Assembly (NCBI GenBank): GCA_039654915.1 | Contig: CM077597.1 | Location: 30,044,001 to 30,108,000, forward strand | Direction of reading: 5' to 3' | Source of the DNA: Aquilaria yunnanensis | Taxonomy: Eukaryota; Streptophyta; Magnoliopsida; Malvales; Thymelaeaceae | Length of the DNA stretch: 64,000 bases | Shown: one piece after another, positions 1 to 64,000 of the stretch | How positions within the stretch are numbered: the stretch's first letter is position 1 | How the letters are laid out: each line of letters starts with the position of its first letter | Notes under the pieces: generated by a model | Seen by the model: the letters and a program-made list of their open reading frames with translations, nothing else | What the model was told of the DNA's origin: nothing | Database searches by the model: none | Program-made: the position numbers and the translations under genes

Positions 1-2051
1 TTTAATTTAAATTTAATTTATTATTAGCTATTTAATTAATTATTAAATGGCACAGGTAGACTGAATATTTCCTAGGTGTGATTTTTATTATGTCAAACTA
101 ATTTTAGATTAATAAAAAAAAGGTTTATCTAATCTAATCATATAATTATGCTTAACATTAATTCCTCAGTTAATTTACACATTTAATTATTTGAGCAAAC
201 GAAAAGACAATAAAAGGAAATCAATGCACGAATTGTAAATCAAAACAAACTCAAAGTTCAGATGAATAAATCAAATAAATCCAAAGATAAATTATTTATT
301 AAAATTACCTATTTAACTTAATCATATAATTAAGCTTAATGTCAATTCCTAAGTTAATTTATGCTTTTAATTAGCTGAACAAACAAAAGTATAATAGAAA
401 ATAAGTGAATTAATGACTTAATTGCAAAAATTAAAACTAAGTTAAAGTATCAGTTAGACAAATCCAATAAATTCATAAGCAAAAATTAAAATTATGTCAA
501 AATTATGGGCTTTCATAACAGATCCGGACTACGAGTCGGTTCGCCATCGGGATTTCGTTATTAAATTTTAATTTAAATAATTTCAGTTAATATCCAAGCC
601 ATGGATTCTAACCGAATCATCTGGACATGGATTTTGTGATTTACTATCGTCCTAAATTCAATTTTTTTAGAATTTTATTAAAACCCGTTCAAAATTGAAT
701 ATCGTAAAGATGATCTTTCAAATATGTTATGTAAACATGTGTTTTAAACTTATACTAACAATGAAAAGTTAAAATCAATATATAAGTAAATATCTGATCT
801 AATTTAAACATACAATTTTATATTAACTCATCAACAAATTCATGATCCAAAATAATAAAACGAGCAATTGAACAAAAATAAACAAAACTATAGATAAAAA
901 AAAAAACAATGCTGTCAATGATTGATCTGCAAAGAAAATAAGGTTAGTAGCTTAAATGAATAAAATAAAAAAAATGGAGGATTGAATAAGAGTTTTTACC
1001 AATAATTAATTTTTTTTGACTTGGTCAAACGGCAAAAAACGCGTCTGGCGTTTTGTTTTGTTTTTTTTTTTTATTTTTTTGTTTCCGTCTTCAGCGTTTT
1101 CTGGTTTCTCCGACGTCGGGAACGGCGCCTAGGTGGCACTGGGGGGGTCGCGACGGAGGTGAGGCGGTGGCGCGACGCTGAGGCTGACGGGACGGCAGTG
1201 TACGGGGAGGTGCGAGACGGCGAGGGCGGGGGACTGGAGGGGAGGAGGCGCTGCAGGGGAGGAGGCGATGTGGAGGAGGGAGTTCTGGAGGGAGGCGACG
1301 GAGCAGGAAGCTGGCAGCAAGGGCGAGGGGGCAACGCGGTGGCACGGGCGCGAACGGCAGGGAGGAGGGAGTTCTAGCTGAGAGGGAGAGAGTGAGCGTG
1401 AGAGTCAGGAGAGGCAGAGGAGAGAAGGGCGAGCGTGAGAGAAGGAGAGAGAAACCGAGAGGGAGAAGGAGAGCAGATGATAGAGGGAGAGCGTGAGAGA
1501 AGGAGAGAGAAACCGAGAGGGAGAAGGAGAGCAGATGTAGGAAGAGCTGGTCGAGAGACAGAGAAGAGAGGATTTTTGAGCGAGAGAGAGAGAGAGAGCG
1601 TAGAGAAGCTCTCTCTCCAATCTCTCATGTTGCCAGAGAAAGAGAGATAAGAGTTCGTGAGAGGGAGAGAAGATAAGATTAGAGATAAGGGGGCGAGAGA
1701 AGATAAGGGATAAGGGGAGGGGGAGCCTCTGTCGGCCACCCTCCCCATTTTTTATTATTATTTTTATTATTTTTTCTCTTTTTTTTTTTCTTTTTAATTA
1801 ATTAATTAATTAATAATTTTTAATTTTAATTAACTTAGATTTAATTTATTATTATTATTATTTTCTTCTTCTTCCCCTTTTTTTTTTTATCATACAAACT
1901 AAAAAGAACGCCCCTAAAATAATATTGCCATTATTACTATTATTATTTTTTTAATTAAGTAATCAATTAATTAACTAATTCAATAAATTTTTTTAATTTT
2001 TAATTTAATTAATTTTTTTATTTTTAAGCCGGACGAAATTGGGTGTCAACA
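1..2051 (-). repeat. 3' LTR of the large retrotransposon, partial (cut by window edge)
   Basis: In the element's sense direction this LTR begins at 2051 with TGTTGACACCCAATTTCG. It matches 16780-18832 at every place I compared. The one difference seen is the length of a T run near 1770-1780 (11 versus 13 T). The rest of this LTR lies left of the window. The GA-rich stretch at about 1380-1740 is pyrimidine-rich (CT)n in the sense direction. Open frames in it are low-complexity and are not called as genes. Confidence 0.9.
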
Positions 2052-2121
2052 GCTGCCCCCCTTTGCATGCTTCATGGGACATGATGTATGCAAAGTTAGT
2101 TACCAAATTTCGTCCAGCTTA
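2025..2121. repeat. Inverted repeat spanning the LTR/PPT junction
   Basis: Arms 2025-2042 and 2103-2121 are reverse complements except for one mismatch and one extra T. The 60-nt loop holds the PPT and the LTR terminus. Confidence 0.7.
2052..2066 (-). other. Polypurine tract (PPT)
   Basis: In the sense direction AAAGGGGGGCAGC abuts the LTR start TGTTGACACC at 2051. Position and composition are those of the plus-strand primer of LTR retrotransposons, and they fix the element's minus orientation. Confidence 0.85.
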
Positions 2122-2157
2122 GCTAGGCATTGAAAACCTTCTCGCCGCCTAAACTCT

Positions 2158-3180
2158 GAGGTTTAAGGAAAGATCCTTAGAACCTCTAACGATAGAAAAG
2201 GTTCTATCGTTGTAAGATGGACTGAAAGATTGATTGTTTGTTTGAGGTTCAGGAAAGGTCCTTAGAACCTCTAACGATAGGAAAGGTTCTATCGTTGTAA
2301 GATGGACTGAATGATTGATTGTTTGTTTGAGGTTAAGGAAAGGTCCTTAGAACCTCTAACGATAGGAAAGGTTCTATCGTTGTAAGATGGACTGAATGAT
2401 TGATTGTTTGTTTGAGGTTTAAGGAAAGGTCCTTAGAACCTCTAACGATAGGAAAGGTTCTATCGTTGTAAGATGGACTGAATGATTAATTGTTTGTTTG
2501 AGGTTTAAGGAAAGGTCCTTAGAACCACTAACGATAGGAAAGGTTCTATCGTTGTAAGATGGACTGAATGATTGATTGTTTGTTTGAGGTTTAAGGAAAG
2601 GTCCTTAGAACCTCTAACGATAGGAAATGTTCTATCGTTGTAAGATGGACTGAATGATTGATTGTTTGTTTGAGGTTTAAGGAAAGGTCCTTAGAACCTC
2701 TAACGATAGGAAAGGTTCTATCGTTGTAAGATGGACTGAATGATTGATTGTTTGTTTGAGGTTTAAGGAAAGTTCCTTAGAACCTCTAACGATAGGAAAG
2801 GTTCTATCGTTGTAAGATGGACTGAATGATTGATTGTTTGTTTGAGGTTTAAGGAAAGTTCCTTAGAACCTCTAACGATAGGAAAGGTTCTATCGTTGTA
2901 AGATGGACTGAATGATTGATTATTTGAGGTTAAGGAAAGGTCCTTAGAACCTCTAATGATAGGAAAGGTTCTATCGTTGTAAGATGGACTGAATGATTGA
3001 TTGTTTGTTTGAGGTTTAAGGAAAGGTCCTTAGAACCTCTAACGATAGGAAAGGTTCTATCGTTGTAAGATGGACTGAATGATTGATTGTTTGTTTGAGG
3101 TTTAAGGAAAGGTCCTTAGAACCTCTAACGATAGGAAAGGTTCTATCGTTGTAAGATGGACTGAATGATTGATTATTTGA
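2158..3180. repeat. Tandem array of 86-bp units with two hairpins each (family 1)
   Basis: There are about 12 units, most with a strict 86-bp period (2158, 2244, ...). Each has a hairpin GAGGTT-TAAGGA-AAGG-TCCTTA-G-AACCTC and a second AACGATAG-(8 nt)-CTATCGTT with an 8-bp perfect stem. A few units lack 4-8 bases of the spacer. Confidence 0.88.
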
Positions 3181-3780
3181 GGTTAAGGAACTCTCCTTAG
3201 AACCTCGACGATAGGAAAGGTTCTATCGTTGAAAGTTTGAGGTTAAGGGCCCTACCTTAGAACCTCTGCGATAAGAACTCTCTTATCGTTTAAGAAAAAT
3301 TGATGATTGATTGTTTGAGGTTTAAGGAACTCTCCTTAGAACCTTAACGATAGGAACTCTCCTATCGTTGCAAGTTTGAGGTTAAGGGCCCTACCTTAGA
3401 ACCTCTGCGATAAGAACTCTCTTATCGTTTGAAGAAAAATTGATGATTGATTGTTTGAGGTTTAAGGAACTTTCCTTAGAACCTCAACGATAGGAACTCT
3501 CCTATCGTTGCAAGTTTGAGGTTAAGGGCCCTACCTTAGAACCTCTGCGATAAGAATTCTCTTATCGTTTGAAGAAAAATTGATGATTGAGGTTAAGGGT
3601 CCTACCTTAGAACCTCGACGATAGGAACTCTCCTATCGTTTGAAGGAAAATTGTTTGTTTTGAGGTTAAGGGTCCTACCTTAGAACCTCGACGATAGGAA
3701 CTCTCCTATCGTTTTGAAGGAAAATTGATGATTTTGAGGTTAAGGGTCCTACCTTAGAACCTCGAATTGATTGATTGATG
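3180..3780. repeat. Tandem array, hairpin family 2
   Basis: Units alternate a gaggttaagg...ccttagaacctc hairpin with a CGATAGGA-ACTC-TCCTATCG or CGATAAGA-ACTC-TCTTATCG hairpin. The paired G-C to A-T change in the second stem keeps pairing. The family is intermediate between families 1 and 3. Confidence 0.75.
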
Positions 3781-5155
3781 TCGAGGCAAAGATTTCATCC
3801 TTAAAACCCCAGATTGATTGGTTGATGTCGAGGCAAAGGTTCCATCCTTAAAACCTCAGATTGATTGGTTGATTTCGAGGCAAAGGTTCCATCCTTAAAA
3901 CCTCGGATTGATTGATTGATGTCGAGGTAAAGGTTCCATCCTTAAAGCCTCGAATTGATTGATTGATGTCGAGACAAAGGTTCCATCCTTAAAACCTCGG
4001 ATTGATAATTGATCTCGAGGCAAAGGTTCCATCCTTAAAGCCCCGGATTGATTGATTGATCTCGAGGCAAAGGTTCTATCCTTAAAACCCCGGATTGATT
4101 AATTGATGTCGAGGCAAAGGTTCCATCCTTAAAACCTCGGATTGATTGATTGATTTCGAGGCAAAGGTTCCATCCTTAAAACCTCGGATTGATTATTGAT
4201 CTCGAGGCAAAGGTTCCATCCTTAAAACCCCGGATTGATTGATTGATCTCGAGGCAAAGGTTCTATCCTTAAAACCCCGGATTGATTGATTGATGTCGAG
4301 GCAAAGATTTCATCCTTAAAACCTCAGATTGATTGAGTTCGAGGCAAAGGTTCCATCCTTAAAACCTCGGATTGATAATTGATTATTTTCGAGACAAAGG
4401 TTCCATCCTTAAAACCTCGGATTGATTAATTGATGTCGAGGCAAAGGTTCCATCCTTAAAACCTCGACGATTGATTGAGTTCGAGGCAAAGGTTCCATCC
4501 TTAAAACCCCGGATTGATTAATTGATGTCGAGGCAAAGGTTCCATCCTTAAAACCTCGACGATTGATTGAGTTCGAGGCAAAGGTTCCATCCTTAAAACC
4601 TCGGATTGATAATTGATTATTTTCGAGACAAAGGTTCCATCCTTAAAACCTCGGATTGATTAATTGATGTCGAGGCAAAGATTTCATCCTTAAAACCTCG
4701 ACGATTGATCGATTTCGAGGCAAAGGTTCCATCCTTAAAACCTCGGATTAATAATTGATCTCGAGGCAAAGGTTCCATCCTTAAAACCTTGAATTGATTG
4801 ATTGATGTCGAGGTAAAGGTTCGATCCTTAAAACCCCGGATTGATTAATTGATGTCGAGGCAAAGGTTCCATCCTTAAAACCTCGGATTGATAATTGATT
4901 GTTTTCGAGGTAAAGGTTCCATCCTTAAAACCTCGGATTGATAATTGATCTCGAGGCAAAGGTTCCATCCTTAAAACCCCGGATTGATTGATTGATCTTG
5001 AGGCAAAGGTTCCATCCTTAAAACCCCGATGATGAAAATTGGTTGTTTTCGAGGCAAAGGTTCCATCCTTAAAACCTCGGATTGATAATTGATCTCGAGG
5101 CAAAGGTTCCATCCTTAAAACCCCGGATTGATTAAAATTGATTTTGAGGCTAAGG
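3780..5155. repeat. Tandem array of about 55-65 bp units with a TCGAGG/CCTCGA hairpin (family 3)
   Basis: There are more than 20 units of the type tcgaggcaaaggttccatc, then cttaaaacctcg and a gattgattgattgat spacer of variable length. Each can pair TCGAGG with CCTCGA and AAGG with CCTT. Minus-strand frames across it are repeat translations and not a gene. Confidence 0.85.
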
Positions 5156-5159
5156 AGCT

Positions 5160-5689
5160 TTCCTTAGGACCTCGAGCGAAATTTATATGAAAGCAATTGA
5201 AATTGGAATAATTTTCTTCGAAAGTGTGAATTTTCATAATAGGCGAGCACAAAGAATTAGGCTTCGATAAAACGAGTGAATCTTGATGACGACAATAACA
5301 CTGACAAATTATGTAAAGGGAACGGATGTTTGGAATCAATATTCAAGGTTCATCTAATATTTTCTTCAGTAAATATAGATTCCCTTGTGAGATATGTCAT
5401 CCGAATAAGGTTAAAGCTTAACTACGCCAAAATGTTATGCCTAGTAGACCTAATAGGATGCGTCTCAAGAGTAATAAAAATTACTCTTTACTCAGCCATT
5501 CCAACCTAAAGGCATTGTCCCATGGTTTTAATATCAGCATGGACGAAACTATCTTATAAGAAAAGAAATTCCTTGAAAAGAAAAACTGAAACGCGAAAGA
5601 AAATGCTGATAATAAAACTAAAGGACAAGAAAAACGGATCAAATCGCTTCTTTCTTCCACAATACTTCAACAGGGTGAGTAGAGGACCA
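5160..5689. other. Unique spacer between LOG stop and repeat arrays
   Basis: This is AT-rich sequence with short frames on both strands and no recognisable domain. In the element's sense direction it is the start of the 3' UTR. Confidence 0.4.
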
Positions 5690-6319
5690 TTATGGGAGTG
5701 AACTGGTCGGAAAAGACTGTCGTGTCCAGTCTATCTGAATCATTGCTGGATCTGGTTCAGGAACAAAAGCTTGTATTTTATCTAGCAATTCTTCAGCAGT
5801 TGTTGCGGATATTATGATTCGCCGTGCCACTCTTGATATGAAATTCTTCTGCATAGCATAATCCATAAAAGCTATCAGACCTGTAAAGAAATTGTTAACA
5901 TTCAAAAGCCCAATGGGTTTCTTATGCAAATTAAGTTGGGCCATGGAAGCAATTTGAAAGACTTCTCCCAATGTGCCAAAACCACCTGGTAGAGCGATAA
6001 AAGCATCAGCATTTAAAAGCATTTGTAACACACGCTCTTGCAAATTTTTAACCACTAATTCTTCTCCAATCGTGCCCCCAGAAATAAATTTCAGAGGTCC
6101 AGGGATAATACCCAGAACTTGACTTCCTCCTAGAGATGCTGCTGATGCTACACCTCCCATTAATCCGACACTACCTCCTCCATAAACTAAATGTATTTTT
6201 CGCTCAGCTAATACTCTTCCCAAATGGTTGGCTGCTTTTAAATACTCTTCATCTTTTCCAGGAAAAGCCCCAGAAAATACACAAATACTTCGGGATTTAC
6301 GAGTTGGGGTTTTCTCCAT
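5690..6319 (-). CDS. LOG-like: LOG-family cytokinin riboside 5'-monophosphate phosphoribohydrolase, intronless retrogene copy
   Basis: Plant LOG enzymes release active free-base cytokinin from its riboside monophosphate in the cytosol. The 209-residue product has the family layout: ICVFSGAFPGK at 12-22, the nucleotide-binding YGGGSVGLMG at 46-55, VLGIIPGPL at 68-76, and the catalytic PGGFGTLGE at 111-119 (P-G-G-x-G-T-x-x-E, glutamate kept). The conserved arginine before it (ER at 95-96) and HKKPIGLLNV at 132-141 are also present. Length is normal. The frame opens further upstream to 6406, but that extension covers the TATA box, so 6319 is preferred. Plant LOG genes normally have several introns; this copy has none, consistent with capture through RNA. 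It is divergent from typical LOG proteins yet has no lesion. Activity is not shown. Confidence 0.88.
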   Translation of the reverse strand: MEKTPTRKSRSICVFSGAFPGKDEEYLKAANHLGRVLAERKIHLVYGGGSVGLMGGVASAASLGGSQVLGIIPGPLKFISGGTIGEELVVKNLQERVLQMLLNADAFIALPGGFGTLGEVFQIASMAQLNLHKKPIGLLNVNNFFTGLIAFMDYAMQKNFISRVARRIIISATTAEELLDKIQAFVPEPDPAMIQIDWTRQSFPTSSLP

Positions 6320-6350
6320 TCCTATCCTTACCTTTGTGAGAAAAGAGGAT

Positions 6351-6360
6351 ATATTTATAG
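6351..6360 (-). promoter_or_regulatory. TATA box of the LOG gene
   Basis: CTATAAATAT on the minus strand, 32 nt upstream of the ATG at 6319. It lies inside the N-terminal extension that would result from starting at 6406, which argues for 6319. The leader would be very short. Confidence 0.5.
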
Positions 6361-6399
6361 AGATGAAGAGATAAGGCAATAATTTTATTTTCAAGAATG

Positions 6400-6865
6400 G
6401 ATACATTATTGCCAGCTATTCACAGTAGTCACGAGTATGACTTTGGTCAGGTATGGGTACACTATCGTTAAAAGAGGAGGAAAATTTTCAAAATAGCTGC
6501 TAGCATGTACAGTAGTCACTACTGTAGCTTACGTCAGGAGTAGGTACGTGATTGTTGGAAGAGAAGGAAAATTTTAAAAAGTGGCAGCTATATACAGTAA
6601 TCATAACTGTATCTTATGTCAGGAGTGGGTACATTATTGGAGGAAAATTTCAAAAGCGTCAGCTAGCATGTACAGTATCGTGACTATGGCTTATGTCAAG
6701 AGTGGATACATTATTGCTGAAAGAGGAGGAAAATTTCAAAAGCGACAGCTAGCACATACAGTAATCGTGACTTTGGTTCATGTCAGGAGTGGATACATTA
6801 TTACCAAAAGGGGAGGAAAATTTCAAAAGCGACAGCTAGCACGTACAGTAATCGTGACCTTGTTC
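6400..6865. repeat. About five tandem repeats of 88 bp upstream of LOG
   Basis: Units contain gaggaaaatttcaaaagcg, cagctagcacgtacagtaatc and gtcaggagtggatacatta. Parts of the unit also occur in the spacers upstream of NABP-like copies 1 and 2, so the array seems to be amplified from the shared upstream module. It could act as an enhancer array. Confidence 0.75.
6529..6536 (-). promoter_or_regulatory. as-1/CRE-like bZIP motif in the LOG upstream array
   Basis: TGACGTAA on the minus strand in one 88-bp unit. Other units have TGACATAA or similar, so only this copy keeps the TGACG core recognised by plant TGA-type bZIP factors. Confidence 0.35.
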
Positions 6866-6908
6866 CGTCTTCTACTGGCTTTGCGTCCAGTAACGGCTTC
6901 AATGCTTT

Positions 6909-7457
6909 CTATGAATCAGTGATTTGCATCTCATCTAGCTTTTTCACAAACTGGCAAACAGGGTCGTTTAGGGTCAGATTCCCAAGACTGTAACGTTCTC
7001 GTTCTTTTTGGAGAATTATCCATAATCCAACAACCTCAAATTGCACTATTCCGCAAGAATGCGCTTCAAGAACCTCTCGGATATCTTCCAGAGATTCCTT
7101 ACGCAAGCCATTCTTGATGAATTTTATTCTATCATTACGATTTCTGGTGATCACTCCTGGAGAACGACATTTATTGCCGCAAATCCACCATCCACAATTG
7201 TGACAGACGCCTAGCCTCTTTGCTCTTCTCTTTTTGGCATAAACGCTTTTACCAAAGCCGGGCATACGGGGAAAGAACGCATCTGGAACTTCACCAGCCG
7301 AACGAACTTTAGCTTCGATTAGCCATCGCACATTATCAGGAATGCCTTTGTGCATAAATAGTCGGAATCGTTCACATCTAGCTTGATAAACCTTTTTAAG
7401 AACATTTATTGGGAAAAAAGGGAAATATTTTCGTAGAGCGGAAAGAGAAGACTCCAT
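6909..7457 (-). CDS. Cysteine-rich nucleic-acid-binding protein-like, copy 1
   Basis: This intact third paralogue is 182 codons from the chosen start. An in-frame ATG lies five codons further upstream at 7472, but 7457 (MESSLSALRK) aligns with the starts of the other two copies. The basic run AKKRRAKR and the four zinc-finger cysteines are present. The spacer residues (WWICGNK) differ most here, so binding preference may have shifted. A TATAAATATG box is at 7523-7514, about 60 nt upstream. The next gene downstream is LOG, separated by an 88-bp repeat array. Confidence 0.8.
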   Translation of the reverse strand: MESSLSALRKYFPFFPINVLKKVYQARCERFRLFMHKGIPDNVRWLIEAKVRSAGEVPDAFFPRMPGFGKSVYAKKRRAKRLGVCHNCGWWICGNKCRSPGVITRNRNDRIKFIKNGLRKESLEDIREVLEAHSCGIVQFEVVGLWIILQKERERYSLGNLTLNDPVCQFVKKLDEMQITDS

Positions 7458-7513
7458 TGATGAAGGAGGCAAAGAAAGAAATTAGTGATTGTAGGAAACG
7501 AAAATAACTAACA

Positions 7514-7523
7514 CATATTTATA
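7514..7523 (-). promoter_or_regulatory. TATA box of NABP-like copy 1
   Basis: TATAAATATG on the minus strand, about 60 nt before the ATG. It is flanked by the same block (plus strand TATAGTGATGAAAGGGATAA) as in the other cargo promoters. Confidence 0.55.
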
Positions 7524-7673
7524 GTGATGAAAGGGATAATGCGTTAATTACACTTACAGAAGCAAGTACATTATTGTCAAAAGAAAAGACAAATGACAGC
7601 TTATATGTACAGCAATCATGACTGTGGCTCTCATATTCCACTGATTTATATCTAGTAATGGCTTCAATGCCTT

Positions 7674-8222
7674 CTATGAGTCGAGGACTTGCTTCCTATC
7701 CAGTTTTCTTACAAGCTGGCAGACAGGGTCGTTTACAGTCACATTCCCAAGACTGTAACGGTCTCGTTCTTTATGGTAAGTCCTCCACAATTTGACAATT
7801 TGACCTTGCACTTTTCCACAAGAATGCGTTTCAAGAGTCTCTCGGATATCTTCCAGAGATTCCTTACGCAGGCCATTCTTAATGAATTTTCTTTTATCTT
7901 CACGATTTGTGGAGATGTATCCTAAAGAGCGACATTTAGTATTACAATTCCATCGCCCACATTTATAACACACGCCTAGTCTCTTTGCTCTTCGCCTTTT
8001 GGCATAACGGCTTTTACCTAAACCGGGCATGCGGGGCATAAATGCATCTGGAACTTCACCCGCCAGACGGACCTTAGCTTCAATTATCCACTGCACATTA
8101 TCGGGAATGCCTTTGCGTGTAAAAACTCTGATTCTTTCACATCTAGCAAGGTAGATCTTTTTAAGGACTTTTATTGGAAGGGAAGGAAAGTATTTTCGCA
8201 GTGCAGAAAGAGTAGAATGCAT
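7674..8222 (-). CDS. Cysteine-rich nucleic-acid-binding protein-like, copy 2
   Basis: This intact 182-codon paralogue of the 8469-9017 gene has no internal stop or gap and is about 70% identical by eye. It keeps the basic run AKRRRAKR and the four cysteines in C-x2-C-x4-C-x3-C, as well as FIKNGLRKESLEDI and the C-terminal NDPVCQLVRKLD. Differences are spread over the protein, while motif residues are unchanged, which looks like purifying selection. A TATAAATG box lies about 80 nt upstream of the start, in a module shared with copy 1 and LOG. A tandem duplication unit of about 765-795 bp (gene plus upstream module) explains the arrangement. Confidence 0.8.
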   Translation of the reverse strand: MHSTLSALRKYFPSLPIKVLKKIYLARCERIRVFTRKGIPDNVQWIIEAKVRLAGEVPDAFMPRMPGLGKSRYAKRRRAKRLGVCYKCGRWNCNTKCRSLGYISTNREDKRKFIKNGLRKESLEDIRETLETHSCGKVQGQIVKLWRTYHKERDRYSLGNVTVNDPVCQLVRKLDRKQVLDS

Positions 8223-8301
8223 TGATGAGAGAAGAATTTGAGAGATGATGGAAAGGAATTAGTTATTGAAGGAAACTTAGATAACCGACTGGAAGAACAT
8301 G

Positions 8302-8309
8302 CATTTATA
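8302..8309 (-). promoter_or_regulatory. TATA box of NABP-like copy 2
   Basis: TATAAATG on the minus strand, followed upstream by a conserved block (GATGAAATGGATAA on the plus strand) also found before copy 1 and LOG. Confidence 0.5.
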
Positions 8310-8468
8310 GCGATGAAATGGATAACGTGTCGATTACACTTACGGGAGCAAATACATTATTAAAAGAAAAATGAAAAATTTTAAATATGATAAATTGTAT
8401 GTACAGTGATTGTGACTGTGGCTCACATCTTCCACTGGTTTTACGTCCAGTAACGGGATTAATGGCTT

Positions 8469-9017
8469 CTATGAGTCGAGGATTTGCTTCCCATCCAGTT
8501 TTCTTACAAGCTGACAAATAGGGTCGTTTAACGTCAGATTCCCGGGACTGTATCGTTCTCGTTCTTCATGAAAAATGCTCCATAAATCGAGAAGTTCACG
8601 TTGCACAGATCCACAAGAATGCGTCTCAAGAGTCAATTGGAGATCATCCAATGAATCCTTACTCAGGCCATTCTTAATGAATCGTATTTTATCTTCTCGA
8701 TTATCAGAGATCATCCCTAAAGAACGACATTTAGTATTACAGGTCCAGCGTCCGCATTTATGACAGACGCCTAGTCTCCTCGCTCTTCGCTTTTTGGCAT
8801 AAGAGCTTTTGCCTACACCAGGCATGTGAGACACAAATGCCTCTGGGATTTCACCTGCCAGACGAACCTTAGCTTCAATTAACCACCGCACATCTTCAGG
8901 GATTCCTTTATGCATCAGAGCTCTTAATCGTTCACAGCGAACTTGGTAGATCTTTTTGAGGATGTTCATTGGGAGAGAAGGAAAATATTTTCGCAAGGCA
9001 GAAAAAGTAGGATCCAT
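8469..9017 (-). CDS. Cysteine-rich nucleic-acid-binding protein-like (betaflexivirus NABP type), copy 3
   Basis: This intact 182-codon gene is the first of the trio in transcription order. Residues 1-65 form a likely helical N-terminal half. Residues 70-81 are a basic patch (K70-SSY-AKKRRARR) typical of nuclear or RNA-binding signals. Cysteines at 85, 88, 93 and 97 form C-x2-C-x4-C-x3-C, a probable zinc finger. A conserved tail with IRFIKNGL follows. The basic patch next to the finger and the following RFxK segment are the layout of the small nucleic-acid-binding proteins of vitiviruses, trichoviruses and carlaviruses. In those viruses such proteins bind RNA or DNA and can suppress silencing. 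Here it is longer at the N terminus. No TATA box was seen upstream, unlike its two relatives. The viral link is motif-based inference. Confidence 0.8.
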   Translation of the reverse strand: MDPTFSALRKYFPSLPMNILKKIYQVRCERLRALMHKGIPEDVRWLIEAKVRLAGEIPEAFVSHMPGVGKSSYAKKRRARRLGVCHKCGRWTCNTKCRSLGMISDNREDKIRFIKNGLSKDSLDDLQLTLETHSCGSVQRELLDLWSIFHEERERYSPGNLTLNDPICQLVRKLDGKQILDS

Positions 9018-9149
9018 TTTCTAGGAGAAAGTAAAAGAAAGGAGGGAGGAAAGGATCAGTTATTATGGGCAACTGAGAGAACCAACTTGAGAGTCACGGA
9101 GTACCGTATCCGCCGTTTAACCGGAAAAGTGGATCCTACTTTATTTTGA

Positions 9150-9540
9150 TGTGAATGATATTTCTTATCTTTGATATTCCATCCAGCTGACGTCGATCGA
9201 GTCCTTGATTATTGAATCTTTTGTCCGCTTTTGACAAATTTTCAACGACAATATTTCTTGATATCTGCCTTATCTTTGACCACAGCTATCTCTTATCTTG
9301 GATGCTGCTAAGCTGGCATCAATCCTATCCTTCCAGGTGTAGCCTCGATTATTCAATCAATTGCCAGGCTTTTGACAATATTGTCTACTTTATCCTTTTT
9401 GATATCTGCCTTATCCTTGGCTATAGCTATCTCTTATCTTGGATACTACTAGCTGACGTCAATCCTGTCCTTCCAGGTGTAGTCTCGATTATTGAATCGA
9501 TTGCCAGGCTTTTGATATATTGTCTACCTTATCCTTGAAT
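9150..9540. repeat. Tandem repeat of about 145 bp, about 2.7 copies
   Basis: Units share gatatctgccttatc, gctatctcttatcttgg, tccttccaggtgtag and attgccaggcttttga. The array lies directly upstream, in the sense direction, of the first NABP-like gene. Confidence 0.7.
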
Positions 9541-10487
9541 TCCTGATGCGGGTTGGTCCCGCATATTAGCTGTGTATCCAGTGATAGATTGGTAAGAGCT
9601 GATGTTATTGAGATCTCAGCTTATACTGCTGTAACGGTGCGGTGGATATATTTCCCATTTGATTCCTATCATGTAAAAGTCATGCATGCATGATGTGAAA
9701 TGCATGAATGCAAAGCATGTGGAATTGATATTTTTTTTTTTATGGATCTAGTTCTTCATGTCTTTGCTTTACTGGATCCTCTTTGTGATGGCCTTCTTGG
9801 ACTATCATTGAATCTCTTTATGCTTTCCAGCTTTTGTTTGCTGCCTCAAAAGCCCAACTCTTTTCAAAATCCCCTTTCTTTGACTTGTTCTTGAATTTTG
9901 GCCTCAATTTCTTTAAAGTTGGCCTGCATCATAATTTATATCTCTTTCGGGTACTCATCCATTGTCATGGATTTGATACCATCAAAGGCTTTACTTTCAA
10001 TGTCTGCTTTGCCAATTTTCTTGTGGCCGTGCCGACACTTACTTATCCCCATGTTATAATCTGAATGATTGCTCTTCCTTGAGTTCAAGTTTTGATCCAT
10101 AAGACTTGCCCCCTTGTCTGTTGAGTTTCTTTCTTGGCAGTACTATTCTTACGCTTCGTAGAGACTATTTTGCCCCCTGAATATGGTGTTTATGTGGAAA
10201 GAGATATCATCTCGCCTTTGATTTAACAGAAGGTCGAGCATTTCTAGACCTTTGTGATGGCACTTGATCGTAAATTTCTCTTACAAGAACCACATCTTAT
10301 TAAAGAAAGACTCAAGCTATCTCCTCACTTTTAAGTCTACACACATTAATGAATAATGGTTTGGCCTTAAAGAAAAACTTTCATCAATTTGCAAAGCTTG
10401 ACAAAGTAATTTACGGTCTTTGTTTTTAATTAAAATATCCTGCCATTCTTCCCTTTCCAACTCGAAGACATAAACTGTGCAAGGCAA
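9541..10487. other. Spacer without recognised gene
   Basis: Sense-strand translation gives short charged stretches (for example IQEQVKERG near 9880) with frequent stops. This could be decayed coding sequence, but no domain is recognisable. Confidence 0.4.
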
Positions 10488-11075
10488 TAAGGTAGAAACA
10501 TGATTCACAATAATAGCTTTTTAACTGAATGAGGATGATATCGAGAGGTAAATGTTAGGTGTGAGGAAAGTTAAGTTTGAATGTTTTTTTTTTGTGGCAG
10601 TCTTTTAGCTGAATGAGAATAATATTAAGAGGTAAATATTAGGTCTGAGTAAAGTTAAGTTTGAGTGGTGTGAAAGAAGGGTATTTTAATACTACTCGTG
10701 AGCAGTATTAAATAAGGTAGAAACATGATTCACAATGATAGTCTTTTAACTGAATGAGGATGTTAGGTCTGAGGAAAGTTAAATTTAAGTGGTGTGAAAG
10801 AATGGTCTTTTAATACTACTCGTGAGCAGTATTAAATAAGGTAGAAACATATTTCACAATGATAGTCTTTTAGCTGAATGAGGATGATAAGTCTGAGGAA
10901 AGTTAAGTTTAAGTGGTTTGAAAGAAGGGTCTTTTAATACTACTCGTGAGCAGTATTAAACAAGGTAGAAACATGATTCACAATGATAGTCTTTTAACTG
11001 AATGAGGATGTTAGGTCTGAGGAAAGTTAAGTTTAAGTGGTGTGGGAGAAAGGTCTTTTAATACTACTCGTGAGC
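10488..11075. repeat. Tandem repeat of about 120 bp with an internal palindrome, about five copies
   Basis: Units contain aaggtagaaacatgattcac, tcttttaactgaatgagg and gaggaaagttaagtttaag. Three copies (about 10685-10713, 10809-10836, 10933-10960) carry a near-perfect palindrome. It has 9-bp outer arms (TTTAATACT/AGTATTAAA), one mismatch, and inner CTC/GAG around GT. The last copy, near 11055, has lost its right arm. Confidence 0.75.
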
Positions 11076-12309
11076 AAATTTGATTATGGTGAAAAACTCA
11101 ATAGTGATGACCTCAACTTGCCACTCTTTCCAGAAAGTTAGACCTCATCTATTGCCCCCCAACTATTGTGATCTTTATGCATGCTTGGTTTGAGGGTTGC
11201 TTTTGTGTTCTAAACCGCCTTTGCAGGTTTTCAGTCTAGAATCCATAGCTCACTTTTTTTTCTTTCTTTTGCTCTAACTTGAGCCTCTTTTCTTTCTCTT
11301 TTTTTTTTTTTTTGTTTTTTTTTTGTTTCTTTTTTTTTTTGTTTTTTTTTTTTTTGTGAGCTATGGTGATGACGTACTTGATAACTCTCTTGAAGTGAGT
11401 TGACTCAAGTGGCCTTGCTTGCTCGTGCTTGTTCTCAGTCTTTTTTGGTTTTGAATTTTCCCTTGTAGGCTTTTTGATGGAAGGGATGAACTTTTTCCCT
11501 TTTTTTTTTGGAGTTTGTGTTATGGAGAACCGAGATCGTAGCCTTCTTGAAGTGAGATGACTCAAGTGGCTTTATTTGCTTCTCAGTCTCTCTTTTTTTT
11601 TTTGGATTTTTTTTTTTTGGATTTTCCCTTTAATGGCTTTTTGATGGAAGGGATGAACTTTTTCTTTTCGGAGTTTGTGTTGCGGAAAACTGAGAACCCT
11701 TTTTTTTTTTGAGCATTTATGAGAATTGGGAAGCCACTGAAGTCATTTAATATGAGAGCTACCTTGTTTGGAAACTAACCCCAAACTTCTTGCAAGGATG
11801 TTGATAACCACTGTGAATTCTTTTTTAGGGTTGAGGTGCAACATATGAAATCCTTCTTACTAGGTTTGGCAGCACTTTCGAGATCATTACTATCAAATTT
11901 CCCTTAACTTTTTATCTTCACCCACGAGTAGTATTGTTTAGAAAGTAAAGTGTGATGGCAATAATGGGTAGTATAATGGCAAAGATGGATAGTGTAATGG
12001 CAAAGAGTAAGAGATAGATAAAAAAATGGAATTTTTGGTAAAGAGTTGTAGAATGCACACATTAAATCTTTTTGTTGTACCAGAGAAAGAATATCAGGTG
12101 TCCATCTAACAAAGACTACACCCTAGATTCTGGACTAAATCTAGGAGATTTTTACTATTAGATTACCTTGACAAGCTTTCAAAGATACAAGTTTATTCAA
12201 AGGATTCCCTGTCATTCAAAAGTGTGTGCGAACTGTTAGGTCAGATCTGACTTAGAGCCCTTCCAAAATCAATGTAATTCTAGCTCGAAATCTTCACTTT
12301 CAATTACCA
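11076..12309 (-). other. Spacer downstream of gag, no gene seen
   Basis: This stretch contains long T runs (11250-11360, 11590-11620, 11700) and two related blocks containing gatggaagggatgaac (about 11475 and 11645). Frames here are lysine-rich translations of homopolymers. No pol motif was recognised. Confidence 0.5.
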
Positions 12310-13562
12310 ATCACATCATGGTTTAGCAACTTGGACTCGACCAACTGTTGGACCTTGATTTTCAGTACCACACAATTTTCACTTGAATGCCCAATTGAAC
12401 CTTTTTGGTAATCACATTTGGCATTTAGGTCATTCCAACTTCGAAGGGGAAGCTACTTGATCTTTGCTATCGTTGGTATGGGTGATAGCAGGTTTATAGC
12501 TTGTGGAAATTGAATCGACTTAAGTAGCTTTCTTCCCATGAGTGGTATGTGGTACTGATGAGGGAGCCTTGAGGATTACAGTCTCAATAGGATATCATTT
12601 CACTCGTAAGATGAGCGGTAGTGGACCATAGGACTTGGAGATGATGTTTTGGATAGCTCTGCTTCTTTCATTGAAACATCCTCCAATTGAAGAATCGACC
12701 AGCTTTCCTGTTTTGATTCCAAATTTGATCTTTTCTCCAGGTAATACCAAATTTGAAAAGTTACTCGAAGTGTTCCGAAGTATTTGGATAAACAGGGTGA
12801 TCCGTTCTCTTTCTATGATAGGTGGTTGAACTTGTGCGGCTGAATGTCTCCACCTTTATGCGTATTCCTTAAAGGTCTCTTATTCTTTCTTCTCCATATT
12901 CTGGAGAGTTTAGCGATTCGGAACCAAGTTCACAACATGCTTGTAGTTATTGATAGAAGCGTGAGTGAACTCATTCCATGTTCTAATGTTCTTTGGACTT
13001 TCACTTAGGTACCATTGTAGTGTTGACTTTGTAAGACTTTTTTTTTTTTTTTGAAAGAGTGCTGTCCACATCTTCTCATTTTTTATGAGTGGTTGTACTT
13101 TTCTTAGAAACAGTGTAATATGAGTGATGGGACAGCTTGTTTCATCATATTTCACAAAGTCTGGTACCTTAAAGTCTGAGGGAATCACAATATATGGCAC
13201 TATGCAGAGATCATCCACTGATAGAGATCCGAATATAGTGCCTCCTTCAATGGCTCGCAGTCTCTTTTCTATGATCTCAATTTTTTAGTATCTCCTCTTC
13301 TTTAAGCAGGGGCTTCTTTTCTTCAAAAATTGGATTGTGCCTTAGATGAATGTTATCAGATGGGGTTGAGTCGTGAAAGAGCTTCTCTTGAACTGAGACC
13401 TGTTCTGAGTGAATTGGGGAGGATAGGTGAGATCTTGTGGTTCTTTGACGGAGACATGGGTTGCTTTCCCCTTAATTAACTCCATTAATTGTCTCATTTT
13501 CTCAGCCATGCCTTCTATCTTAGATTCAATATCTGTGAGGCGTCATTTGGTTTGTTCTGCCA
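12310..13562 (-). pseudogene. Gag pseudogene, Ty3/gypsy type
   Basis: The frame starts with MAEQTK at 13562 and meets a stop at once. An open piece at 13218-12910 has the plant gypsy Gag signature (IPSDFKVPDFVKYDETSCP, then a KWY-like LQWYLS). Downstream, with further stops, come TLQNMEKKE, FKEYA, RW and AAQVQPP. A Gag zinc knuckle follows at about 12419-12373, C-x8-GH-x4-C with the second Cys missing. The order and spacing are normal for this family, but several in-frame stops mean no full Gag can be made. Protease and RT would normally follow and are absent. Confidence 0.85.
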
Positions 13563-14614
13563 TTAGTCTTGTTTGGAGCCGAGTTGGGTATCAATGTTGA
13601 GGTCCAATTTTACCGTTTTAAAGTAAGATTTATTTTATTAGACTTCATATGCACTTGATTGGTGTGATGGATGTATGTAATACAAAATGAGATTATGTTT
13701 TTATCAAAGTTTATATGTACATGATTAATGTAATGGAATGCATGCAATAGAAAACTGAGATTATGTTTTTATTAGACTTTATATGTATGTGATTGATGTA
13801 ATGGATGCATGCAATGAGATTATATTTTTATCAGATTTTATATGCATGTGATTGACGTAATGGATGTATGCAATGAGTGAGTTTGATTATTCACTATCGA
13901 GGAACTTCGAGATTTCTAGTTGTTATTAGAAAGATTAAAAAGTTATTACAGTTTGACGCGTGGTTTTGATGCATGAAGAATAATTGTATAGAACAGAAGT
14001 ACAATAAAAGAAAAATAAGGTTATTAATAAGTTAAATAGCAATTAACAACTCATGAACTATTATGGAAAAATGAATTAAAACTGTAAATATAAGACGTGA
14101 AGAAAATAAAAGTGTAGAGCAACAACATAGCATAACAATGACATGCTTATGGCGTTGGTAAAATGGGAGGAATACTATGGTCAGTTCTATGGTTAAGTGG
14201 GGAATTCTATATGCATAAGGTGGCTTATCAAAAAGGCCAGGGATAGTTCCCGAATCCCATCACTAAAGTATAGTGACGGCCCAATTCCTTACCCTCTAGG
14301 GTTTATGTAAGGAAGGATTAATTCGAGTCATAGCTTTTCGTGGGCCCATGCAGAGACTAACCGTCTCAGGAGGCAATACACTACTTTGCTACTTTGAAAC
14401 CGGTGAAGGCTTAGAGACCATGGCCTCACAAGGACAACAACACCAATTCCGCTTAGAAAGAATCGTGTTTGATTTAAGGAAGCTCGGGTATAGAGCTTCA
14501 TTTTGTGAATGCATTATGTATGTTTACTTAAGTAAATATAATATATAAATCCACATAATGGTAAAGCAGAGTAAATCAAAACAAATCAACTTTAGGCTCG
14601 ACTCACTAACCAGG
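13563..14614 (-). other. Leader between PBS and gag, no gene seen
   Basis: This non-coding leader holds about four tandem copies of a 60-68 bp unit near gag and a unique stretch at 13880-14610. Short open frames in the unique part have no recognisable domain. Confidence 0.5.
13624..13880. repeat. Tandem repeat of 60-68 bp, about four copies
   Basis: Each unit contains a version of gattatgtttttatcag followed by tgattgatgtaatggatg and a tgcatgcaatgag-type tail. The array lies in the leader between PBS and gag. Confidence 0.7.
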
Positions 14615-14633
14615 GTCCCCAGTGGAGTCGCCA
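14615..14633 (-). other. Primer binding site (PBS)
   Basis: In the sense direction this reads TGGCGACTCCACTGGGGAC, three bases downstream of the inferred LTR end. It starts with TGG, as expected for pairing with a tRNA 3' CCA end. Plant Tat/Ogre elements are known to use a tRNA-Arg primer. I did not check which tRNA matches here. Confidence 0.65.
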
Positions 14634-14925
14634 AGCTGTGGCAACGTGCGGATCGTTTTCGGGAGTCGCCACCAATCTGTTTTTTTCTTAGGTCGATTGG
14701 TCACCTTAAAATTGGTCTGCGAGAGTTCGGGGATCGGGAGTACGGTTACGTTAAAACAACTTTGTTAAAACGCCCAAAAATTGGCACCTTAGTTGATTTT
14801 AATTTTGTTTTGCTTTGCTTTTAAATAATTCTCAGTTAATTTTCAAAATTAGAAATTTTAACTGGATTAGTCGAAATGTGGATTTTTAAATTAATTAATT
14901 TGTATGAAATTTTATACTTCCGAAC

Positions 14926-15003
14926 CATGGACTCTGCCGAGTCATTTGGACACGGAAGATTTGATTCCGAACCATGGACTCTGCCGAGTCATTTGGACAC
15001 GGA
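14926..15003. repeat. Direct repeat inside the LTR
   Basis: Two near-identical copies of ccatggactctgccgagtc plus atttggacacgga lie side by side. Diverged relatives occur at about 15104, 16740 and 600/17379 (gattctaaccgaatcatctg type). Confidence 0.65.
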
Positions 15004-15959
15004 ATTTGGTGAAATTTTAAATAATTTAATCCATATTGTAAACATGGATTTTTATCTTTGTATTTATTTAATTTATTTATTTTAAAAAGTTTGATATTTT
15101 CCAAACCGTAGATCCTGCCGGATCATGCGGATATGGAAATTATTTAGTTAATTATTATTTTATTATTTTATGGAATCAATTATTAGTTTAACTTATAAGT
15201 CTTTTTTATTAAATTTGTTAATGATTTTTTTTTTTTAAAAAAAATCTTTCTTTTTTTATATCTTCTTATTCTTTTCTTTATCTTTTTGATTTTTATCTTT
15301 CTTTTTTTTTTTTTTATTTTTCTTGTTTAATGAAGGATATTTATTATTTAAAGAATTACTCAATTTATAAAAGAATTAAAAATAATTAATTTTTTTATTT
15401 AATAAGAATTTAATTTAAAGGAATCAAAGAGTTTAAAAATAAAAATCTTTGATCATGGTACGGGGCGTTGTTACTCAGCCAGACCCTCTTCACCAGGTGA
15501 AGCAGCTCAAAAGCGGGCACGAGACAGTTTCCAGCCAATATACCATGAACTAAAAAATTTTGACTTAACAACATGGCTCAGATTTATTTTATATATATAT
15601 TTTTTTATGGCTAATTTCTTTAAATGAAATGAGTTTAACCATAAAATAAAGAAAAATTAAATAACAATAAATAAAGTGGAGGTTTTCTCTTTTTTTTTTT
15701 TTTTTGTTTGTTTTGAACATCCATTTAAGAAAATAAAAGGTGCATAAATTAAATAGCACATGCAAATAGATAATGGGAAAACACATAAAGTAAACAAAAG
15801 AATATCAAAAGATGATATATAAATAAATAAAGTGGGGCTTTTCGGCCGTCCACTTTTTTTTTTTTTTTTTTTTTTTAAATAATAAATAGGAGGCATAACC
15901 TTCCATTATAATAATAATAATAATAATAATTAAAGTTAGTTATTAATAAAGTTAGTAAA

Positions 15960-16400
15960 GTTAGTTGTTAGTATAACAAATATTAAATGGTTAGTGATAA
16001 CAATAATAATGAAAGTTAGTGGTTAGCACAATTAATTGTTAGTATAGCAAAAATTAAAGTTAGTGATAACAATAATAATAAAAGTTAGTGGTTAGCACAA
16101 TTAATTGTTAGTATAGCAAAAATTAAAGTTAGTGATAACAATAATAATAAAAGTTAGTGGTTAGCACAATTAATTGTTAGTATAGCAAATATTAAAGTTA
16201 GTGATAACAATAATAATAAAAGTTAGTGGTTAGCACAATTAATTGTTAGTATAGCAAATATTAAAGTTAGTGATAACAATAATAATAAAAGTTAGTGGTT
16301 AGCACAATTAATTGTTAGTATAGCAAAAATTAAAGTTAGTGATAACAATAATAATAAAAGTTAGTGGTTAGCACAATTAATTGTTAGTATAGCAAAAATT
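15960..16400. repeat. 68-bp tandem repeat inside the 5' LTR, about six copies
   Basis: Units contain ttagtggttagcacaatta, attgttagtatagcaaa and gtgataacaataataataa. Copies are almost identical, which suggests recent expansion. The matching part of the 3' LTR is outside the window. Confidence 0.8.
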
Positions 16401-18832
16401 AAATGGTTAGTGATGTTAGTTGAGTTAGTAATTAGTTTATGCAAAAATTAAATAGTTAGTAATCTGAATTGAATAATAATAATAATAACAATAATAATAA
16501 TAATAATAATAATAAATAATAATAATAATAAACATATAAAGATTATTGTTAGTTCTGTAGAAATAAAAAAAAGGTTAGTGACTTGTATAAATAAAATAAA
16601 TAAAAAAATGGAGAATAAGAGAAGAATTGTACCGAGATTCTGAATCGACTTTTAATCGAGTTGAGGATTCGCGAACGGATTTCATTATTAAATTATTATT
16701 ATTATTATTATTTCTATTTTTAAATAATTTCAATTAATATCCAAGCCATAGATTCTAACCGAATCATCTGGTCATGGAATTTAATTTAAATTTAATTTAT
16801 TATTAGCTATTTAATTAATTATTAAATGGCACAGGTAGACTGAATATTTCCTAGGTGTGATTTTTATTATGTCAAACTAATTTTAGATTAATAAAAAAAA
16901 GGTTTATCTAATCTAATCATATAATTATGCTTAACATTAATTCCTCAGTTAATTTACACATTTAATTATTTGAGCAAACGAAAAGACAATAAAAGGAAAT
17001 CAATGCACGAATTGTAAATCAAAACAAACTCAAAGTTCAGATGAATAAATCAAATAAATCCAAAGATAAATTATTTATTAAAATTACCTATTTAACTTAA
17101 TCATATAATTAAGCTTAATGTCAATTCCTAAGTTAATTTATGCTTTTAATTAGCTGAACAAACAAAAGTATAATAGAAAATAAGTGAATTAATGACTTAA
17201 TTGCAAAAATTAAAACTAAGTTAAAGTATCAGTTAGACAAATCCAATAAATTCATAAGCAAAAATTAAAATTATGTCAAAATTATGGGCTTTCATAACAG
17301 ATCCGGACTACGAGTCGGTTCGCCATCGGGATTTCGTTATTAAATTTTAATTTAAATAATTTCAGTTAATATCCAAGCCATGGATTCTAACCGAATCATC
17401 TGGACATGGATTTTGTGATTTACTATCGTCCTAAATTCAATTTTTTTAGAATTTTATTAAAACCCGTTCAAAATTGAATATCGTAAAGATGATCTTTCAA
17501 ATATGTTATGTAAACATGTGTTTTAAACTTATACTAACAATGAAAAGTTAAAATCAATATATAAGTAAATATCTGATCTAATTTAAACATACAATTTTAT
17601 ATTAACTCATCAACAAATTCATGATCCAAAATAATAAAACGAGCAATTGAACAAAAATAAACAAAACTATAGATAAAAAAAAAAACAATGCTGTCAATGA
17701 TTGATCTGCAAAGAAAATAAGGTTAGTAGCTTAAATGAATAAAATAAAAAAAATGGAGGATTGAATAAGAGTTTTTACCAATAATTAATTTTTTTTGACT
17801 TGGTCAAACGGCAAAAAACGCGTCTGGCGTTTTGTTTTGTTTTTTTTTTTTATTTTTTTGTTTCCGTCTTCAGCGTTTTCTGGTTTCTCCGACGTCGGGA
17901 ACGGCGCCTAGGTGGCACTGGGGGGGTCGCGACGGAGGTGAGGCGGTGGCGCGACGCTGAGGCTGACGGGACGGCAGTGTACGGGGAGGTGCGAGACGGC
18001 GAGGGCGGGGGACTGGAGGGGAGGAGGCGCTGCAGGGGAGGAGGCGATGTGGAGGAGGGAGTTCTGGAGGGAGGCGACGGAGCAGGAAGCTGGCAGCAAG
18101 GGCGAGGGGGCAACGCGGTGGCACGGGCGCGAACGGCAGGGAGGAGGGAGTTCTAGCTGAGAGGGAGAGAGTGAGCGTGAGAGTCAGGAGAGGCAGAGGA
18201 GAGAAGGGCGAGCGTGAGAGAAGGAGAGAGAAACCGAGAGGGAGAAGGAGAGCAGATGATAGAGGGAGAGCGTGAGAGAAGGAGAGAGAAACCGAGAGGG
18301 AGAAGGAGAGCAGATGTAGGAAGAGCTGGTCGAGAGACAGAGAAGAGAGGATTTTTGAGCGAGAGAGAGAGAGAGAGCGTAGAGAAGCTCTCTCTCCAAT
18401 CTCTCATGTTGCCAGAGAAAGAGAGATAAGAGTTCGTGAGAGGGAGAGAAGATAAGATTAGAGATAAGGGGGCGAGAGAAGATAAGGGATAAGGGGAGGG
18501 GGAGCCTCTGTCGGCCACCCTCCCCATTTTTTATTATTATTTTTATTATTTTTTCTCTTTTTTTTTTTTTCTTTTTAATTAATTAATTAATTAATAATTT
18601 TTAATTTTAATTAACTTAGATTTAATTTATTATTATTATTATTTTCTTCTTCTTCCCCTTTTTTTTTTTATCATACAAACTAAAAAGAACGCCCCTAAAA
18701 TAATATTGCCATTATTACTATTATTATTTTTTTAATTAAGTAATCAATTAATTAACTAATTCAATAAATTTTTTTAATTTTTAATTTAATTAATTTTTTT
18801 ATTTTTAAGCCGGACGAAATTGGGTGTCAACA

Positions 18833-18968
18833 TTAGTCAATCAATAAACTCAACCTAAATTCCAACTCTTGTCTAAAAAAACCTGAAACATAGGTTCTAT
18901 GGCTAAAACAACTTCAGATTACATCTTCTGTGGATCAATTTGCAAACCAAAGTGACAACATTACACAC
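18833..18968 (-). other. Intron remnant between host exon 5 and the retrotransposon
   Basis: This begins after the LTR terminus. In the host gene's direction it follows the GT donor at 18968. It is the only visible part of the interrupted intron. Confidence 0.7.
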
Positions 18969-21911
18969 CTGTAGCCATATTTAATACATTTAGCCTCCCG
19001 CTTGTGATTCAAAACAAATATATTATATGCATCATGAAGCTGAAGATATTCTACAAGGCTTGTGAAAACAACATCCATCAGGTCCACATCTACTTTCCAA
19101 ACAAACTCTACATCATCCCTATCATCAAGAAACAGATTATCAGCTTATGTAGTTAAGAGATCTCCATAGCCAAATCTGTAACAACATGTATTGGAGGTAA
19201 AGATATTCCAGAAATCAGATGAATGTGTAATGCAAGACAAGTCGTCTTGTGCTGAGGAGCATATAGCACAAGCCGAGTTACAAAATTTTCCCTAAAGCAC
19301 AACTACATCAATGCAAAGACTTCTAAGATTGATATTTGGACATCCTAGAAAGAAAATGACGCAACCATAGAAGCATACAATATAACTTAGGTCTTGAGAT
19401 AAAAGGCTAAAGCCTTGGAAAGAGAGGAAATTCTCAGAATTTTTATTGATGAAATCATTCATAATTGATATGCGAACACCACTTATGAGGCTTTATATAG
19501 AGCCTTGGCCGACAGCCCTTAACTAGACTCTCATTAGGATTATTTAATATAGTGCTAAGAGAAATAGGAATACTACACCCGTAGGCAACAGCTAAACTAG
19601 GCTCCTATCAGAGCAATTAATTAAACCCCTATAGAAATTGGAGTACTGAACCGAGCTAACTTTTTCAGGAAAAGAACTCCATGAATCCTAGTTGACTGTA
19701 GAAGGCTAGAAGCCCTAACTAATAGGAGTAATATAATCAGTTAAGACTATTTAACCAAATAAACTCTAAAATAATTCTTAAACTGAGAAAATAAAACACC
19801 CATAAAAAGTAATTAAGAAAATTAAAATAAAATACAAAAGTGTAGTTTTGCTGGAATCAGAGATCTTCTAAAGGTATGTACAGAGCTGTAATCCATCCAA
19901 CAACTGGAGACTTAGGAATTATCAAGAAAAATTAGTTTTCAGTCATTTTTACACTGTAATAAGCCTAGTTGGTGCTTAACATCCCCGGGATGTGAATCAA
20001 GTTTCCTCCATCCCACCCTAGCATCCTCAAGTTTCAGAGCATACCAGAAAGGAGAAAACATAAACTAAAAGCACAATCAACTCAAAAACCCCAAAAAGAA
20101 CTCTCTACACTACCATACACCAAGTTCAAACTACTAACAAATACCATATCTCTCATCATATATGGATAGTGTCATATGCTAAACAGTTGCACAATAAATA
20201 TAGGTCACCTGTCAACTGATATATCATCTCTTCGGGCAAAAACTTTAGTGGCTTGCTCAATTACAGATGTCACCTTCTCACCCATTTGAATTAAATGAAC
20301 AAAGAAACTGTGGAATAATAATAACAAAGTTAATAATAGCCCATTTCAGCTTCTATAAATATCCATTCTAGTCAAAATGAATCAAGAAATAAAGCAGTTT
20401 AACATACATGAATGAGAGGAAGAGAAGAACAAAGAAAGCAATGAAATTACTTGTAGCTAATGTGACTGATGATTGGAAGATGTCGATGTTGCCTTCTGCC
20501 AACATTTATTCTGTAAAATGGAGTGAGAACTTCTTCAATTTGTGGAACTCGTGAATCCTCAAAGATGTGATCAATTTTCATGAACCAACGCTCTAGTTCT
20601 TCTGGATGAACGTTGAACTCTAAATTGGATAAACAACAAAGTCAAATATTTCATCACTTATTCCATATCGAAACTCAGGCTAATAGAAGAGAGAAACAAT
20701 GAACTAATAAATGAAGTAAAAAGTGCGTACCTTGGTTCCCTTTTCCTTCAAATCCTACGAGAATGAAGTTGACAGGGACAGGAAGGTACAAAGAATCAGC
20801 TTCAAGAAGCCTCAGGTAATTTGCAATGTTGCCTGAAAGAGAAGTAACAAATCATTCTGTTATTAATTGTGCGATACAATAAATCTCTTCATAGTTTCAT
20901 ATACCGATAACAGTGTACCACCAGCAAACTTGCAAAAGAAAATTGTAATATAGATATAATATTTTTCATATCCTAAGCAAATACAATTTCAAGTTTGAGA
21001 AACTTGTGTCTTTCGATCCAATAATCCCCTAATAAAACATATAAGCAGAGAATTTGAAGTTGCGAGATAAGATAGGAAGTAATGAAACAAGAAACCCAAC
21101 AAAATAAATAACAAACCTCACCTAAGAGACATGCAAATCATTTCCCGTTAATATTTATAAACATATAGAACAAACAGAACAAAGTATATCCTGACCTTGA
21201 GATGGGATGATCTTGAACTTCCCCTAAACTTTTACATGAAGGGAAGGGTATAAATACAAAAATATTATTTAATCATACACCATACAAGACCAGAGTAGCA
21301 ACATTTGCAAATAAATAACTACCAACCACTTTTCTTAATCTACTATCCAGCGACTATAAGTTCTTTAAATCATAATGCTTTGACCCAATAAATTTCAAAA
21401 TAAAATAAAAAAACGCAATCTCAAAGTGATCCCTATTTTCCTAAACAAGTAAATTTTGCTAATACTGCAATGAGGATGATAATTTCTTAACATTCAGTAT
21501 CACAGGAAACAATAATAGAAATAAACCCACTGTAATGGTTTTGGAAATGGCGAAGCACAATGCACAGTGACACCAGGTATCAGCAATCAGAAAAAATCAG
21601 AGGTAAAAGAAATTACCATAGCCAGAGTGGCATCCCTTTCTCTTGGCCTCCTTCATACGGCGTGCACGGGATCTGGAATGAATCTTAGTTGGCTTCCTGA
21701 TTATAAAAGTGACCTCGATTGTGGAGGAAGAAGAAGTAGCGTCGGCCCAAGCGACGAGCCAGCGACCATCTTCAGCAGAAGAACGAAGCTTGATGGCTAG
21801 AAGTGGTGGAAGGAAGCCGGTGCGCGTTGACTGAAGGGTTTGGATCAAGACCAGCAGCAGAGATACGAAGCAGTTCTCGATTCCTCTCACGTATTGCAAC
21901 TCCAATTCCAT
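18969..21911 (-). CDS. 5' half of a conserved plant secretory/membrane protein gene (possibly SPOT1/At5g58100-related), interrupted by the retrotransposon
   Basis: Visible exons: 1 (start 21911 or 22043, end 21617), 2 (20731-20832), 3 (20451-20619), 4 (20209-20307), 5 (18969-19118). All four junctions have GT donors and AG acceptors, and the reading phase carries through. Motifs include [20 protein letters not shown] in exon 2, [16 protein letters not shown] in exon 3, [15 protein letters not shown] in exon 4 and [13 protein letters not shown] in exon 5. I recognise these as a conserved uncharacterised plant family, but the SPOT1 link is from memory and uncertain. Exon 1 has a hydrophobic run ([13 protein letters not shown]) that could be a signal peptide; it is the least certain exon. 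The remaining exons must lie left of the retrotransposon, outside the window. The element would have to be spliced out within one very large intron. Confidence 0.7.
19390..19981 (-). repeat. LTR-like fragment in intron 4 of the host gene
   Basis: In the minus direction it starts TGTTAAGCACCAAC and contains a CTCTATATAAAGCC TATA region and an ATCAATAAAA polyadenylation-like signal, in promoter-to-R order as in a copia LTR. The far end and target duplication were not found. Confidence 0.4.
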
Positions 21912-22155
21912 GGAGAGACGCAGATTGAATTGGAATAGTGTCACTTTTGCTGAAGCTAACCGAAGACGAAGAGAAAGCTGAGAAGCGAAGCGGGCCAAAG
22001 AGGTGAGACAGCGACAAGACGGGGACGCGATGCTGCAAGGCACAAAGGCTAAGTGAACAAAGCGGCAGAGAAGGAGGAAATGGGGGAGAAGCAGAGGAGA
22101 GTGTAGATGGGAGAAAGACGAAGCGGCAGGGTGAGGGGGAAAGGGTAGGGTAGGG

Positions 22156-22167
22156 CATTTATATATA
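22156..22167 (-). promoter_or_regulatory. Candidate TATA box of the interrupted host gene
   Basis: TATATATAAATG on the minus strand upstream of a pyrimidine-rich leader. AT-rich microsatellites begin next to it, so a chance match is possible. Confidence 0.35.
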
Positions 22168-22196
22168 TTTATTTAGGGTTATGGGTCTATTTTGGG

Positions 22197-22234
22197 CTTA
22201 TATATATATATATATATATATTATAACATATATA

Positions 22235-22265
<31 letters not shown>

Positions 22266-22906
22266 TACAATTTGTATTGTGTATGAATATAAATATTAAC
22301 ATATTTATAGAGTGAAATTAAAAATTATGGTTTTAATATATATGGTGAGATTGAATATCCTAAAATATATTATTATTATTATTATTATTATATGAAATTT
22401 CAATATAAGATATATAAATAATAATAATATTAACAATAATATATAAATATGATACATATGATACATTAATTGATGTGTGTATGTATGTGTATAGTATATA
22501 TTTAATGTATATATATGATATATCTTAAGTACATATTCTCATATATGATGCATTATACTATTATTATTATTATTATTATTATGTGTATGACAATGCATAT
22601 TATTATTATTTGTAAAAAATGTTTTAAAAAATATTCTTTTACTTTCTAAAATTTTAAAACTGTACTTTGTAAAATATATAAATTCATATATGATTATTAT
22701 ATGACATATTTCAAATATATATATGATTTTATTTTTAATAATAACAATAATAGTAAGTCTTATATTTAAAACTAAACATATTATTATTGTAATAAACAAT
22801 ATATAAATATGATACATTATGTAATGTATGTATGTATCATATATATATTTACTGTATACATATGATATAAGTGAAGTATATATTCTTATAGATGATACAT
22901 ATTATT

Positions 22907-22939
<33 letters not shown>

Positions 22940-22960
22940 GAAAATATAATAATATATTAT
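22197..22960. repeat. AT-rich microsatellite block
   Basis: It contains (TA)n at about 22197-22222 and (ATA/TAT/ATT)n runs at about 22231-22262, 22370-22391, 22558-22580 and 22906-22940. No gene is seen. Confidence 0.85.
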
Positions 22961-22969
22961 TATAATTAC

Positions 22970-23285
22970 CAACGCGTGTTACCAACGTGCATGCCCGTTG
23001 GAAATTACTAACATGCACGCGCGTTGATAGTTACCAACGTGCATGTGCGTTGGCCAATTTACCAACGCGCATGCGCGTTGATAGTTGCCAACGTGCATGC
23101 GCATTGGTAATTGCCAACGTGCATAAGCGTTGGTAATTTGCCCGTTGGAAAATGGTTGATTTACCAACACGCTGACATGTTGGTAAATTTTAATTTTTTT
23201 TACCAACGGTTTTACGCATTGGAAATTACCAACGTGCTGGCCGTTGGTAATTTACCCGTTGGAAAACATGGTGTTTTTAGTAGTG
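22970..23285. mobile_element. One end of a CACTA (En/Spm-like) transposon with palindromic subterminal repeats
   Basis: The right terminus, read on the minus strand, is CACTACTAAAAACACC at 23285, the canonical CACTA start. Inside it lie about ten copies of CCAACG-(G/T)GCATG-type units facing CGTTGG, as expected for transposase-binding subterminal repeats. The other terminus was not found, so the element is truncated or its left end is degraded. Confidence 0.6.
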
Positions 23286-25479
23286 TATGATTCAAGCTTT
23301 GTTCAAATCCTAAAAAAACAATGCTTGGATAATCACTCAAGCTCGGGATAATCACCTCGAACTTGTCCTTTTCTCCCTTCTTAGGTTTGTTTTTCTGACT
23401 CATATGCATTCTAAATAAAATTGATTAGTTGTCTCTTTTGTTAGAATCCTTGTTATCTATTGGTAAGTTCTGATAATCTTTTTGTGCTTTATATCCTCTT
23501 TTTGAGCTCGCACTAACTCAAGTATCGAAGTATTTTATCCGGAGACATAACTTTAGCCCCTCCAAACCTCATCTTTTATTGCAGGTTCAATCATTTTTAA
23601 GGTCCCTTATAGCTCGCTCAGCTTCACCTTGTATCCAAAACATAATGTTATTGCTGGCATCTTTGTTTCTAATTTTGTAAAGATGGCAATAAGCAAAAAT
23701 AAAATGTGAAAAAAGAAAGAAAAAGAATGCATTTACATTAGGAAGTCTGGAAATCATTTTTTATTGATAAAGGAGAAAAATTCATACAAAAAAAATTACT
23801 TTGCAAGAATATTAATCAAATTTTAATAATTAAGTAAATGAAGTAGTACGTTTGAAAAGAAATTAGTTATAAAAAATAAAATAAAATCAAATACAATACA
23901 GTGAGCAGTTTTTAAAAACACATATAGAGTAATTTTATCCTACCCATTAACAAAAAAAACTAGTTCTTTGTCTCTTTCTCAGAGTGAGTTCCATAAGGTT
24001 ATGTGACAAAATTACTTGTTTCTGTATGCATTTAAATAATGTATTATTTAATTTTTAATTTTCATTTTTGATAATTTTTCATTTATAATCAATGTCATTT
24101 AAAAACTAGCACTATATCTACCTAATAATTACTTGAATAACTTTTTTCGAAGATAATTAATTTTTTATGATTTTTTGCTACTAGGCTAATAAAAGAAGAA
24201 CCAATAATAAATACTTACTTTTTCAAAAAAATCTATATATATCTATATATATTTTAATAAAAGTAAAATCAGTCTTCACAATCACATTTCTCCAAAATAT
24301 ATGAAAAATTACTGTACTGCCACGTTAAATTTACCTACACACTCATATGGCAGCATACAATAGAAAAAGGAAACTAAGAATACCTTCAAACTGTCAAAAA
24401 ATGTCTAACTGTCTGACATGTTTTTTTAGTAATATTATATTTGCTTTTTTTTTCTTAGCAGCCTTTTGTTTGTGTATAATAATATTTTAATGTTTGAATA
24501 CAAACCTGACTGTATAGAAATATATTTCTGGGAAATGATTACATATATAATATATTTATACATGGTTATGTTTTTGGCATTAAATTTGTTGGAGGGCCAA
24601 AATTTGAAATTTGAAATTAACTTGTTAGAAAAGTTACTTTTATTCTTCTAAATTATTCTTCTTCGTTTTTTTTTGTTTTAAAAAAAAAAAAAGAAATCTC
24701 ATGGTACTAATTTTTTTTTATCATAATGGGGCAATAATTTATTTAATTGGTTAGTTGCTACTTTCTTCTGGAATTGATAAAACTACACGAACGTTCATAA
24801 TCATGGGCCTTATTTTTATAATAGTTAATTATGCACCATATAAATTATTAAAAAAACACACTGCTCAGTTAATTAGTCGTGCTCTCCTATATAATGATAG
24901 ATTTTAAGTATTACGTATTCATAATCTTCATTGTTCGTATACTTTAATTTGCAAAATTGTATCTTTCCATTGAGAGTCTTGGTCGATTCTGGCAACTTGC
25001 ATGAGTTATAAACTAAATTTGTCCATATTAAACAAAATAAAATGAAAATTAAAAGGAAAACAGAAAAGTGTTCTTTAATAATTACAAAAAAAAAAAAGAA
25101 GATAATTTCTCTAAAAAGTAATCGTATAAGATCAAAATGAAATATATATATATTTGTATACATGAAACAAGATCAATACGAAATCCTAGCGGCCGGGAAA
25201 ACACAAGCTTAGTGCATGGACATTATTTTAATCTATATTTATTGTCAATCATTATTGTAATTAATTAGTGTGAATCGATTGGAAATCGATATGTCAAAAC
25301 CAATATTTTTTAATATTTGTGTTATTATTGTTGAATATATAGAAACACGACTCTGCAATGAAATGCGCAGAAAAAAATATTTTCTAAGATGAATTTGTAT
25401 TTCTATATGATATCAATTTAAAATATATAGATTTAGATACTCCCAAATATTTTTTCCAGGCAGAAAAGAAAAAAAACTA
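23286..25479. other. AT-rich intergenic stretch, no gene supported
   Basis: A short minus-strand frame at 23409-23290 (MSQKNKPKKGEKDKFEVIIP) runs into the CACTA end and might be a gene remnant, but no domain is recognised. The rest is AT-rich with only short frames. Confidence 0.4.
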
Positions 25480-26455
25480 ATATAAAAGCGCAATAATCTA
25501 GTACCTAATGGGTGATCTTCAAATATTTCATGATATACAACTTTTTTTTGTGCAATCCACAAGGTCATTTTGCTCATTTTTTTATCAGAATCTTCAATCC
25601 TTCTTGTGATGTTGCTCACAATAATGCAAAATAGAATTACATGTGTGAAAACACGGGTTTTGGTAAATACAAGTCAACTTTTTGGGAAAGTTTGTCTCTG
25701 AGTTTTATTTATAGTTATTGTATAGTAAAGTTGAAGTGGAAATATCTGTGTTGAAGAGTGAAAGGCCATTTAGTGGTCAATGCTTGTCTGACAGTGCGGG
25801 GTATATATGTTTTTGACCCGGCTTGAGTACCACAAAGTATAACAATCTCTATAATACTTTGAGTAATCTTCGTTACAATTAAACATGTACCATTACAGAA
25901 CTTGTTCAATAGATTTAAATTTTTGAGTAACATTACTGGCTTGTCAATTTTGAGCCTCAAAGCATGATGTGGCATGCCATTTAGTTGAAGGGAATTCAAA
26001 AATTCAATAGGGTATAAAATATCATGATCAGCATTATTTCTTTCTGCTAATGATATTGAATCATGAGATTCAAGACTAAGCAAAATGTTTTCTTCTCTAG
26101 GGATTAAAACAACATATAATTATTAAGATTAGTAACGGTATCGTTCTAAGGAGTAGTGATAGCTCTTTCTTGTAAATATTCTTTGCAATGTATTTGGGAA
26201 AAATCATCATAGATTGTATGAACAATAGATTTAATTGGGTCATCTGATGGATCCATGAATAAATCTGATGGAATTTTAATCCAATTAGAGTTAATGTCAT
26301 GGGTTTAGGCATCAACATGTAAAGATTTACTCCTACAACCAACTGCTAGTAACCAATCATTAAATTCACATATTTCTTTTTCTAATTATTGTGAAGAATT
26401 TTCTCTTAGACATATGTTTTTCTTCAAAGTATAAATTTTATAATAATTCCAAAGA
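25480..26455 (-). pseudogene. Helitron helicase C-terminal remnant (minus strand)
   Basis: The open piece 26083-25715 contains YPIEFLNSLQLNGMPHHAL, the family block LNKFCNGTCLIV, and YIPR followed by TKWPFTLQHR. Further down, with stops, come LYLPKPVFSH and TSQEGLKIL. This is the end of the Helitron SF1 helicase (domains V-VI). Upstream, 26342-26097 gives decayed matches to the preceding region (QIYSWIHQMTQ, FPKYI). Several stops make it non-functional. Confidence 0.75.
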
Positions 26456-26460
26456 TATAA

Positions 26461-27163
26461 TGTAACATCCCCCACATCCCACATGGGAGAAATGTGAGAA
26501 GCTTTATGTAGATATATAGATTCAAGTTCCAGAGCATAAGCACCAAAAGTTTATCATTTTTCAATGGATAGCCCATGTGGTGTGGGCGGATGTTCCATTG
26601 ACCAGTTCTGGGCTTGGGTCTTATAGATGGTATCAGAGCATGAGAATGGTTAAAAGTATATGGTTGCGTCTGCCAGTATGGGATGAGAGAACTTCCTTAT
26701 ACTCAGAGTCTATATTCGTACTTAGCACTTATCCTTTCCATAAAAAATAGCTCATATAGAGTGGGCAGGTGTTCCGTTGACCAGTTCTGGACTTAGTTCA
26801 TTACAAATGGTATCAAAGCGTGCTTGGGACGATGATGATGTAGCATACTGGGTGTGCACTTCCATCATCTACTTGGTTGATCATGGATTAGAAAGATTAC
26901 TTGGCTAGGGGTCAAGTAATCCGATTAGAGAAGTTACTGGTTTAGGGGATCAAGTAATCCAATTTAACCTCAACAAGGATATTGCGTACGTAAGGGGGGG
27001 AGTTTGTAACCACCCATATCCCATATGGGAGAAATGTGAGAGGCCTTATGTGGATACATAGGCTCATGTTCCAGAGCATAAACACCTATATCCTTTTCTA
27101 AAGGATAACCCATGTGATGTGAGCAGGTGTTCTGTCTACCAGTTCTGGACTTGGGCCATTACA
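26461..27163 (+). mobile_element. TRIM element (miniature LTR retrotransposon), compound
   Basis: LTRs of about 160 bp at 26461-26625 (TGTAACATCCCCCACATC) and 27005-27163 flank a short non-coding interior. The PBS TGGTATCAGAGC (tRNA-Met type) is at 26628-26639 and a PPT AAGGGGGGAGT lies before the second LTR. A third partial LTR plus a second PBS-like TGGTATCAAAGC (26808-26819) lies between them, so the element is a tandem or recombined form. Flanking 5-mers do not match. Confidence 0.75.
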
Positions 27164-28480
27164 ATTTGCCATTTAGTTTATTGGATTTGGGGTTAGGGTT
27201 TAGTATTTTGGGTTCCCTTGTGAATATGTTTCCCATTTACTAAATTAGGCCAAAGAATACTTTGGTTGTAATTTTAATCATGTTTAGATATTGTTTATGT
27301 TTAATGTTGATTCCAAAACATATGATATTATTAAAATGTATGGACAACACATAGTAGAAGGCATAAAAAATTAATAGAATAAGTTTGCCTATTTTGTGCT
27401 AAATAACCTAATGCATAATAACCAAGTAGCAAAACCTATGAACTGATTTAATTAAGTAAATAACCCAGCAGCAAGACCTATAAATTGATTTAATTAAGTT
27501 ACTATGTATTCTTATTTAGTTAATATTTTCCTTTTTTTTTTCCTTTTATATGTTATATTTATTGACTATTTTTTGTCCTTCAAATCGTTGTTATTTTGTT
27601 TTTGTTTCTTGGTAATAACTTCATTTAATGCATTTCGTTTGCCTTTCATAATACCCTATTTGTATTTGCTAAAATTCCTATCTCATACAAGTTTATATGT
27701 CATTTATATTAATATTCTTTCATTTTTTTTTACATTTCTAAGGATATGGATTCTCATCCTTGAAGCACGTAACATTGACCTATAATGTGCTCGTTGACAA
27801 GCTCACCATTCTACTCCAGTTATAGTGAATCGTAAGTGTAACATATCGGCTACACAAAACCGTTCTTCTACTTCTCAATTACCCATTGCTTGAGTTGATT
27901 CCTCATGTTGAACTCCACTTTCTTTTGCTATTCTGACTCATTTGGAGTCTAATATTTCATCATCTTGACATTCTCTTATTGATATATCAAATTGTCCACC
28001 CTCTGATGGCAACTTTATGAATTCTCATTTTGCCACTAACCAACATGGTGACAATACCACTTCTTTAACATCTCATTCCTAATCATTACAGATTATTCCT
28101 AGAACTTTTAAAGTATGAGAGAGTTCATTTGCTACTACAAGGCATTCAAAGAGTCAAAGAAGAATACCTCCTCAATTTAAACTGTCCCTATCACACCATT
28201 TAATGATTTCCCACATGATATTCTAGATATATTTGTATTATCTATCAAATATATCCATCTTTTTCAATCACTTTCTTCTCGTATAAATACATATCTTGTC
28301 TTACCATACACCACTATGATGTGAATGCCCTAGCTCTGGAATAATTTTAGCAACTTATTATTAATGGCCAACAATTTAATTCAGATGATCATCAACATAT
28401 GCTCTCTTTTGTTATCACCTTACTATACTCCTTATACCATTTTATACCTATGCTAATTTTATTACACAACCTAGGGACAT
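27164..28480 (+). other. Region before the plus-strand Helitron, no clear gene
   Basis: AT-rich; short plus-strand frames with no domain. The last 500 bases may be decayed Helitron upstream sequence. Confidence 0.35.
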
Positions 28481-31400
28481 GTTTTGAGTATGAAGATTTT
28501 GGTCCTCCAAACTGTATTTGTTCCCATTGTAGGGCGATTGTGTGGTAAAAGAAGTAATAAGTCCCACCACAGTAATAACCCTAAATTCTTTTTATGTTGC
28601 CAAAAAGGCAAGGTTTTCATTTCTCATTCCCTGCTGCTACCAGAATTCATTCGTCATTTGTTTGACTATACTAGGGATGAGTTATCAAAGTATTTCAACT
28701 GACATATACGAGAATTTAATTGTAGATTTTCTTTCACTTCAATTGGTGCAAATATGGATTTGAGTACACGTGATGGACAAGGTCCACCAAGATTTAGATC
28801 TTCTAGAATGAGTCACCACCACATTGCTTTTTTTATATCCTAACAAGGGAGATCATCGTTGATTTCCTCAACTACACATGTATGATATTGAGCATAAGAC
28901 ATACAACCGGATAATGAGCTCATTGATGAAACTTACACTAAGTATGATCAAATCATTATTGATGGTTTAATACAGATGTTTGATAAGCATAATGAACTGG
29001 TAAGATTTTTCGAAATGGTATGTGATTGAGTGGTTTATACAACATAGCCTCCTGTACATATATGACTTCTAAGTTCTAGGGGATGAGATAGATGATATAA
29101 ATTGCCTACTTCTAACAAAGTTGCTTGTTTATTTGATGGCATTAATAAGGAGAATGCTAACCATTGAGATATATTGTATTATCCATGGAATTTTGAACCC
29201 TATACAATTGACCTTTTCCACCTAAAAAATTATGCTCTACATTTCCCTTTATTTCTTATATATGGAGAATGTAGTTACCATCTAGAAAAATGTTATGCTC
29301 AAGAGAATGGCTAATTATTTCAAATAGGGATTATAACTCCGAGGGGGTTTTATGTATTTTACATGCAACAACACCATAATATTCATTCTCTAATCCTCAT
29401 AGGTGGTTAATCATTCCATGAATATGTGGATACTTATTATGTAACTTTTGAATCATGGTTTCACTGGCTAAGAATGAACCCAGACCGTTTTCATGCTAAA
29501 ATCTTATGTAGGTTACAAGAAATAGTAAGTCGAGGTAACACAAATTTTTCCTTGTGTGATGAGAGAACTGTAACACCCTCATGTTCCATATAGGGTAAAT
29601 GTGAAAAGTCTTATGTGGATTTATAAACATAAGTTCTAGAATATATCATTTTTTATAAAGGATAGCCGATGTGGTGTGAGTAGGTGTTCTGTTGACCGAT
29701 TTTGGACTTGGGTCATTAAAGTTGATATCAGAGCCGACCTAAGATCATGATGGTATGGCATATAGGGTGTCCACATGCACCATCTACCAAAGCTGATCTT
29801 GCATTAGAAAGATTACTTGGCAAGGCCAAGTAATCCGATTAAAGAGGTTAATGGTCTAGGGGACTGTAATCCGAGTGACCCCCAACATGGACATTGGGAA
29901 CGTAAGGGAAGAGTTTGTAACACCCCCATATCCTATATAAGGGAAATGTTAGAAGCCTTTTGTGATTAGCACTTATCATTTTCACAACAGATAGCCCATA
30001 TGGTGTGGGCAGATGTTCTATCGACCAGCTCTGGACTTGAGTCATTACAAGAACCATTCAATCATCTTATTTTATTGGGGGTCCAAGGTATATGATACAA
30101 AATTATAAAAAATTAATGGCTTTATGTTGGGTTATGGGGCACCCTGATTTATTTATCACCTACACCTGTAACCTAAAATGGCAAAAAATTTAGCACTTTA
30201 ATTAATTAATCCCTGGCTAACCCTTTGAAGATAGACCTGACATCATGGATTGTGTATTCATGATGAAGGTCTACCATTTAGGGTAAGATATAACTTAAGG
30301 GAGACACTTCAGATGTGTCATTAGTGATACTTGCAATACTGAGGTTTGGCCCATACTCATAGTGCCCTTTTCCTTCATCCTGATAACAAAATCAACACTT
30401 CTACTAAAAATTGATCATTTCATTTCTATGAAATTGTTGGACAAAGATAATGACCCAATGGGATATAGGGCGGTTGTTAGCCACATGCTTCATGGTCCAT
30501 GTGGGGCTGCCAACCTACGGTGCCCATGCATGGTCAACAATTTCTACTCAAAACACTACCCACGGTCTTTCCAGAATAAGACGACCATTAACGAAGATGG
30601 TTTTTCTCTTTATCATCAAAGGCGTAATAATCATTTTGTAGTCCATAATGGGATACCATTGGATAATCATTAACGTAGTGCCATATAACCATGTCCACTA
30701 TGTTAAGAATGATTGTCACGTTAATATAGAGCTAACTAATGTGGATATGTATGTCAAGTACTGTGTGTAAATATGTTTGCAAGGGTGCTTGCATGTCAAC
30801 TATTATTTTGAAAAGTGGTTCTACTAGTCAACATAACATGAATAAGCTAGGTGGAATTGAACATGATGACAACAAGGGGTATATGGATTGTAGGTTTGTT
30901 TCAGCATCTGATGCAATATGGTGTATTTTTTAATTCTTCATCCATGAGCATCATCATTCTATAAAGAGAATGTCTTTCCATTTACCCAATGAGTAGAATG
31001 TGATGTATGAAAAGGGTGAAAACCTTCGTGATGTCATTCATGCACACAAGGAAAGCATTACAAAGTTTAAGGTTTGGATGCATTGTAATTCTCATAATGA
31101 CCTCGCTGCTACCTTGACATACATTCAGTTCCTTGAGCATTTTGTCTAGAATAGGCAAATAAAAATGTGGACATGTCATCATAGAGGATGAAGTATATGG
31201 AGATTATACTTTGTTCACTTGACTATAGGAGAAAAATTTTACTTGAACATGCTTCTGAATGTTGTTAAAGGTCCATTATCATATGATGAAATTCACACAG
31301 TCCATGGGGTTTTGTACCCAACATATAGAGAAGTATGTTTTGCATTTGGTCTTCAAAGGGTAACGGAGAATGGAATCAGTGTTTCCATGAGGCAGTTGAG

Positions 31401-32870
31401 TGGGCATCTAGAAACCAATTACAGCAGTTATTTGTAATGTTCCTATTATTTTTTTCAAGTTGAAGGCCCACTTGCACTGTCGAGAAATATTGTTGTTTTC
31501 TTATTTGAAGACATCTTATACCAGTAACGGAGGTTGTTCAACAATTTGCAACTTATTCTGATAGATGAGGAGCAACAAAATTATGCACTGTATGAGATTA
31601 AATAGGGTATGAACAGGGTGGGAAGAAGTCTGCAGGAATTTCTAACAATGCCATTGATTCAAGTAGACGGTAGGATATTCTTGCAAAACTCACTGCTCAT
31701 AGAGGAATTGAACTACAATAGGCTTGCTTTACCTAGGGAACAAGCTAACTTGGTTCACATCTAAATGATGGCCAATGTCATGTTTACTCATCATTGGTTT
31801 GTGCTATTTAGTCACACAAAAAGTGGCTTTCCTGTGGTGCACTATCATTTCAATACTATGTTCCTTTGGGCAAATTGTTTTTACAGTGGCTATTGATGAA
31901 ATGGCATCACTTTTATCACCTAGAGGAATAGTTGCTCATTCTACGATTAAGATCTGCATTCCTACAAATAATACTTCAGTGTAACATTAAGAGATCAACC
32001 CCAATGGCTGAGTTTGTTTGCAATATGAGTTTGGTTATATGAGATGAAACTCCTTTGGCACATCACATACTTTTGAGGCTATATATCATGCCTCCTATAT
32101 TATGCTTTCTAGGGTTAACCCTGATGCTATGACCAAAATAGTCAATGGGATACCAGTTGTTCTTGGCAGTGATTTTAGATAGATTTTTGCCTGTTATACC
32201 ACATGGCAGCTAAGCACATATAGTTGGGCATCAATATTCTCATCCTCACTTTGGCCCCAACATATAGCATACTACCTCACTCAAAACATGTGGCTACATA
32301 ACTCAACATCACTTGATGTAGCTATATTTAATGACTGGATTATGCAAGTTGGGGATGCTTTTATACCATCATGAAGATTATCTGAGGATGAGGACGAACC
32401 TACATGGATTGAGATTCCAAATCAGTAATTAATCCCACATTTTGCCAATCCCATTGCTAATGTCATTCCCTCAACTTACCCAAATTTGGTTCTAAGGTAT
32501 GAAAATGTGAATTACTTGAAGGAATGAACTATTCTTTCATGCACTAATGAGATTGTTAACAAAGTCAATGATTGTATCATTAGTATGCTTATTGGTGATA
32601 TTCAAACATTTCTTACCGTCAATAAAGTTTCACTCATCTTTGATAACTTTAAAGTACACACATTATTGTATCCAACAGAGTACCTTAAGACCTTCAAGTT
32701 CTCTGGTTTACCTAACCATGAACTATAACTAAATGTTGGCGTTTCTGTTATGCTAATGAGAAATTTGAACCAAACTCTTGGTTTGTGCAGTGGCACACGC
32801 ATGGTTATCATTAGGTTGACGAATAGGGTAGTTGAAGTAGAAATTATCACAGGTCTAAACTCTGGATGTT
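28481..32870 (+). pseudogene. Helitron Rep/helicase remnant (plus strand)
   Basis: Decayed but ordered: the N-terminal zinc-binding region (NKSHHSNNPKFFLCCQKGKV at about 28552), the Rep HUH region (GLAHTH at about 30335), MLHGPCGAAN at about 30480, IPLDN near 30655 and VSASDAIWCIF near 30900. Helicase-side blocks follow: GPLSYDEIHTVHGVLYPTY near 31270 and a C-terminal LCSGTRMVIIRLTNRVVEV near 32785. Many stops and frame changes are present. A TRIM interrupts it at 29569-30049. Terminal TC/CTAG and hairpin ends were not identified. Confidence 0.8.
29569..30049 (+). mobile_element. TRIM element inserted in the Helitron, with 5-bp target duplication
   Basis: LTRs are 29569-29719 (TGTAACACCCTCATGTTC) and 29916-30049 (TGTAACACCCCCATATCC). 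The PBS-like TGATATCAGAGC is at 29723-29734. The element is flanked by AGAAC at 29564-29568 and 30050-30054. Removing it plus one AGAAC restores the Helitron frame (before it SLCDE, after it RTIQSSYFIGGPRYM). It belongs to the same family as 26461-27163. Confidence 0.85.
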
Positions 32871-33940
32871 GTTTTTTAGTCCTGGGGTAGAAATGGTATA
32901 ATAAATATTAATTAATATAAAATAAAATATTAATTCATTTAAGAATTGGTATAATAAAATATTAATTAATAAAAAAAACAATAAAGGTAAAATTAGTCAG
33001 GAGATCATTGAAAGCAAATTTCAATAACATACACCAACAAATGCAAATGACTTAGAGAACACATATTTAACCGAAAATTTAGTTTTTTCTATAATTCATT
33101 TAAGTAAAAATATTGTTACAATAAACTATGAACTAATATTTAAAATATTTCAATTTTTTTTAATTTTTTCTAGTTTCCCTGTATCTATTTATTATTTGAT
33201 ATGTTAATGCTAATTTAATACCTATGGATATTAGTCTTCACACAAGGCTAAGAGTATAATAAATCAATTAAAGTAGAAAATAAAATATTAGATAAAAATA
33301 ATTAAGAGAGTGTAATGGTGAGAAAAAATGGACAACGCAACAAATTGGAAAAAAACTAGAGTGTACATAACAAAACTAATGACTAAGAAAAAATAGTCAA
33401 GCAAGTTTTTTGTACTATATTTGTTTTAGTTATATTGCTAAAGATGTAAAGTATATTAGTTTTTTAATTGGATTCCATGTTTAATATTTATTTTATCAAT
33501 ATTGCTAAAAGAAAGTTAATTTATCTAATTGAAGAACTAACTAGCAATGCATTTCCCAAAATAATTTATTTTGGTAATAGCATCTAGCATTTCATTAATC
33601 TTTATCTTTTGGTAATATCAGGGAAATCTTCTCGTTTTTGTTCAGGAATGGGTGTTATTGCTACTTTGATTTCTTTCTACTGCGCATTGTATGGAAATAT
33701 ACTAAAAAGATCTGACTATTCAAACCAACAAAAAATTGCAATGATATCTTAATAATTTTATATCATATAACGTGGACTTATTATAAAACTTGAAAGTAGA
33801 ATAATTCATTTACCAATAGTTTTGCCATCAACAGCGCCTTTTGTGATTAAATGTTTAATACCCATATATATCTTTCACCTCATATTTTGTTGATTATTTT
33901 ATTTAGAATAGTTGATTTTCTTCAACACGGGTAAAAGATT
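32871..33940. other. AT-rich stretch, nothing recognised
   Basis: Only short frames in both strands; no repeat with clear ends. Confidence 0.4.
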
Positions 33941-35250
33941 CAATCATATATTGTTGGAATAATCATCTTTCCCTCAACAAACTTAATCCATTAGTTCGAT
34001 GATACTGAATTCTATATGTATAGAATTTTTGGACGGTAACTTTTTTTCCTGTTCTTCTTGGGAAGTGAAGTATAAGAAATTCACGCAAAAAATCATCTTC
34101 ATCATAAGGGAAAAGCGATGGATACTGTAATGCCATAAAGGACCGGTGCAAATGACTTATTCACTAAAGCACAATTATTTTATACTGAACAATTATATCT
34201 AGATTTGAAGTCTCACTATGACCAAAATCACCGACTATTAAACTAGCACTTTTATTTTGTAGAAGGGCATCCATAATTATCAAGCTCATATGTATTTTTT
34301 TCCAAAGAATCTTCAACACAAAGAATGTAGTGATAGTGGAATTAATTCAATCTCGGACCATCCAAAAAATTTTAACAATTTCATTATGGGTGTCCAACAT
34401 TGTCATTAATCCTTTGATAATTTAGGATCAATAGATGTCATTTAATCTTCGTTAATTACTTGGCATCTATTCTAAACTTCATTGGGAGTATCATAAATAT
34501 AGAGTTCTGCAAATTTTGGTATTTGTTTCTCAGGTGGTAAAAGAGATCCTATTCGATGATAATGTTAATTATGCACATAGAATACATATGGACCTTTTCC
34601 TTTATTAATTTTGGAATCAACCTTCACTCCAAGAGATGTGAATGTAAACATAGATTTACAAATTCCTATATTTTGGCAAAGTTTAGGTTTGTCTGATTTT
34701 GAATCATTGTTAAGAAGTTTATCCAAGAAGAAAGGCATCTGTTTGAGTTGTAGTAAGGCTTTACATCCATTTTTGGCAACAAAAGGAAAATTCTGGCTGA
34801 CTTGTCTTAGATATGCACCTTACGCGCTCATTATGCCAAAATATAGCTTCATAAAATTCACATTCAAGATTTGGCGCTCCAAGTTTAAGTACTCTATCTT
34901 GACAACCTATAAAGTTAGAGGAGAAAATTTAATTCTTTTCTAAATGATAAAAATATCAAAATATACTTTCATTCTTTTTTTTTTTATTATTGTAAACAGA
35001 TTAATTCATATAAGATTAGGGGAAATTTATTATTTATGTTCTAATTCTTAGATATGATTTAGCAGGGAAAATGAAATAAATACCCTGAAAATTATTATTC
35101 ATCCGTGCATCACAGATTTCGCTTAGTGTACTTGAATTTCCATTGGCAACAAATCTAGTTGATTTTCTGTGTGGTGTAGAACATTTGATTGCTTTAGCCT
35201 GCCTTTTTTCGTTTTCAATTTGTTCAATGCAGCAACATTTCAACAACATT
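33941..35250 (-). pseudogene. Helitron N-terminal remnant (minus strand)
   Basis: In minus order: zinc-binding region with EFSFCCQKWM near 34780, TFTSLGVKVDSKINKGKGPY near 34610, IPKFAELYIYDTPNEV near 34500, and finally an open piece 34151-33963 with LQYPSLFPYDEDDF and VTVQKFYTYR. This is the standard order of the Helitron N-terminal domain. Frame breaks are frequent. With the C-terminal remnant at 25480-26455 on the same strand it may be one element split by later insertions. Confidence 0.75.
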
Positions 35251-35582
35251 CATTGTTTTCTATTATTAAAAGGCTCAATCTCCAACATGATCTATATGTA
35301 AAAACAAAAGCAGTCTTTTGTGAATTCAAAAGTGATTATCATCAACATGGTTAAAAAGTATAAAAAAATATTGGATAGTTTCATGTTCAATATACATATG
35401 TAAGGCTAAAATTTGTTTACCAAATAAATGTTGGATTTTGGGAGCCAAATAGCACAACGAAAATTAACCCCATGATCCATGTGAAATGAGTTAAATCAGG
35501 TGTTTGAAAATTTTTTCTACATATCAGGTTGAGATGTTTTACCAAATTATAGAGACGAATCATAAAACTTGAATAGTTGATG
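35251..35582. other. Short stretch without recognised feature
   Basis: AT-rich between the Helitron remnant and the LTR-like block. Confidence 0.35.
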
Positions 35583-36840
35583 TGTTAATGCTCTCTAAGG
35601 TTCCCACATAAGCCATTTGGATCACTATGCCTCCGTTAGGTTCTAGCAGGAGCATTCCTCTCATGCTCGTAGTCCTAGTTTGTGTCCTCTAAGGAAAACA
35701 GGAAGAGGGTGCTTCTAGAATTTCAAAACCTTTTCTGATTTGTCTAGAAAGGTTCTAATGTGAGACAAAATTATATATCATAGTTATTGTGATACGTAAC
35801 TCCCAAGCGAAGTAGGTTTCATAACCCTAATCCAATTAGGCCTAATTTTGGGCAGAACAATGGGCTCAACTTTTGGGCTAATAACTAATCCAAAATTATC
35901 ATGAAACTATAATAAAAAAATTTAACCTATGTACTCCAATAATATAATTGGCTCTAAGTGTGTGACTCTATCAACTTCTATCATATTGACAATGATCATA
36001 AATCACATTTATGATCATAAACAATGAGTAGTGTCTAGTAATACATTATTGTTACTGAAGTGGCAAGATAGTCAGTGGTTCGACTAAATCTCCATGATCA
36101 TTACCAGTATATGCCTTCGTCCTTTTGTCTAAGATATTAAGACTAACCACAAGACATGGAATATGTTATCCTTTTAAAGCTGAATCTACAGTTCCTTGAT
36201 TCCTGAATAGATTAACTAAAACTAATGACATTGATATCCCATATCAACTCATCTAAGCATGACCATGTATTTCCCCAGTTTCACTCAATCAAGGGGCTCA
36301 GAGATATCATTCCTATTATATAGGAGGGACTAATCCCATCTTAATCATACAAATCCCTCTGCATGATATGTGACATACCCAATGACCATCTTTATATTCA
36401 CTCAGTTACATGTAATAGAGAGAAGTATCAAAATATGTGACTTACATATAGGAAACCTTGATGACCTAGGGTTAAAGGACTACATATACTATGATCACTA
36501 TGAGAATCGCTTATGACACTCATATAATGATCCATATAGTGTTCTCATAGTCGGTCAGTCTAGGGCATAAGTTCACCAACTTGTACCTATATGTAGACTA
36601 CATATCTCATATTAATATCCAAATATGCTAGCCTTTATGTATTATTACAACCCACTTCACAATAACACTCAAATAGGGACATTTAAGAATACTATTATTC
36701 TAGGGTTATATTTATGTTTAATTATGTTACGCAGAAACAAACAGCAAACACATTATTGGAATAATGCCTCAATAAAATATCATGACTCAATATGTAAAAT
36801 ACAATCTTCTCATGATTGGCTTTTAGGCACAATACTAACA
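35583..36840 (-). repeat. Probable solo LTR (about 1.26 kb)
   Basis: It begins TGTTA and ends TAACA, so it has inverted LTR-type ends; in minus orientation it reads TGTTAGTATTGTGCC. Internal sequence is non-coding. No PBS or PPT adjoins it and the flanking 5-mers do not match, so ends and solo status are provisional. Confidence 0.45.
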
Positions 36841-38150
36841 ATAAACTAAAAAACAAATCTAATAACATAGAATTAACACAATAGTTGGAAAAAAGAAGTT
36901 TATAATCATTCATCACTTTTAGCCAAAGTAGAAGAAGATGTACAATTTTCTTTTGATAATTTATTTTAAAGTCTAGCATTTTCCCTGCTAAGTCTATCAT
37001 CTTTAATCACAATTGTGTGCAATTGCTCTTCCAATTCACCAATATATTGTTGTAACTGTTGTAACTTGGCATGGACAGAAGCTAAATGCAAAGATGCTAC
37101 ATCATATCATTGATGCCATGTGTCCTTGTATTTCAAATCAAAATATTTAAGATGAATATTGAACATTTTTCATAGCTTCTTAATTGCTGAAATTGTAGCA
37201 TCTTCTTTTGCACTTTTTCTGTTTAATTCTAAATAGGTAGATATAGTCAGAGGTAATAAATAAGCATGAAGCACGAGTATGCTAATATGGATGGAAAAAC
37301 AAAAGTAATCACTAACAACTGTTTCCACATTATACAATGGATGGGGTAAACCAATACTATGACATAATTTAGGTAATTGTCTTTGGAGATAAGCAATCCA
37401 AATCTATATCTAGGAACATAAAATCTATTATAAACACTGCAAAAAAATTACAACAAATAATAATGATAAGAAATAAATATTACTAAAACTTGCAAAGTTA
37501 TATAAATGGATAGCCTATTTGTACTTTATTACAGCACACTAAACAAATGCAACATCCTTTCAAGGGAAAAAATGTGGTCATAGATAGAGAATGAATAACA
37601 ATTTTGCCAGGAACAAACAATAATCGTGCAGCTTTTTTTCTATTCTAACATAACAATTTTTCTTAACCATAATCTAGAGAGCATACAACAAAGAAATTTA
37701 TGGAGCAGCTAAGCATTAACCTCCAACTAAACTCTCATTGAGGCTAGCAAGATAGAGAATTTGCTTTCACTGGTATGTACATCTACCTCCAAAACACTTG
37801 CACTACTTTGTATTTATAACCAAAATGAAACATCCATTATCGTTGCTGATTTTAGAAAGTTCGACAATAGAGCCAAGAAATATTTTGGCAATTGATTTTG
37901 CTGAGGCACCATCATCACTCTACCATTTTAAGCAAAATGACAACATGAATACAATTGCAAGGAGCCACGTGGGAGAAAAAACTTTGTGAGGCCACCATAA
38001 TTTCATCCTTCCTATGTGTTTGACATACATGAACACCCATAGAACACTGCCTAGTTTCCATGAAACAATAATTGCCATTACCCTTTTTAGAAAGCCAATG
38101 CATGACACATGTAAGCCTTCATTTATTTGACTAAGCTAAAAAACATTTCC
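36841..38150 (-). pseudogene. Unidentified decayed coding remnant
   Basis: Minus-strand translation near 37400-37000 gives long protein-like stretches (WIAYLQRQLPKLCHSIGLPH, then a coiled-coil-like LQQLQQYIGELEEQLH) with scattered stops. A 62-codon frame at 38103-37918 has several Cys and His. I do not recognise the family. Confidence 0.3.
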
Positions 38151-38379
38151 TGGGGTCATCACCCGGGGGGCTATTTATGACCTTCTTCATGTTTGGCTAA
38201 CTGCTTGGCTTTTTGGAGCCCATCATTGGTCCATTTTGAGGCCTTATAGTCAGACACTTTTTTATTTTCCTTCAGTATTTAGTGGTCGTAGTACTCTGTT
38301 TGGTGTTAAGATCATTAAGAAAAATTGGCCATTGTTAAAAGTAAAAAATAACATTTAATAATACCATCATTAATCATAT

Positions 38380-40560
38380 CTAAGCAAAATAGGGACACAA
38401 ATGATCAGGATGATAGGTTCTAGGTAACTTTCTGCCATTGACATCCAGGAATTTGTAGGTCCTTTACCTTAGTTTGCCTTTCACAAGGTACGGTCCATTC
38501 AACTAGACCTTAATGCTTTATATCCTAGGCTTCTTCTTGTCAATTTTTCTCTAACAAGGGCTATTCCTCCCTTATAAATCTTCTTGTTCTTAACCTTTTC
38601 ACCATAGGCCAAAGTAGGGATGAAAAAAGGCCGGAGTTTTTTTGCTAACTCGAGCTTGAGCTCGAGTTAAGGCTTCTTAATCTAGGCCTAATTGAGCTTG
38701 AGCTCAAAAGGGGGCCAGAGTTTTTTCGATAACTCAAGGCTTCTTGATCTAGGCCCTCAAGCTCAAGCTAGAAAATGAGCTTGACATGTTTTACAGCTAT
38801 GCTAGAGCTTGGAGGAAACCATCCCCATATATTTTTAGGCCTTATAGGCCTAGCGAGCCTTAGCTAATTTCCTACTTTCTTCACACGTTTTCAAATGCAC
38901 AGTCAACTTCAACCTTGCCTTTATTGTTCTTCTTCTCAAATTTGGTCTTTTCCTCATGTAAAAAGTGAAGCATCAACGCCTCTGCTGGCCGTATCAACTT
39001 CAATCTTTCCTTCACCATTCTTTTTCTCAGATTTGTATTCTAAAATTTTATTCTTATTCAGAGCCAGGTCAACATCAACACCTCTACTAGCCATATATCT
39101 ATTTTCAGCCATGGAAATAACTACGCTTCGGTCTATCGACACCACTTCCACTTTCTCTGGCCTCTGCGACCTGAAATCTAACACATACATGCTAAATCAC
39201 TACTACGCAGTGATGTTGATTCTTTAATCTATCAACACTAGGGCAAGTTGAGGGATTAAGCTGATGACATCTTTTTAAGCTAGAGATCGGCGAGGTAGCG
39301 GATGGAGGACTATGATGGCTACATAGTCAACGTATTGAGGAAGAAGATGAGTCATTTATCAAGTTTACAAAATCATGGTAGACTAGCAAAGGATTGAAAA
39401 GTTTGAAATAGGTTATAAAATTTTCCCTTCCTTAGTTATATATTTGTAAAATTGTAGGTTTAGTCCCCATCTTTCATTCAAGTTATAGTTATGATGCCTA
39501 AAGATTTATATTTGTCATTTGAGCCTGATGAGCTTTCGGGCCAAGCTTGAGCCCGCCTTGAGCGAAGCTTAAGCCTAAACAATTAGGCTTGAGCCGTTTA
39601 AGCTCAAGCTCGGGTAGTACCGAACAACAAAGTGTTTGAGCTTGAACCTAGTGGGCTCGGGCTCAGCTTAACCCATTTTCACCCATAGGCCAAAACAACT
39701 TGTTGCCTTAAGGCTCTTATATGGACTCGAGCATCTTCTATGAGCTTCTCTAGAGAATCCAATTTTGCCTCTATGCCTTGGTTGTTGCCTTCGCCATCTA
39801 ACATTTATACTTATAAGGTATAATGTGTAATTGCCAAAGGTATAAACACCTTTGCCCCATAGACCATGGCAAAGGGGTTTTCTCTTGTTGACCTTCAGGG
39901 GTCATTCGATAGTCCCACAAGACATTGGGCGATTCCCCTGCCCATCTCCCATTGACATTGTACAACCTTTTTTTCAGTCGCTCTTTTATGGTGCAATTGG
40001 TTACTTTGACTTGCCTGTTTAATTGCAGATGAGCTACTAGTGCAAAGTAAAGATGAATGCCTTTTTCTTCTACAAACTTGTATACTTGGTGGTTATCGAA
40101 TTACTTGTAATTATCCTTAATGATGGCTTATGGGCACCTAAAGTATAAATAATGCTCTTCCATAGGAATTTTATAATCTAAAGGGCCGTAATGGTTGCTA
40201 AGAGCTTCACTTTTACCCACTTGGTGAAATAATCTATGGCAATAATGTAGTACTTCACTTGTTTGGGCACTGAGGAGAGTGCTCTAACAAGGTTGAGATA
40301 CTACATGGTGAAGGGTGAAGGACTCATGACAAATAGAGCCTGAAAGGAAAACAACCTTTGGATGCGGGAGCTAAGCTAGCAAGTGTGGCATCATTGTAAA
40401 AAATCATAGGCATCTTTGTAAACCATTGATAATAAAAGTATCCTTGCCTTAGTGCCTTATATGCCAACAAATATACCTTAATATGGGCTCTATAGTCTCC
40501 TTGGTGAATTTCCTTAAGAACCTTATTAGCTTCTTGGGTGGTTAGGCATTTTTATAAGGG
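38380..40560 (-). pseudogene. Integrase of the gypsy element, split by a hAT element
   Basis: Decayed core contains IDYFTKWVKVKLLATITALQ near 40220 and ENPFAMVYGAKVFIP near 39880. QQVVLAYG reads up to 39696, and EKVKNKKIY continues at 38600 once the hAT insert is skipped. Many stops. Confidence 0.7.
38615..39687. mobile_element. Non-autonomous hAT-type transposon with 8-bp target duplication
   Basis: The left end is TAGGGATGAAAA and the right end, read in reverse, is TATGGGTGAAAATGGG; both are variants of the plant hAT end TAGGGGTGAAAA. Flanks are GGCCAAAG (38607-38614) and GGCCAAAA (39688-39695), 7 of 8 identical. Removing it rejoins the integrase frame around LAYGEKVKNK. The interior near both ends is rich in gagcttgagctcgag-type inverted sequences. 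No transposase was seen. Confidence 0.75.
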
Positions 40561-40599
40561 CAAAGTGGACCCTTTTTGTATAGATCATTGCCAATGATG

Positions 40600-41640
40600 G
40601 TGAATCATCCTGAGTGGACTATGACTTTTCTTTGTTCCTTGAAAGTTTCTCTTAGGGTCCCAATTTTAAGGTAAAGTTGTATAGGCTTTCTCCAGTCACC
40701 ATATTTGAGGACCTGATGTTCAAAATAATATATCAAAGGCTTTGTCAAATCCTCTATCATGGCTTTTTCTGGGCTTTTAGACAATGTGTCTGCTTTATCA
40801 TTCCTAGCCCTTAGGATTTTTTGGACCTGCACATGGCCAAATGTATTGATTAAATTCTTAACCAAGCTCAAGTACTTACAAAGGTTTAGGTCCTTCACTC
40901 TCATATTTATATTAGCTTGGTTAATGATTAGTTGAGAATCATTGTGGATCAGCAAGCATAGTACCCCCATTCGACTGGCCATCCTGAGTCTAGCTAAGAG
41001 GGCTTTATGCTCAGCCATATTGTTGATCATGGGGAATTGGAAATTTATCCTTAGTGCTGCTTCTATACCTATTGGCCCTTATATGATGGCCCTTGCGCCT
41101 TGGCAGTTGGGCCCAGATGCTCTGCCAACATACATCACCCAGCGAGGGATGCCGAGTTTAGTCTTGGCTGGTAAATCTTCTTTTCTTGGCATCATCTCTA
41201 CTACAAATTCAGCAAAGGCTTGGGCTTTAATGTCCTTTTTGGGCTTATACTGAATGTCAAATTCACTTAGCTCGATGCATTATTTTGCCAACCTTCCAAA
41301 ATGATCTAGTTTTTGGATAACATCTTTCAGGGCCTTCTTTATTTGAATAATGAATTTATGTGTTTGAAAGTAAGGTTTAAACTTTCTGGAGGTCATGGTG
41401 AGGGCGAAGATGGCCTTCTATAAAATAGGATATATCATCTTTGCCCCTTGAAGGGTCAGACTAATATAGTACACAGGTCATTTGTCCACACCCTATTCTT
41501 GTACTAGCATGCCACTAATCGAACCATTGATAAATGGTAGGTATAGAATTAATGGTTTGCCAGGTTAATGCTGTTTGAGCATTGGGAGCCATTGTAGGTA
41601 CTCCTTGATTTCCCCAAAAGGCTACCCAACATTTTTTGTC
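40600..41640 (-). pseudogene. RT end and RNase H of the gypsy element
   Basis: The frame 41030-40605 has NNMAEHKALLARLRMA, HNDSQLIINQANINM and RARNDKADTLSK: the RNase H glutamate, aspartate and final aspartate signature of Tat-type elements, in normal order. The upstream part is decayed RT thumb and linker. Confidence 0.75.
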
Positions 41641-41649
41641 CATTCAAAT

Positions 41650-43190
41650 TCTACCCCTTTTTTAGGTTTTGGAAAAAAAAAAAAAAAGTGGCACAAACCC
41701 CCAAATACGGATACGAATAGTCCAAGGGAGGTTAATCTCTCACCAATTTTTTAGATATCCTTTTTATTTTGTGGGTCAGTCATTGTCAAGATAACCTTGA
41801 TCAATTTGGGGTTGGTGTTTATAATGGAAGATGAACTATTTTATTCTTCAATCCTTTGATTCTTTTGTTTCATGTGATTTCCCTTTTTTGTTGAGTGCCC
41901 TACGGCCTGGTTAATAATAGTTAGTACCTTACCTTGAATTTTAATTTAGGATCATATTTTCTTTTTTTCCTTTTTGTTCCACGCTTTGCCCCTCTCTTGT
42001 TATGATTGCCGCACCATCCAAGCCAAGCTAAGGGAAAAAAATGTGTTTTCTATAATAAAAGGAGTTAACAAAGTCATAGTTCCCTATTCTTTATTTTCTT
42101 ATACAGTTAGACCCCAAACTTCATTTGCCATTACACTTACGTCTTTTATTTAAATTTTAGGGTATTATATTCTCCTGTTCTTATAAAATGTTTCATCCTC
42201 AAAATTTGACATACCATTGTCTTCAAACAGTTGTGGGTACTTTGCCTTCACGCGCTCTTTTGAGTCCCATATAGCTTCTCTTGGCAAATGGTTGCTACAT
42301 TGGACTTTTATATATGGAATTGTTCCATGCCATAGCATGTGTTCCTTCTGATCAATAATAGAGATAGGAACTCCTTATAAGTTAAATCATCATGAACTTG
42401 TAATAGCGTATGCTCCACAACATGACTGAGATCAGTGACCTACTTTCGAAGTAAAGATAAATGAAAGACATTATGCACATTAGATAGCTCGGGTGGCAAG
42501 GCTATCTTGTAAGCTACCCCCTATATGACCAAGGACTTCAAATGGTCTTACATAATGTGGATTCAATTTTCCATGCTTGCCGAAATGCATAACCCCCTTT
42601 GTAGGTGAGACTTTCGAGAACACACAGTCACCTTGTTCAAATTGTAGCACTTGTCTCTTCTTATCCACCTAGCTCTTTTGTTGGTCTTGGGTAGACTTCA
42701 GTCTTTATCTGATCAACTTGTCCTTCTCCACTATAATTTGTACAATTTCAAGTCCTAAAAACTTCTTTCATCTAACTTCATCCAAACAAACAGGAGACCT
42801 ACACCTCCGCCCATACAATGCCTCATAAGGAGCCATTCTAATACCATATTGGTAACTATTATTATATTCAAATTCCACTAAAGGCATATGATCAGCCTAA
42901 TTGCCATTGAAGTCAATTACACATGCTCTTAACATATTTCACATAATTTGGTTATTCCTGTCTATTTGCCCATCCATTTAAGGATGATATACAATACTAA
43001 ATTTTTGTTCAGATCCCAATGCACGCTACAAACTTTTTAAAAAATAAAAAATAAACCTAGAATCATGATCAGAGACAATGTTAACTAGAACTCCATGCAA
43101 CTGAATTCTCTTTTATGTAAAATTAAGATAGCTTGTTGAGTGGAGTTATTAGCTTCATAGGTAGAAAATAAGCTGATTATTCTAGAAATT
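41650..43190 (-). mobile_element. Second gypsy fragment (chromovirus-like integrase end) nested in the first
   Basis: The open piece 42668-42480 has LQFEQGDCVFSKVSPTKGVM, FGKHGKLNPHYVRPFEVL, the integrase C-terminal block of Tekay/Del-type elements. Upstream, decayed sequence gives the MAPYEALYGRRCRSP block near 42830. It splits the RT of the host gypsy element. Confidence 0.7.
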
Positions 43191-43194
43191 TTTC

Positions 43195-43680
43195 CACTCT
43201 GACTTCAAAGGAGCACTTGAGAGGATTTAACCTCATGTTTAACTGCTTCATTCTCTAAAAAATTTCACAAAGGTCATCAATGTCTCAATCCATCACTCTA
43301 CTATTGACAATCATGTCACCTATGTATATCTCCACGTTATGTGCCAGTTGCTCTACAAAAACTTTGTTCATCAAGTGCTAATATGATGTACTTGCATTCT
43401 TCAGGCTAAAAGACATCCTTTGGTAGTAGTAGACTACTTTTCTGGTGGTGAAGGTAGTTTTTTCTTCATCTTCTAGGTCTATCTTAATCTTGTGATGCCC
43501 ATTAAACGCATCAATAAAGGAAAGGATTTTAAACTCAGCAGTGGCATCGACTAACTTGTTAATGGATGATAATGAATAGGGGTCCTTCAGGCAGGTGTCA
43601 TTGAATTTTGTATAATCTACGCATATGCACCATTTTCCATTCTTTTTTTTAGCCAAAACTATGTTGGCCAGCAATTCGGG
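43195..43680 (-). pseudogene. Reverse transcriptase N-terminal half of the gypsy element
   Basis: The open piece 43674-43378 has LAKKKNGKWCICVDYTKFND, then LVDATAEFKILSFIDAFNGH, the RT palm with the first catalytic Asp kept. Past a stop, EIYIGDMIV replaces the YxDD box (one catalytic Asp changed to Gly). RLNPLKCSFEV follows and is then cut by an insertion. Confidence 0.8.
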
Positions 43681-43699
43681 GTATCATACTTCTCGAATA

Positions 43700-44935
43700 A
43701 TTCATTTTTCCAATAGCCTCTATGCCTTTTTTTTTTGGATAAAATCTCTTCTTCCCAAAGCCATATTTCACCTCTTTTGTTAGACTAGTCAAGTAGAAGG
43801 GTTGACTTGTAGCTTATGTGTGATAACGTTAGGATTTATTCCTAGTATATTACTTGAAGACCATGCAAATATGTCCATATTAGTATGTAGGAATTCAATG
43901 ACTGGATCTTTAGATTTGGAGGGAGATCTTTTCCAGTTTTCACAGTCCTGTCAGGTGTTATCTCCACCTTCTCAAAATCTTTTGACAGGGGAATCCCTAG
44001 CTCATTCGCAAAAGTTTAACCGTCTTTTACTTTGGCTCTAGCTACTTCTTATGCTCGCTCTATCGAAGGCCTTGTAGGCTAGCCAAGTAGCTCCGTCACA
44101 CTAAAGCTTCGTCCGCATATAAAGTGGCATCCTTTAAAGGGGTCACAAAGACCATTGCTAGCCATTTAATATCAGGGGCAAATATGAAATGTACCCATAC
44201 CAATCCCTAAATGATGGCATTGTATGACAAAGGCACATCTAGGACTAAGAACTAAAAGGTGTGGAAGCCACATATGACCTTTCTATCATTCCTAGTACCT
44301 ATCAACATGAAGGATAGTCTGATCATTTCGAGTATTAGCATCTTATACCAACAAAATCCATATGCAGGCCCTGAAATCGAGGTCACTGAGGATATCTAGA
44401 TACTAATTTTGTCCAATAGGTCAACAAAGAAAAGATTAGAATTAGCCTCTATATTAATGTATACTCTTTTGACATTGAAAATGTTAATCCTGGCTATAAT
44501 GAAAATTGGGTCCATGTGTGGGACTAGGATATAAGATTCATCGGTCTGTGTCAAAATGTTGCTTGCATTAGTCACCTATACCTAAGTGATCTTGTGCCCT
44601 TGATGCTTTCGTGCTGAAGAAGATTCTCCCTTTCTTATCTTATGGACGATTCCTACTGCTAGTCCTGAGTTCCAATAGTTATCCCTGCAAAGGAATGAGC
44701 TTTTTCCTTTTCAATGACCCATATCCCTCTCGCCGTTGTTATCATCTCTTCAATAAAGCCCATATTCTTGTTCCTGGTAAGGGGAATCTGCCTTAGCAAC
44801 GTACTCTTAACATTTTTCTACCAGAATCATCTCCTCCATGAGCTGTTTCATCTGCCAGCAATCCTCCATATTGTGCCATTTATCTTTATGGTATAGTACT
44901 TTTTCATATCCTTATTATTTGTGGGGCGCATTGCA
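43700..44935 (-). pseudogene. Gag end and protease region of the gypsy element
   Basis: A decayed zinc-knuckle segment (YHKDKWHNMEDCWQMKQLME) lies at about 44890-44840. The following region should hold the protease but is too decayed to place the active site. Confidence 0.45.
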
Positions 44936-44944
44936 AAGGCTCTC

Positions 44945-47530
44945 CAAGTACTTCCCTTAGTTTAAAATGTCAAGATAAGTAAATCCCAATTTATTTTCCT
45001 CAAATAAGTTTTATTATACAAGAAAAGTGAGCTAAGTAAGGTTGAGTTCCAAAGTGTAATTGGCACTTAAAAGGCAAAAAAGGTAAAATGGTAATTTTGG
45101 CCTAAGTTATTGGCATGACCATAATTTCAATGGAATTTGGTTCACAAAAGTTCTTTTAGATAAGTAAGTTAAGACTGTAAGTGTTTCTAGCCATTTGAAC
45201 TAAAAGTGAAAGTTGATGGATAAAAATGCACTAAGTAAGAAATTGAGCTATTATGTCTTATAATAGCTTAAGTGGCTAAAGGATAAAATGTGTGGGTAAG
45301 AAAAACCTTTCTATGGGACCAAGGAAATATGGAGTAGGAAAAGTTTCAGTGGCCTAAGTGAATTAAAACTAAGTTTGAGGGCCCAAGTGTCAAGTAAAGG
45401 AGAAATGAGTTAAGTGGAATAGTTAAGATATTTTTAGGAAGGAGGATGTCACTATTCATCATCTCATTCATTTGGAAAATTCACGGCTCCCTTTCTTCTA
45501 TGTTATACCATCTCAAAACCTTTTAATCAACCCAAAATTTCATGAAAATTGAAGGTCCCAAAGCCATCCAAATAAGCCCCAAGCTCATTTTTTGTGTATT
45601 TGATGCATTTGAAGTTATTCTAGCAAGTTTTTGGTTCAAACCCTAAGGTAAGCTTCTATAATGCTTGTGGGTTAGTTCTAAGCTGATTAAATTGTTAAAA
45701 ATGGTCTTAATTTTATGCCCTTGGTGTCCTATTTGGTTAAATTCAAGCTTGGAACTCAAAAGAACTTCATTGAGCTCATGTGTACTTGTTGCTTGATTCT
45801 TGCTTTGAGGATGATTTAAGGTAAGGGGTTCAAGTTAATTCAGCTCAAATAATGCATAGAAATGTAGTATTAGATGTAGAAGTGAAGTAGAAACAAGACC
45901 CATATGAATTGACTTTGAGGATTGAAAGATTGAGCAAGTTTAGTGCAATATAGCATATGGTTATGCAATGCTAAGATGACATTGGCAACACATCACTGAA
46001 TGTGCCCCAAAAAAACCAAATGTTGTTGCCCTTGGTGATGCATCACCAATGGCTTTGCCAATGCCTAAGTCCCTTAAGCTTGGGGCACCCTAAGAATGCC
46101 TCGATCTCTCAGTTATCATCCTTAAACCATTCTAAGATGTTTCATAGCTTCGGTTGGGTCTAGAACTCATTCCTAAGTCAGGAACTATGCATTATTTAGG
46201 TGCTAGCTAAGTAGTGTGGTTAAGGTAGGGTAAGGAAGGGTGGCTAAGGGGGTTAAAGTACTCAAGTTGTTACAGGAGCACTAAGGGGATTAGGACAGGT
46301 TTCAAATTCTTAGTTGGCCCTAGTGGGAGGTCTTAGACCTTTGGTCAATGAAGAGGAAATCTAAGAGGATCCCAATAAACTACTAAGGAGCCCTAAGCTA
46401 TGCTTTAAGAGCTTGGCAAGTTGGACCACATAAAGTGGCTAGCCTGCATAATAAGTTAAGGGGAAGAGATAGGTAAGAAGGGAGTAAGTGATGACTTACT
46501 CTAAGTAGCCCATTAGAGATAGACAAGGGTTTAGTAAGGGATGACTTACTCTAAGGTGCCCGTAAAAGGACTTCATGGGGTTAGTTAAGTGCTAGCATAG
46601 GATATGAGGGCCAGTGTCCGAGTAACACAGCCGTATGGGTTCATGGCAGTTTGGAGCACCTTCAGGTGCAAGGAAGTCCTAAGTGCATTTGCATGTGCAT
46701 ATTTCATCCATCCATTCATCCATTATTTGCATTTTTTGTTGTTCTTTTCTTGTTATCAGTTTTGTTGTTTGTTGCTTGATTGTTATGTATGTTATATGTA
46801 TATTTGTTATGCTTTGCATGCTTGCATATGTTTCCCCCTACAAGTGCCGAATTCCTTACTAAGTACCTTCAAGTACTCACCACTTAGATATTGTACAGGT
46901 ATTAAGCGGGCTAGCCGAGCTTAACAGTTGACAAGGGACAGCTGTTAAGGCTAAGTTTTATTTGTTGGAAGGTACTATTTGTTGAAAGGTACTCTTTAAG
47001 TAGGAAATTTTAAATTTCTAAGCTACTTGTAGCATAAGCTAGTACTAACCAAAGTGTTTGTCTTTTAGTTTGAGGCTAAGAGAGTAGAAGGGAAGTGGGG
47101 CTTATCACTTGAAGCTAGCTTGCTTAGGTGAAGAGTTAAGAATGAATCATACTAGATATATGATGTTGCTTCTATATGTATGGTATTTTTATACTAAGGC
47201 GTTGTTTCTATTAGTGTCTATTGGTGTGTATAACATTAGGGTTACATTTGGGTGCATATAATTTTGAGATGTATGAACATAGTTGTTACTTGAAGTTAAA
47301 GCAATGAAAGGTCTTTTTGTCTTGGCTTGTTTTAATTTATTTTCTTAAATATAAAGGCCATGGAACCGTTTTATTATCATTTACTTATTTAATGGTTATT
47401 GCATAGCTAGGACTATGCATGCATATTTTATGTGCAGGGTAGGTTAAGAAATTAGTTGCACGTAAAAGTTTTAAAATATTTTCCAAGTATTAACTTGCCA
47501 ATTGTAACCTGAGTGGGATCATAGTTCCCA
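44945..47530. mobile_element. Non-coding insert in the gypsy element, possibly a solo LTR
   Basis: It separates gag from the zinc-knuckle/protease part of the gypsy element and has no coding motifs. Its composition and length would fit a long gypsy LTR. Ends and target duplication were not established. Confidence 0.35.
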
Positions 47531-47539
47531 AAGAGCCTG

Positions 47540-48780
47540 CCAGTGTTAGCAAATCAGGGCATTAGAATCTTGTTCCGCCACGCCCATAAATGGGGGCTAT
47601 TTCATCACAATGTTTTTCTTTTCCACTGCATAACGATATTTGTCCTAGTTTCCTTCATAAGTGGTAGCACAACGTTAGCTTCCCCACTTCTTTTCTTAGA
47701 GGAAGATCCCCCCTTATTTACCCTTAGATTGCTTATTTGTTATGCCAGCTGGTTGAGCTCTCAACATGCATGCATCTCATGGCTCAATTGAGGAATTTGT
47801 TAATGCTCTTTATGGGATTTTCATGCAAGTCCAAAGCTAACCTCGAATCCCTCAACAAGCCTTAGGTGATAGCAACTAAATCAATTTAGGTGATAGATCT
47901 TGTACCTGAACAGCTTTAACGTTCAACCTTCTTATGAAGTCCTTTAGGGACTGGTCTTTAGCCTGCTAGTGTACTCCCCAGGAAACGGCTAAGGAAAGCT
48001 TGGGAAAGCTCCCAAAAGGATTGGAAACCTTGCCCCCTATTAGTCCCAAACTATAAAGTAATTGCGCCTGTCAAAGTAGAATTGGATTATTAGCACATGA
48101 TTGCATCATATGCTCTTTCCAGTCTCATGGATGTGATATAACGTTGTAGATGGTTGATTGGATTTGTGAGGCTATCGTAAGAGTCTATCCTTGGCATCCT
48201 GAAGCGGTCAGGTGTTAGGACATTAATGATCTCTTCTATAAATGGCTGAAGCAACAAATAATCCACATCGATAGTGGGGCCAAGGTTTCCAATCGGTGGC
48301 TTAGGTGCCCTTAGGTGTTGCTTCATTTGATCCATCCTCAGTAAGATGACACTTATATCACTCGTTTCGAGATCGTCAGACCTCATTTAAAGCACTTTAG
48401 GAAGCTCTTTAACAAAAGTCCTAGCCTTGAGGTAGTGTTTGTCCTGCATTTTCAGGTTTGAGATGGCCTTTGACAACCTCCTCTAGCACTCTGGGAAAGG
48501 CTATTCAAATTTCTTGCTAGACGGTAGCCTTTAGTTGCGCAAAAAAGGCATGTTGAAGGGCTTGAAATTGGTTGTTGTCTAGGATAATAGGGCCATTTCT
48601 CTTCTTGTGGTCACACGGAGGCAACAGGGGCTCTTTGCTAGTGGCTCCTTGGCCATGCCAACATTTTAGAGTTTATGGACTCTTCGGGTAGGTTGAAAAG
48701 ATCTTACCTCTCTCAACTTTCATGCTCATTTTCGGGGTTGTCCTGGTCTATTCATGATCTCTTTGTGTTCACCATTATTG
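47540..48780 (-). pseudogene. Gag remnant of the gypsy element
   Basis: The open piece 48386-48090 ends with FRMPRIDSYDSLTNPINHLQ, a typical plant gypsy Gag block, and RAYDAIMC. Flanking parts have stops. Confidence 0.7.
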
Positions 48781-48798
48781 TTCCCACAAAAGGTGCCA
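48781..48798 (-). other. PBS of the gypsy element
   Basis: Sense-strand TTTGGCACCTTTTGTGGGAA is a one- or two-base variant of the TTTGGCGCC...GTGGG primer site common in plant gypsy elements. Confidence 0.55.
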
Positions 48799-49230
48799 AA
48801 TTGATAGATAAAGTGGTACCAATCGAGCTGGGTCAACTAGCCTTGAAGCTTAGAGATAGTGAACCATAGATCTTGAACTCAAAGACCACATCAGAGCCCT
48901 GGGATGTGCACCTGGAAGAAACTCTCCCACAATCATGTCAACTTATTAAGAGTGATAGGAAGCTATAGTAAGGAGAATTCTGATGGTATTACATATCTCG
49001 GGATTTTTTAATGAGGTTCCTTTATATAATGGTGTGGGAGATCATAAGAGGTCTCCTGGATAAGAATGATCCTATAATAGGGTGATTGAGTTGCCATACT
49101 AATCAGTCTCCTTCCTTATCTTGCTTGCCTTGGGCTTTCTAGATCTTTTGAAGTGGGCTTTTCAAATACATGGACTTGGGTTCTTCATATGGGCTTTTTT
49201 TTGGCCCATGTGATATCACTATCTAGTGGC

Positions 49231-49982
49231 AGCTTTTAGTTTTTTTATCTTTAACAGTTTTATCTCAGCCACTAAATAAATTATTTAAAACTCTAGTATT
49301 GATCACAAAAATTGTTTTCAAACGAAGTCAGAGGCAGAATCAGGGACGGAATTAGAGGGGGGCTACCAAGGGCCTCGCTCTCCCCTAAAATTGTAAAATA
49401 CCTTTCATTTTCTTTAAAATTTATTTTGATTTCTCCTTAAAATTGGTCAAATTTCCTTATAAAAATTATAGATTAAGATAAAATTTATTTTAGTCCATCA
49501 TTTATTAAAAACCTAGGTCCGCCAGTATTTGGAAAACGAAAGAAAAAATACCACAATTTATTATATACTGACTTCATTATTTGAAAAGTCAATAAGAATT
49601 TGAGGGCAATCACCGACGGGCAGAACTCAAACACGTCAGAGCAATAATGTACTGTACTGGTACGGATTGGCCACATGCAACTGCTTTCCCTTTGTCTCCA
49701 TAATTCCACTTGCGTACGTACGTCGTGAGAACGCGGAGAAAACATAAAAACGCGTCAAGAAAGGGGAAACTACAAAAGCACCCCCATAGGTTTGGTAAAA
49801 TTATACCTCTTCTTCTCTTTGTTCAAAAGCCTACAATTTACTCTTAAAATAAGGGGAAAAATAGACTATTTTATATTTAGATAGAGGGAAATTTAGTACT
49901 GTAAATTATTAATTAATAATCAAATTATTATTAAACCATTTAAATTTACTATCATATGTATTTTATAGTTTAAATTAGACTT
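49231..49982. other. Intergenic stretch, no gene
   Basis: AT-rich. A short motif at about 49330-49400 (cagggacggaattagaggg, then gggcctcgctctcccc) resembles a dispersed plant repeat, but ends were not found. Confidence 0.35.
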
Positions 49983-50029
49983 CACTATAACACAGATTCC
50001 AAATCGTGACTAAAAAACACGACTGAAAT

Positions 50030-50520
50030 TCAATTGCTAAGTGTTTCAGTCGTTAAGTAGTTGAAAGTAAAAATGTGCTCTTTTTATTGTGACTGATAGG
50101 CGACTGAAAGTTTCAGTCGCCCAATTATTAGTCACTTTTCAATTGCTAAGTAATCAGAAATAAAAAGGTGCACTTTTTATTGCGATTGATAGTCGATTGA
50201 AAGTTTTCGGTCGCTCACATATTAGTCGCTTTTCAGTTGCTAAGTAGTCAGAAATAAAAAGGTGCACTTTTTATTGTGACTGATAGGTGACTGAAAGTTT
50301 CAGTCGCTCACATATTAGTTGTTTTTCAGTTGCTAAGTAGTCAGAAATAAAATGTGCACTTAACTGATAGGGTGATTGAAAGTTTTCAATCACCCACATA
50401 TTAGTCGCTTTTCAATTGCTAAGTAGTCAAAAATAAAAAAGTGCACTTTTTATTGCGACTGATAGGCGATTAAAAGTTTCAGTCACCAACATATTAGTTG
50501 CTTTTGAGTTGGAAACTTTT
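50030..50520. repeat. About four to five copies of a 120-bp repeat in the CACTA element
   Basis: Units contain ttgctaagtagtcagaaat, gtgcactttttattg, gactgataggcgactgaaag and cacatattagtcgcttttca. Core CAGTCGC/GCGACTG pairs face each other, as in CACTA subterminal binding regions. Confidence 0.75.
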
Positions 50521-50559
50521 TATAGATTTGACTTCAGTTGCCATTCAGTTAGAGTTTAG

Positions 50560-51042
50560 CCACTTCAGCTACCTTCTTTCTTATTTACCCGGTTGTCTCC
50601 CATCTCTTTCAACTTCCCTTCTACTTCCCTTCAACTCCATCCTTTCTTCTTCACTTTGCCAATCCATCTTGGCCTTTCTCTTCACTGTCTGCCCCTTTGT
50701 CCACCTCTCTTATCCGCCTCACTCATCCCCATCACCTCATTGTCCATTATCGCCTGTCCACCTCGCCTCCTCGGCCTCATCACCGTGTCCTCTTCGGCTT
50801 GCTCGTCATTCCTTGTCATGGCCTCCTCGGCCTTTGTCTCGGCTTCAACTCCATCCAACTTAGTCTCCTCCTTGGCCTCTCCATCGTCCACCTCAGTTTC
50901 TTCCTTGACCTCGCCATCATCCACCTTCGTTTTATTGGCCTTGCCGTTGTCTGCCTTGGTCTCCTTTGCCTCAGTCTCCTTTACCTCAATCTCAGCCTCC
51001 TCCGCCTCATCCACCTCGATTTTCTCTAGATCTAAGTTTTGA
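50560..51042. other. Low-complexity open region inside the CACTA element
   Basis: Both strands stay open (plus strand 50593-51042 Ser/Leu-rich; minus strand 51014-50682 Glu/Lys-rich with VDDGE and KEET repeats). Open frames on both strands of a CT/GA-biased repeat are expected by composition. It may be a captured gene fragment, but no family is recognised. Confidence 0.3.
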
Positions 51043-51334
51043 AATTATGAATTTTGAAATTTTTTGAAGTATGATTGTTATATTGAAATTTTTGAATTGT
51101 TCTCTAGATCTAATTTTTGAATTTAATTTTTTTGTTGAATTTTATATTTTGGAATGTATGTTAAATTCTATATTAATGTAAATTTGTTTTATTTAAATTC
51201 ATTATTTGATTATTTTATTATTAATATTTAAAATAAGATAATATTCATAGCAATTTAATGAAAGTATTAATTAAATAAAAAAATGAAATAAATAACCAAT
51301 TAAATTAAATAATATTAATTAAACAATAATTATA

Positions 51335-51627
51335 CTTCCTCCGTCCCAATTTAATTGAAACGTATTCCTTTCTAGGAAGTCCTAAAAAAGGTTGAAACAT
51401 TTCCTCTTTTGAAAAGTTTAAACAATTAAATAATCCTTTTACATGAAACCCAATAAAGACTCTTTTTTTAATCTCCACTCAACCTCTCACAACACAAAAC
51501 CCAAAAAAGAATCTTTTCTTTTTTAATCATTATTTAAAATTTTAATACATAAAAAATTAACACAAATTACATATACCTTAATCTCTGTGCCAAGTCAAAT
51601 GTTTTAATTAATTTGGGACAGAGGTAG
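51335..51627. mobile_element. Stowaway-like MITE nested in the CACTA element
   Basis: Terminal inverted repeats are CTTCCTCCGTCCCAATTTA and, in reverse, CTACCTCTGTCCCAAATTA. TA flanks both sides (51333-51334, 51628-51629). This is the Tc1/mariner-derived MITE signature of plants. Confidence 0.85.
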
Positions 51628-52439
51628 TATTAAATAATAATTTATTTTGTTTTAAAAAAAAAATTATTGTAGCAACTGACTATGGCAGCTTCTAATATAG
51701 CAGTTGAACTAGTCAGTCACAATCCATAATGTTCTCGACTAATTTTTGACTGAAGGTTCCAGTCGCTTTTTGCAATCGCCATTAAATTGCGACTTTAAAA
51801 AATGCAACTACCATCTGCAGTAGCAAAGCAGTCACTTCTGGTCAATAAGTTTAGTCGTGATTTTGCATATATTTTGTAGTGGTTGAAAATGTTGATATGA
51901 GATACCAGTGACAAATACTCACATTTAGGTAAGATGAAAATGAACTGAGCTGAGTAGAGTGGTAAGATGATTATGTTTAGCATGAAATGTCTATCGATAT
52001 TGATATTCCGTTCATGTTTGAATTGGAAAGAATATAAACAATTGTAAATAAGATTTAAGCCACTTGTGCTCTAGTTATAGGTAAAATCGATCAAGAGAAA
52101 AGCTAAAACCAAATCGAGGCAAGTTGATTAATAGGTGAATCAAATTTTTTTAAATTATGTATTAATTTGATAACAACTTAAACAAGTTTTAAATCAAACC
52201 AAATTTAAGCCAAGGTTGAGCTGTTCATGTATTTATCACTCCTACATTTAGGGGGTAAAATGCAAGTCTCTCAGAAAAGGGACCAACTTTGATTTTATCC
52301 AAAACTTAAGGGCGTTTTCATAATTAGCCCAAGATTTCCTTTCTTAAAAAGATTTTATAAATAAAATCAGATCTTTGCAACCGTTGGAAAATTATTAATA
52401 TTGATACATATAATCACCGACGGCCAGGTAGATGGAGTC

Positions 52440-52446
52440 TATAAAA
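52440..52446 (+). promoter_or_regulatory. TATA box of the expansin gene
   Basis: TATAAAA, 67 nt upstream of the ATG at 52513. Confidence 0.6.
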
Positions 52447-52512
52447 CGGAACAAGGTCGAACTTGTTGGTCGATATCAAAGTTTGTCAGTTTGGTTTTTG
52501 GGTTTTTGAGAC

Positions 52513-54823
52513 ATGAAAATTATGGGAAGTGGTGAGGTTTGTGATTTGCTTTGGCGATTTGTTTTAGTTTTAGTTTTGTTATTGGAGGGAATCAATGCTC
52601 AAGCCATCGGCTGGCTTAACGCCCACGCAACGTTCTATGGGGCCGACCAGAGCCCCTTCTCTCTCGGTAAGCTCGAAACTGTAATTTTTTTGTTCATTAG
52701 TGTTTTTTTCAGTGTTAAGAAAAGGTTTATTAGTGTTAATAAAGTGCAAAATTCGGGTATAATGTAATAAGTGTTTAAATAGCATCTGTGTCTAGCATTA
52801 GAGGCTGGAAAAGCTATTTAATGATATCCTTTAGTGTTAGAGGTTTGAAAAAACTACTATATCCTTTAATAATTTATTCTAAATTTTAATACTAATTTTA
52901 AAAACCATTGCCAACGAATCGAAAAGGTATAAACTGCATTTTCAACGAAATTGCAAAGAGTTTTTTTACCCTTTGTTGGTAATTTCTATTAAGGGCAAGA
53001 TCATTTTACTTTCTTGGAATCCATTGTCTTTCAGTTGTACATTTTTTTTTTCATCTAAAATAGTAGCAGTCTAAACTAATGTTATATCTGCCTAATGATC
53101 ATGCATGAGCAATATCTCTTATATATGCATATTAATATTATTGTGTTATTGAGGTAAAATGTTATAAAATTTTTTAAACATACTTTTATGTTTTCTCAAA
53201 CCTAGATTGCAAAATTCATAATATGCCAACATCATTGTATATATTATTTTATGGTTTAAAATAATACTATTTGTAGAATCTTTTGTCAAAAAAATTGTTA
53301 TCATACTTTTCATTGGACATTTATATTATCACAACGTTTCATTAAAAAATTATTAATTTTATTTATAGTTTTAATCTAACAAATTACTTAGACCTTAAAC
53401 TCTTTACAGATGAAGTATAGATAAATTGGTACTCATAAATAAAGCTGACAACTCTGTGCCCTTGTCCGCAATGTCTGGACTATTTCATCAGGAGGGGCTT
53501 GTGGGTATGACAACACCTTCCACGCCGGGTTCGGAGCAAACACCGCCGCTCTTAGTGGTGCTCTATTCCGAGGCGGCGGAGCTTGCGGTGGTTGCTACAG
53601 GGTTAAATGTGATTACAGGGCTGATCCCAAATGGTGCCTCCGTCGTGCCGGCGTCACCGTAACTGCCACTAACTTTTGCCCACCCAACAACAATGGCGGG
53701 TGGTGCGACCCCCCTCGCCACCACTTTGACCTGTCCATGGCTGCCTTTCTCCGCATTGCCCGCCAGGGCAACGAAGGAATTGTCCCTGTTCTCTATAGAA
53801 GGTACTACTTATTTACGTCTTATACTACCTCCGTCAAACCAATCTTACTCCATTTTACTTTTTGAGTCATTCCAATAAATCTTTACAACATTTTCATGTT
53901 TAATAACTTTTTTTTTTACTATATTGCCATTCAAATTTTCATTTTTATATCTATTTTTTTTCTTCAATTTTCTTGATTTACGTATAAAAAGTTTAAGAGA
54001 AAAGTGAAAATAATAGACAAACATAAGTTAACTTAATCCAAAATTCATTTTAACTTAAGTTAACTATATCTGAAATGAATTATTTTACTTTTTACATTTT
54101 TTTACTTGAAACTAATTTTATTTAAAATTCAATATTATGTAGGTGTAATAATTCATTAAAAACACAATTTTATAACCTTACTAATTTTTTATGATTTTTT
54201 CTAGTTTTAGGCATTAAAAAGAAAAATTTATAAAAATTTAATAACATCATAAAAATTTACTTTCAAATGGATTATTATATCTACTTGATATTGACTTTTG
54301 AATTAGGTTTCAAGTATAAAGATATAAAAATAAAAATAAGTTATTTCAGATTAAGTTGATAAGTTAAAACAAATTGGTTGGAGTATATTGGTAGGGTGGA
54401 TGGCGTATATATTACTTGACACGAATTAATTTCTACACGTGCGAGGGAGACGCATTTTATTACCTCCCCCAACCCTTCTAAAATTGAAAAAAAATACTTG
54501 GTGCATGAAGGGTTCCTTGCAAAAGGAGAGGAGGCGTCCGGTTCACCATGAAAGGCCAATCTTACTTCGACATGGTGATGATCTCCAACGTAGGTGGTAG
54601 CGGCGCAGTGAAGGCGGCTTCGGTGAGGGGCTCCAAGGCAAGGACATGGTTACCCCTGCGCAGGAACTGGGGAGCCAATTGGCAAAGCAGCGCTGATCTC
54701 AGAAACCAGGTGCTCTCTTTTATGCTCACTTTGGTCGACGGCAAGACACTAGTATTCCCCAATGTTGTTCCTTCGTCCTGGAAGTTTGGTCAGACGTATT
54801 CATCTCGAAGACAGTTTTTCTGA
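52513..54823 (+). CDS. EXPA: Alpha-expansin (EXPA), three exons
   Basis: Expansins loosen plant cell walls without hydrolysis by disturbing cellulose-xyloglucan contacts in the apoplast. Exons: 52513-52666, 53492-53801, 54511-54823, all with GT-AG borders, giving 258 residues, normal for the family. A signal peptide ([14 protein letters not shown]) precedes [11 protein letters not shown]. Exon 2 encodes the double-psi barrel with [34 protein letters not shown] and the HFD motif (HHFDLS). Exon 3 encodes the CBM63-like C-terminal domain ([31 protein letters not shown]). All expected cysteines appear present. ATGs at 52513 and 52522 are both possible starts. Intron 2 carries a probable MITE. The exact EXPA subfamily was not assigned. 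Confidence 0.93.
53825..54384. mobile_element. Probable Stowaway-like MITE in expansin intron 2
   Basis: The left end TA-CTACCTCCGTCAAACCAAT and the right end, in reverse, TACTCCAACCAATTT are similar with a short gap. The element fills most of the 709-bp intron. TIR matching is imperfect. Confidence 0.45.
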
Positions 54824-55187
54824 AACAGGTTTACGGGATATTGTTTGTTTCCTAGAATCATAAGTTTTATATATGGCCGTAAGGTGTTTTGGAGCTTTTC
54901 CAACATGATATGCTCTGTATACATCAAATGATATAAGACATGGGGCTTGTCTGCTGATATTAACTAATGCAGCAAGCACACGTTATATATTTTAGTTTAC
55001 TATGAACTTTTATTGTTAGAAATGTAACAGTTCAACATTTGGTATAAATAAAATATTTCTTATAATGAGCTTGCAAAATATGATGAGGATTTTATGGCAG
55101 TCTTTAATATTTCATTGTTGTAACCTTTTTACTTGTGTCTTTTGGTCTTAATCCATTTGAAAACATTTTTAATAATCAATCTAATAT
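54824..55187 (+). other. Expansin 3' region
   Basis: An AATAAAA at about 55046 could be a polyadenylation signal. The region ends at the LINE tail. Confidence 0.4.
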
Positions 55188-55249
55188 TTTTTTTTTTATA
55201 CTCAGAAGCAAACTAAAGATAAGAGTTAGGAAATAAAGAAGTAGCATAG

Positions 55250-55744
55250 TCATGTGCTGGAGCAGTATGCTGGTGAGGTACAACTAACAAAGTACAAAAG
55301 ATCAATCTTCTCCAATGCTATGATGAGGGATTGAACTAAACCAGTTAGTGCAGCGTCAAGAGCCACAGAGCTTTGTAAAGCTGCTAAAGCTTGGGAACAA
55401 TCAGTTAGAATAATGATTGAGTATAACCCAAACCTGAAAGCCATTTGAACAGCTCCGTGAATAACCCTAAGTTCAGCTTCAAGACCAAAAGCACATGTGG
55501 GGAATAATTGATCACCTTCAAAGATTGGAGGAGCATTTGAACCAATCCAGAGCCAAGTCGCTACACCCAGACCGGTAGGCTGCCTCCATGGACCATATAC
55601 TATAAAAATTTGAGGAAGGTGAGAATGGAAATTCCATTTATTAATGATGCCCCATGTATCGCACAATGGGTTAGGATGTGTTGCCATGAAAGTATAAGCT
55701 TGATTCTTGAAGTCTCTGGATGAGTGTAATAATTTGAAAAGCAC
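55250..55744 (-). pseudogene. LINE RNase H domain
   Basis: A 164-codon open piece with GLEAELRVIHGAVQMAFRFG and IIILTDCSQALAALQ, matching the Glu and Asp blocks of the RNase H found at the end of some plant LINEs. Confidence 0.65.
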
Positions 55745-56530
55745 ATCCTTCCTAATTCATAAATATTCAACATTAAAAGTTAGTGATTAGAATACCAGCT
55801 CATTCTGTCCAAGCCAAATGGTCTAGAAAGAATAAACTAGAAGATAAAGTCAATCCAAATCCAATTTCTTCTTTGCAGCAAGCAAGTTAAAAAGCCAGAC
55901 TTGGAATGAAGGATCATTGGTAGAAAGAGGATTAGGACAAAAATCTCCCCATATTTCACCAGATCCTGAACATCTCCAGTATAAATGGAAGAAAGTCTCA
56001 TCATGAGAATTATAATCGCCGACAGACAGGGTTTATATTACAACCATAAGTTGTAGAGTTGTTGAGCAAGGAAGTGCATCCATGAGACATTTCCAGAAAA
56101 AGACCTTACATTTGTTAGGCAGATAGGTGCCCCACAAATGATTAAGAACTCTAAAAAAGTTAGGTTCCTGAGAAAGACTGTGACTACTGTAATCTAGATT
56201 GTGATGGGCTGAAGGATTATTAAGCAGCTGGCCTACATAACCTATCTTGACTGAATAGCACCCTGAAGGATTCCCATGCCACTAGACCATATCTGGACCT
56301 TCAGTACTAGATAAGGAAGACAAAGCTAAAATCAACTGAGAGATTTGAGCTAGGAATAAAATATGGATAAGATTTCTATTCTAATCTTGAGATGTCTCAG
56401 AAACAAGATCTTCAATTTTGAGGCTTTTATAGTGCTAGAACTCTAGACTAAAAGTTCTGAGAATGTCTGGAGAGATTCCCGACACCCAGAAATCATACCA
56501 AACTCAAACAGATTTTCCGTCCCCAATGGT

Positions 56531-57960
56531 TCAACTGTGATCAGAGCGTAAAATACTTCTTCCATGAAATAATCTTCTCCAAATAGGATAGCCATTACTC
56601 TTACTCTTAACTAACCAAATAGATTGCAAGCTTTCGCATTTGGCTTTCAAGACTCCATGGATTAAAACATTAGGATTACCTAAAAAGATTCTCCAAAACC
56701 TCTTAGCTAGGAAGGCTTGGTTGAAAAGGTGCATGTCCTTTAAACCCAATTCTCCCAAACCTTTAGGCAACATTAAAAGCTGTATATTTTTAAGCTGGCA
56801 TCCTTTTTAATATTGATGGCTCAACCACCAAAACTTCACTATATTGTTGGACATTTTATTTGAAAAGATGATTGGAACCTTAAACAACGACATAATGTAA
56901 ACTGCCATAGAGGATAGCATGGATTGAATAAGAGCTAGTTGACCAGCGTTATTTAGAAGCTTTTGCTTCCAATATTGAAGACACTTGGCTATCTTGTCCG
57001 TAAGAAATTGAAAGGATGATGATTTGGATAGATTTGGGCATAAAGGACCACCCAAATAGTTTAACATTTCGGGATTAAGCCAAAAAGGAATCATACCACA
57101 AAAGTCCCGCACTAAAGCATTAGGCACATTGCGACTAAACATCCATTCTGATTTGGAGAAATTAATCTCTTGACTAGCTACCAATTTATACAACCGAAGA
57201 GCATTTTTAATAGTTATAATGGCATCTTTCAAAGGATGAAAGAAAATAAGACAATCACCTGCAAAAAAATAAATGATTAATAAGAAGACCATTACGACTA
57301 GCTCTGAGACACAAAAGCTAACATGAGGAATGAAGAGTCATCTGATAACTAAAGAATGCCTTGACACACAGAATGAATAGATAAGGTGACAAAAGATCCC
57401 TTATCTCAGTCCTGCCTAAAGGTTATACCAGTTAGTGCTATTACCATACATAATGAGAAAGATCCAAGACTCTAGGAATTATGTAGTCTTAAAAACCTTT
57501 TCCATAAAAAAACCACTTGTATCATAGGCTTTGCAGATGTCTAATTTTAAAACAGCCTTAATGCCTCGAGGACCGCTCTTAATGTTAGATTGTTTGACTT
57601 CCTATAGAATCTCATGAGCAATGATAATATTGTTCTGGATGTGACAACTAGGAATGACGACATTCTAAAAATCATAAACTACAGAAGAAATAATTGGTTT
57701 CAGATGGTTAACCAGGACCTTGGCAATCACTTTATATAAAGTGTTGCAAAGGCTGACAGGACGGCTATGCAGTGAGCTTATCTGATTTTAGGGATGAGGG
57801 AAATAAATGTGCGATTAATTTGTCTAAGGATAAACCTTCATTTAGAAAAGAAAGAACTGCCTCAAAGATAGAATTGCCTATAATATGCCAATATTTCTAA
57901 AAAACAAGAGGTGGGAGACCATTTGGACCAAGAGCCTTAAGGTGACAAGTTCAAAGATAG
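56531..57960 (-). pseudogene. LINE reverse transcriptase remnant
   Basis: Blocks in order: CNTLYKVIAKVLVNHLKPII, KAVLKLDICKAYD, LSPYLFILCVKAF and FFAGDCLIFF in place of FADD (first catalytic Asp changed to Gly). Then come YLGGPLCPN, YWKQKLLNNAGQLALIQSML, and LGELGLKDMHLFNQAFLAKR of the C-terminal part. Confidence 0.75.
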
Positions 57961-58649
57961 TTTTCTTGATCTATTCTTTACTGAGTGAAATAACAAGGGA
58001 ATTTTTCTGCTTATTCAAAAGAACTCTAGTAATTGTTGAACAAAAAGTCACCTGAGCTTCCTCACAATGAGGTGATAAGTCATTGAACAACTTGAGATAG
58101 TATGAGTGAGTATCTTTTTGAATGGAATCCTGTCTTTATAGATCCAATTATCATCATGAAGATGTAGAGTCCAAATCCTAGAATGTAAGCATCTAGAATG
58201 GGTAGTAAGATGAAAGAACCTTGTATTACTATCTCCAAGAGGTAGCCATTAAACTCTACAATTCTGAGCCCAAAGATACCCTTCATCTGCAATTAAAGCT
58301 TGATGCTTTCAATGAAGATCATGGAGTTCAAAGCTATTGGATGGAAAGTCTGGCAATGATTGAACCTAAGCTAACTTGGCTTCAATTAGTTCAATCTTTT
58401 TCCTCAAAGAGCCAATCGAAGATTTGCTCCATTGGTGTAAAAGAGGCAATAATTGGGAACATTTAGATGCCACACAAAACATCTTAGAACCCCTAATTGG
58501 TGACTGCCAAAGAGATTTAATTATTTCCTCACATCTTGCATATCTTGTCTAAAAAGCTTCAAAATGGCAAAGACAACGATAAAACCTCTTAATCGACATT
58601 GTATCCAAAAGGAATGGAGCATGATCCGAATGCTAGATAGTGAAGTTTA

Positions 58650-59260
58650 GTAGCTACATGGTCGGGAACAAATCTAACCATTCTTATGAAAAATAGGCTT
58701 TATCCAAAATTTCACATACTTACTCATTATCCTCCCTAAAGTTAGACCATGTGTGGGTTAGACGATTGCATGAAAATTGAATCAAATTGAGTTCCTAAAA
58801 GAAATCTTGAAGATACTCAGCACCTTTGCACACATGGGCATTTCTTCCAGTTTTCTCAAGAAAAGATAAGACTTGATTGAAGTCGCCAATAATCATAAAA
58901 GGCATAGAATATTGTAAAAGAACTGATTTGATTTTAATCCATGTCACTTGCTTAAGGCTTACCACTAGATTTCAGTAGATACAGCCGAGCAACCATGATA
59001 GACTGGCTATAAAGGCCATCCTTGAAAAGAATGGTACAATCTAGTCCAGAAAAGCTAACCAGAGTCCTCTTTTCCAACCTACTAGATTAACAAAATCAAA
59101 GAAACCAAAGCCTAGACCTTTTAGTTTCCTAGACACTTCATCACCTTGTAATCAAGTCTCCAATAAGAAAAAGAATTGGGGGCGTTTACTTTGAATAAGA
59201 TGTCAAAGATGACCAACTGCCATGGGATTCCCCAACTCATAACAATTGAACCTTAAAAGC
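58650..59260 (-). pseudogene. LINE endonuclease (EEP) remnant
   Basis: Decayed translation gives NCYELGNPMAVGHL at the start, then PFMIIGDFNQVLSFLEKTGR, the catalytic GDFN block, and further endonuclease-like sequence with stops. Confidence 0.65.
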
Positions 59261-60549
59261 CTTATTTATCCAGCGGGGTTTGATTTGGCTTAAACCTGAA
59301 AAAGCCATGGTCAAAATATGATGACATGGTATTAGTGGACTCACCCAAACACTCAAAAGCAGTATTGCTATACACCACATTAGCTATAGCCAGAACACCA
59401 AAAGGCACACCCAGGGCAGAACCATAAAAATTATAATTAGAAACAAGAAAGAAGTACAACCTTTTCGTTTGGCAAATAGGCAAGGAATCATCTTGGACCG
59501 ATGCACCCTATTTTTCTTTTCTTGGATTTGTTGATCTGATCACAATCACTTTCCAATGGAACTTCATCCTCTTCCGCGTGCTTCCGCTTAGTGATTAAGG
59601 AGATAAGCCTAGGTCGTTTCAAGGCACATCCTGAGTCATAACCAAATGGATGTAGATGTTTCCTAATCCAATCCTAAGATTAACAATGACAACGATTACA
59701 TCATCTTGGGACAGAGTCTGACAAGTTAAATAAAAAAAAAGCACCTCTAATGAGGTAAAAGGGGAGACATTGATTAAGTTTGCAACATGATTCCTCAATC
59801 CTGGTAGGAACATGATGAGACTCCTGGAGTAAGTAAAGGTATACCTTGGAATTCTTAGATTAAAGTTGGATCGATCACTTCAGCACATATAGATGAGTTT
59901 TGAAAGGGTATTGCGCACATGCTCTTCTGGACTTCAGTCAACATCATTTGTGTTGATTATTGTTGATGACCCTAATTTGTATTTAATTTAGCTCAGTTGT
60001 GGGAATAGGTGACCCAAAAGGAATGGGGAGTGGAATAACAAAAGAAGTTTGAGAGATGCCTGGTGGGTCTACAGGAAAATAGCTCTAGTCATCAACCAGC
60101 TTAATACAGGTGATGGATGAATCACTAGTATAATCCAGCAGATTTCCAGCATTAATTTTTGTTGCCTCATTTCCTGGTTTATAAAGAGGACCAAGCCCAA
60201 CCATGCTAAACTCTACTTTAGTAGAATCAAGAACTACCTTTTCATGGATCTTTTTTTACTCATCTTTATTAGATTGCTTTCTCAAAAACTGATATGGCAT
60301 AAGCAAACTAGGTGAGGTAACAAATTCAAGTAGCAACAGACTAATAAATTTTGCAGGACAATCAACCTTGGTAAAATCGACTACTTGTGTCATAAAAACT
60401 GAGAAATAGCCTCCTAATGCATGGCCCATATTGTTGAGAATTGACCCGATGCTCCTGATTGAGCTAACAAAGGGACTTCAAGATGGTAATGCAAGAATTT
60501 TTTCTAATGAATCAAGTTTACATCGTTTGGGTGAGAGGGTTGACCAGGC

Positions 60550-60990
60550 AAAGTTTGTTTGTTAATTTGATGCCAAGAATGGGAATGAGGACTATCTTTT
60601 GCTAAGACATCCCATGTTTGACTCAAAAGTTGATCATAAGTGAGATCAGACGGCCGCAGACAATGTGAGCAGGAATGACCGACATACCCATATAACTTAC
60701 AAATCTAAAAAACCTTTCCATATTTGAACATAATCTTGTGAAAACTTCCCATGATGATCCCTAATAAAACATCATGGAAGCAGCAGTTAGTAATATCTAG
60801 AACAACCTTGACTCTTAGAAATTCCCATCTATGAGCAGCTTTTAGGCTGACATCAATATATTCAATTGTTCCCAATTTTGCAGCTATGACTTTTTTTATA
60901 GCAGAAGTATGAAGCAAGGCAGGCAATTAACAAATTTGAACACACAGCTACAAAATGAAAACTATGTTTATCATAGGGAATGTTAGGCTT
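60550..60990 (-). pseudogene. LINE ORF1 remnant
   Basis: The frame 60926-60705 contains IKKVIAAKLGTIEYIDVSLK and EFLRVKVVLDI, the DUF4283-like domain of plant LINE ORF1. After a stop, a knuckle-like ICKLYGYVGHSCSHC follows with its second Cys replaced by Tyr. Confidence 0.65.
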
Positions 60991-61699
60991 AAGTGTTTGC
61001 ACCAAAATGAGAGCCTATCAAAACTCTACGGCACTTGCAGTCTAAGAGAAGCCATATCATGCCTATTTGAAAATTTCAAAAGGAACCATTTGAACCAACC
61101 TCCCCTATCACATTACTTAAGCCTTGTAAGTTCCATCACACCTTGATTCCATAGCTAGACAATAGGACAATGAAACGAAATTTGGAGCTTATACAACCAA
61201 CCCAAGACAAAGCAAAAGGAGAAAGCTAAACCCCAAAGAAGTGGTCTACTATTGAAACTAATAAGTCCTAAAAAAAACACAGCATCTAGAGGAACCAAAC
61301 AACTAAATACACAATGGACCGAACAACGTCTGGGGCAACACACCAAAATCCGATCAAAAGACCAACGGCTTAATCCATAATTGAGACAGTGAATAAACCA
61401 AACAATAGCAAGACTCACCAAACTTTGAACCAGCCAGCTTTGGAACCGGATGGACAGCTCGTGCTAAACAATTCTAATTGGATAGCCAAAGGATTCCTCG
61501 CCAAGCTCCTGATTCCAAAGTCATGAAACGAACTAGATTTGGAAGAAGTAAAAGTAGAAAGAGCTAATTTCCATAGTATATGAACAGTTAGGGTTGAACG
61601 AGGAATTGGGGATAAACCAGAAGACCAATAAAATTACATAAATTTGTAGTGGAAAGGTTGAAATGAAAGAATAAACTGAAATTTGTAAAATTTTTCGAT

Positions 61700-61894
61700 T
61701 GTTGACTGAATTTCATTGATTTCATGTGTATTGTTTCACACAAACAACAATTACATATATATGACCTTACTTGATCAAGAACATAACTTAAGCTAGACTT
61801 ATAGCTACAGTTAATCACTAAATGCAAGCCTAAGCAAATAAGCGTAAGTGTCCACCCGCAACTTGGACACAAATACAACGTAACTCACTTAACA
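61700..61894 (-). repeat. 3' LTR of the copia element
   Basis: In the sense direction it starts TGTTAAGTGAGTTACG after the PPT and ends GTCAACA, 195 bp. The partner LTR is not in the window, so the end is inferred. Confidence 0.6.
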
Positions 61895-61901
61895 CTCCCC
61901 C

Positions 61902-63379
61902 TCAAGTTGATGCATGCAAGCTTTGGATGCGTAACTTGCTAGCTAACTGACGAAATTGCTTAGCTCCAAGTGCTTTAATTAACAGATAGGCAGGCTGAGA
62001 CTGACTTGGGATGTGATGAGTTGAGATAATGCCTGACTTCAGTTTCTTTCTCACAAAATGGCAATCAATTTCGATGTGTTTCGTCCTCTCATGAAACACT
62101 GGATTTTCTGCGATATGGAAAGCTGCTTGATTGTCACGATATAACTCCATGGGAGCTACAAGTTCAATGGTAAGGTCCTCAAGTAAATTCTTTAACCACA
62201 CAAGTTCGCTTGTGGCATATGCCATAACTTGGTATTCCGCCTCTACAGAAGAGCGAGAAACGGTAGGTTGTTTCTTAGATTTCCAAGAAATGGAAGTAGA
62301 ACCAAGTAGTATGACATGGTGGATCACCGAGTGTTTGGATAGCTTGCCCAATCAGCATCACAAAAGGCTTGAACCTTCGAGATGGCTTTAGAGGAGAAGA
62401 AAAGAACATGTGCAGGCATTGCTTTAAGATACCGTAATACATGCATGGCTCCTTTCCAATGTGTAGCAGTGGGAGCTTGCATAAACTGACTGAAAAGATT
62501 AATGGAGTAGGTAATATCTGGTCGAGTGATGGTACGATAAATAAGCTTACCAACTAACCTATGGTAAGGGCCAGGATCAGGAAGTTTCTCATCAGTCTGT
62601 ACAGCTAAGTGATGCCGTTGTGGGAGAGGCATCTTTGCTGGTTTGCATCCAAGCATTCCAACCTCTTGAAGTATGTTGAGAGTGTATTTACATTGAGAAA
62701 GAAAGATACTAGCTGGTGATCTTGCAGTCTTAAGTCCAAGGAAGTATTTCAACGTTCCCAAGTCCTTGATGTGAAACTTGTTATCCAAATATGCTTTAAG
62801 CTTCACAATTTCTGCATGGTTATTGCCAGCAATGATCATATCATCCACATAGAGAGGAATTGCTGTGAACGATTGACCTTGTTTTAATGTAAAGAGGGAG
62901 TAATCTGCCTTTGACTGAGTGAAGCCATAATCAAGTAATTGGTTTGAAAATTTTTTGATCCACTGACGAGGTGCTTGCTTCAAACCATATAAGGATTTCT
63001 GTAATTTGCACACCCTGTGATCTCCTGCATCAATGACTCCAGGAGGTGGCTGCATATATATTTCTTCATGTAAGTCACCTTGTAAGAACGCATTATGCAC
63101 GTCCATTTGGTGTAGTTCTTAATGTTTAAGGGCAACTACAGAAAGAAGACATTTGAGTGTAGTGAATTTGGCAACTGGTGCATACGTTTTAGTGAAGTCT
63201 ACGCCTTTAGTTTGACTGTAACCTTTAGCTACTAGCTTTGCCTTGTATCTCTCAATGCTACCATTTGATCGATACTTTATTCTATAAACCCATCTTGATC
63301 CCATAGTTTTCTTTCTGACGGGTAAATTTTCCAACTTCCAAGTATGGTTTCTTTTTAAGGCAGCTACCTCATCTTTCAT
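61902..63379 (-). pseudogene. Copia reverse transcriptase and RNase H, broken
   Basis: RT N-terminal part 63379-63119 (GSRWVYRIKYRSNGSIERYK) runs into a TAA where the family has Trp before ELHQ. RT then continues 63106-62324 with MDVHNAFLQGDLHEEIYM, the catalytic YVDDMIIAG and RNase H start FCDADWA. A frameshift near 62330 leads to 62351-61902 with SRSSVEAEYQVMA and DNQAAFHIAENPVFHERTKH. So at least one stop and one frameshift. Confidence 0.85.
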
Positions 63380-63854
63380 TGCTTGTACCTTTCAGATCTT
63401 GTGCAGCTTCTCCATAGGATTGTGGTTCCTTTCGAGAATATATGGCTGCAACAAACCCTTTGTATACAGGAGTTAAATTAGCATATGAAATATATGTGGA
63501 GAAAGGGTATTGCTTTCCAGAGTTCACTAAGTTGGCATCAGATGAGTTGTGTGACGTATTGTCCACTTTAGGAAGCTCACAAACATACTCTTGAAGATAG
63601 GGATGTGGTCGCCTTTCTCTGTGAGGTCTGCTTGGAGGAGGTGTGTTTGGATGATGTTGTATTGTTGAGTTATGTGTATCAATCTGGGTGTTTGCGTAAG
63701 GATAGCTCTCTAGTTCATCTGGTAAGATTTGGGAATGAATGATGGGTAGTTGCTGAATTATGTGAAGGAGTTGGTTATGGCTTTGTGATCTAAAAAGGAA
63801 TATGTTTTCAAAAAATATCACATCTCGAGAAACATATAATTTCTGCAGTTCCAA
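63369..63854 (-). pseudogene. Copia integrase-RT linker region
   Basis: A 161-codon open piece starts with KLYVSRDVIFFEN, the usual integrase C-terminal block (SRDVxFxE), followed by a Ser/His/Pro-rich linker. It lies one frame off the RT. Confidence 0.65.
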
Positions 63855-64000
63855 GTCCTAGAATTTTTATCCTTTTTGACTAGGTGGGTAACCTAGAAAC
63901 ACGCAAGGTTTTGATCTAGGTTCAAACTTGTCTGCACTCTTATGATGCACATAACATAAGCACCCAAAGACCCAAAGATGATTAAGTGTAACAGTTTTAG

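What the first reader, a model, noticed from the sequence alone, without database searches (positions are those of the whole stretch)
1..18832. A retrotransposon that swapped its enzymes for a cytokinin-activation gene and three virus-like nucleic-acid-binding genes
Between matching LTR sequences, with a PBS and a PPT in the right places, the element has only a dead gag and no pol. It has four intact genes in its own sense direction: three NABP-like genes and LOG. In viruses NABPs can suppress RNA silencing or enter the nucleus and alter host gene expression; LOG makes active cytokinin. A mobile element carrying both would have tools against silencing and for host cell proliferation. The seen part is the layout and intact frames; the joint role is inference.
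Basis: partly seen in the sequence, partly recalled or inferred. Interest (0 to 1): 0.92.

Follow-up and report, generated by a model that had tools for sequence, protein, structure and literature searches.

The report
Jumping gene carrying hormone-activating gene cassette
In a plant genome, a family of recently active retrotransposons carries, beyond the genes needed to copy itself, a set of three to five virus-like nucleic-acid-binding genes plus a gene that resembles the plant enzyme activating the growth hormone cytokinin; the copy in this window has lost its own enzymes but kept this set intact.

Summary
The element is real and young, but it is one of a family and did not "swap" enzymes for cargo. 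It lies on the minus strand of an 842-Mb plant genome, spans 20,977 bp, with 4,196-bp LTRs (3 mismatches) and a TTAGT duplication; the window cuts its 3' LTR. It has no pol, a decayed gag, three intact NABP-like genes (PF05515/PF01623) and an intact LOG-like gene. All 20 fetched relatives, chosen by NABP2 similarity, carry the genes in this order. Two of them bear Ogre/Tat-type enzymes; two of two enzyme loci inspected independently carry the cassette as well. So the cassette belongs to the family, and this copy is a non-autonomous derivative. Pooled in-frame pN/pS is 0.12-0.27 (higher, up to 0.42, among the closest pairs), indicating purifying selection. LOG and two NABP genes have their own TATA boxes. 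Related NABP and LOG genes occur in other eudicots. LOG domains in Gypsy elements were already reported (PMC9289625); I found no report of the NABPs or the linked cassette. The anti-silencing and growth roles remain inference.

The parts
1..2051 (-). Inner part of the 3' LTR (full LTR 4,196 bp, from G000:C5:30041856 to window 2051)
   Evidence: blastn of left copy against right copy: 3 mismatches, 3 gap openings in 4,202 columns; ends TG..CA
2052..2064 (-). Polypurine tract AAAGGGGGGCAGC directly before the 3' LTR (sense)
   Evidence: sequence; same junction in the enzyme-bearing C2 copy
2157..5155 (-). Arrays of 86-, 140-, 71- and 47-bp tandem repeats between LOG and the PPT
   Evidence: TRF
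5690..6319 (-). LOG-like gene, 209 aa from its likely Met; PGGFGTLGE motif and the Arg of the LOG motif kept
   Evidence: PF03641 E 1.8e-30; Arabidopsis 2a33 E 9e-52; 150 of 150 scored genome loci at 100% protein identity
6352..6360 (-). TATA box CTATAAATA about 40 bp before LOG
6472..6862 (-). 85-87-bp repeats upstream of LOG, possible promoter or enhancer region
   Evidence: TRF, sequence
6909..7457 (-). NABP1, 182 aa
   Evidence: PF05515 E 7.7e-6, PF01623 E 1.7e-4, both over cut-off
7516..7524 (-). TATA box CTATAAATA about 66 bp before NABP1; a block of about 65 bp ending here is shared with the LOG promoter
7674..8222 (-). NABP2, 182 aa
   Evidence: PF05515 E 3.2e-8, PF01623 E 1.6e-5
8303..8310 (-). 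TATA box CTATAAAT about 87 bp before NABP2
8469..9017 (-). NABP3, 182 aa; no CTATAAAT near it
   Evidence: PF01623 E 9.8e-7, PF05515 E 1.3e-6
12321..13497 (-). Decayed gag, related to the gag of the enzyme-bearing C2 copy
   Evidence: tblastn 57.6% over 304 aa and 43% over 65 aa; 72% over 124 aa
14616..14633 (-). Primer-binding site TGGCGACTCCACTGGGGA, 3 nt after the 5' LTR (tRNA-Arg by recall, not tested)
   Evidence: identical in the C2 copy
14637..18832 (-). 5' LTR, 4,196 bp
18833..18837 (.). Target-site duplication TTAGT; the other copy lies just before C5:30041856

Best explanation
The element is a non-autonomous member of a recently amplified Ogre/Tat-type Gypsy family. Its enzyme-bearing members have the layout ORF1, gag-pro, RT-RH-aRH-INT, then three or four NABP genes, then LOG. 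The window copy lacks ORF1 and pro-pol, its gag has decayed, and it keeps LTR ends, PBS, PPT and the accessory cassette; it is presumably mobilised by proteins of the complete members (inferred). The cassette is kept functional by selection in the lineages that spread (shown by low pN/pS). At least LOG, NABP1 and NABP2 are probably made from their own internal promoters (inferred from TATA boxes). The NABP proteins most likely bind nucleic acid and counter silencing or activate transcription, as the carlavirus protein p12 does. LOG most likely releases active cytokinin in the expressing cell and favours dividing, meristem-like cells in which the element is transcribed and inherited. Both roles are inferred from family membership.
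For: Structure, LTR identity and TSD. Cassette in 20 of 20 fetched copies. Enzyme-bearing members: C2 element (L034, L032, L035, L036) with TSD ATAAC, LTRs with 9 mismatches and 7 gap openings in 2,570 columns and 7 mismatches in 1,093, ORF1 (PF24924), gag (PF03732), G-patch, RT (PF00078); C8 copy with RNase H, RVT_3 and integrase in one 720-aa frame on L033 directly upstream of NABP3. Both were found through NABP2; the independent test is two of two RT loci inspected from a random draw, both with the cassette, one with four NABPs. Window and C2 copy share PBS, leader (93% of 455 columns), cassette (94.9% of 4,434) and 3' region (96.8% of 1,197). Selection: pN/pS LOG 0.22-0.27, NABP1 0.18-0.23, NABP2 0.12, NABP3 0.14-0.15 over all distinct pairs or pairs with 15 or more differences; for the latter, other frames give 0.6-4.2. 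Large numbers: 99 of 99 scored RT loci at 99-100% identity; 150 of 150 scored LOG loci at 100%. CTATAAAT occurs three times on the sense strand of the interior, once before each of LOG, NABP1, NABP2; the LOG and NABP1 upstream regions share a block that 0 of 500 shuffles match.
Against: No transcript, protein or transposition data. Copies were sampled by NABP2 similarity, and the genome search scores only the best 99-150 loci, so cargo-free members could be missed; linking lists by coordinates showed a cassette gene near few RT loci (1 of 50 for NABP2, 3 of 99 for LOG), which the capped lists may explain but do not prove. Pairs with 1-14 differences have in-frame pN/pS up to 0.42 (NABP1), not lower than one of the other frames (0.40), so selection on the youngest branches is not shown. 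The copies are mosaics, so recombination with complete members could refresh the cargo without selection on each copy. Window and C2 LTRs are alike (82.6%) mainly over the 917 bp next to the PBS. LOG was not assayed; several motif residues next to the Arg differ from Arabidopsis LOG. NABP3 has no TATAAA box within 120 bp (0 of 20 copies).
Confidence: 0.72

Rival explanations
1. Passive gene capture: a host LOG and virus-derived NABP genes were caught by an element and are carried as neutral passengers of a young burst.
For: LTRs are nearly identical, so little time has passed for decay; gene capture by plant LTR elements is known (PMC7264820, part 1 of 3 read); the closest pairs show weak or no constraint.
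Against: In-frame pN/pS 0.15-0.27 against 0.6-4.2 in the other frames for the more divergent pairs; LOG alleles 10% apart in DNA are still intact (L016, L025); the cassette also sits in complete members; 36 LOG proteins from the database, among them Populus, Paulownia, Reevesia, Diplodiscus and Parasponia, group with the element's LOG apart from two Arabidopsis LOGs, which suggests an old association, although host LOGs of those plants were not sampled.
Confidence: 0.08
2. The cassette serves the element only through its own RNA: NABPs act as RNA chaperones or silencing suppressors, and LOG is kept for a nucleotide-related side activity (for example on N6-modified AMP) rather than for cytokinin signalling.
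For: NABPs match a Pfam family of viral nucleic-acid-binding proteins, of which p12 is a silencing suppressor (PMC7588395); an orchid Gypsy element carries an m6A RNA demethylase (PMC9289625), so RNA-modification cargo has precedent.
Against: LOG keeps the PGGxGTxxE motif and matches Arabidopsis LOG-type proteins best among solved structures; no evidence for another substrate.
Confidence: 0.17
3. The cassette benefits the host (domestication in place), for example by adding cytokinin-activation capacity.
For: Many intact copies would raise dosage.
Against: The genes sit in many dispersed young copies that move with LTRs, not at one fixed locus; Reevesia also has many LOG-like rows.
Confidence: 0.05

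Closest known systems
Ogre lineage of Ty3/gypsy Tat elements (PMC6317226, passages)
   Same: ORF1 before gag, gag-pro and RT-RH-aRH-INT in two ORFs 191 bp apart, additional RNase H between RH and INT, large LTRs, tandem repeats, 5-bp TSD in the enzyme-bearing copies.
   Different: A sense cassette of NABP genes plus LOG between pol and 3' LTR; the window copy has no ORF1 or pol.
Gypsy elements with a YgdH/LOG domain in Citrus and Populus (PMC9289625, section 12 read; it cites Steinbauerova 2011, not held; my recall of that abstract is two Athila-like elements similar to LOGL4)
   Same: LOG-type gene inside Gypsy elements.
   Different: Section 12 does not mention NABP genes, the linked cassette, own promoters or pol-less carriers. 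Those elements were found through their RT domain, so pol-less copies were out of reach.
Retand elements with antisense ORFs between pol and 3' LTR (PMC11963269, abstract and passages)
   Same: Long region between pol and 3' LTR with extra genes and tandem repeats; some members are non-autonomous.
   Different: Here the extra genes are in sense and match NABP and LOG, not TRP28.
Carlavirus NABP, e.g. chrysanthemum virus B p12 (PMC7588395, abstract and passages)
   Same: Pfam Viral_NABP and Carla_C4 profiles matched over their cut-offs by 3 of 3 window proteins and at E <= 0.01 by 57 and 54 of 58 family members.
   Different: Element proteins are 182 aa, in tandem, in a retrotransposon; fold comparison was inconclusive (model pTM 0.29; best viral match E 0.057). 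That p12 falls in these Pfam families is recall.
Orchid Gypsy elements with an m6A demethylase (PMC9289625, passages)
   Same: Host-type enzyme acquired by a giant (25 kb) Gypsy element.
   Different: Single enzyme of RNA modification, not a multi-gene cassette with a hormone enzyme.

Membership tests
LTR retrotransposon | Paired LTRs, PBS, PPT, target-site duplication | tested here: met
Tat/Ogre (enzyme-bearing copies) | Second RNase H (aRH) between RH and integrase | tested here: met
   RT_RNaseH, RVT_3, Integrase_H2C2, rve in this order on L033
Tat/Ogre (enzyme-bearing copies) | ORF upstream of gag, often with plant mobile domain (57% of Ogre elements, PMC6317226) | tested here: inconclusive
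   ORF1 of 572 aa present; DUF7745 E 5.4e-56; PMD E 2.9e-8 but 33.7 bits, just under its cut-off 34.9
Tat/Ogre (enzyme-bearing copies) | gag-pro and RT-RH-INT in two ORFs separated by a short region | tested here: met
   191 bp in both copies examined; paper mean 274 bp. Whether it is an intron was not tested
Tat/Ogre (enzyme-bearing copies) | RT phylogeny within Ogre | not tested
   no Ogre reference sequences at hand
Tat/Ogre | PBS complementary to tRNA-Arg (as Ogre's primer this is recall) | not tested
   the tRNA matching this PBS is recall
Retand | Antisense ORF with TRP28 between pol and 3' LTR | tested here: not met
   the genes found there are in sense and match NABP and LOG
Non-coding large retrotransposon derivative (LARD; definition recalled) | Large interior without coding capacity | tested here: not met
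   four intact genes
LOG cytokinin phosphoribohydrolase | Lysine_decarbox/LOG family with PGGxGTxxE and conserved Arg (motif recalled, read in the alignment) | tested here: met
LOG cytokinin phosphoribohydrolase | Enzyme activity on cytokinin nucleotides | not testable with these tools
   needs an assay
Viral NABP (PF05515, PF01623) | Profile match over curated cut-off | tested here: met
   3 of 3 window proteins; family members
Viral NABP | Nucleic-acid binding or silencing suppression | not testable with these tools
   needs an assay

The most novel reading that the evidence does not exclude
A mobile accessory cassette of eudicot Gypsy elements joins a plant-virus-type nuclear zinc-finger protein and a cytokinin-activating enzyme, most genes with their own promoter. 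Together they push the host cell into a dividing, poorly silenced state in which the element multiplies. The cassette is so valuable that copies that lost all enzymes still keep it, and it has been passed between Gypsy lineages (Ogre-type here, Athila-type elsewhere) and shares a gene pool with plant RNA viruses.
Probability: 0.3. Interest if true: 0.92.

Novelty: new variant of a known kind. Interest (0 to 1): 0.68.

Why it matters
Extra genes in plant Gypsy elements are common but mostly without known domains or function. Here two kinds of them point to concrete activities (nucleic-acid binding or silencing suppression, cytokinin activation), they stay linked, and they show purifying selection in a family with at least 150 LOG copies of one protein sequence. 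That makes the question of why retrotransposons keep accessory genes directly testable, raises the possibility of a hormone-manipulating retrotransposon, and ties a plant RNA-virus protein family to a retrotransposon gene family. It also warns that LOG and "viral NABP" gene models in plant annotations may be transposon genes.

Tried and rejected
Viral origin of the whole unit: scans of IMG/VR with one NABP and with a 25-sequence NABP alignment found no relative. Fold comparison of NABP: low-confidence model (mean pLDDT 62.5, pTM 0.29); many of the best viral matches are NABP or silencing-suppressor proteins of carla- and related viruses, but none has E <= 0.001, so I do not count it. Solved structures: nothing with E under 0.3 for NABP. 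Assembly join: rejected. Cargo acquired by pol-less copies alone: rejected. A caulimovirus-like as-1 promoter for the cargo: TGACGT[AC]A occurs only twice in the interior, so not claimed. A search with the general RT family filled its 150 places with loci that I did not examine further; it did not serve.

Linking RT loci to cassettes by coordinates had little power because the lists are cut at the best 99-150: 1 of the first 50 RT loci (of 99) had an NABP2 among 147 typed NABP2 places (three on small contigs were left out), and 3 of 99 RT loci had a LOG of the 150 listed at the expected place, plus one RT locus with a LOG on the wrong side, 11.8 kb off.

Papers: PMC11963269 abstract and passages; PMC9289625 passages and section 12; PMC7264820 passages and part 1 of 3; PMC6317226 passages; PMC7588395 abstract and passages; Lukhovitskaya 2013 only as a title in a reference list; Steinbauerova 2011 not held, recalled. 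Supplementary tables were not read, so the gene lists there may hold NABP hits. No report of NABP or of the linked cassette in retrotransposons was seen in searches (listings; some searches found more papers than they listed), all in an open-licence subset of PubMed Central.
Full report
What is there. The window is G000:C5:30044001-30108000 of an 842-Mb plant genome (that it is a plant follows from its content and relatives). A retrotransposon lies on its minus strand from C5:30041856 to window 18832 (20,977 bp). Its LTRs are 4,196 bp and differ by 3 mismatches and 3 gap openings in 4,202 aligned columns. The ends are TG..CA, the target duplication is TTAGT, the primer-binding site TGGCGACTCCACTGGGGA follows the 5' LTR after 3 nt, and AAAGGGGGGCAGC precedes the 3' LTR. 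At substitution rates used for plants (7e-9 to 1.3e-8 per site per year, recalled) the copy is a few tens of thousands of years old.

Cargo. In sense order: NABP3 (9017-8469), NABP2 (8222-7674), NABP1 (7457-6909), LOG (6319-5690). All are open. The three NABPs pass the Pfam cut-offs of Viral_NABP and Carla_C4, and 57 and 54 of 58 aligned relatives match these two profiles at E <= 0.01. LOG matches Lysine_decarbox at E 1.8e-30 and the solved Arabidopsis protein At2g37210 at E 9e-52, with the PGGxGTxxE motif and its Arg in place, though neighbouring motif residues differ. Searches of the window with the protease, RT, RNase H-integrase and ORF1 frames of the enzyme-bearing copies found none of these in the element; a decayed gag lies at 12321-13497.

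It is a family. Of 8,937 first-look candidates for NABP2 in the genome 150 were scored; all 150 are 97-100% identical and 141 have no stop. For LOG 150 of 150 scored loci are listed at 100% protein identity without a stop, out of 3,666 first-look candidates. I fetched 10 kb around 20 NABP2 copies: 20 of 20 have the genes in the same order on one strand; LOG is intact in 17, NABP1 in 20, NABP2 in 20, NABP3 in 15, all four in 14. L030 holds five NABP genes and L031 a broken NABP3 with extra NABP pieces. These 20 were picked on NABP2 similarity, so NABP2 divergence is understated and intact copies are over-represented.

Complete members carry the cassette too. Two of the 20 (L032, L033) have an RNase H - second RNase H - integrase reading frame just upstream of NABP3. 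The C2 element spans C2:355682-379340, with TSD ATAAC, LTRs with 9 mismatches (7 gap openings) in 2,570 and 7 mismatches in 1,093 aligned columns, the same PBS, ORF1 (572 aa; DUF7745), gag (655 aa), a protease-region frame with a G-patch (458 aa), RT (425 aa), then INT, NABP3-2-1, LOG, PPT and 3' LTR. This copy has one stop inside pol, between the second RNase H and the integrase, and gag and the protease region in two overlapping frames. The C8 copy has gag-pro in one 1,121-aa frame and pol open on both sides of the border of L037 and L033, in the same frame (the one codon at the border was not read), but ORF1 in two pieces. RT of this family: 99 of 99 scored loci at 99-100% identity, 98 without a stop in the matched stretch, 89 listed with a 1,144-aa frame (one of these has the stop). 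L032 and L033 were found through NABP2, so they are no independent test. Independent: I drew 12 RT loci at random from 49 of the 99 and could fetch the downstream stretch of two; both carry the cassette, one with four NABP genes (L040) and one with three (L041). The other ten were not seen. Three more RT loci have a listed LOG at the expected 6.9-7.7 kb.

Relation of window copy and C2 copy. They share the PBS, 93% over 455 columns of leader, a decayed against an open gag (75.6% in DNA over 907 columns), 94.9% over the cassette and 96.8% over the 3' region; the LTRs align at 82.6% mainly over the 917 bp next to the PBS. The window copy is therefore best read as a non-autonomous derivative; the gag decayed while the cargo did not. 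Identity along the cassette is patchy: in L015 NABP1 and NABP2 are 100% and NABP3 93% identical to the window's, as expected from recombination between co-replicating copies.

Selection. Pooled pN/pS over distinct copies is 0.22 for LOG, 0.23 for NABP1, 0.12 for NABP2 and 0.15 for NABP3; for pairs with at least 15 differences 0.26, 0.18 and 0.14 for LOG, NABP1 and NABP3 (NABP2 has no such pair). Copies whose gene differs in length were dropped (one for LOG, one for NABP3); copies with stops were kept, stop codons skipped. Among pol-less copies alone the values for the divergent pairs are 0.27, 0.18 and 0.15, against 0.6 to 4.2 in the two wrong frames. Closer pairs (1-14 differences) give 0.19, 0.42, 0.12 and 0.31; for NABP1 that is no lower than one wrong frame (0.40), for LOG and NABP3 it is below both wrong frames but by less. 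Pairs are not independent. So selection is shown for the lineages, not for the youngest copies.

Expression design. CTATAAAT occurs three times on the sense strand of the 12.6-kb interior, once before each of LOG, NABP1 and NABP2. TATAAA is found within 120 bp of the start in 20, 20 and 18 of 20 copies, and in 0 of 20 for NABP3; one of the NABP1 boxes is at -115 instead of -66. The plain TATAAA hexamer occurs 11 times on that strand, and the copies are close relatives, so these counts alone say little. LOG and NABP1, unrelated genes, share a block of about 65 bp ending in the TATA box (score 47; 0 of 500 shuffles reach it). LOG against NABP2: 9 of 500 reach; LOG against NABP3: 143; NABP1 against NABP3: 50; NABP1-NABP2 and NABP2-NABP3: 0, as expected for duplicated genes. 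I infer separate mRNAs for at least LOG, NABP1 and NABP2.

Other plants. NABP relatives: 113 proteins at E <= 0.001 in one search and 485 at E <= 1 with an alignment, 120 of them listed. Every listed row that names an organism names a plant (Xanthoceras, Acer, Rhamnella, Orobanche, Parasponia, Citrus, Populus); most rows name none. Two gene models join NABP and LOG sequence (P0083 Rhamnella, P0106 Citrus); my own Pfam scan saw only their LOG part at E <= 0.01, while the precomputed domains and the alignment show the NABP part. Two contig lengths (8,723 and 4,511) list both an NABP and a LOG, which I take as shared contigs (not verified). P0064 of Rhamnella joins what I recognise, from recall, as an Athila-type integrase end to an NABP; Pfam did not name the integrase part. 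In a tree of 44 LOGs the 41 rows retrieved with the window's LOG (five of this genome, 36 of the database) group together (98/97) apart from Arabidopsis LOG3 and LOG8; they were the best matches, and host LOGs of the same species were not sampled. In both trees the proteins of the 4,511-base contig sit beside the rows that hold Populus, as expected if the two genes travel together. NABP1, 2, 3 and the fourth type form one group with two unnamed close relatives (100/99), so they arose by duplication within this plant's lineage.

Placing it. Position of the second RNase H, two-ORF layout and an ORF1 before gag match Ogre as described in PMC6317226; I did not make an RT tree. LOG domains in Gypsy elements are known (PMC9289625). 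That survey started from the RT domain, and PMC6317226 counted only extra ORFs of 250 codons or more, which would pass over proteins of 182 and 209 aa. What I did not find in print is NABP genes in retrotransposons, the linked cassette, its promoters, and its retention in enzyme-less copies (searches named in Tried and rejected).

Mechanism. Shown: anatomy, number of intact copies, cassette in complete and pol-less members, purifying selection on lineages. Inferred: mobilisation in trans; internal promoters; NABP as silencing suppressor or transcription factor (carlavirus p12 is described as both, PMC7588395); LOG as local cytokinin activator. The two inferred activities could converge on dividing, poorly silenced cells. 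I give the anatomical and evolutionary part about 0.9, the functional part about 0.35.

Noticed in passing
window 22979-23138: About six copies of a 26-bp near-palindrome, TTACCAACGTGCATGCGCGTTGGTAA.
   Followed up: no
window 50054-50511: Tandem array of about 93-bp units (82% matches in the TRF row).
   Followed up: no
window 40097-43923, minus strand: Decayed Gypsy pol (RT 33%, RNase H/INT 28-36% identical to the family here), so another lineage.
   Followed up: partly
window 62324-63106, minus strand: Copia-type reverse transcriptase fragment, PF07727 E 2.6e-42.
   Followed up: no
L040 (C8:55449153-55454152) and L030 (C7:19666011-19676010): Members with four and five NABP genes instead of three.
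   Followed up: partly
window 5160-9250 against L014-L033: Mosaic identity along the cassette, suggesting recombination between copies.
   Followed up: partly
P0236, P0246, P0028, P0057, P0074, P0076: NABP-like genes annotated as hypothetical or uncharacterized proteins in Populus, Xanthoceras, Acer and Orobanche may be transposon genes.
   Followed up: no
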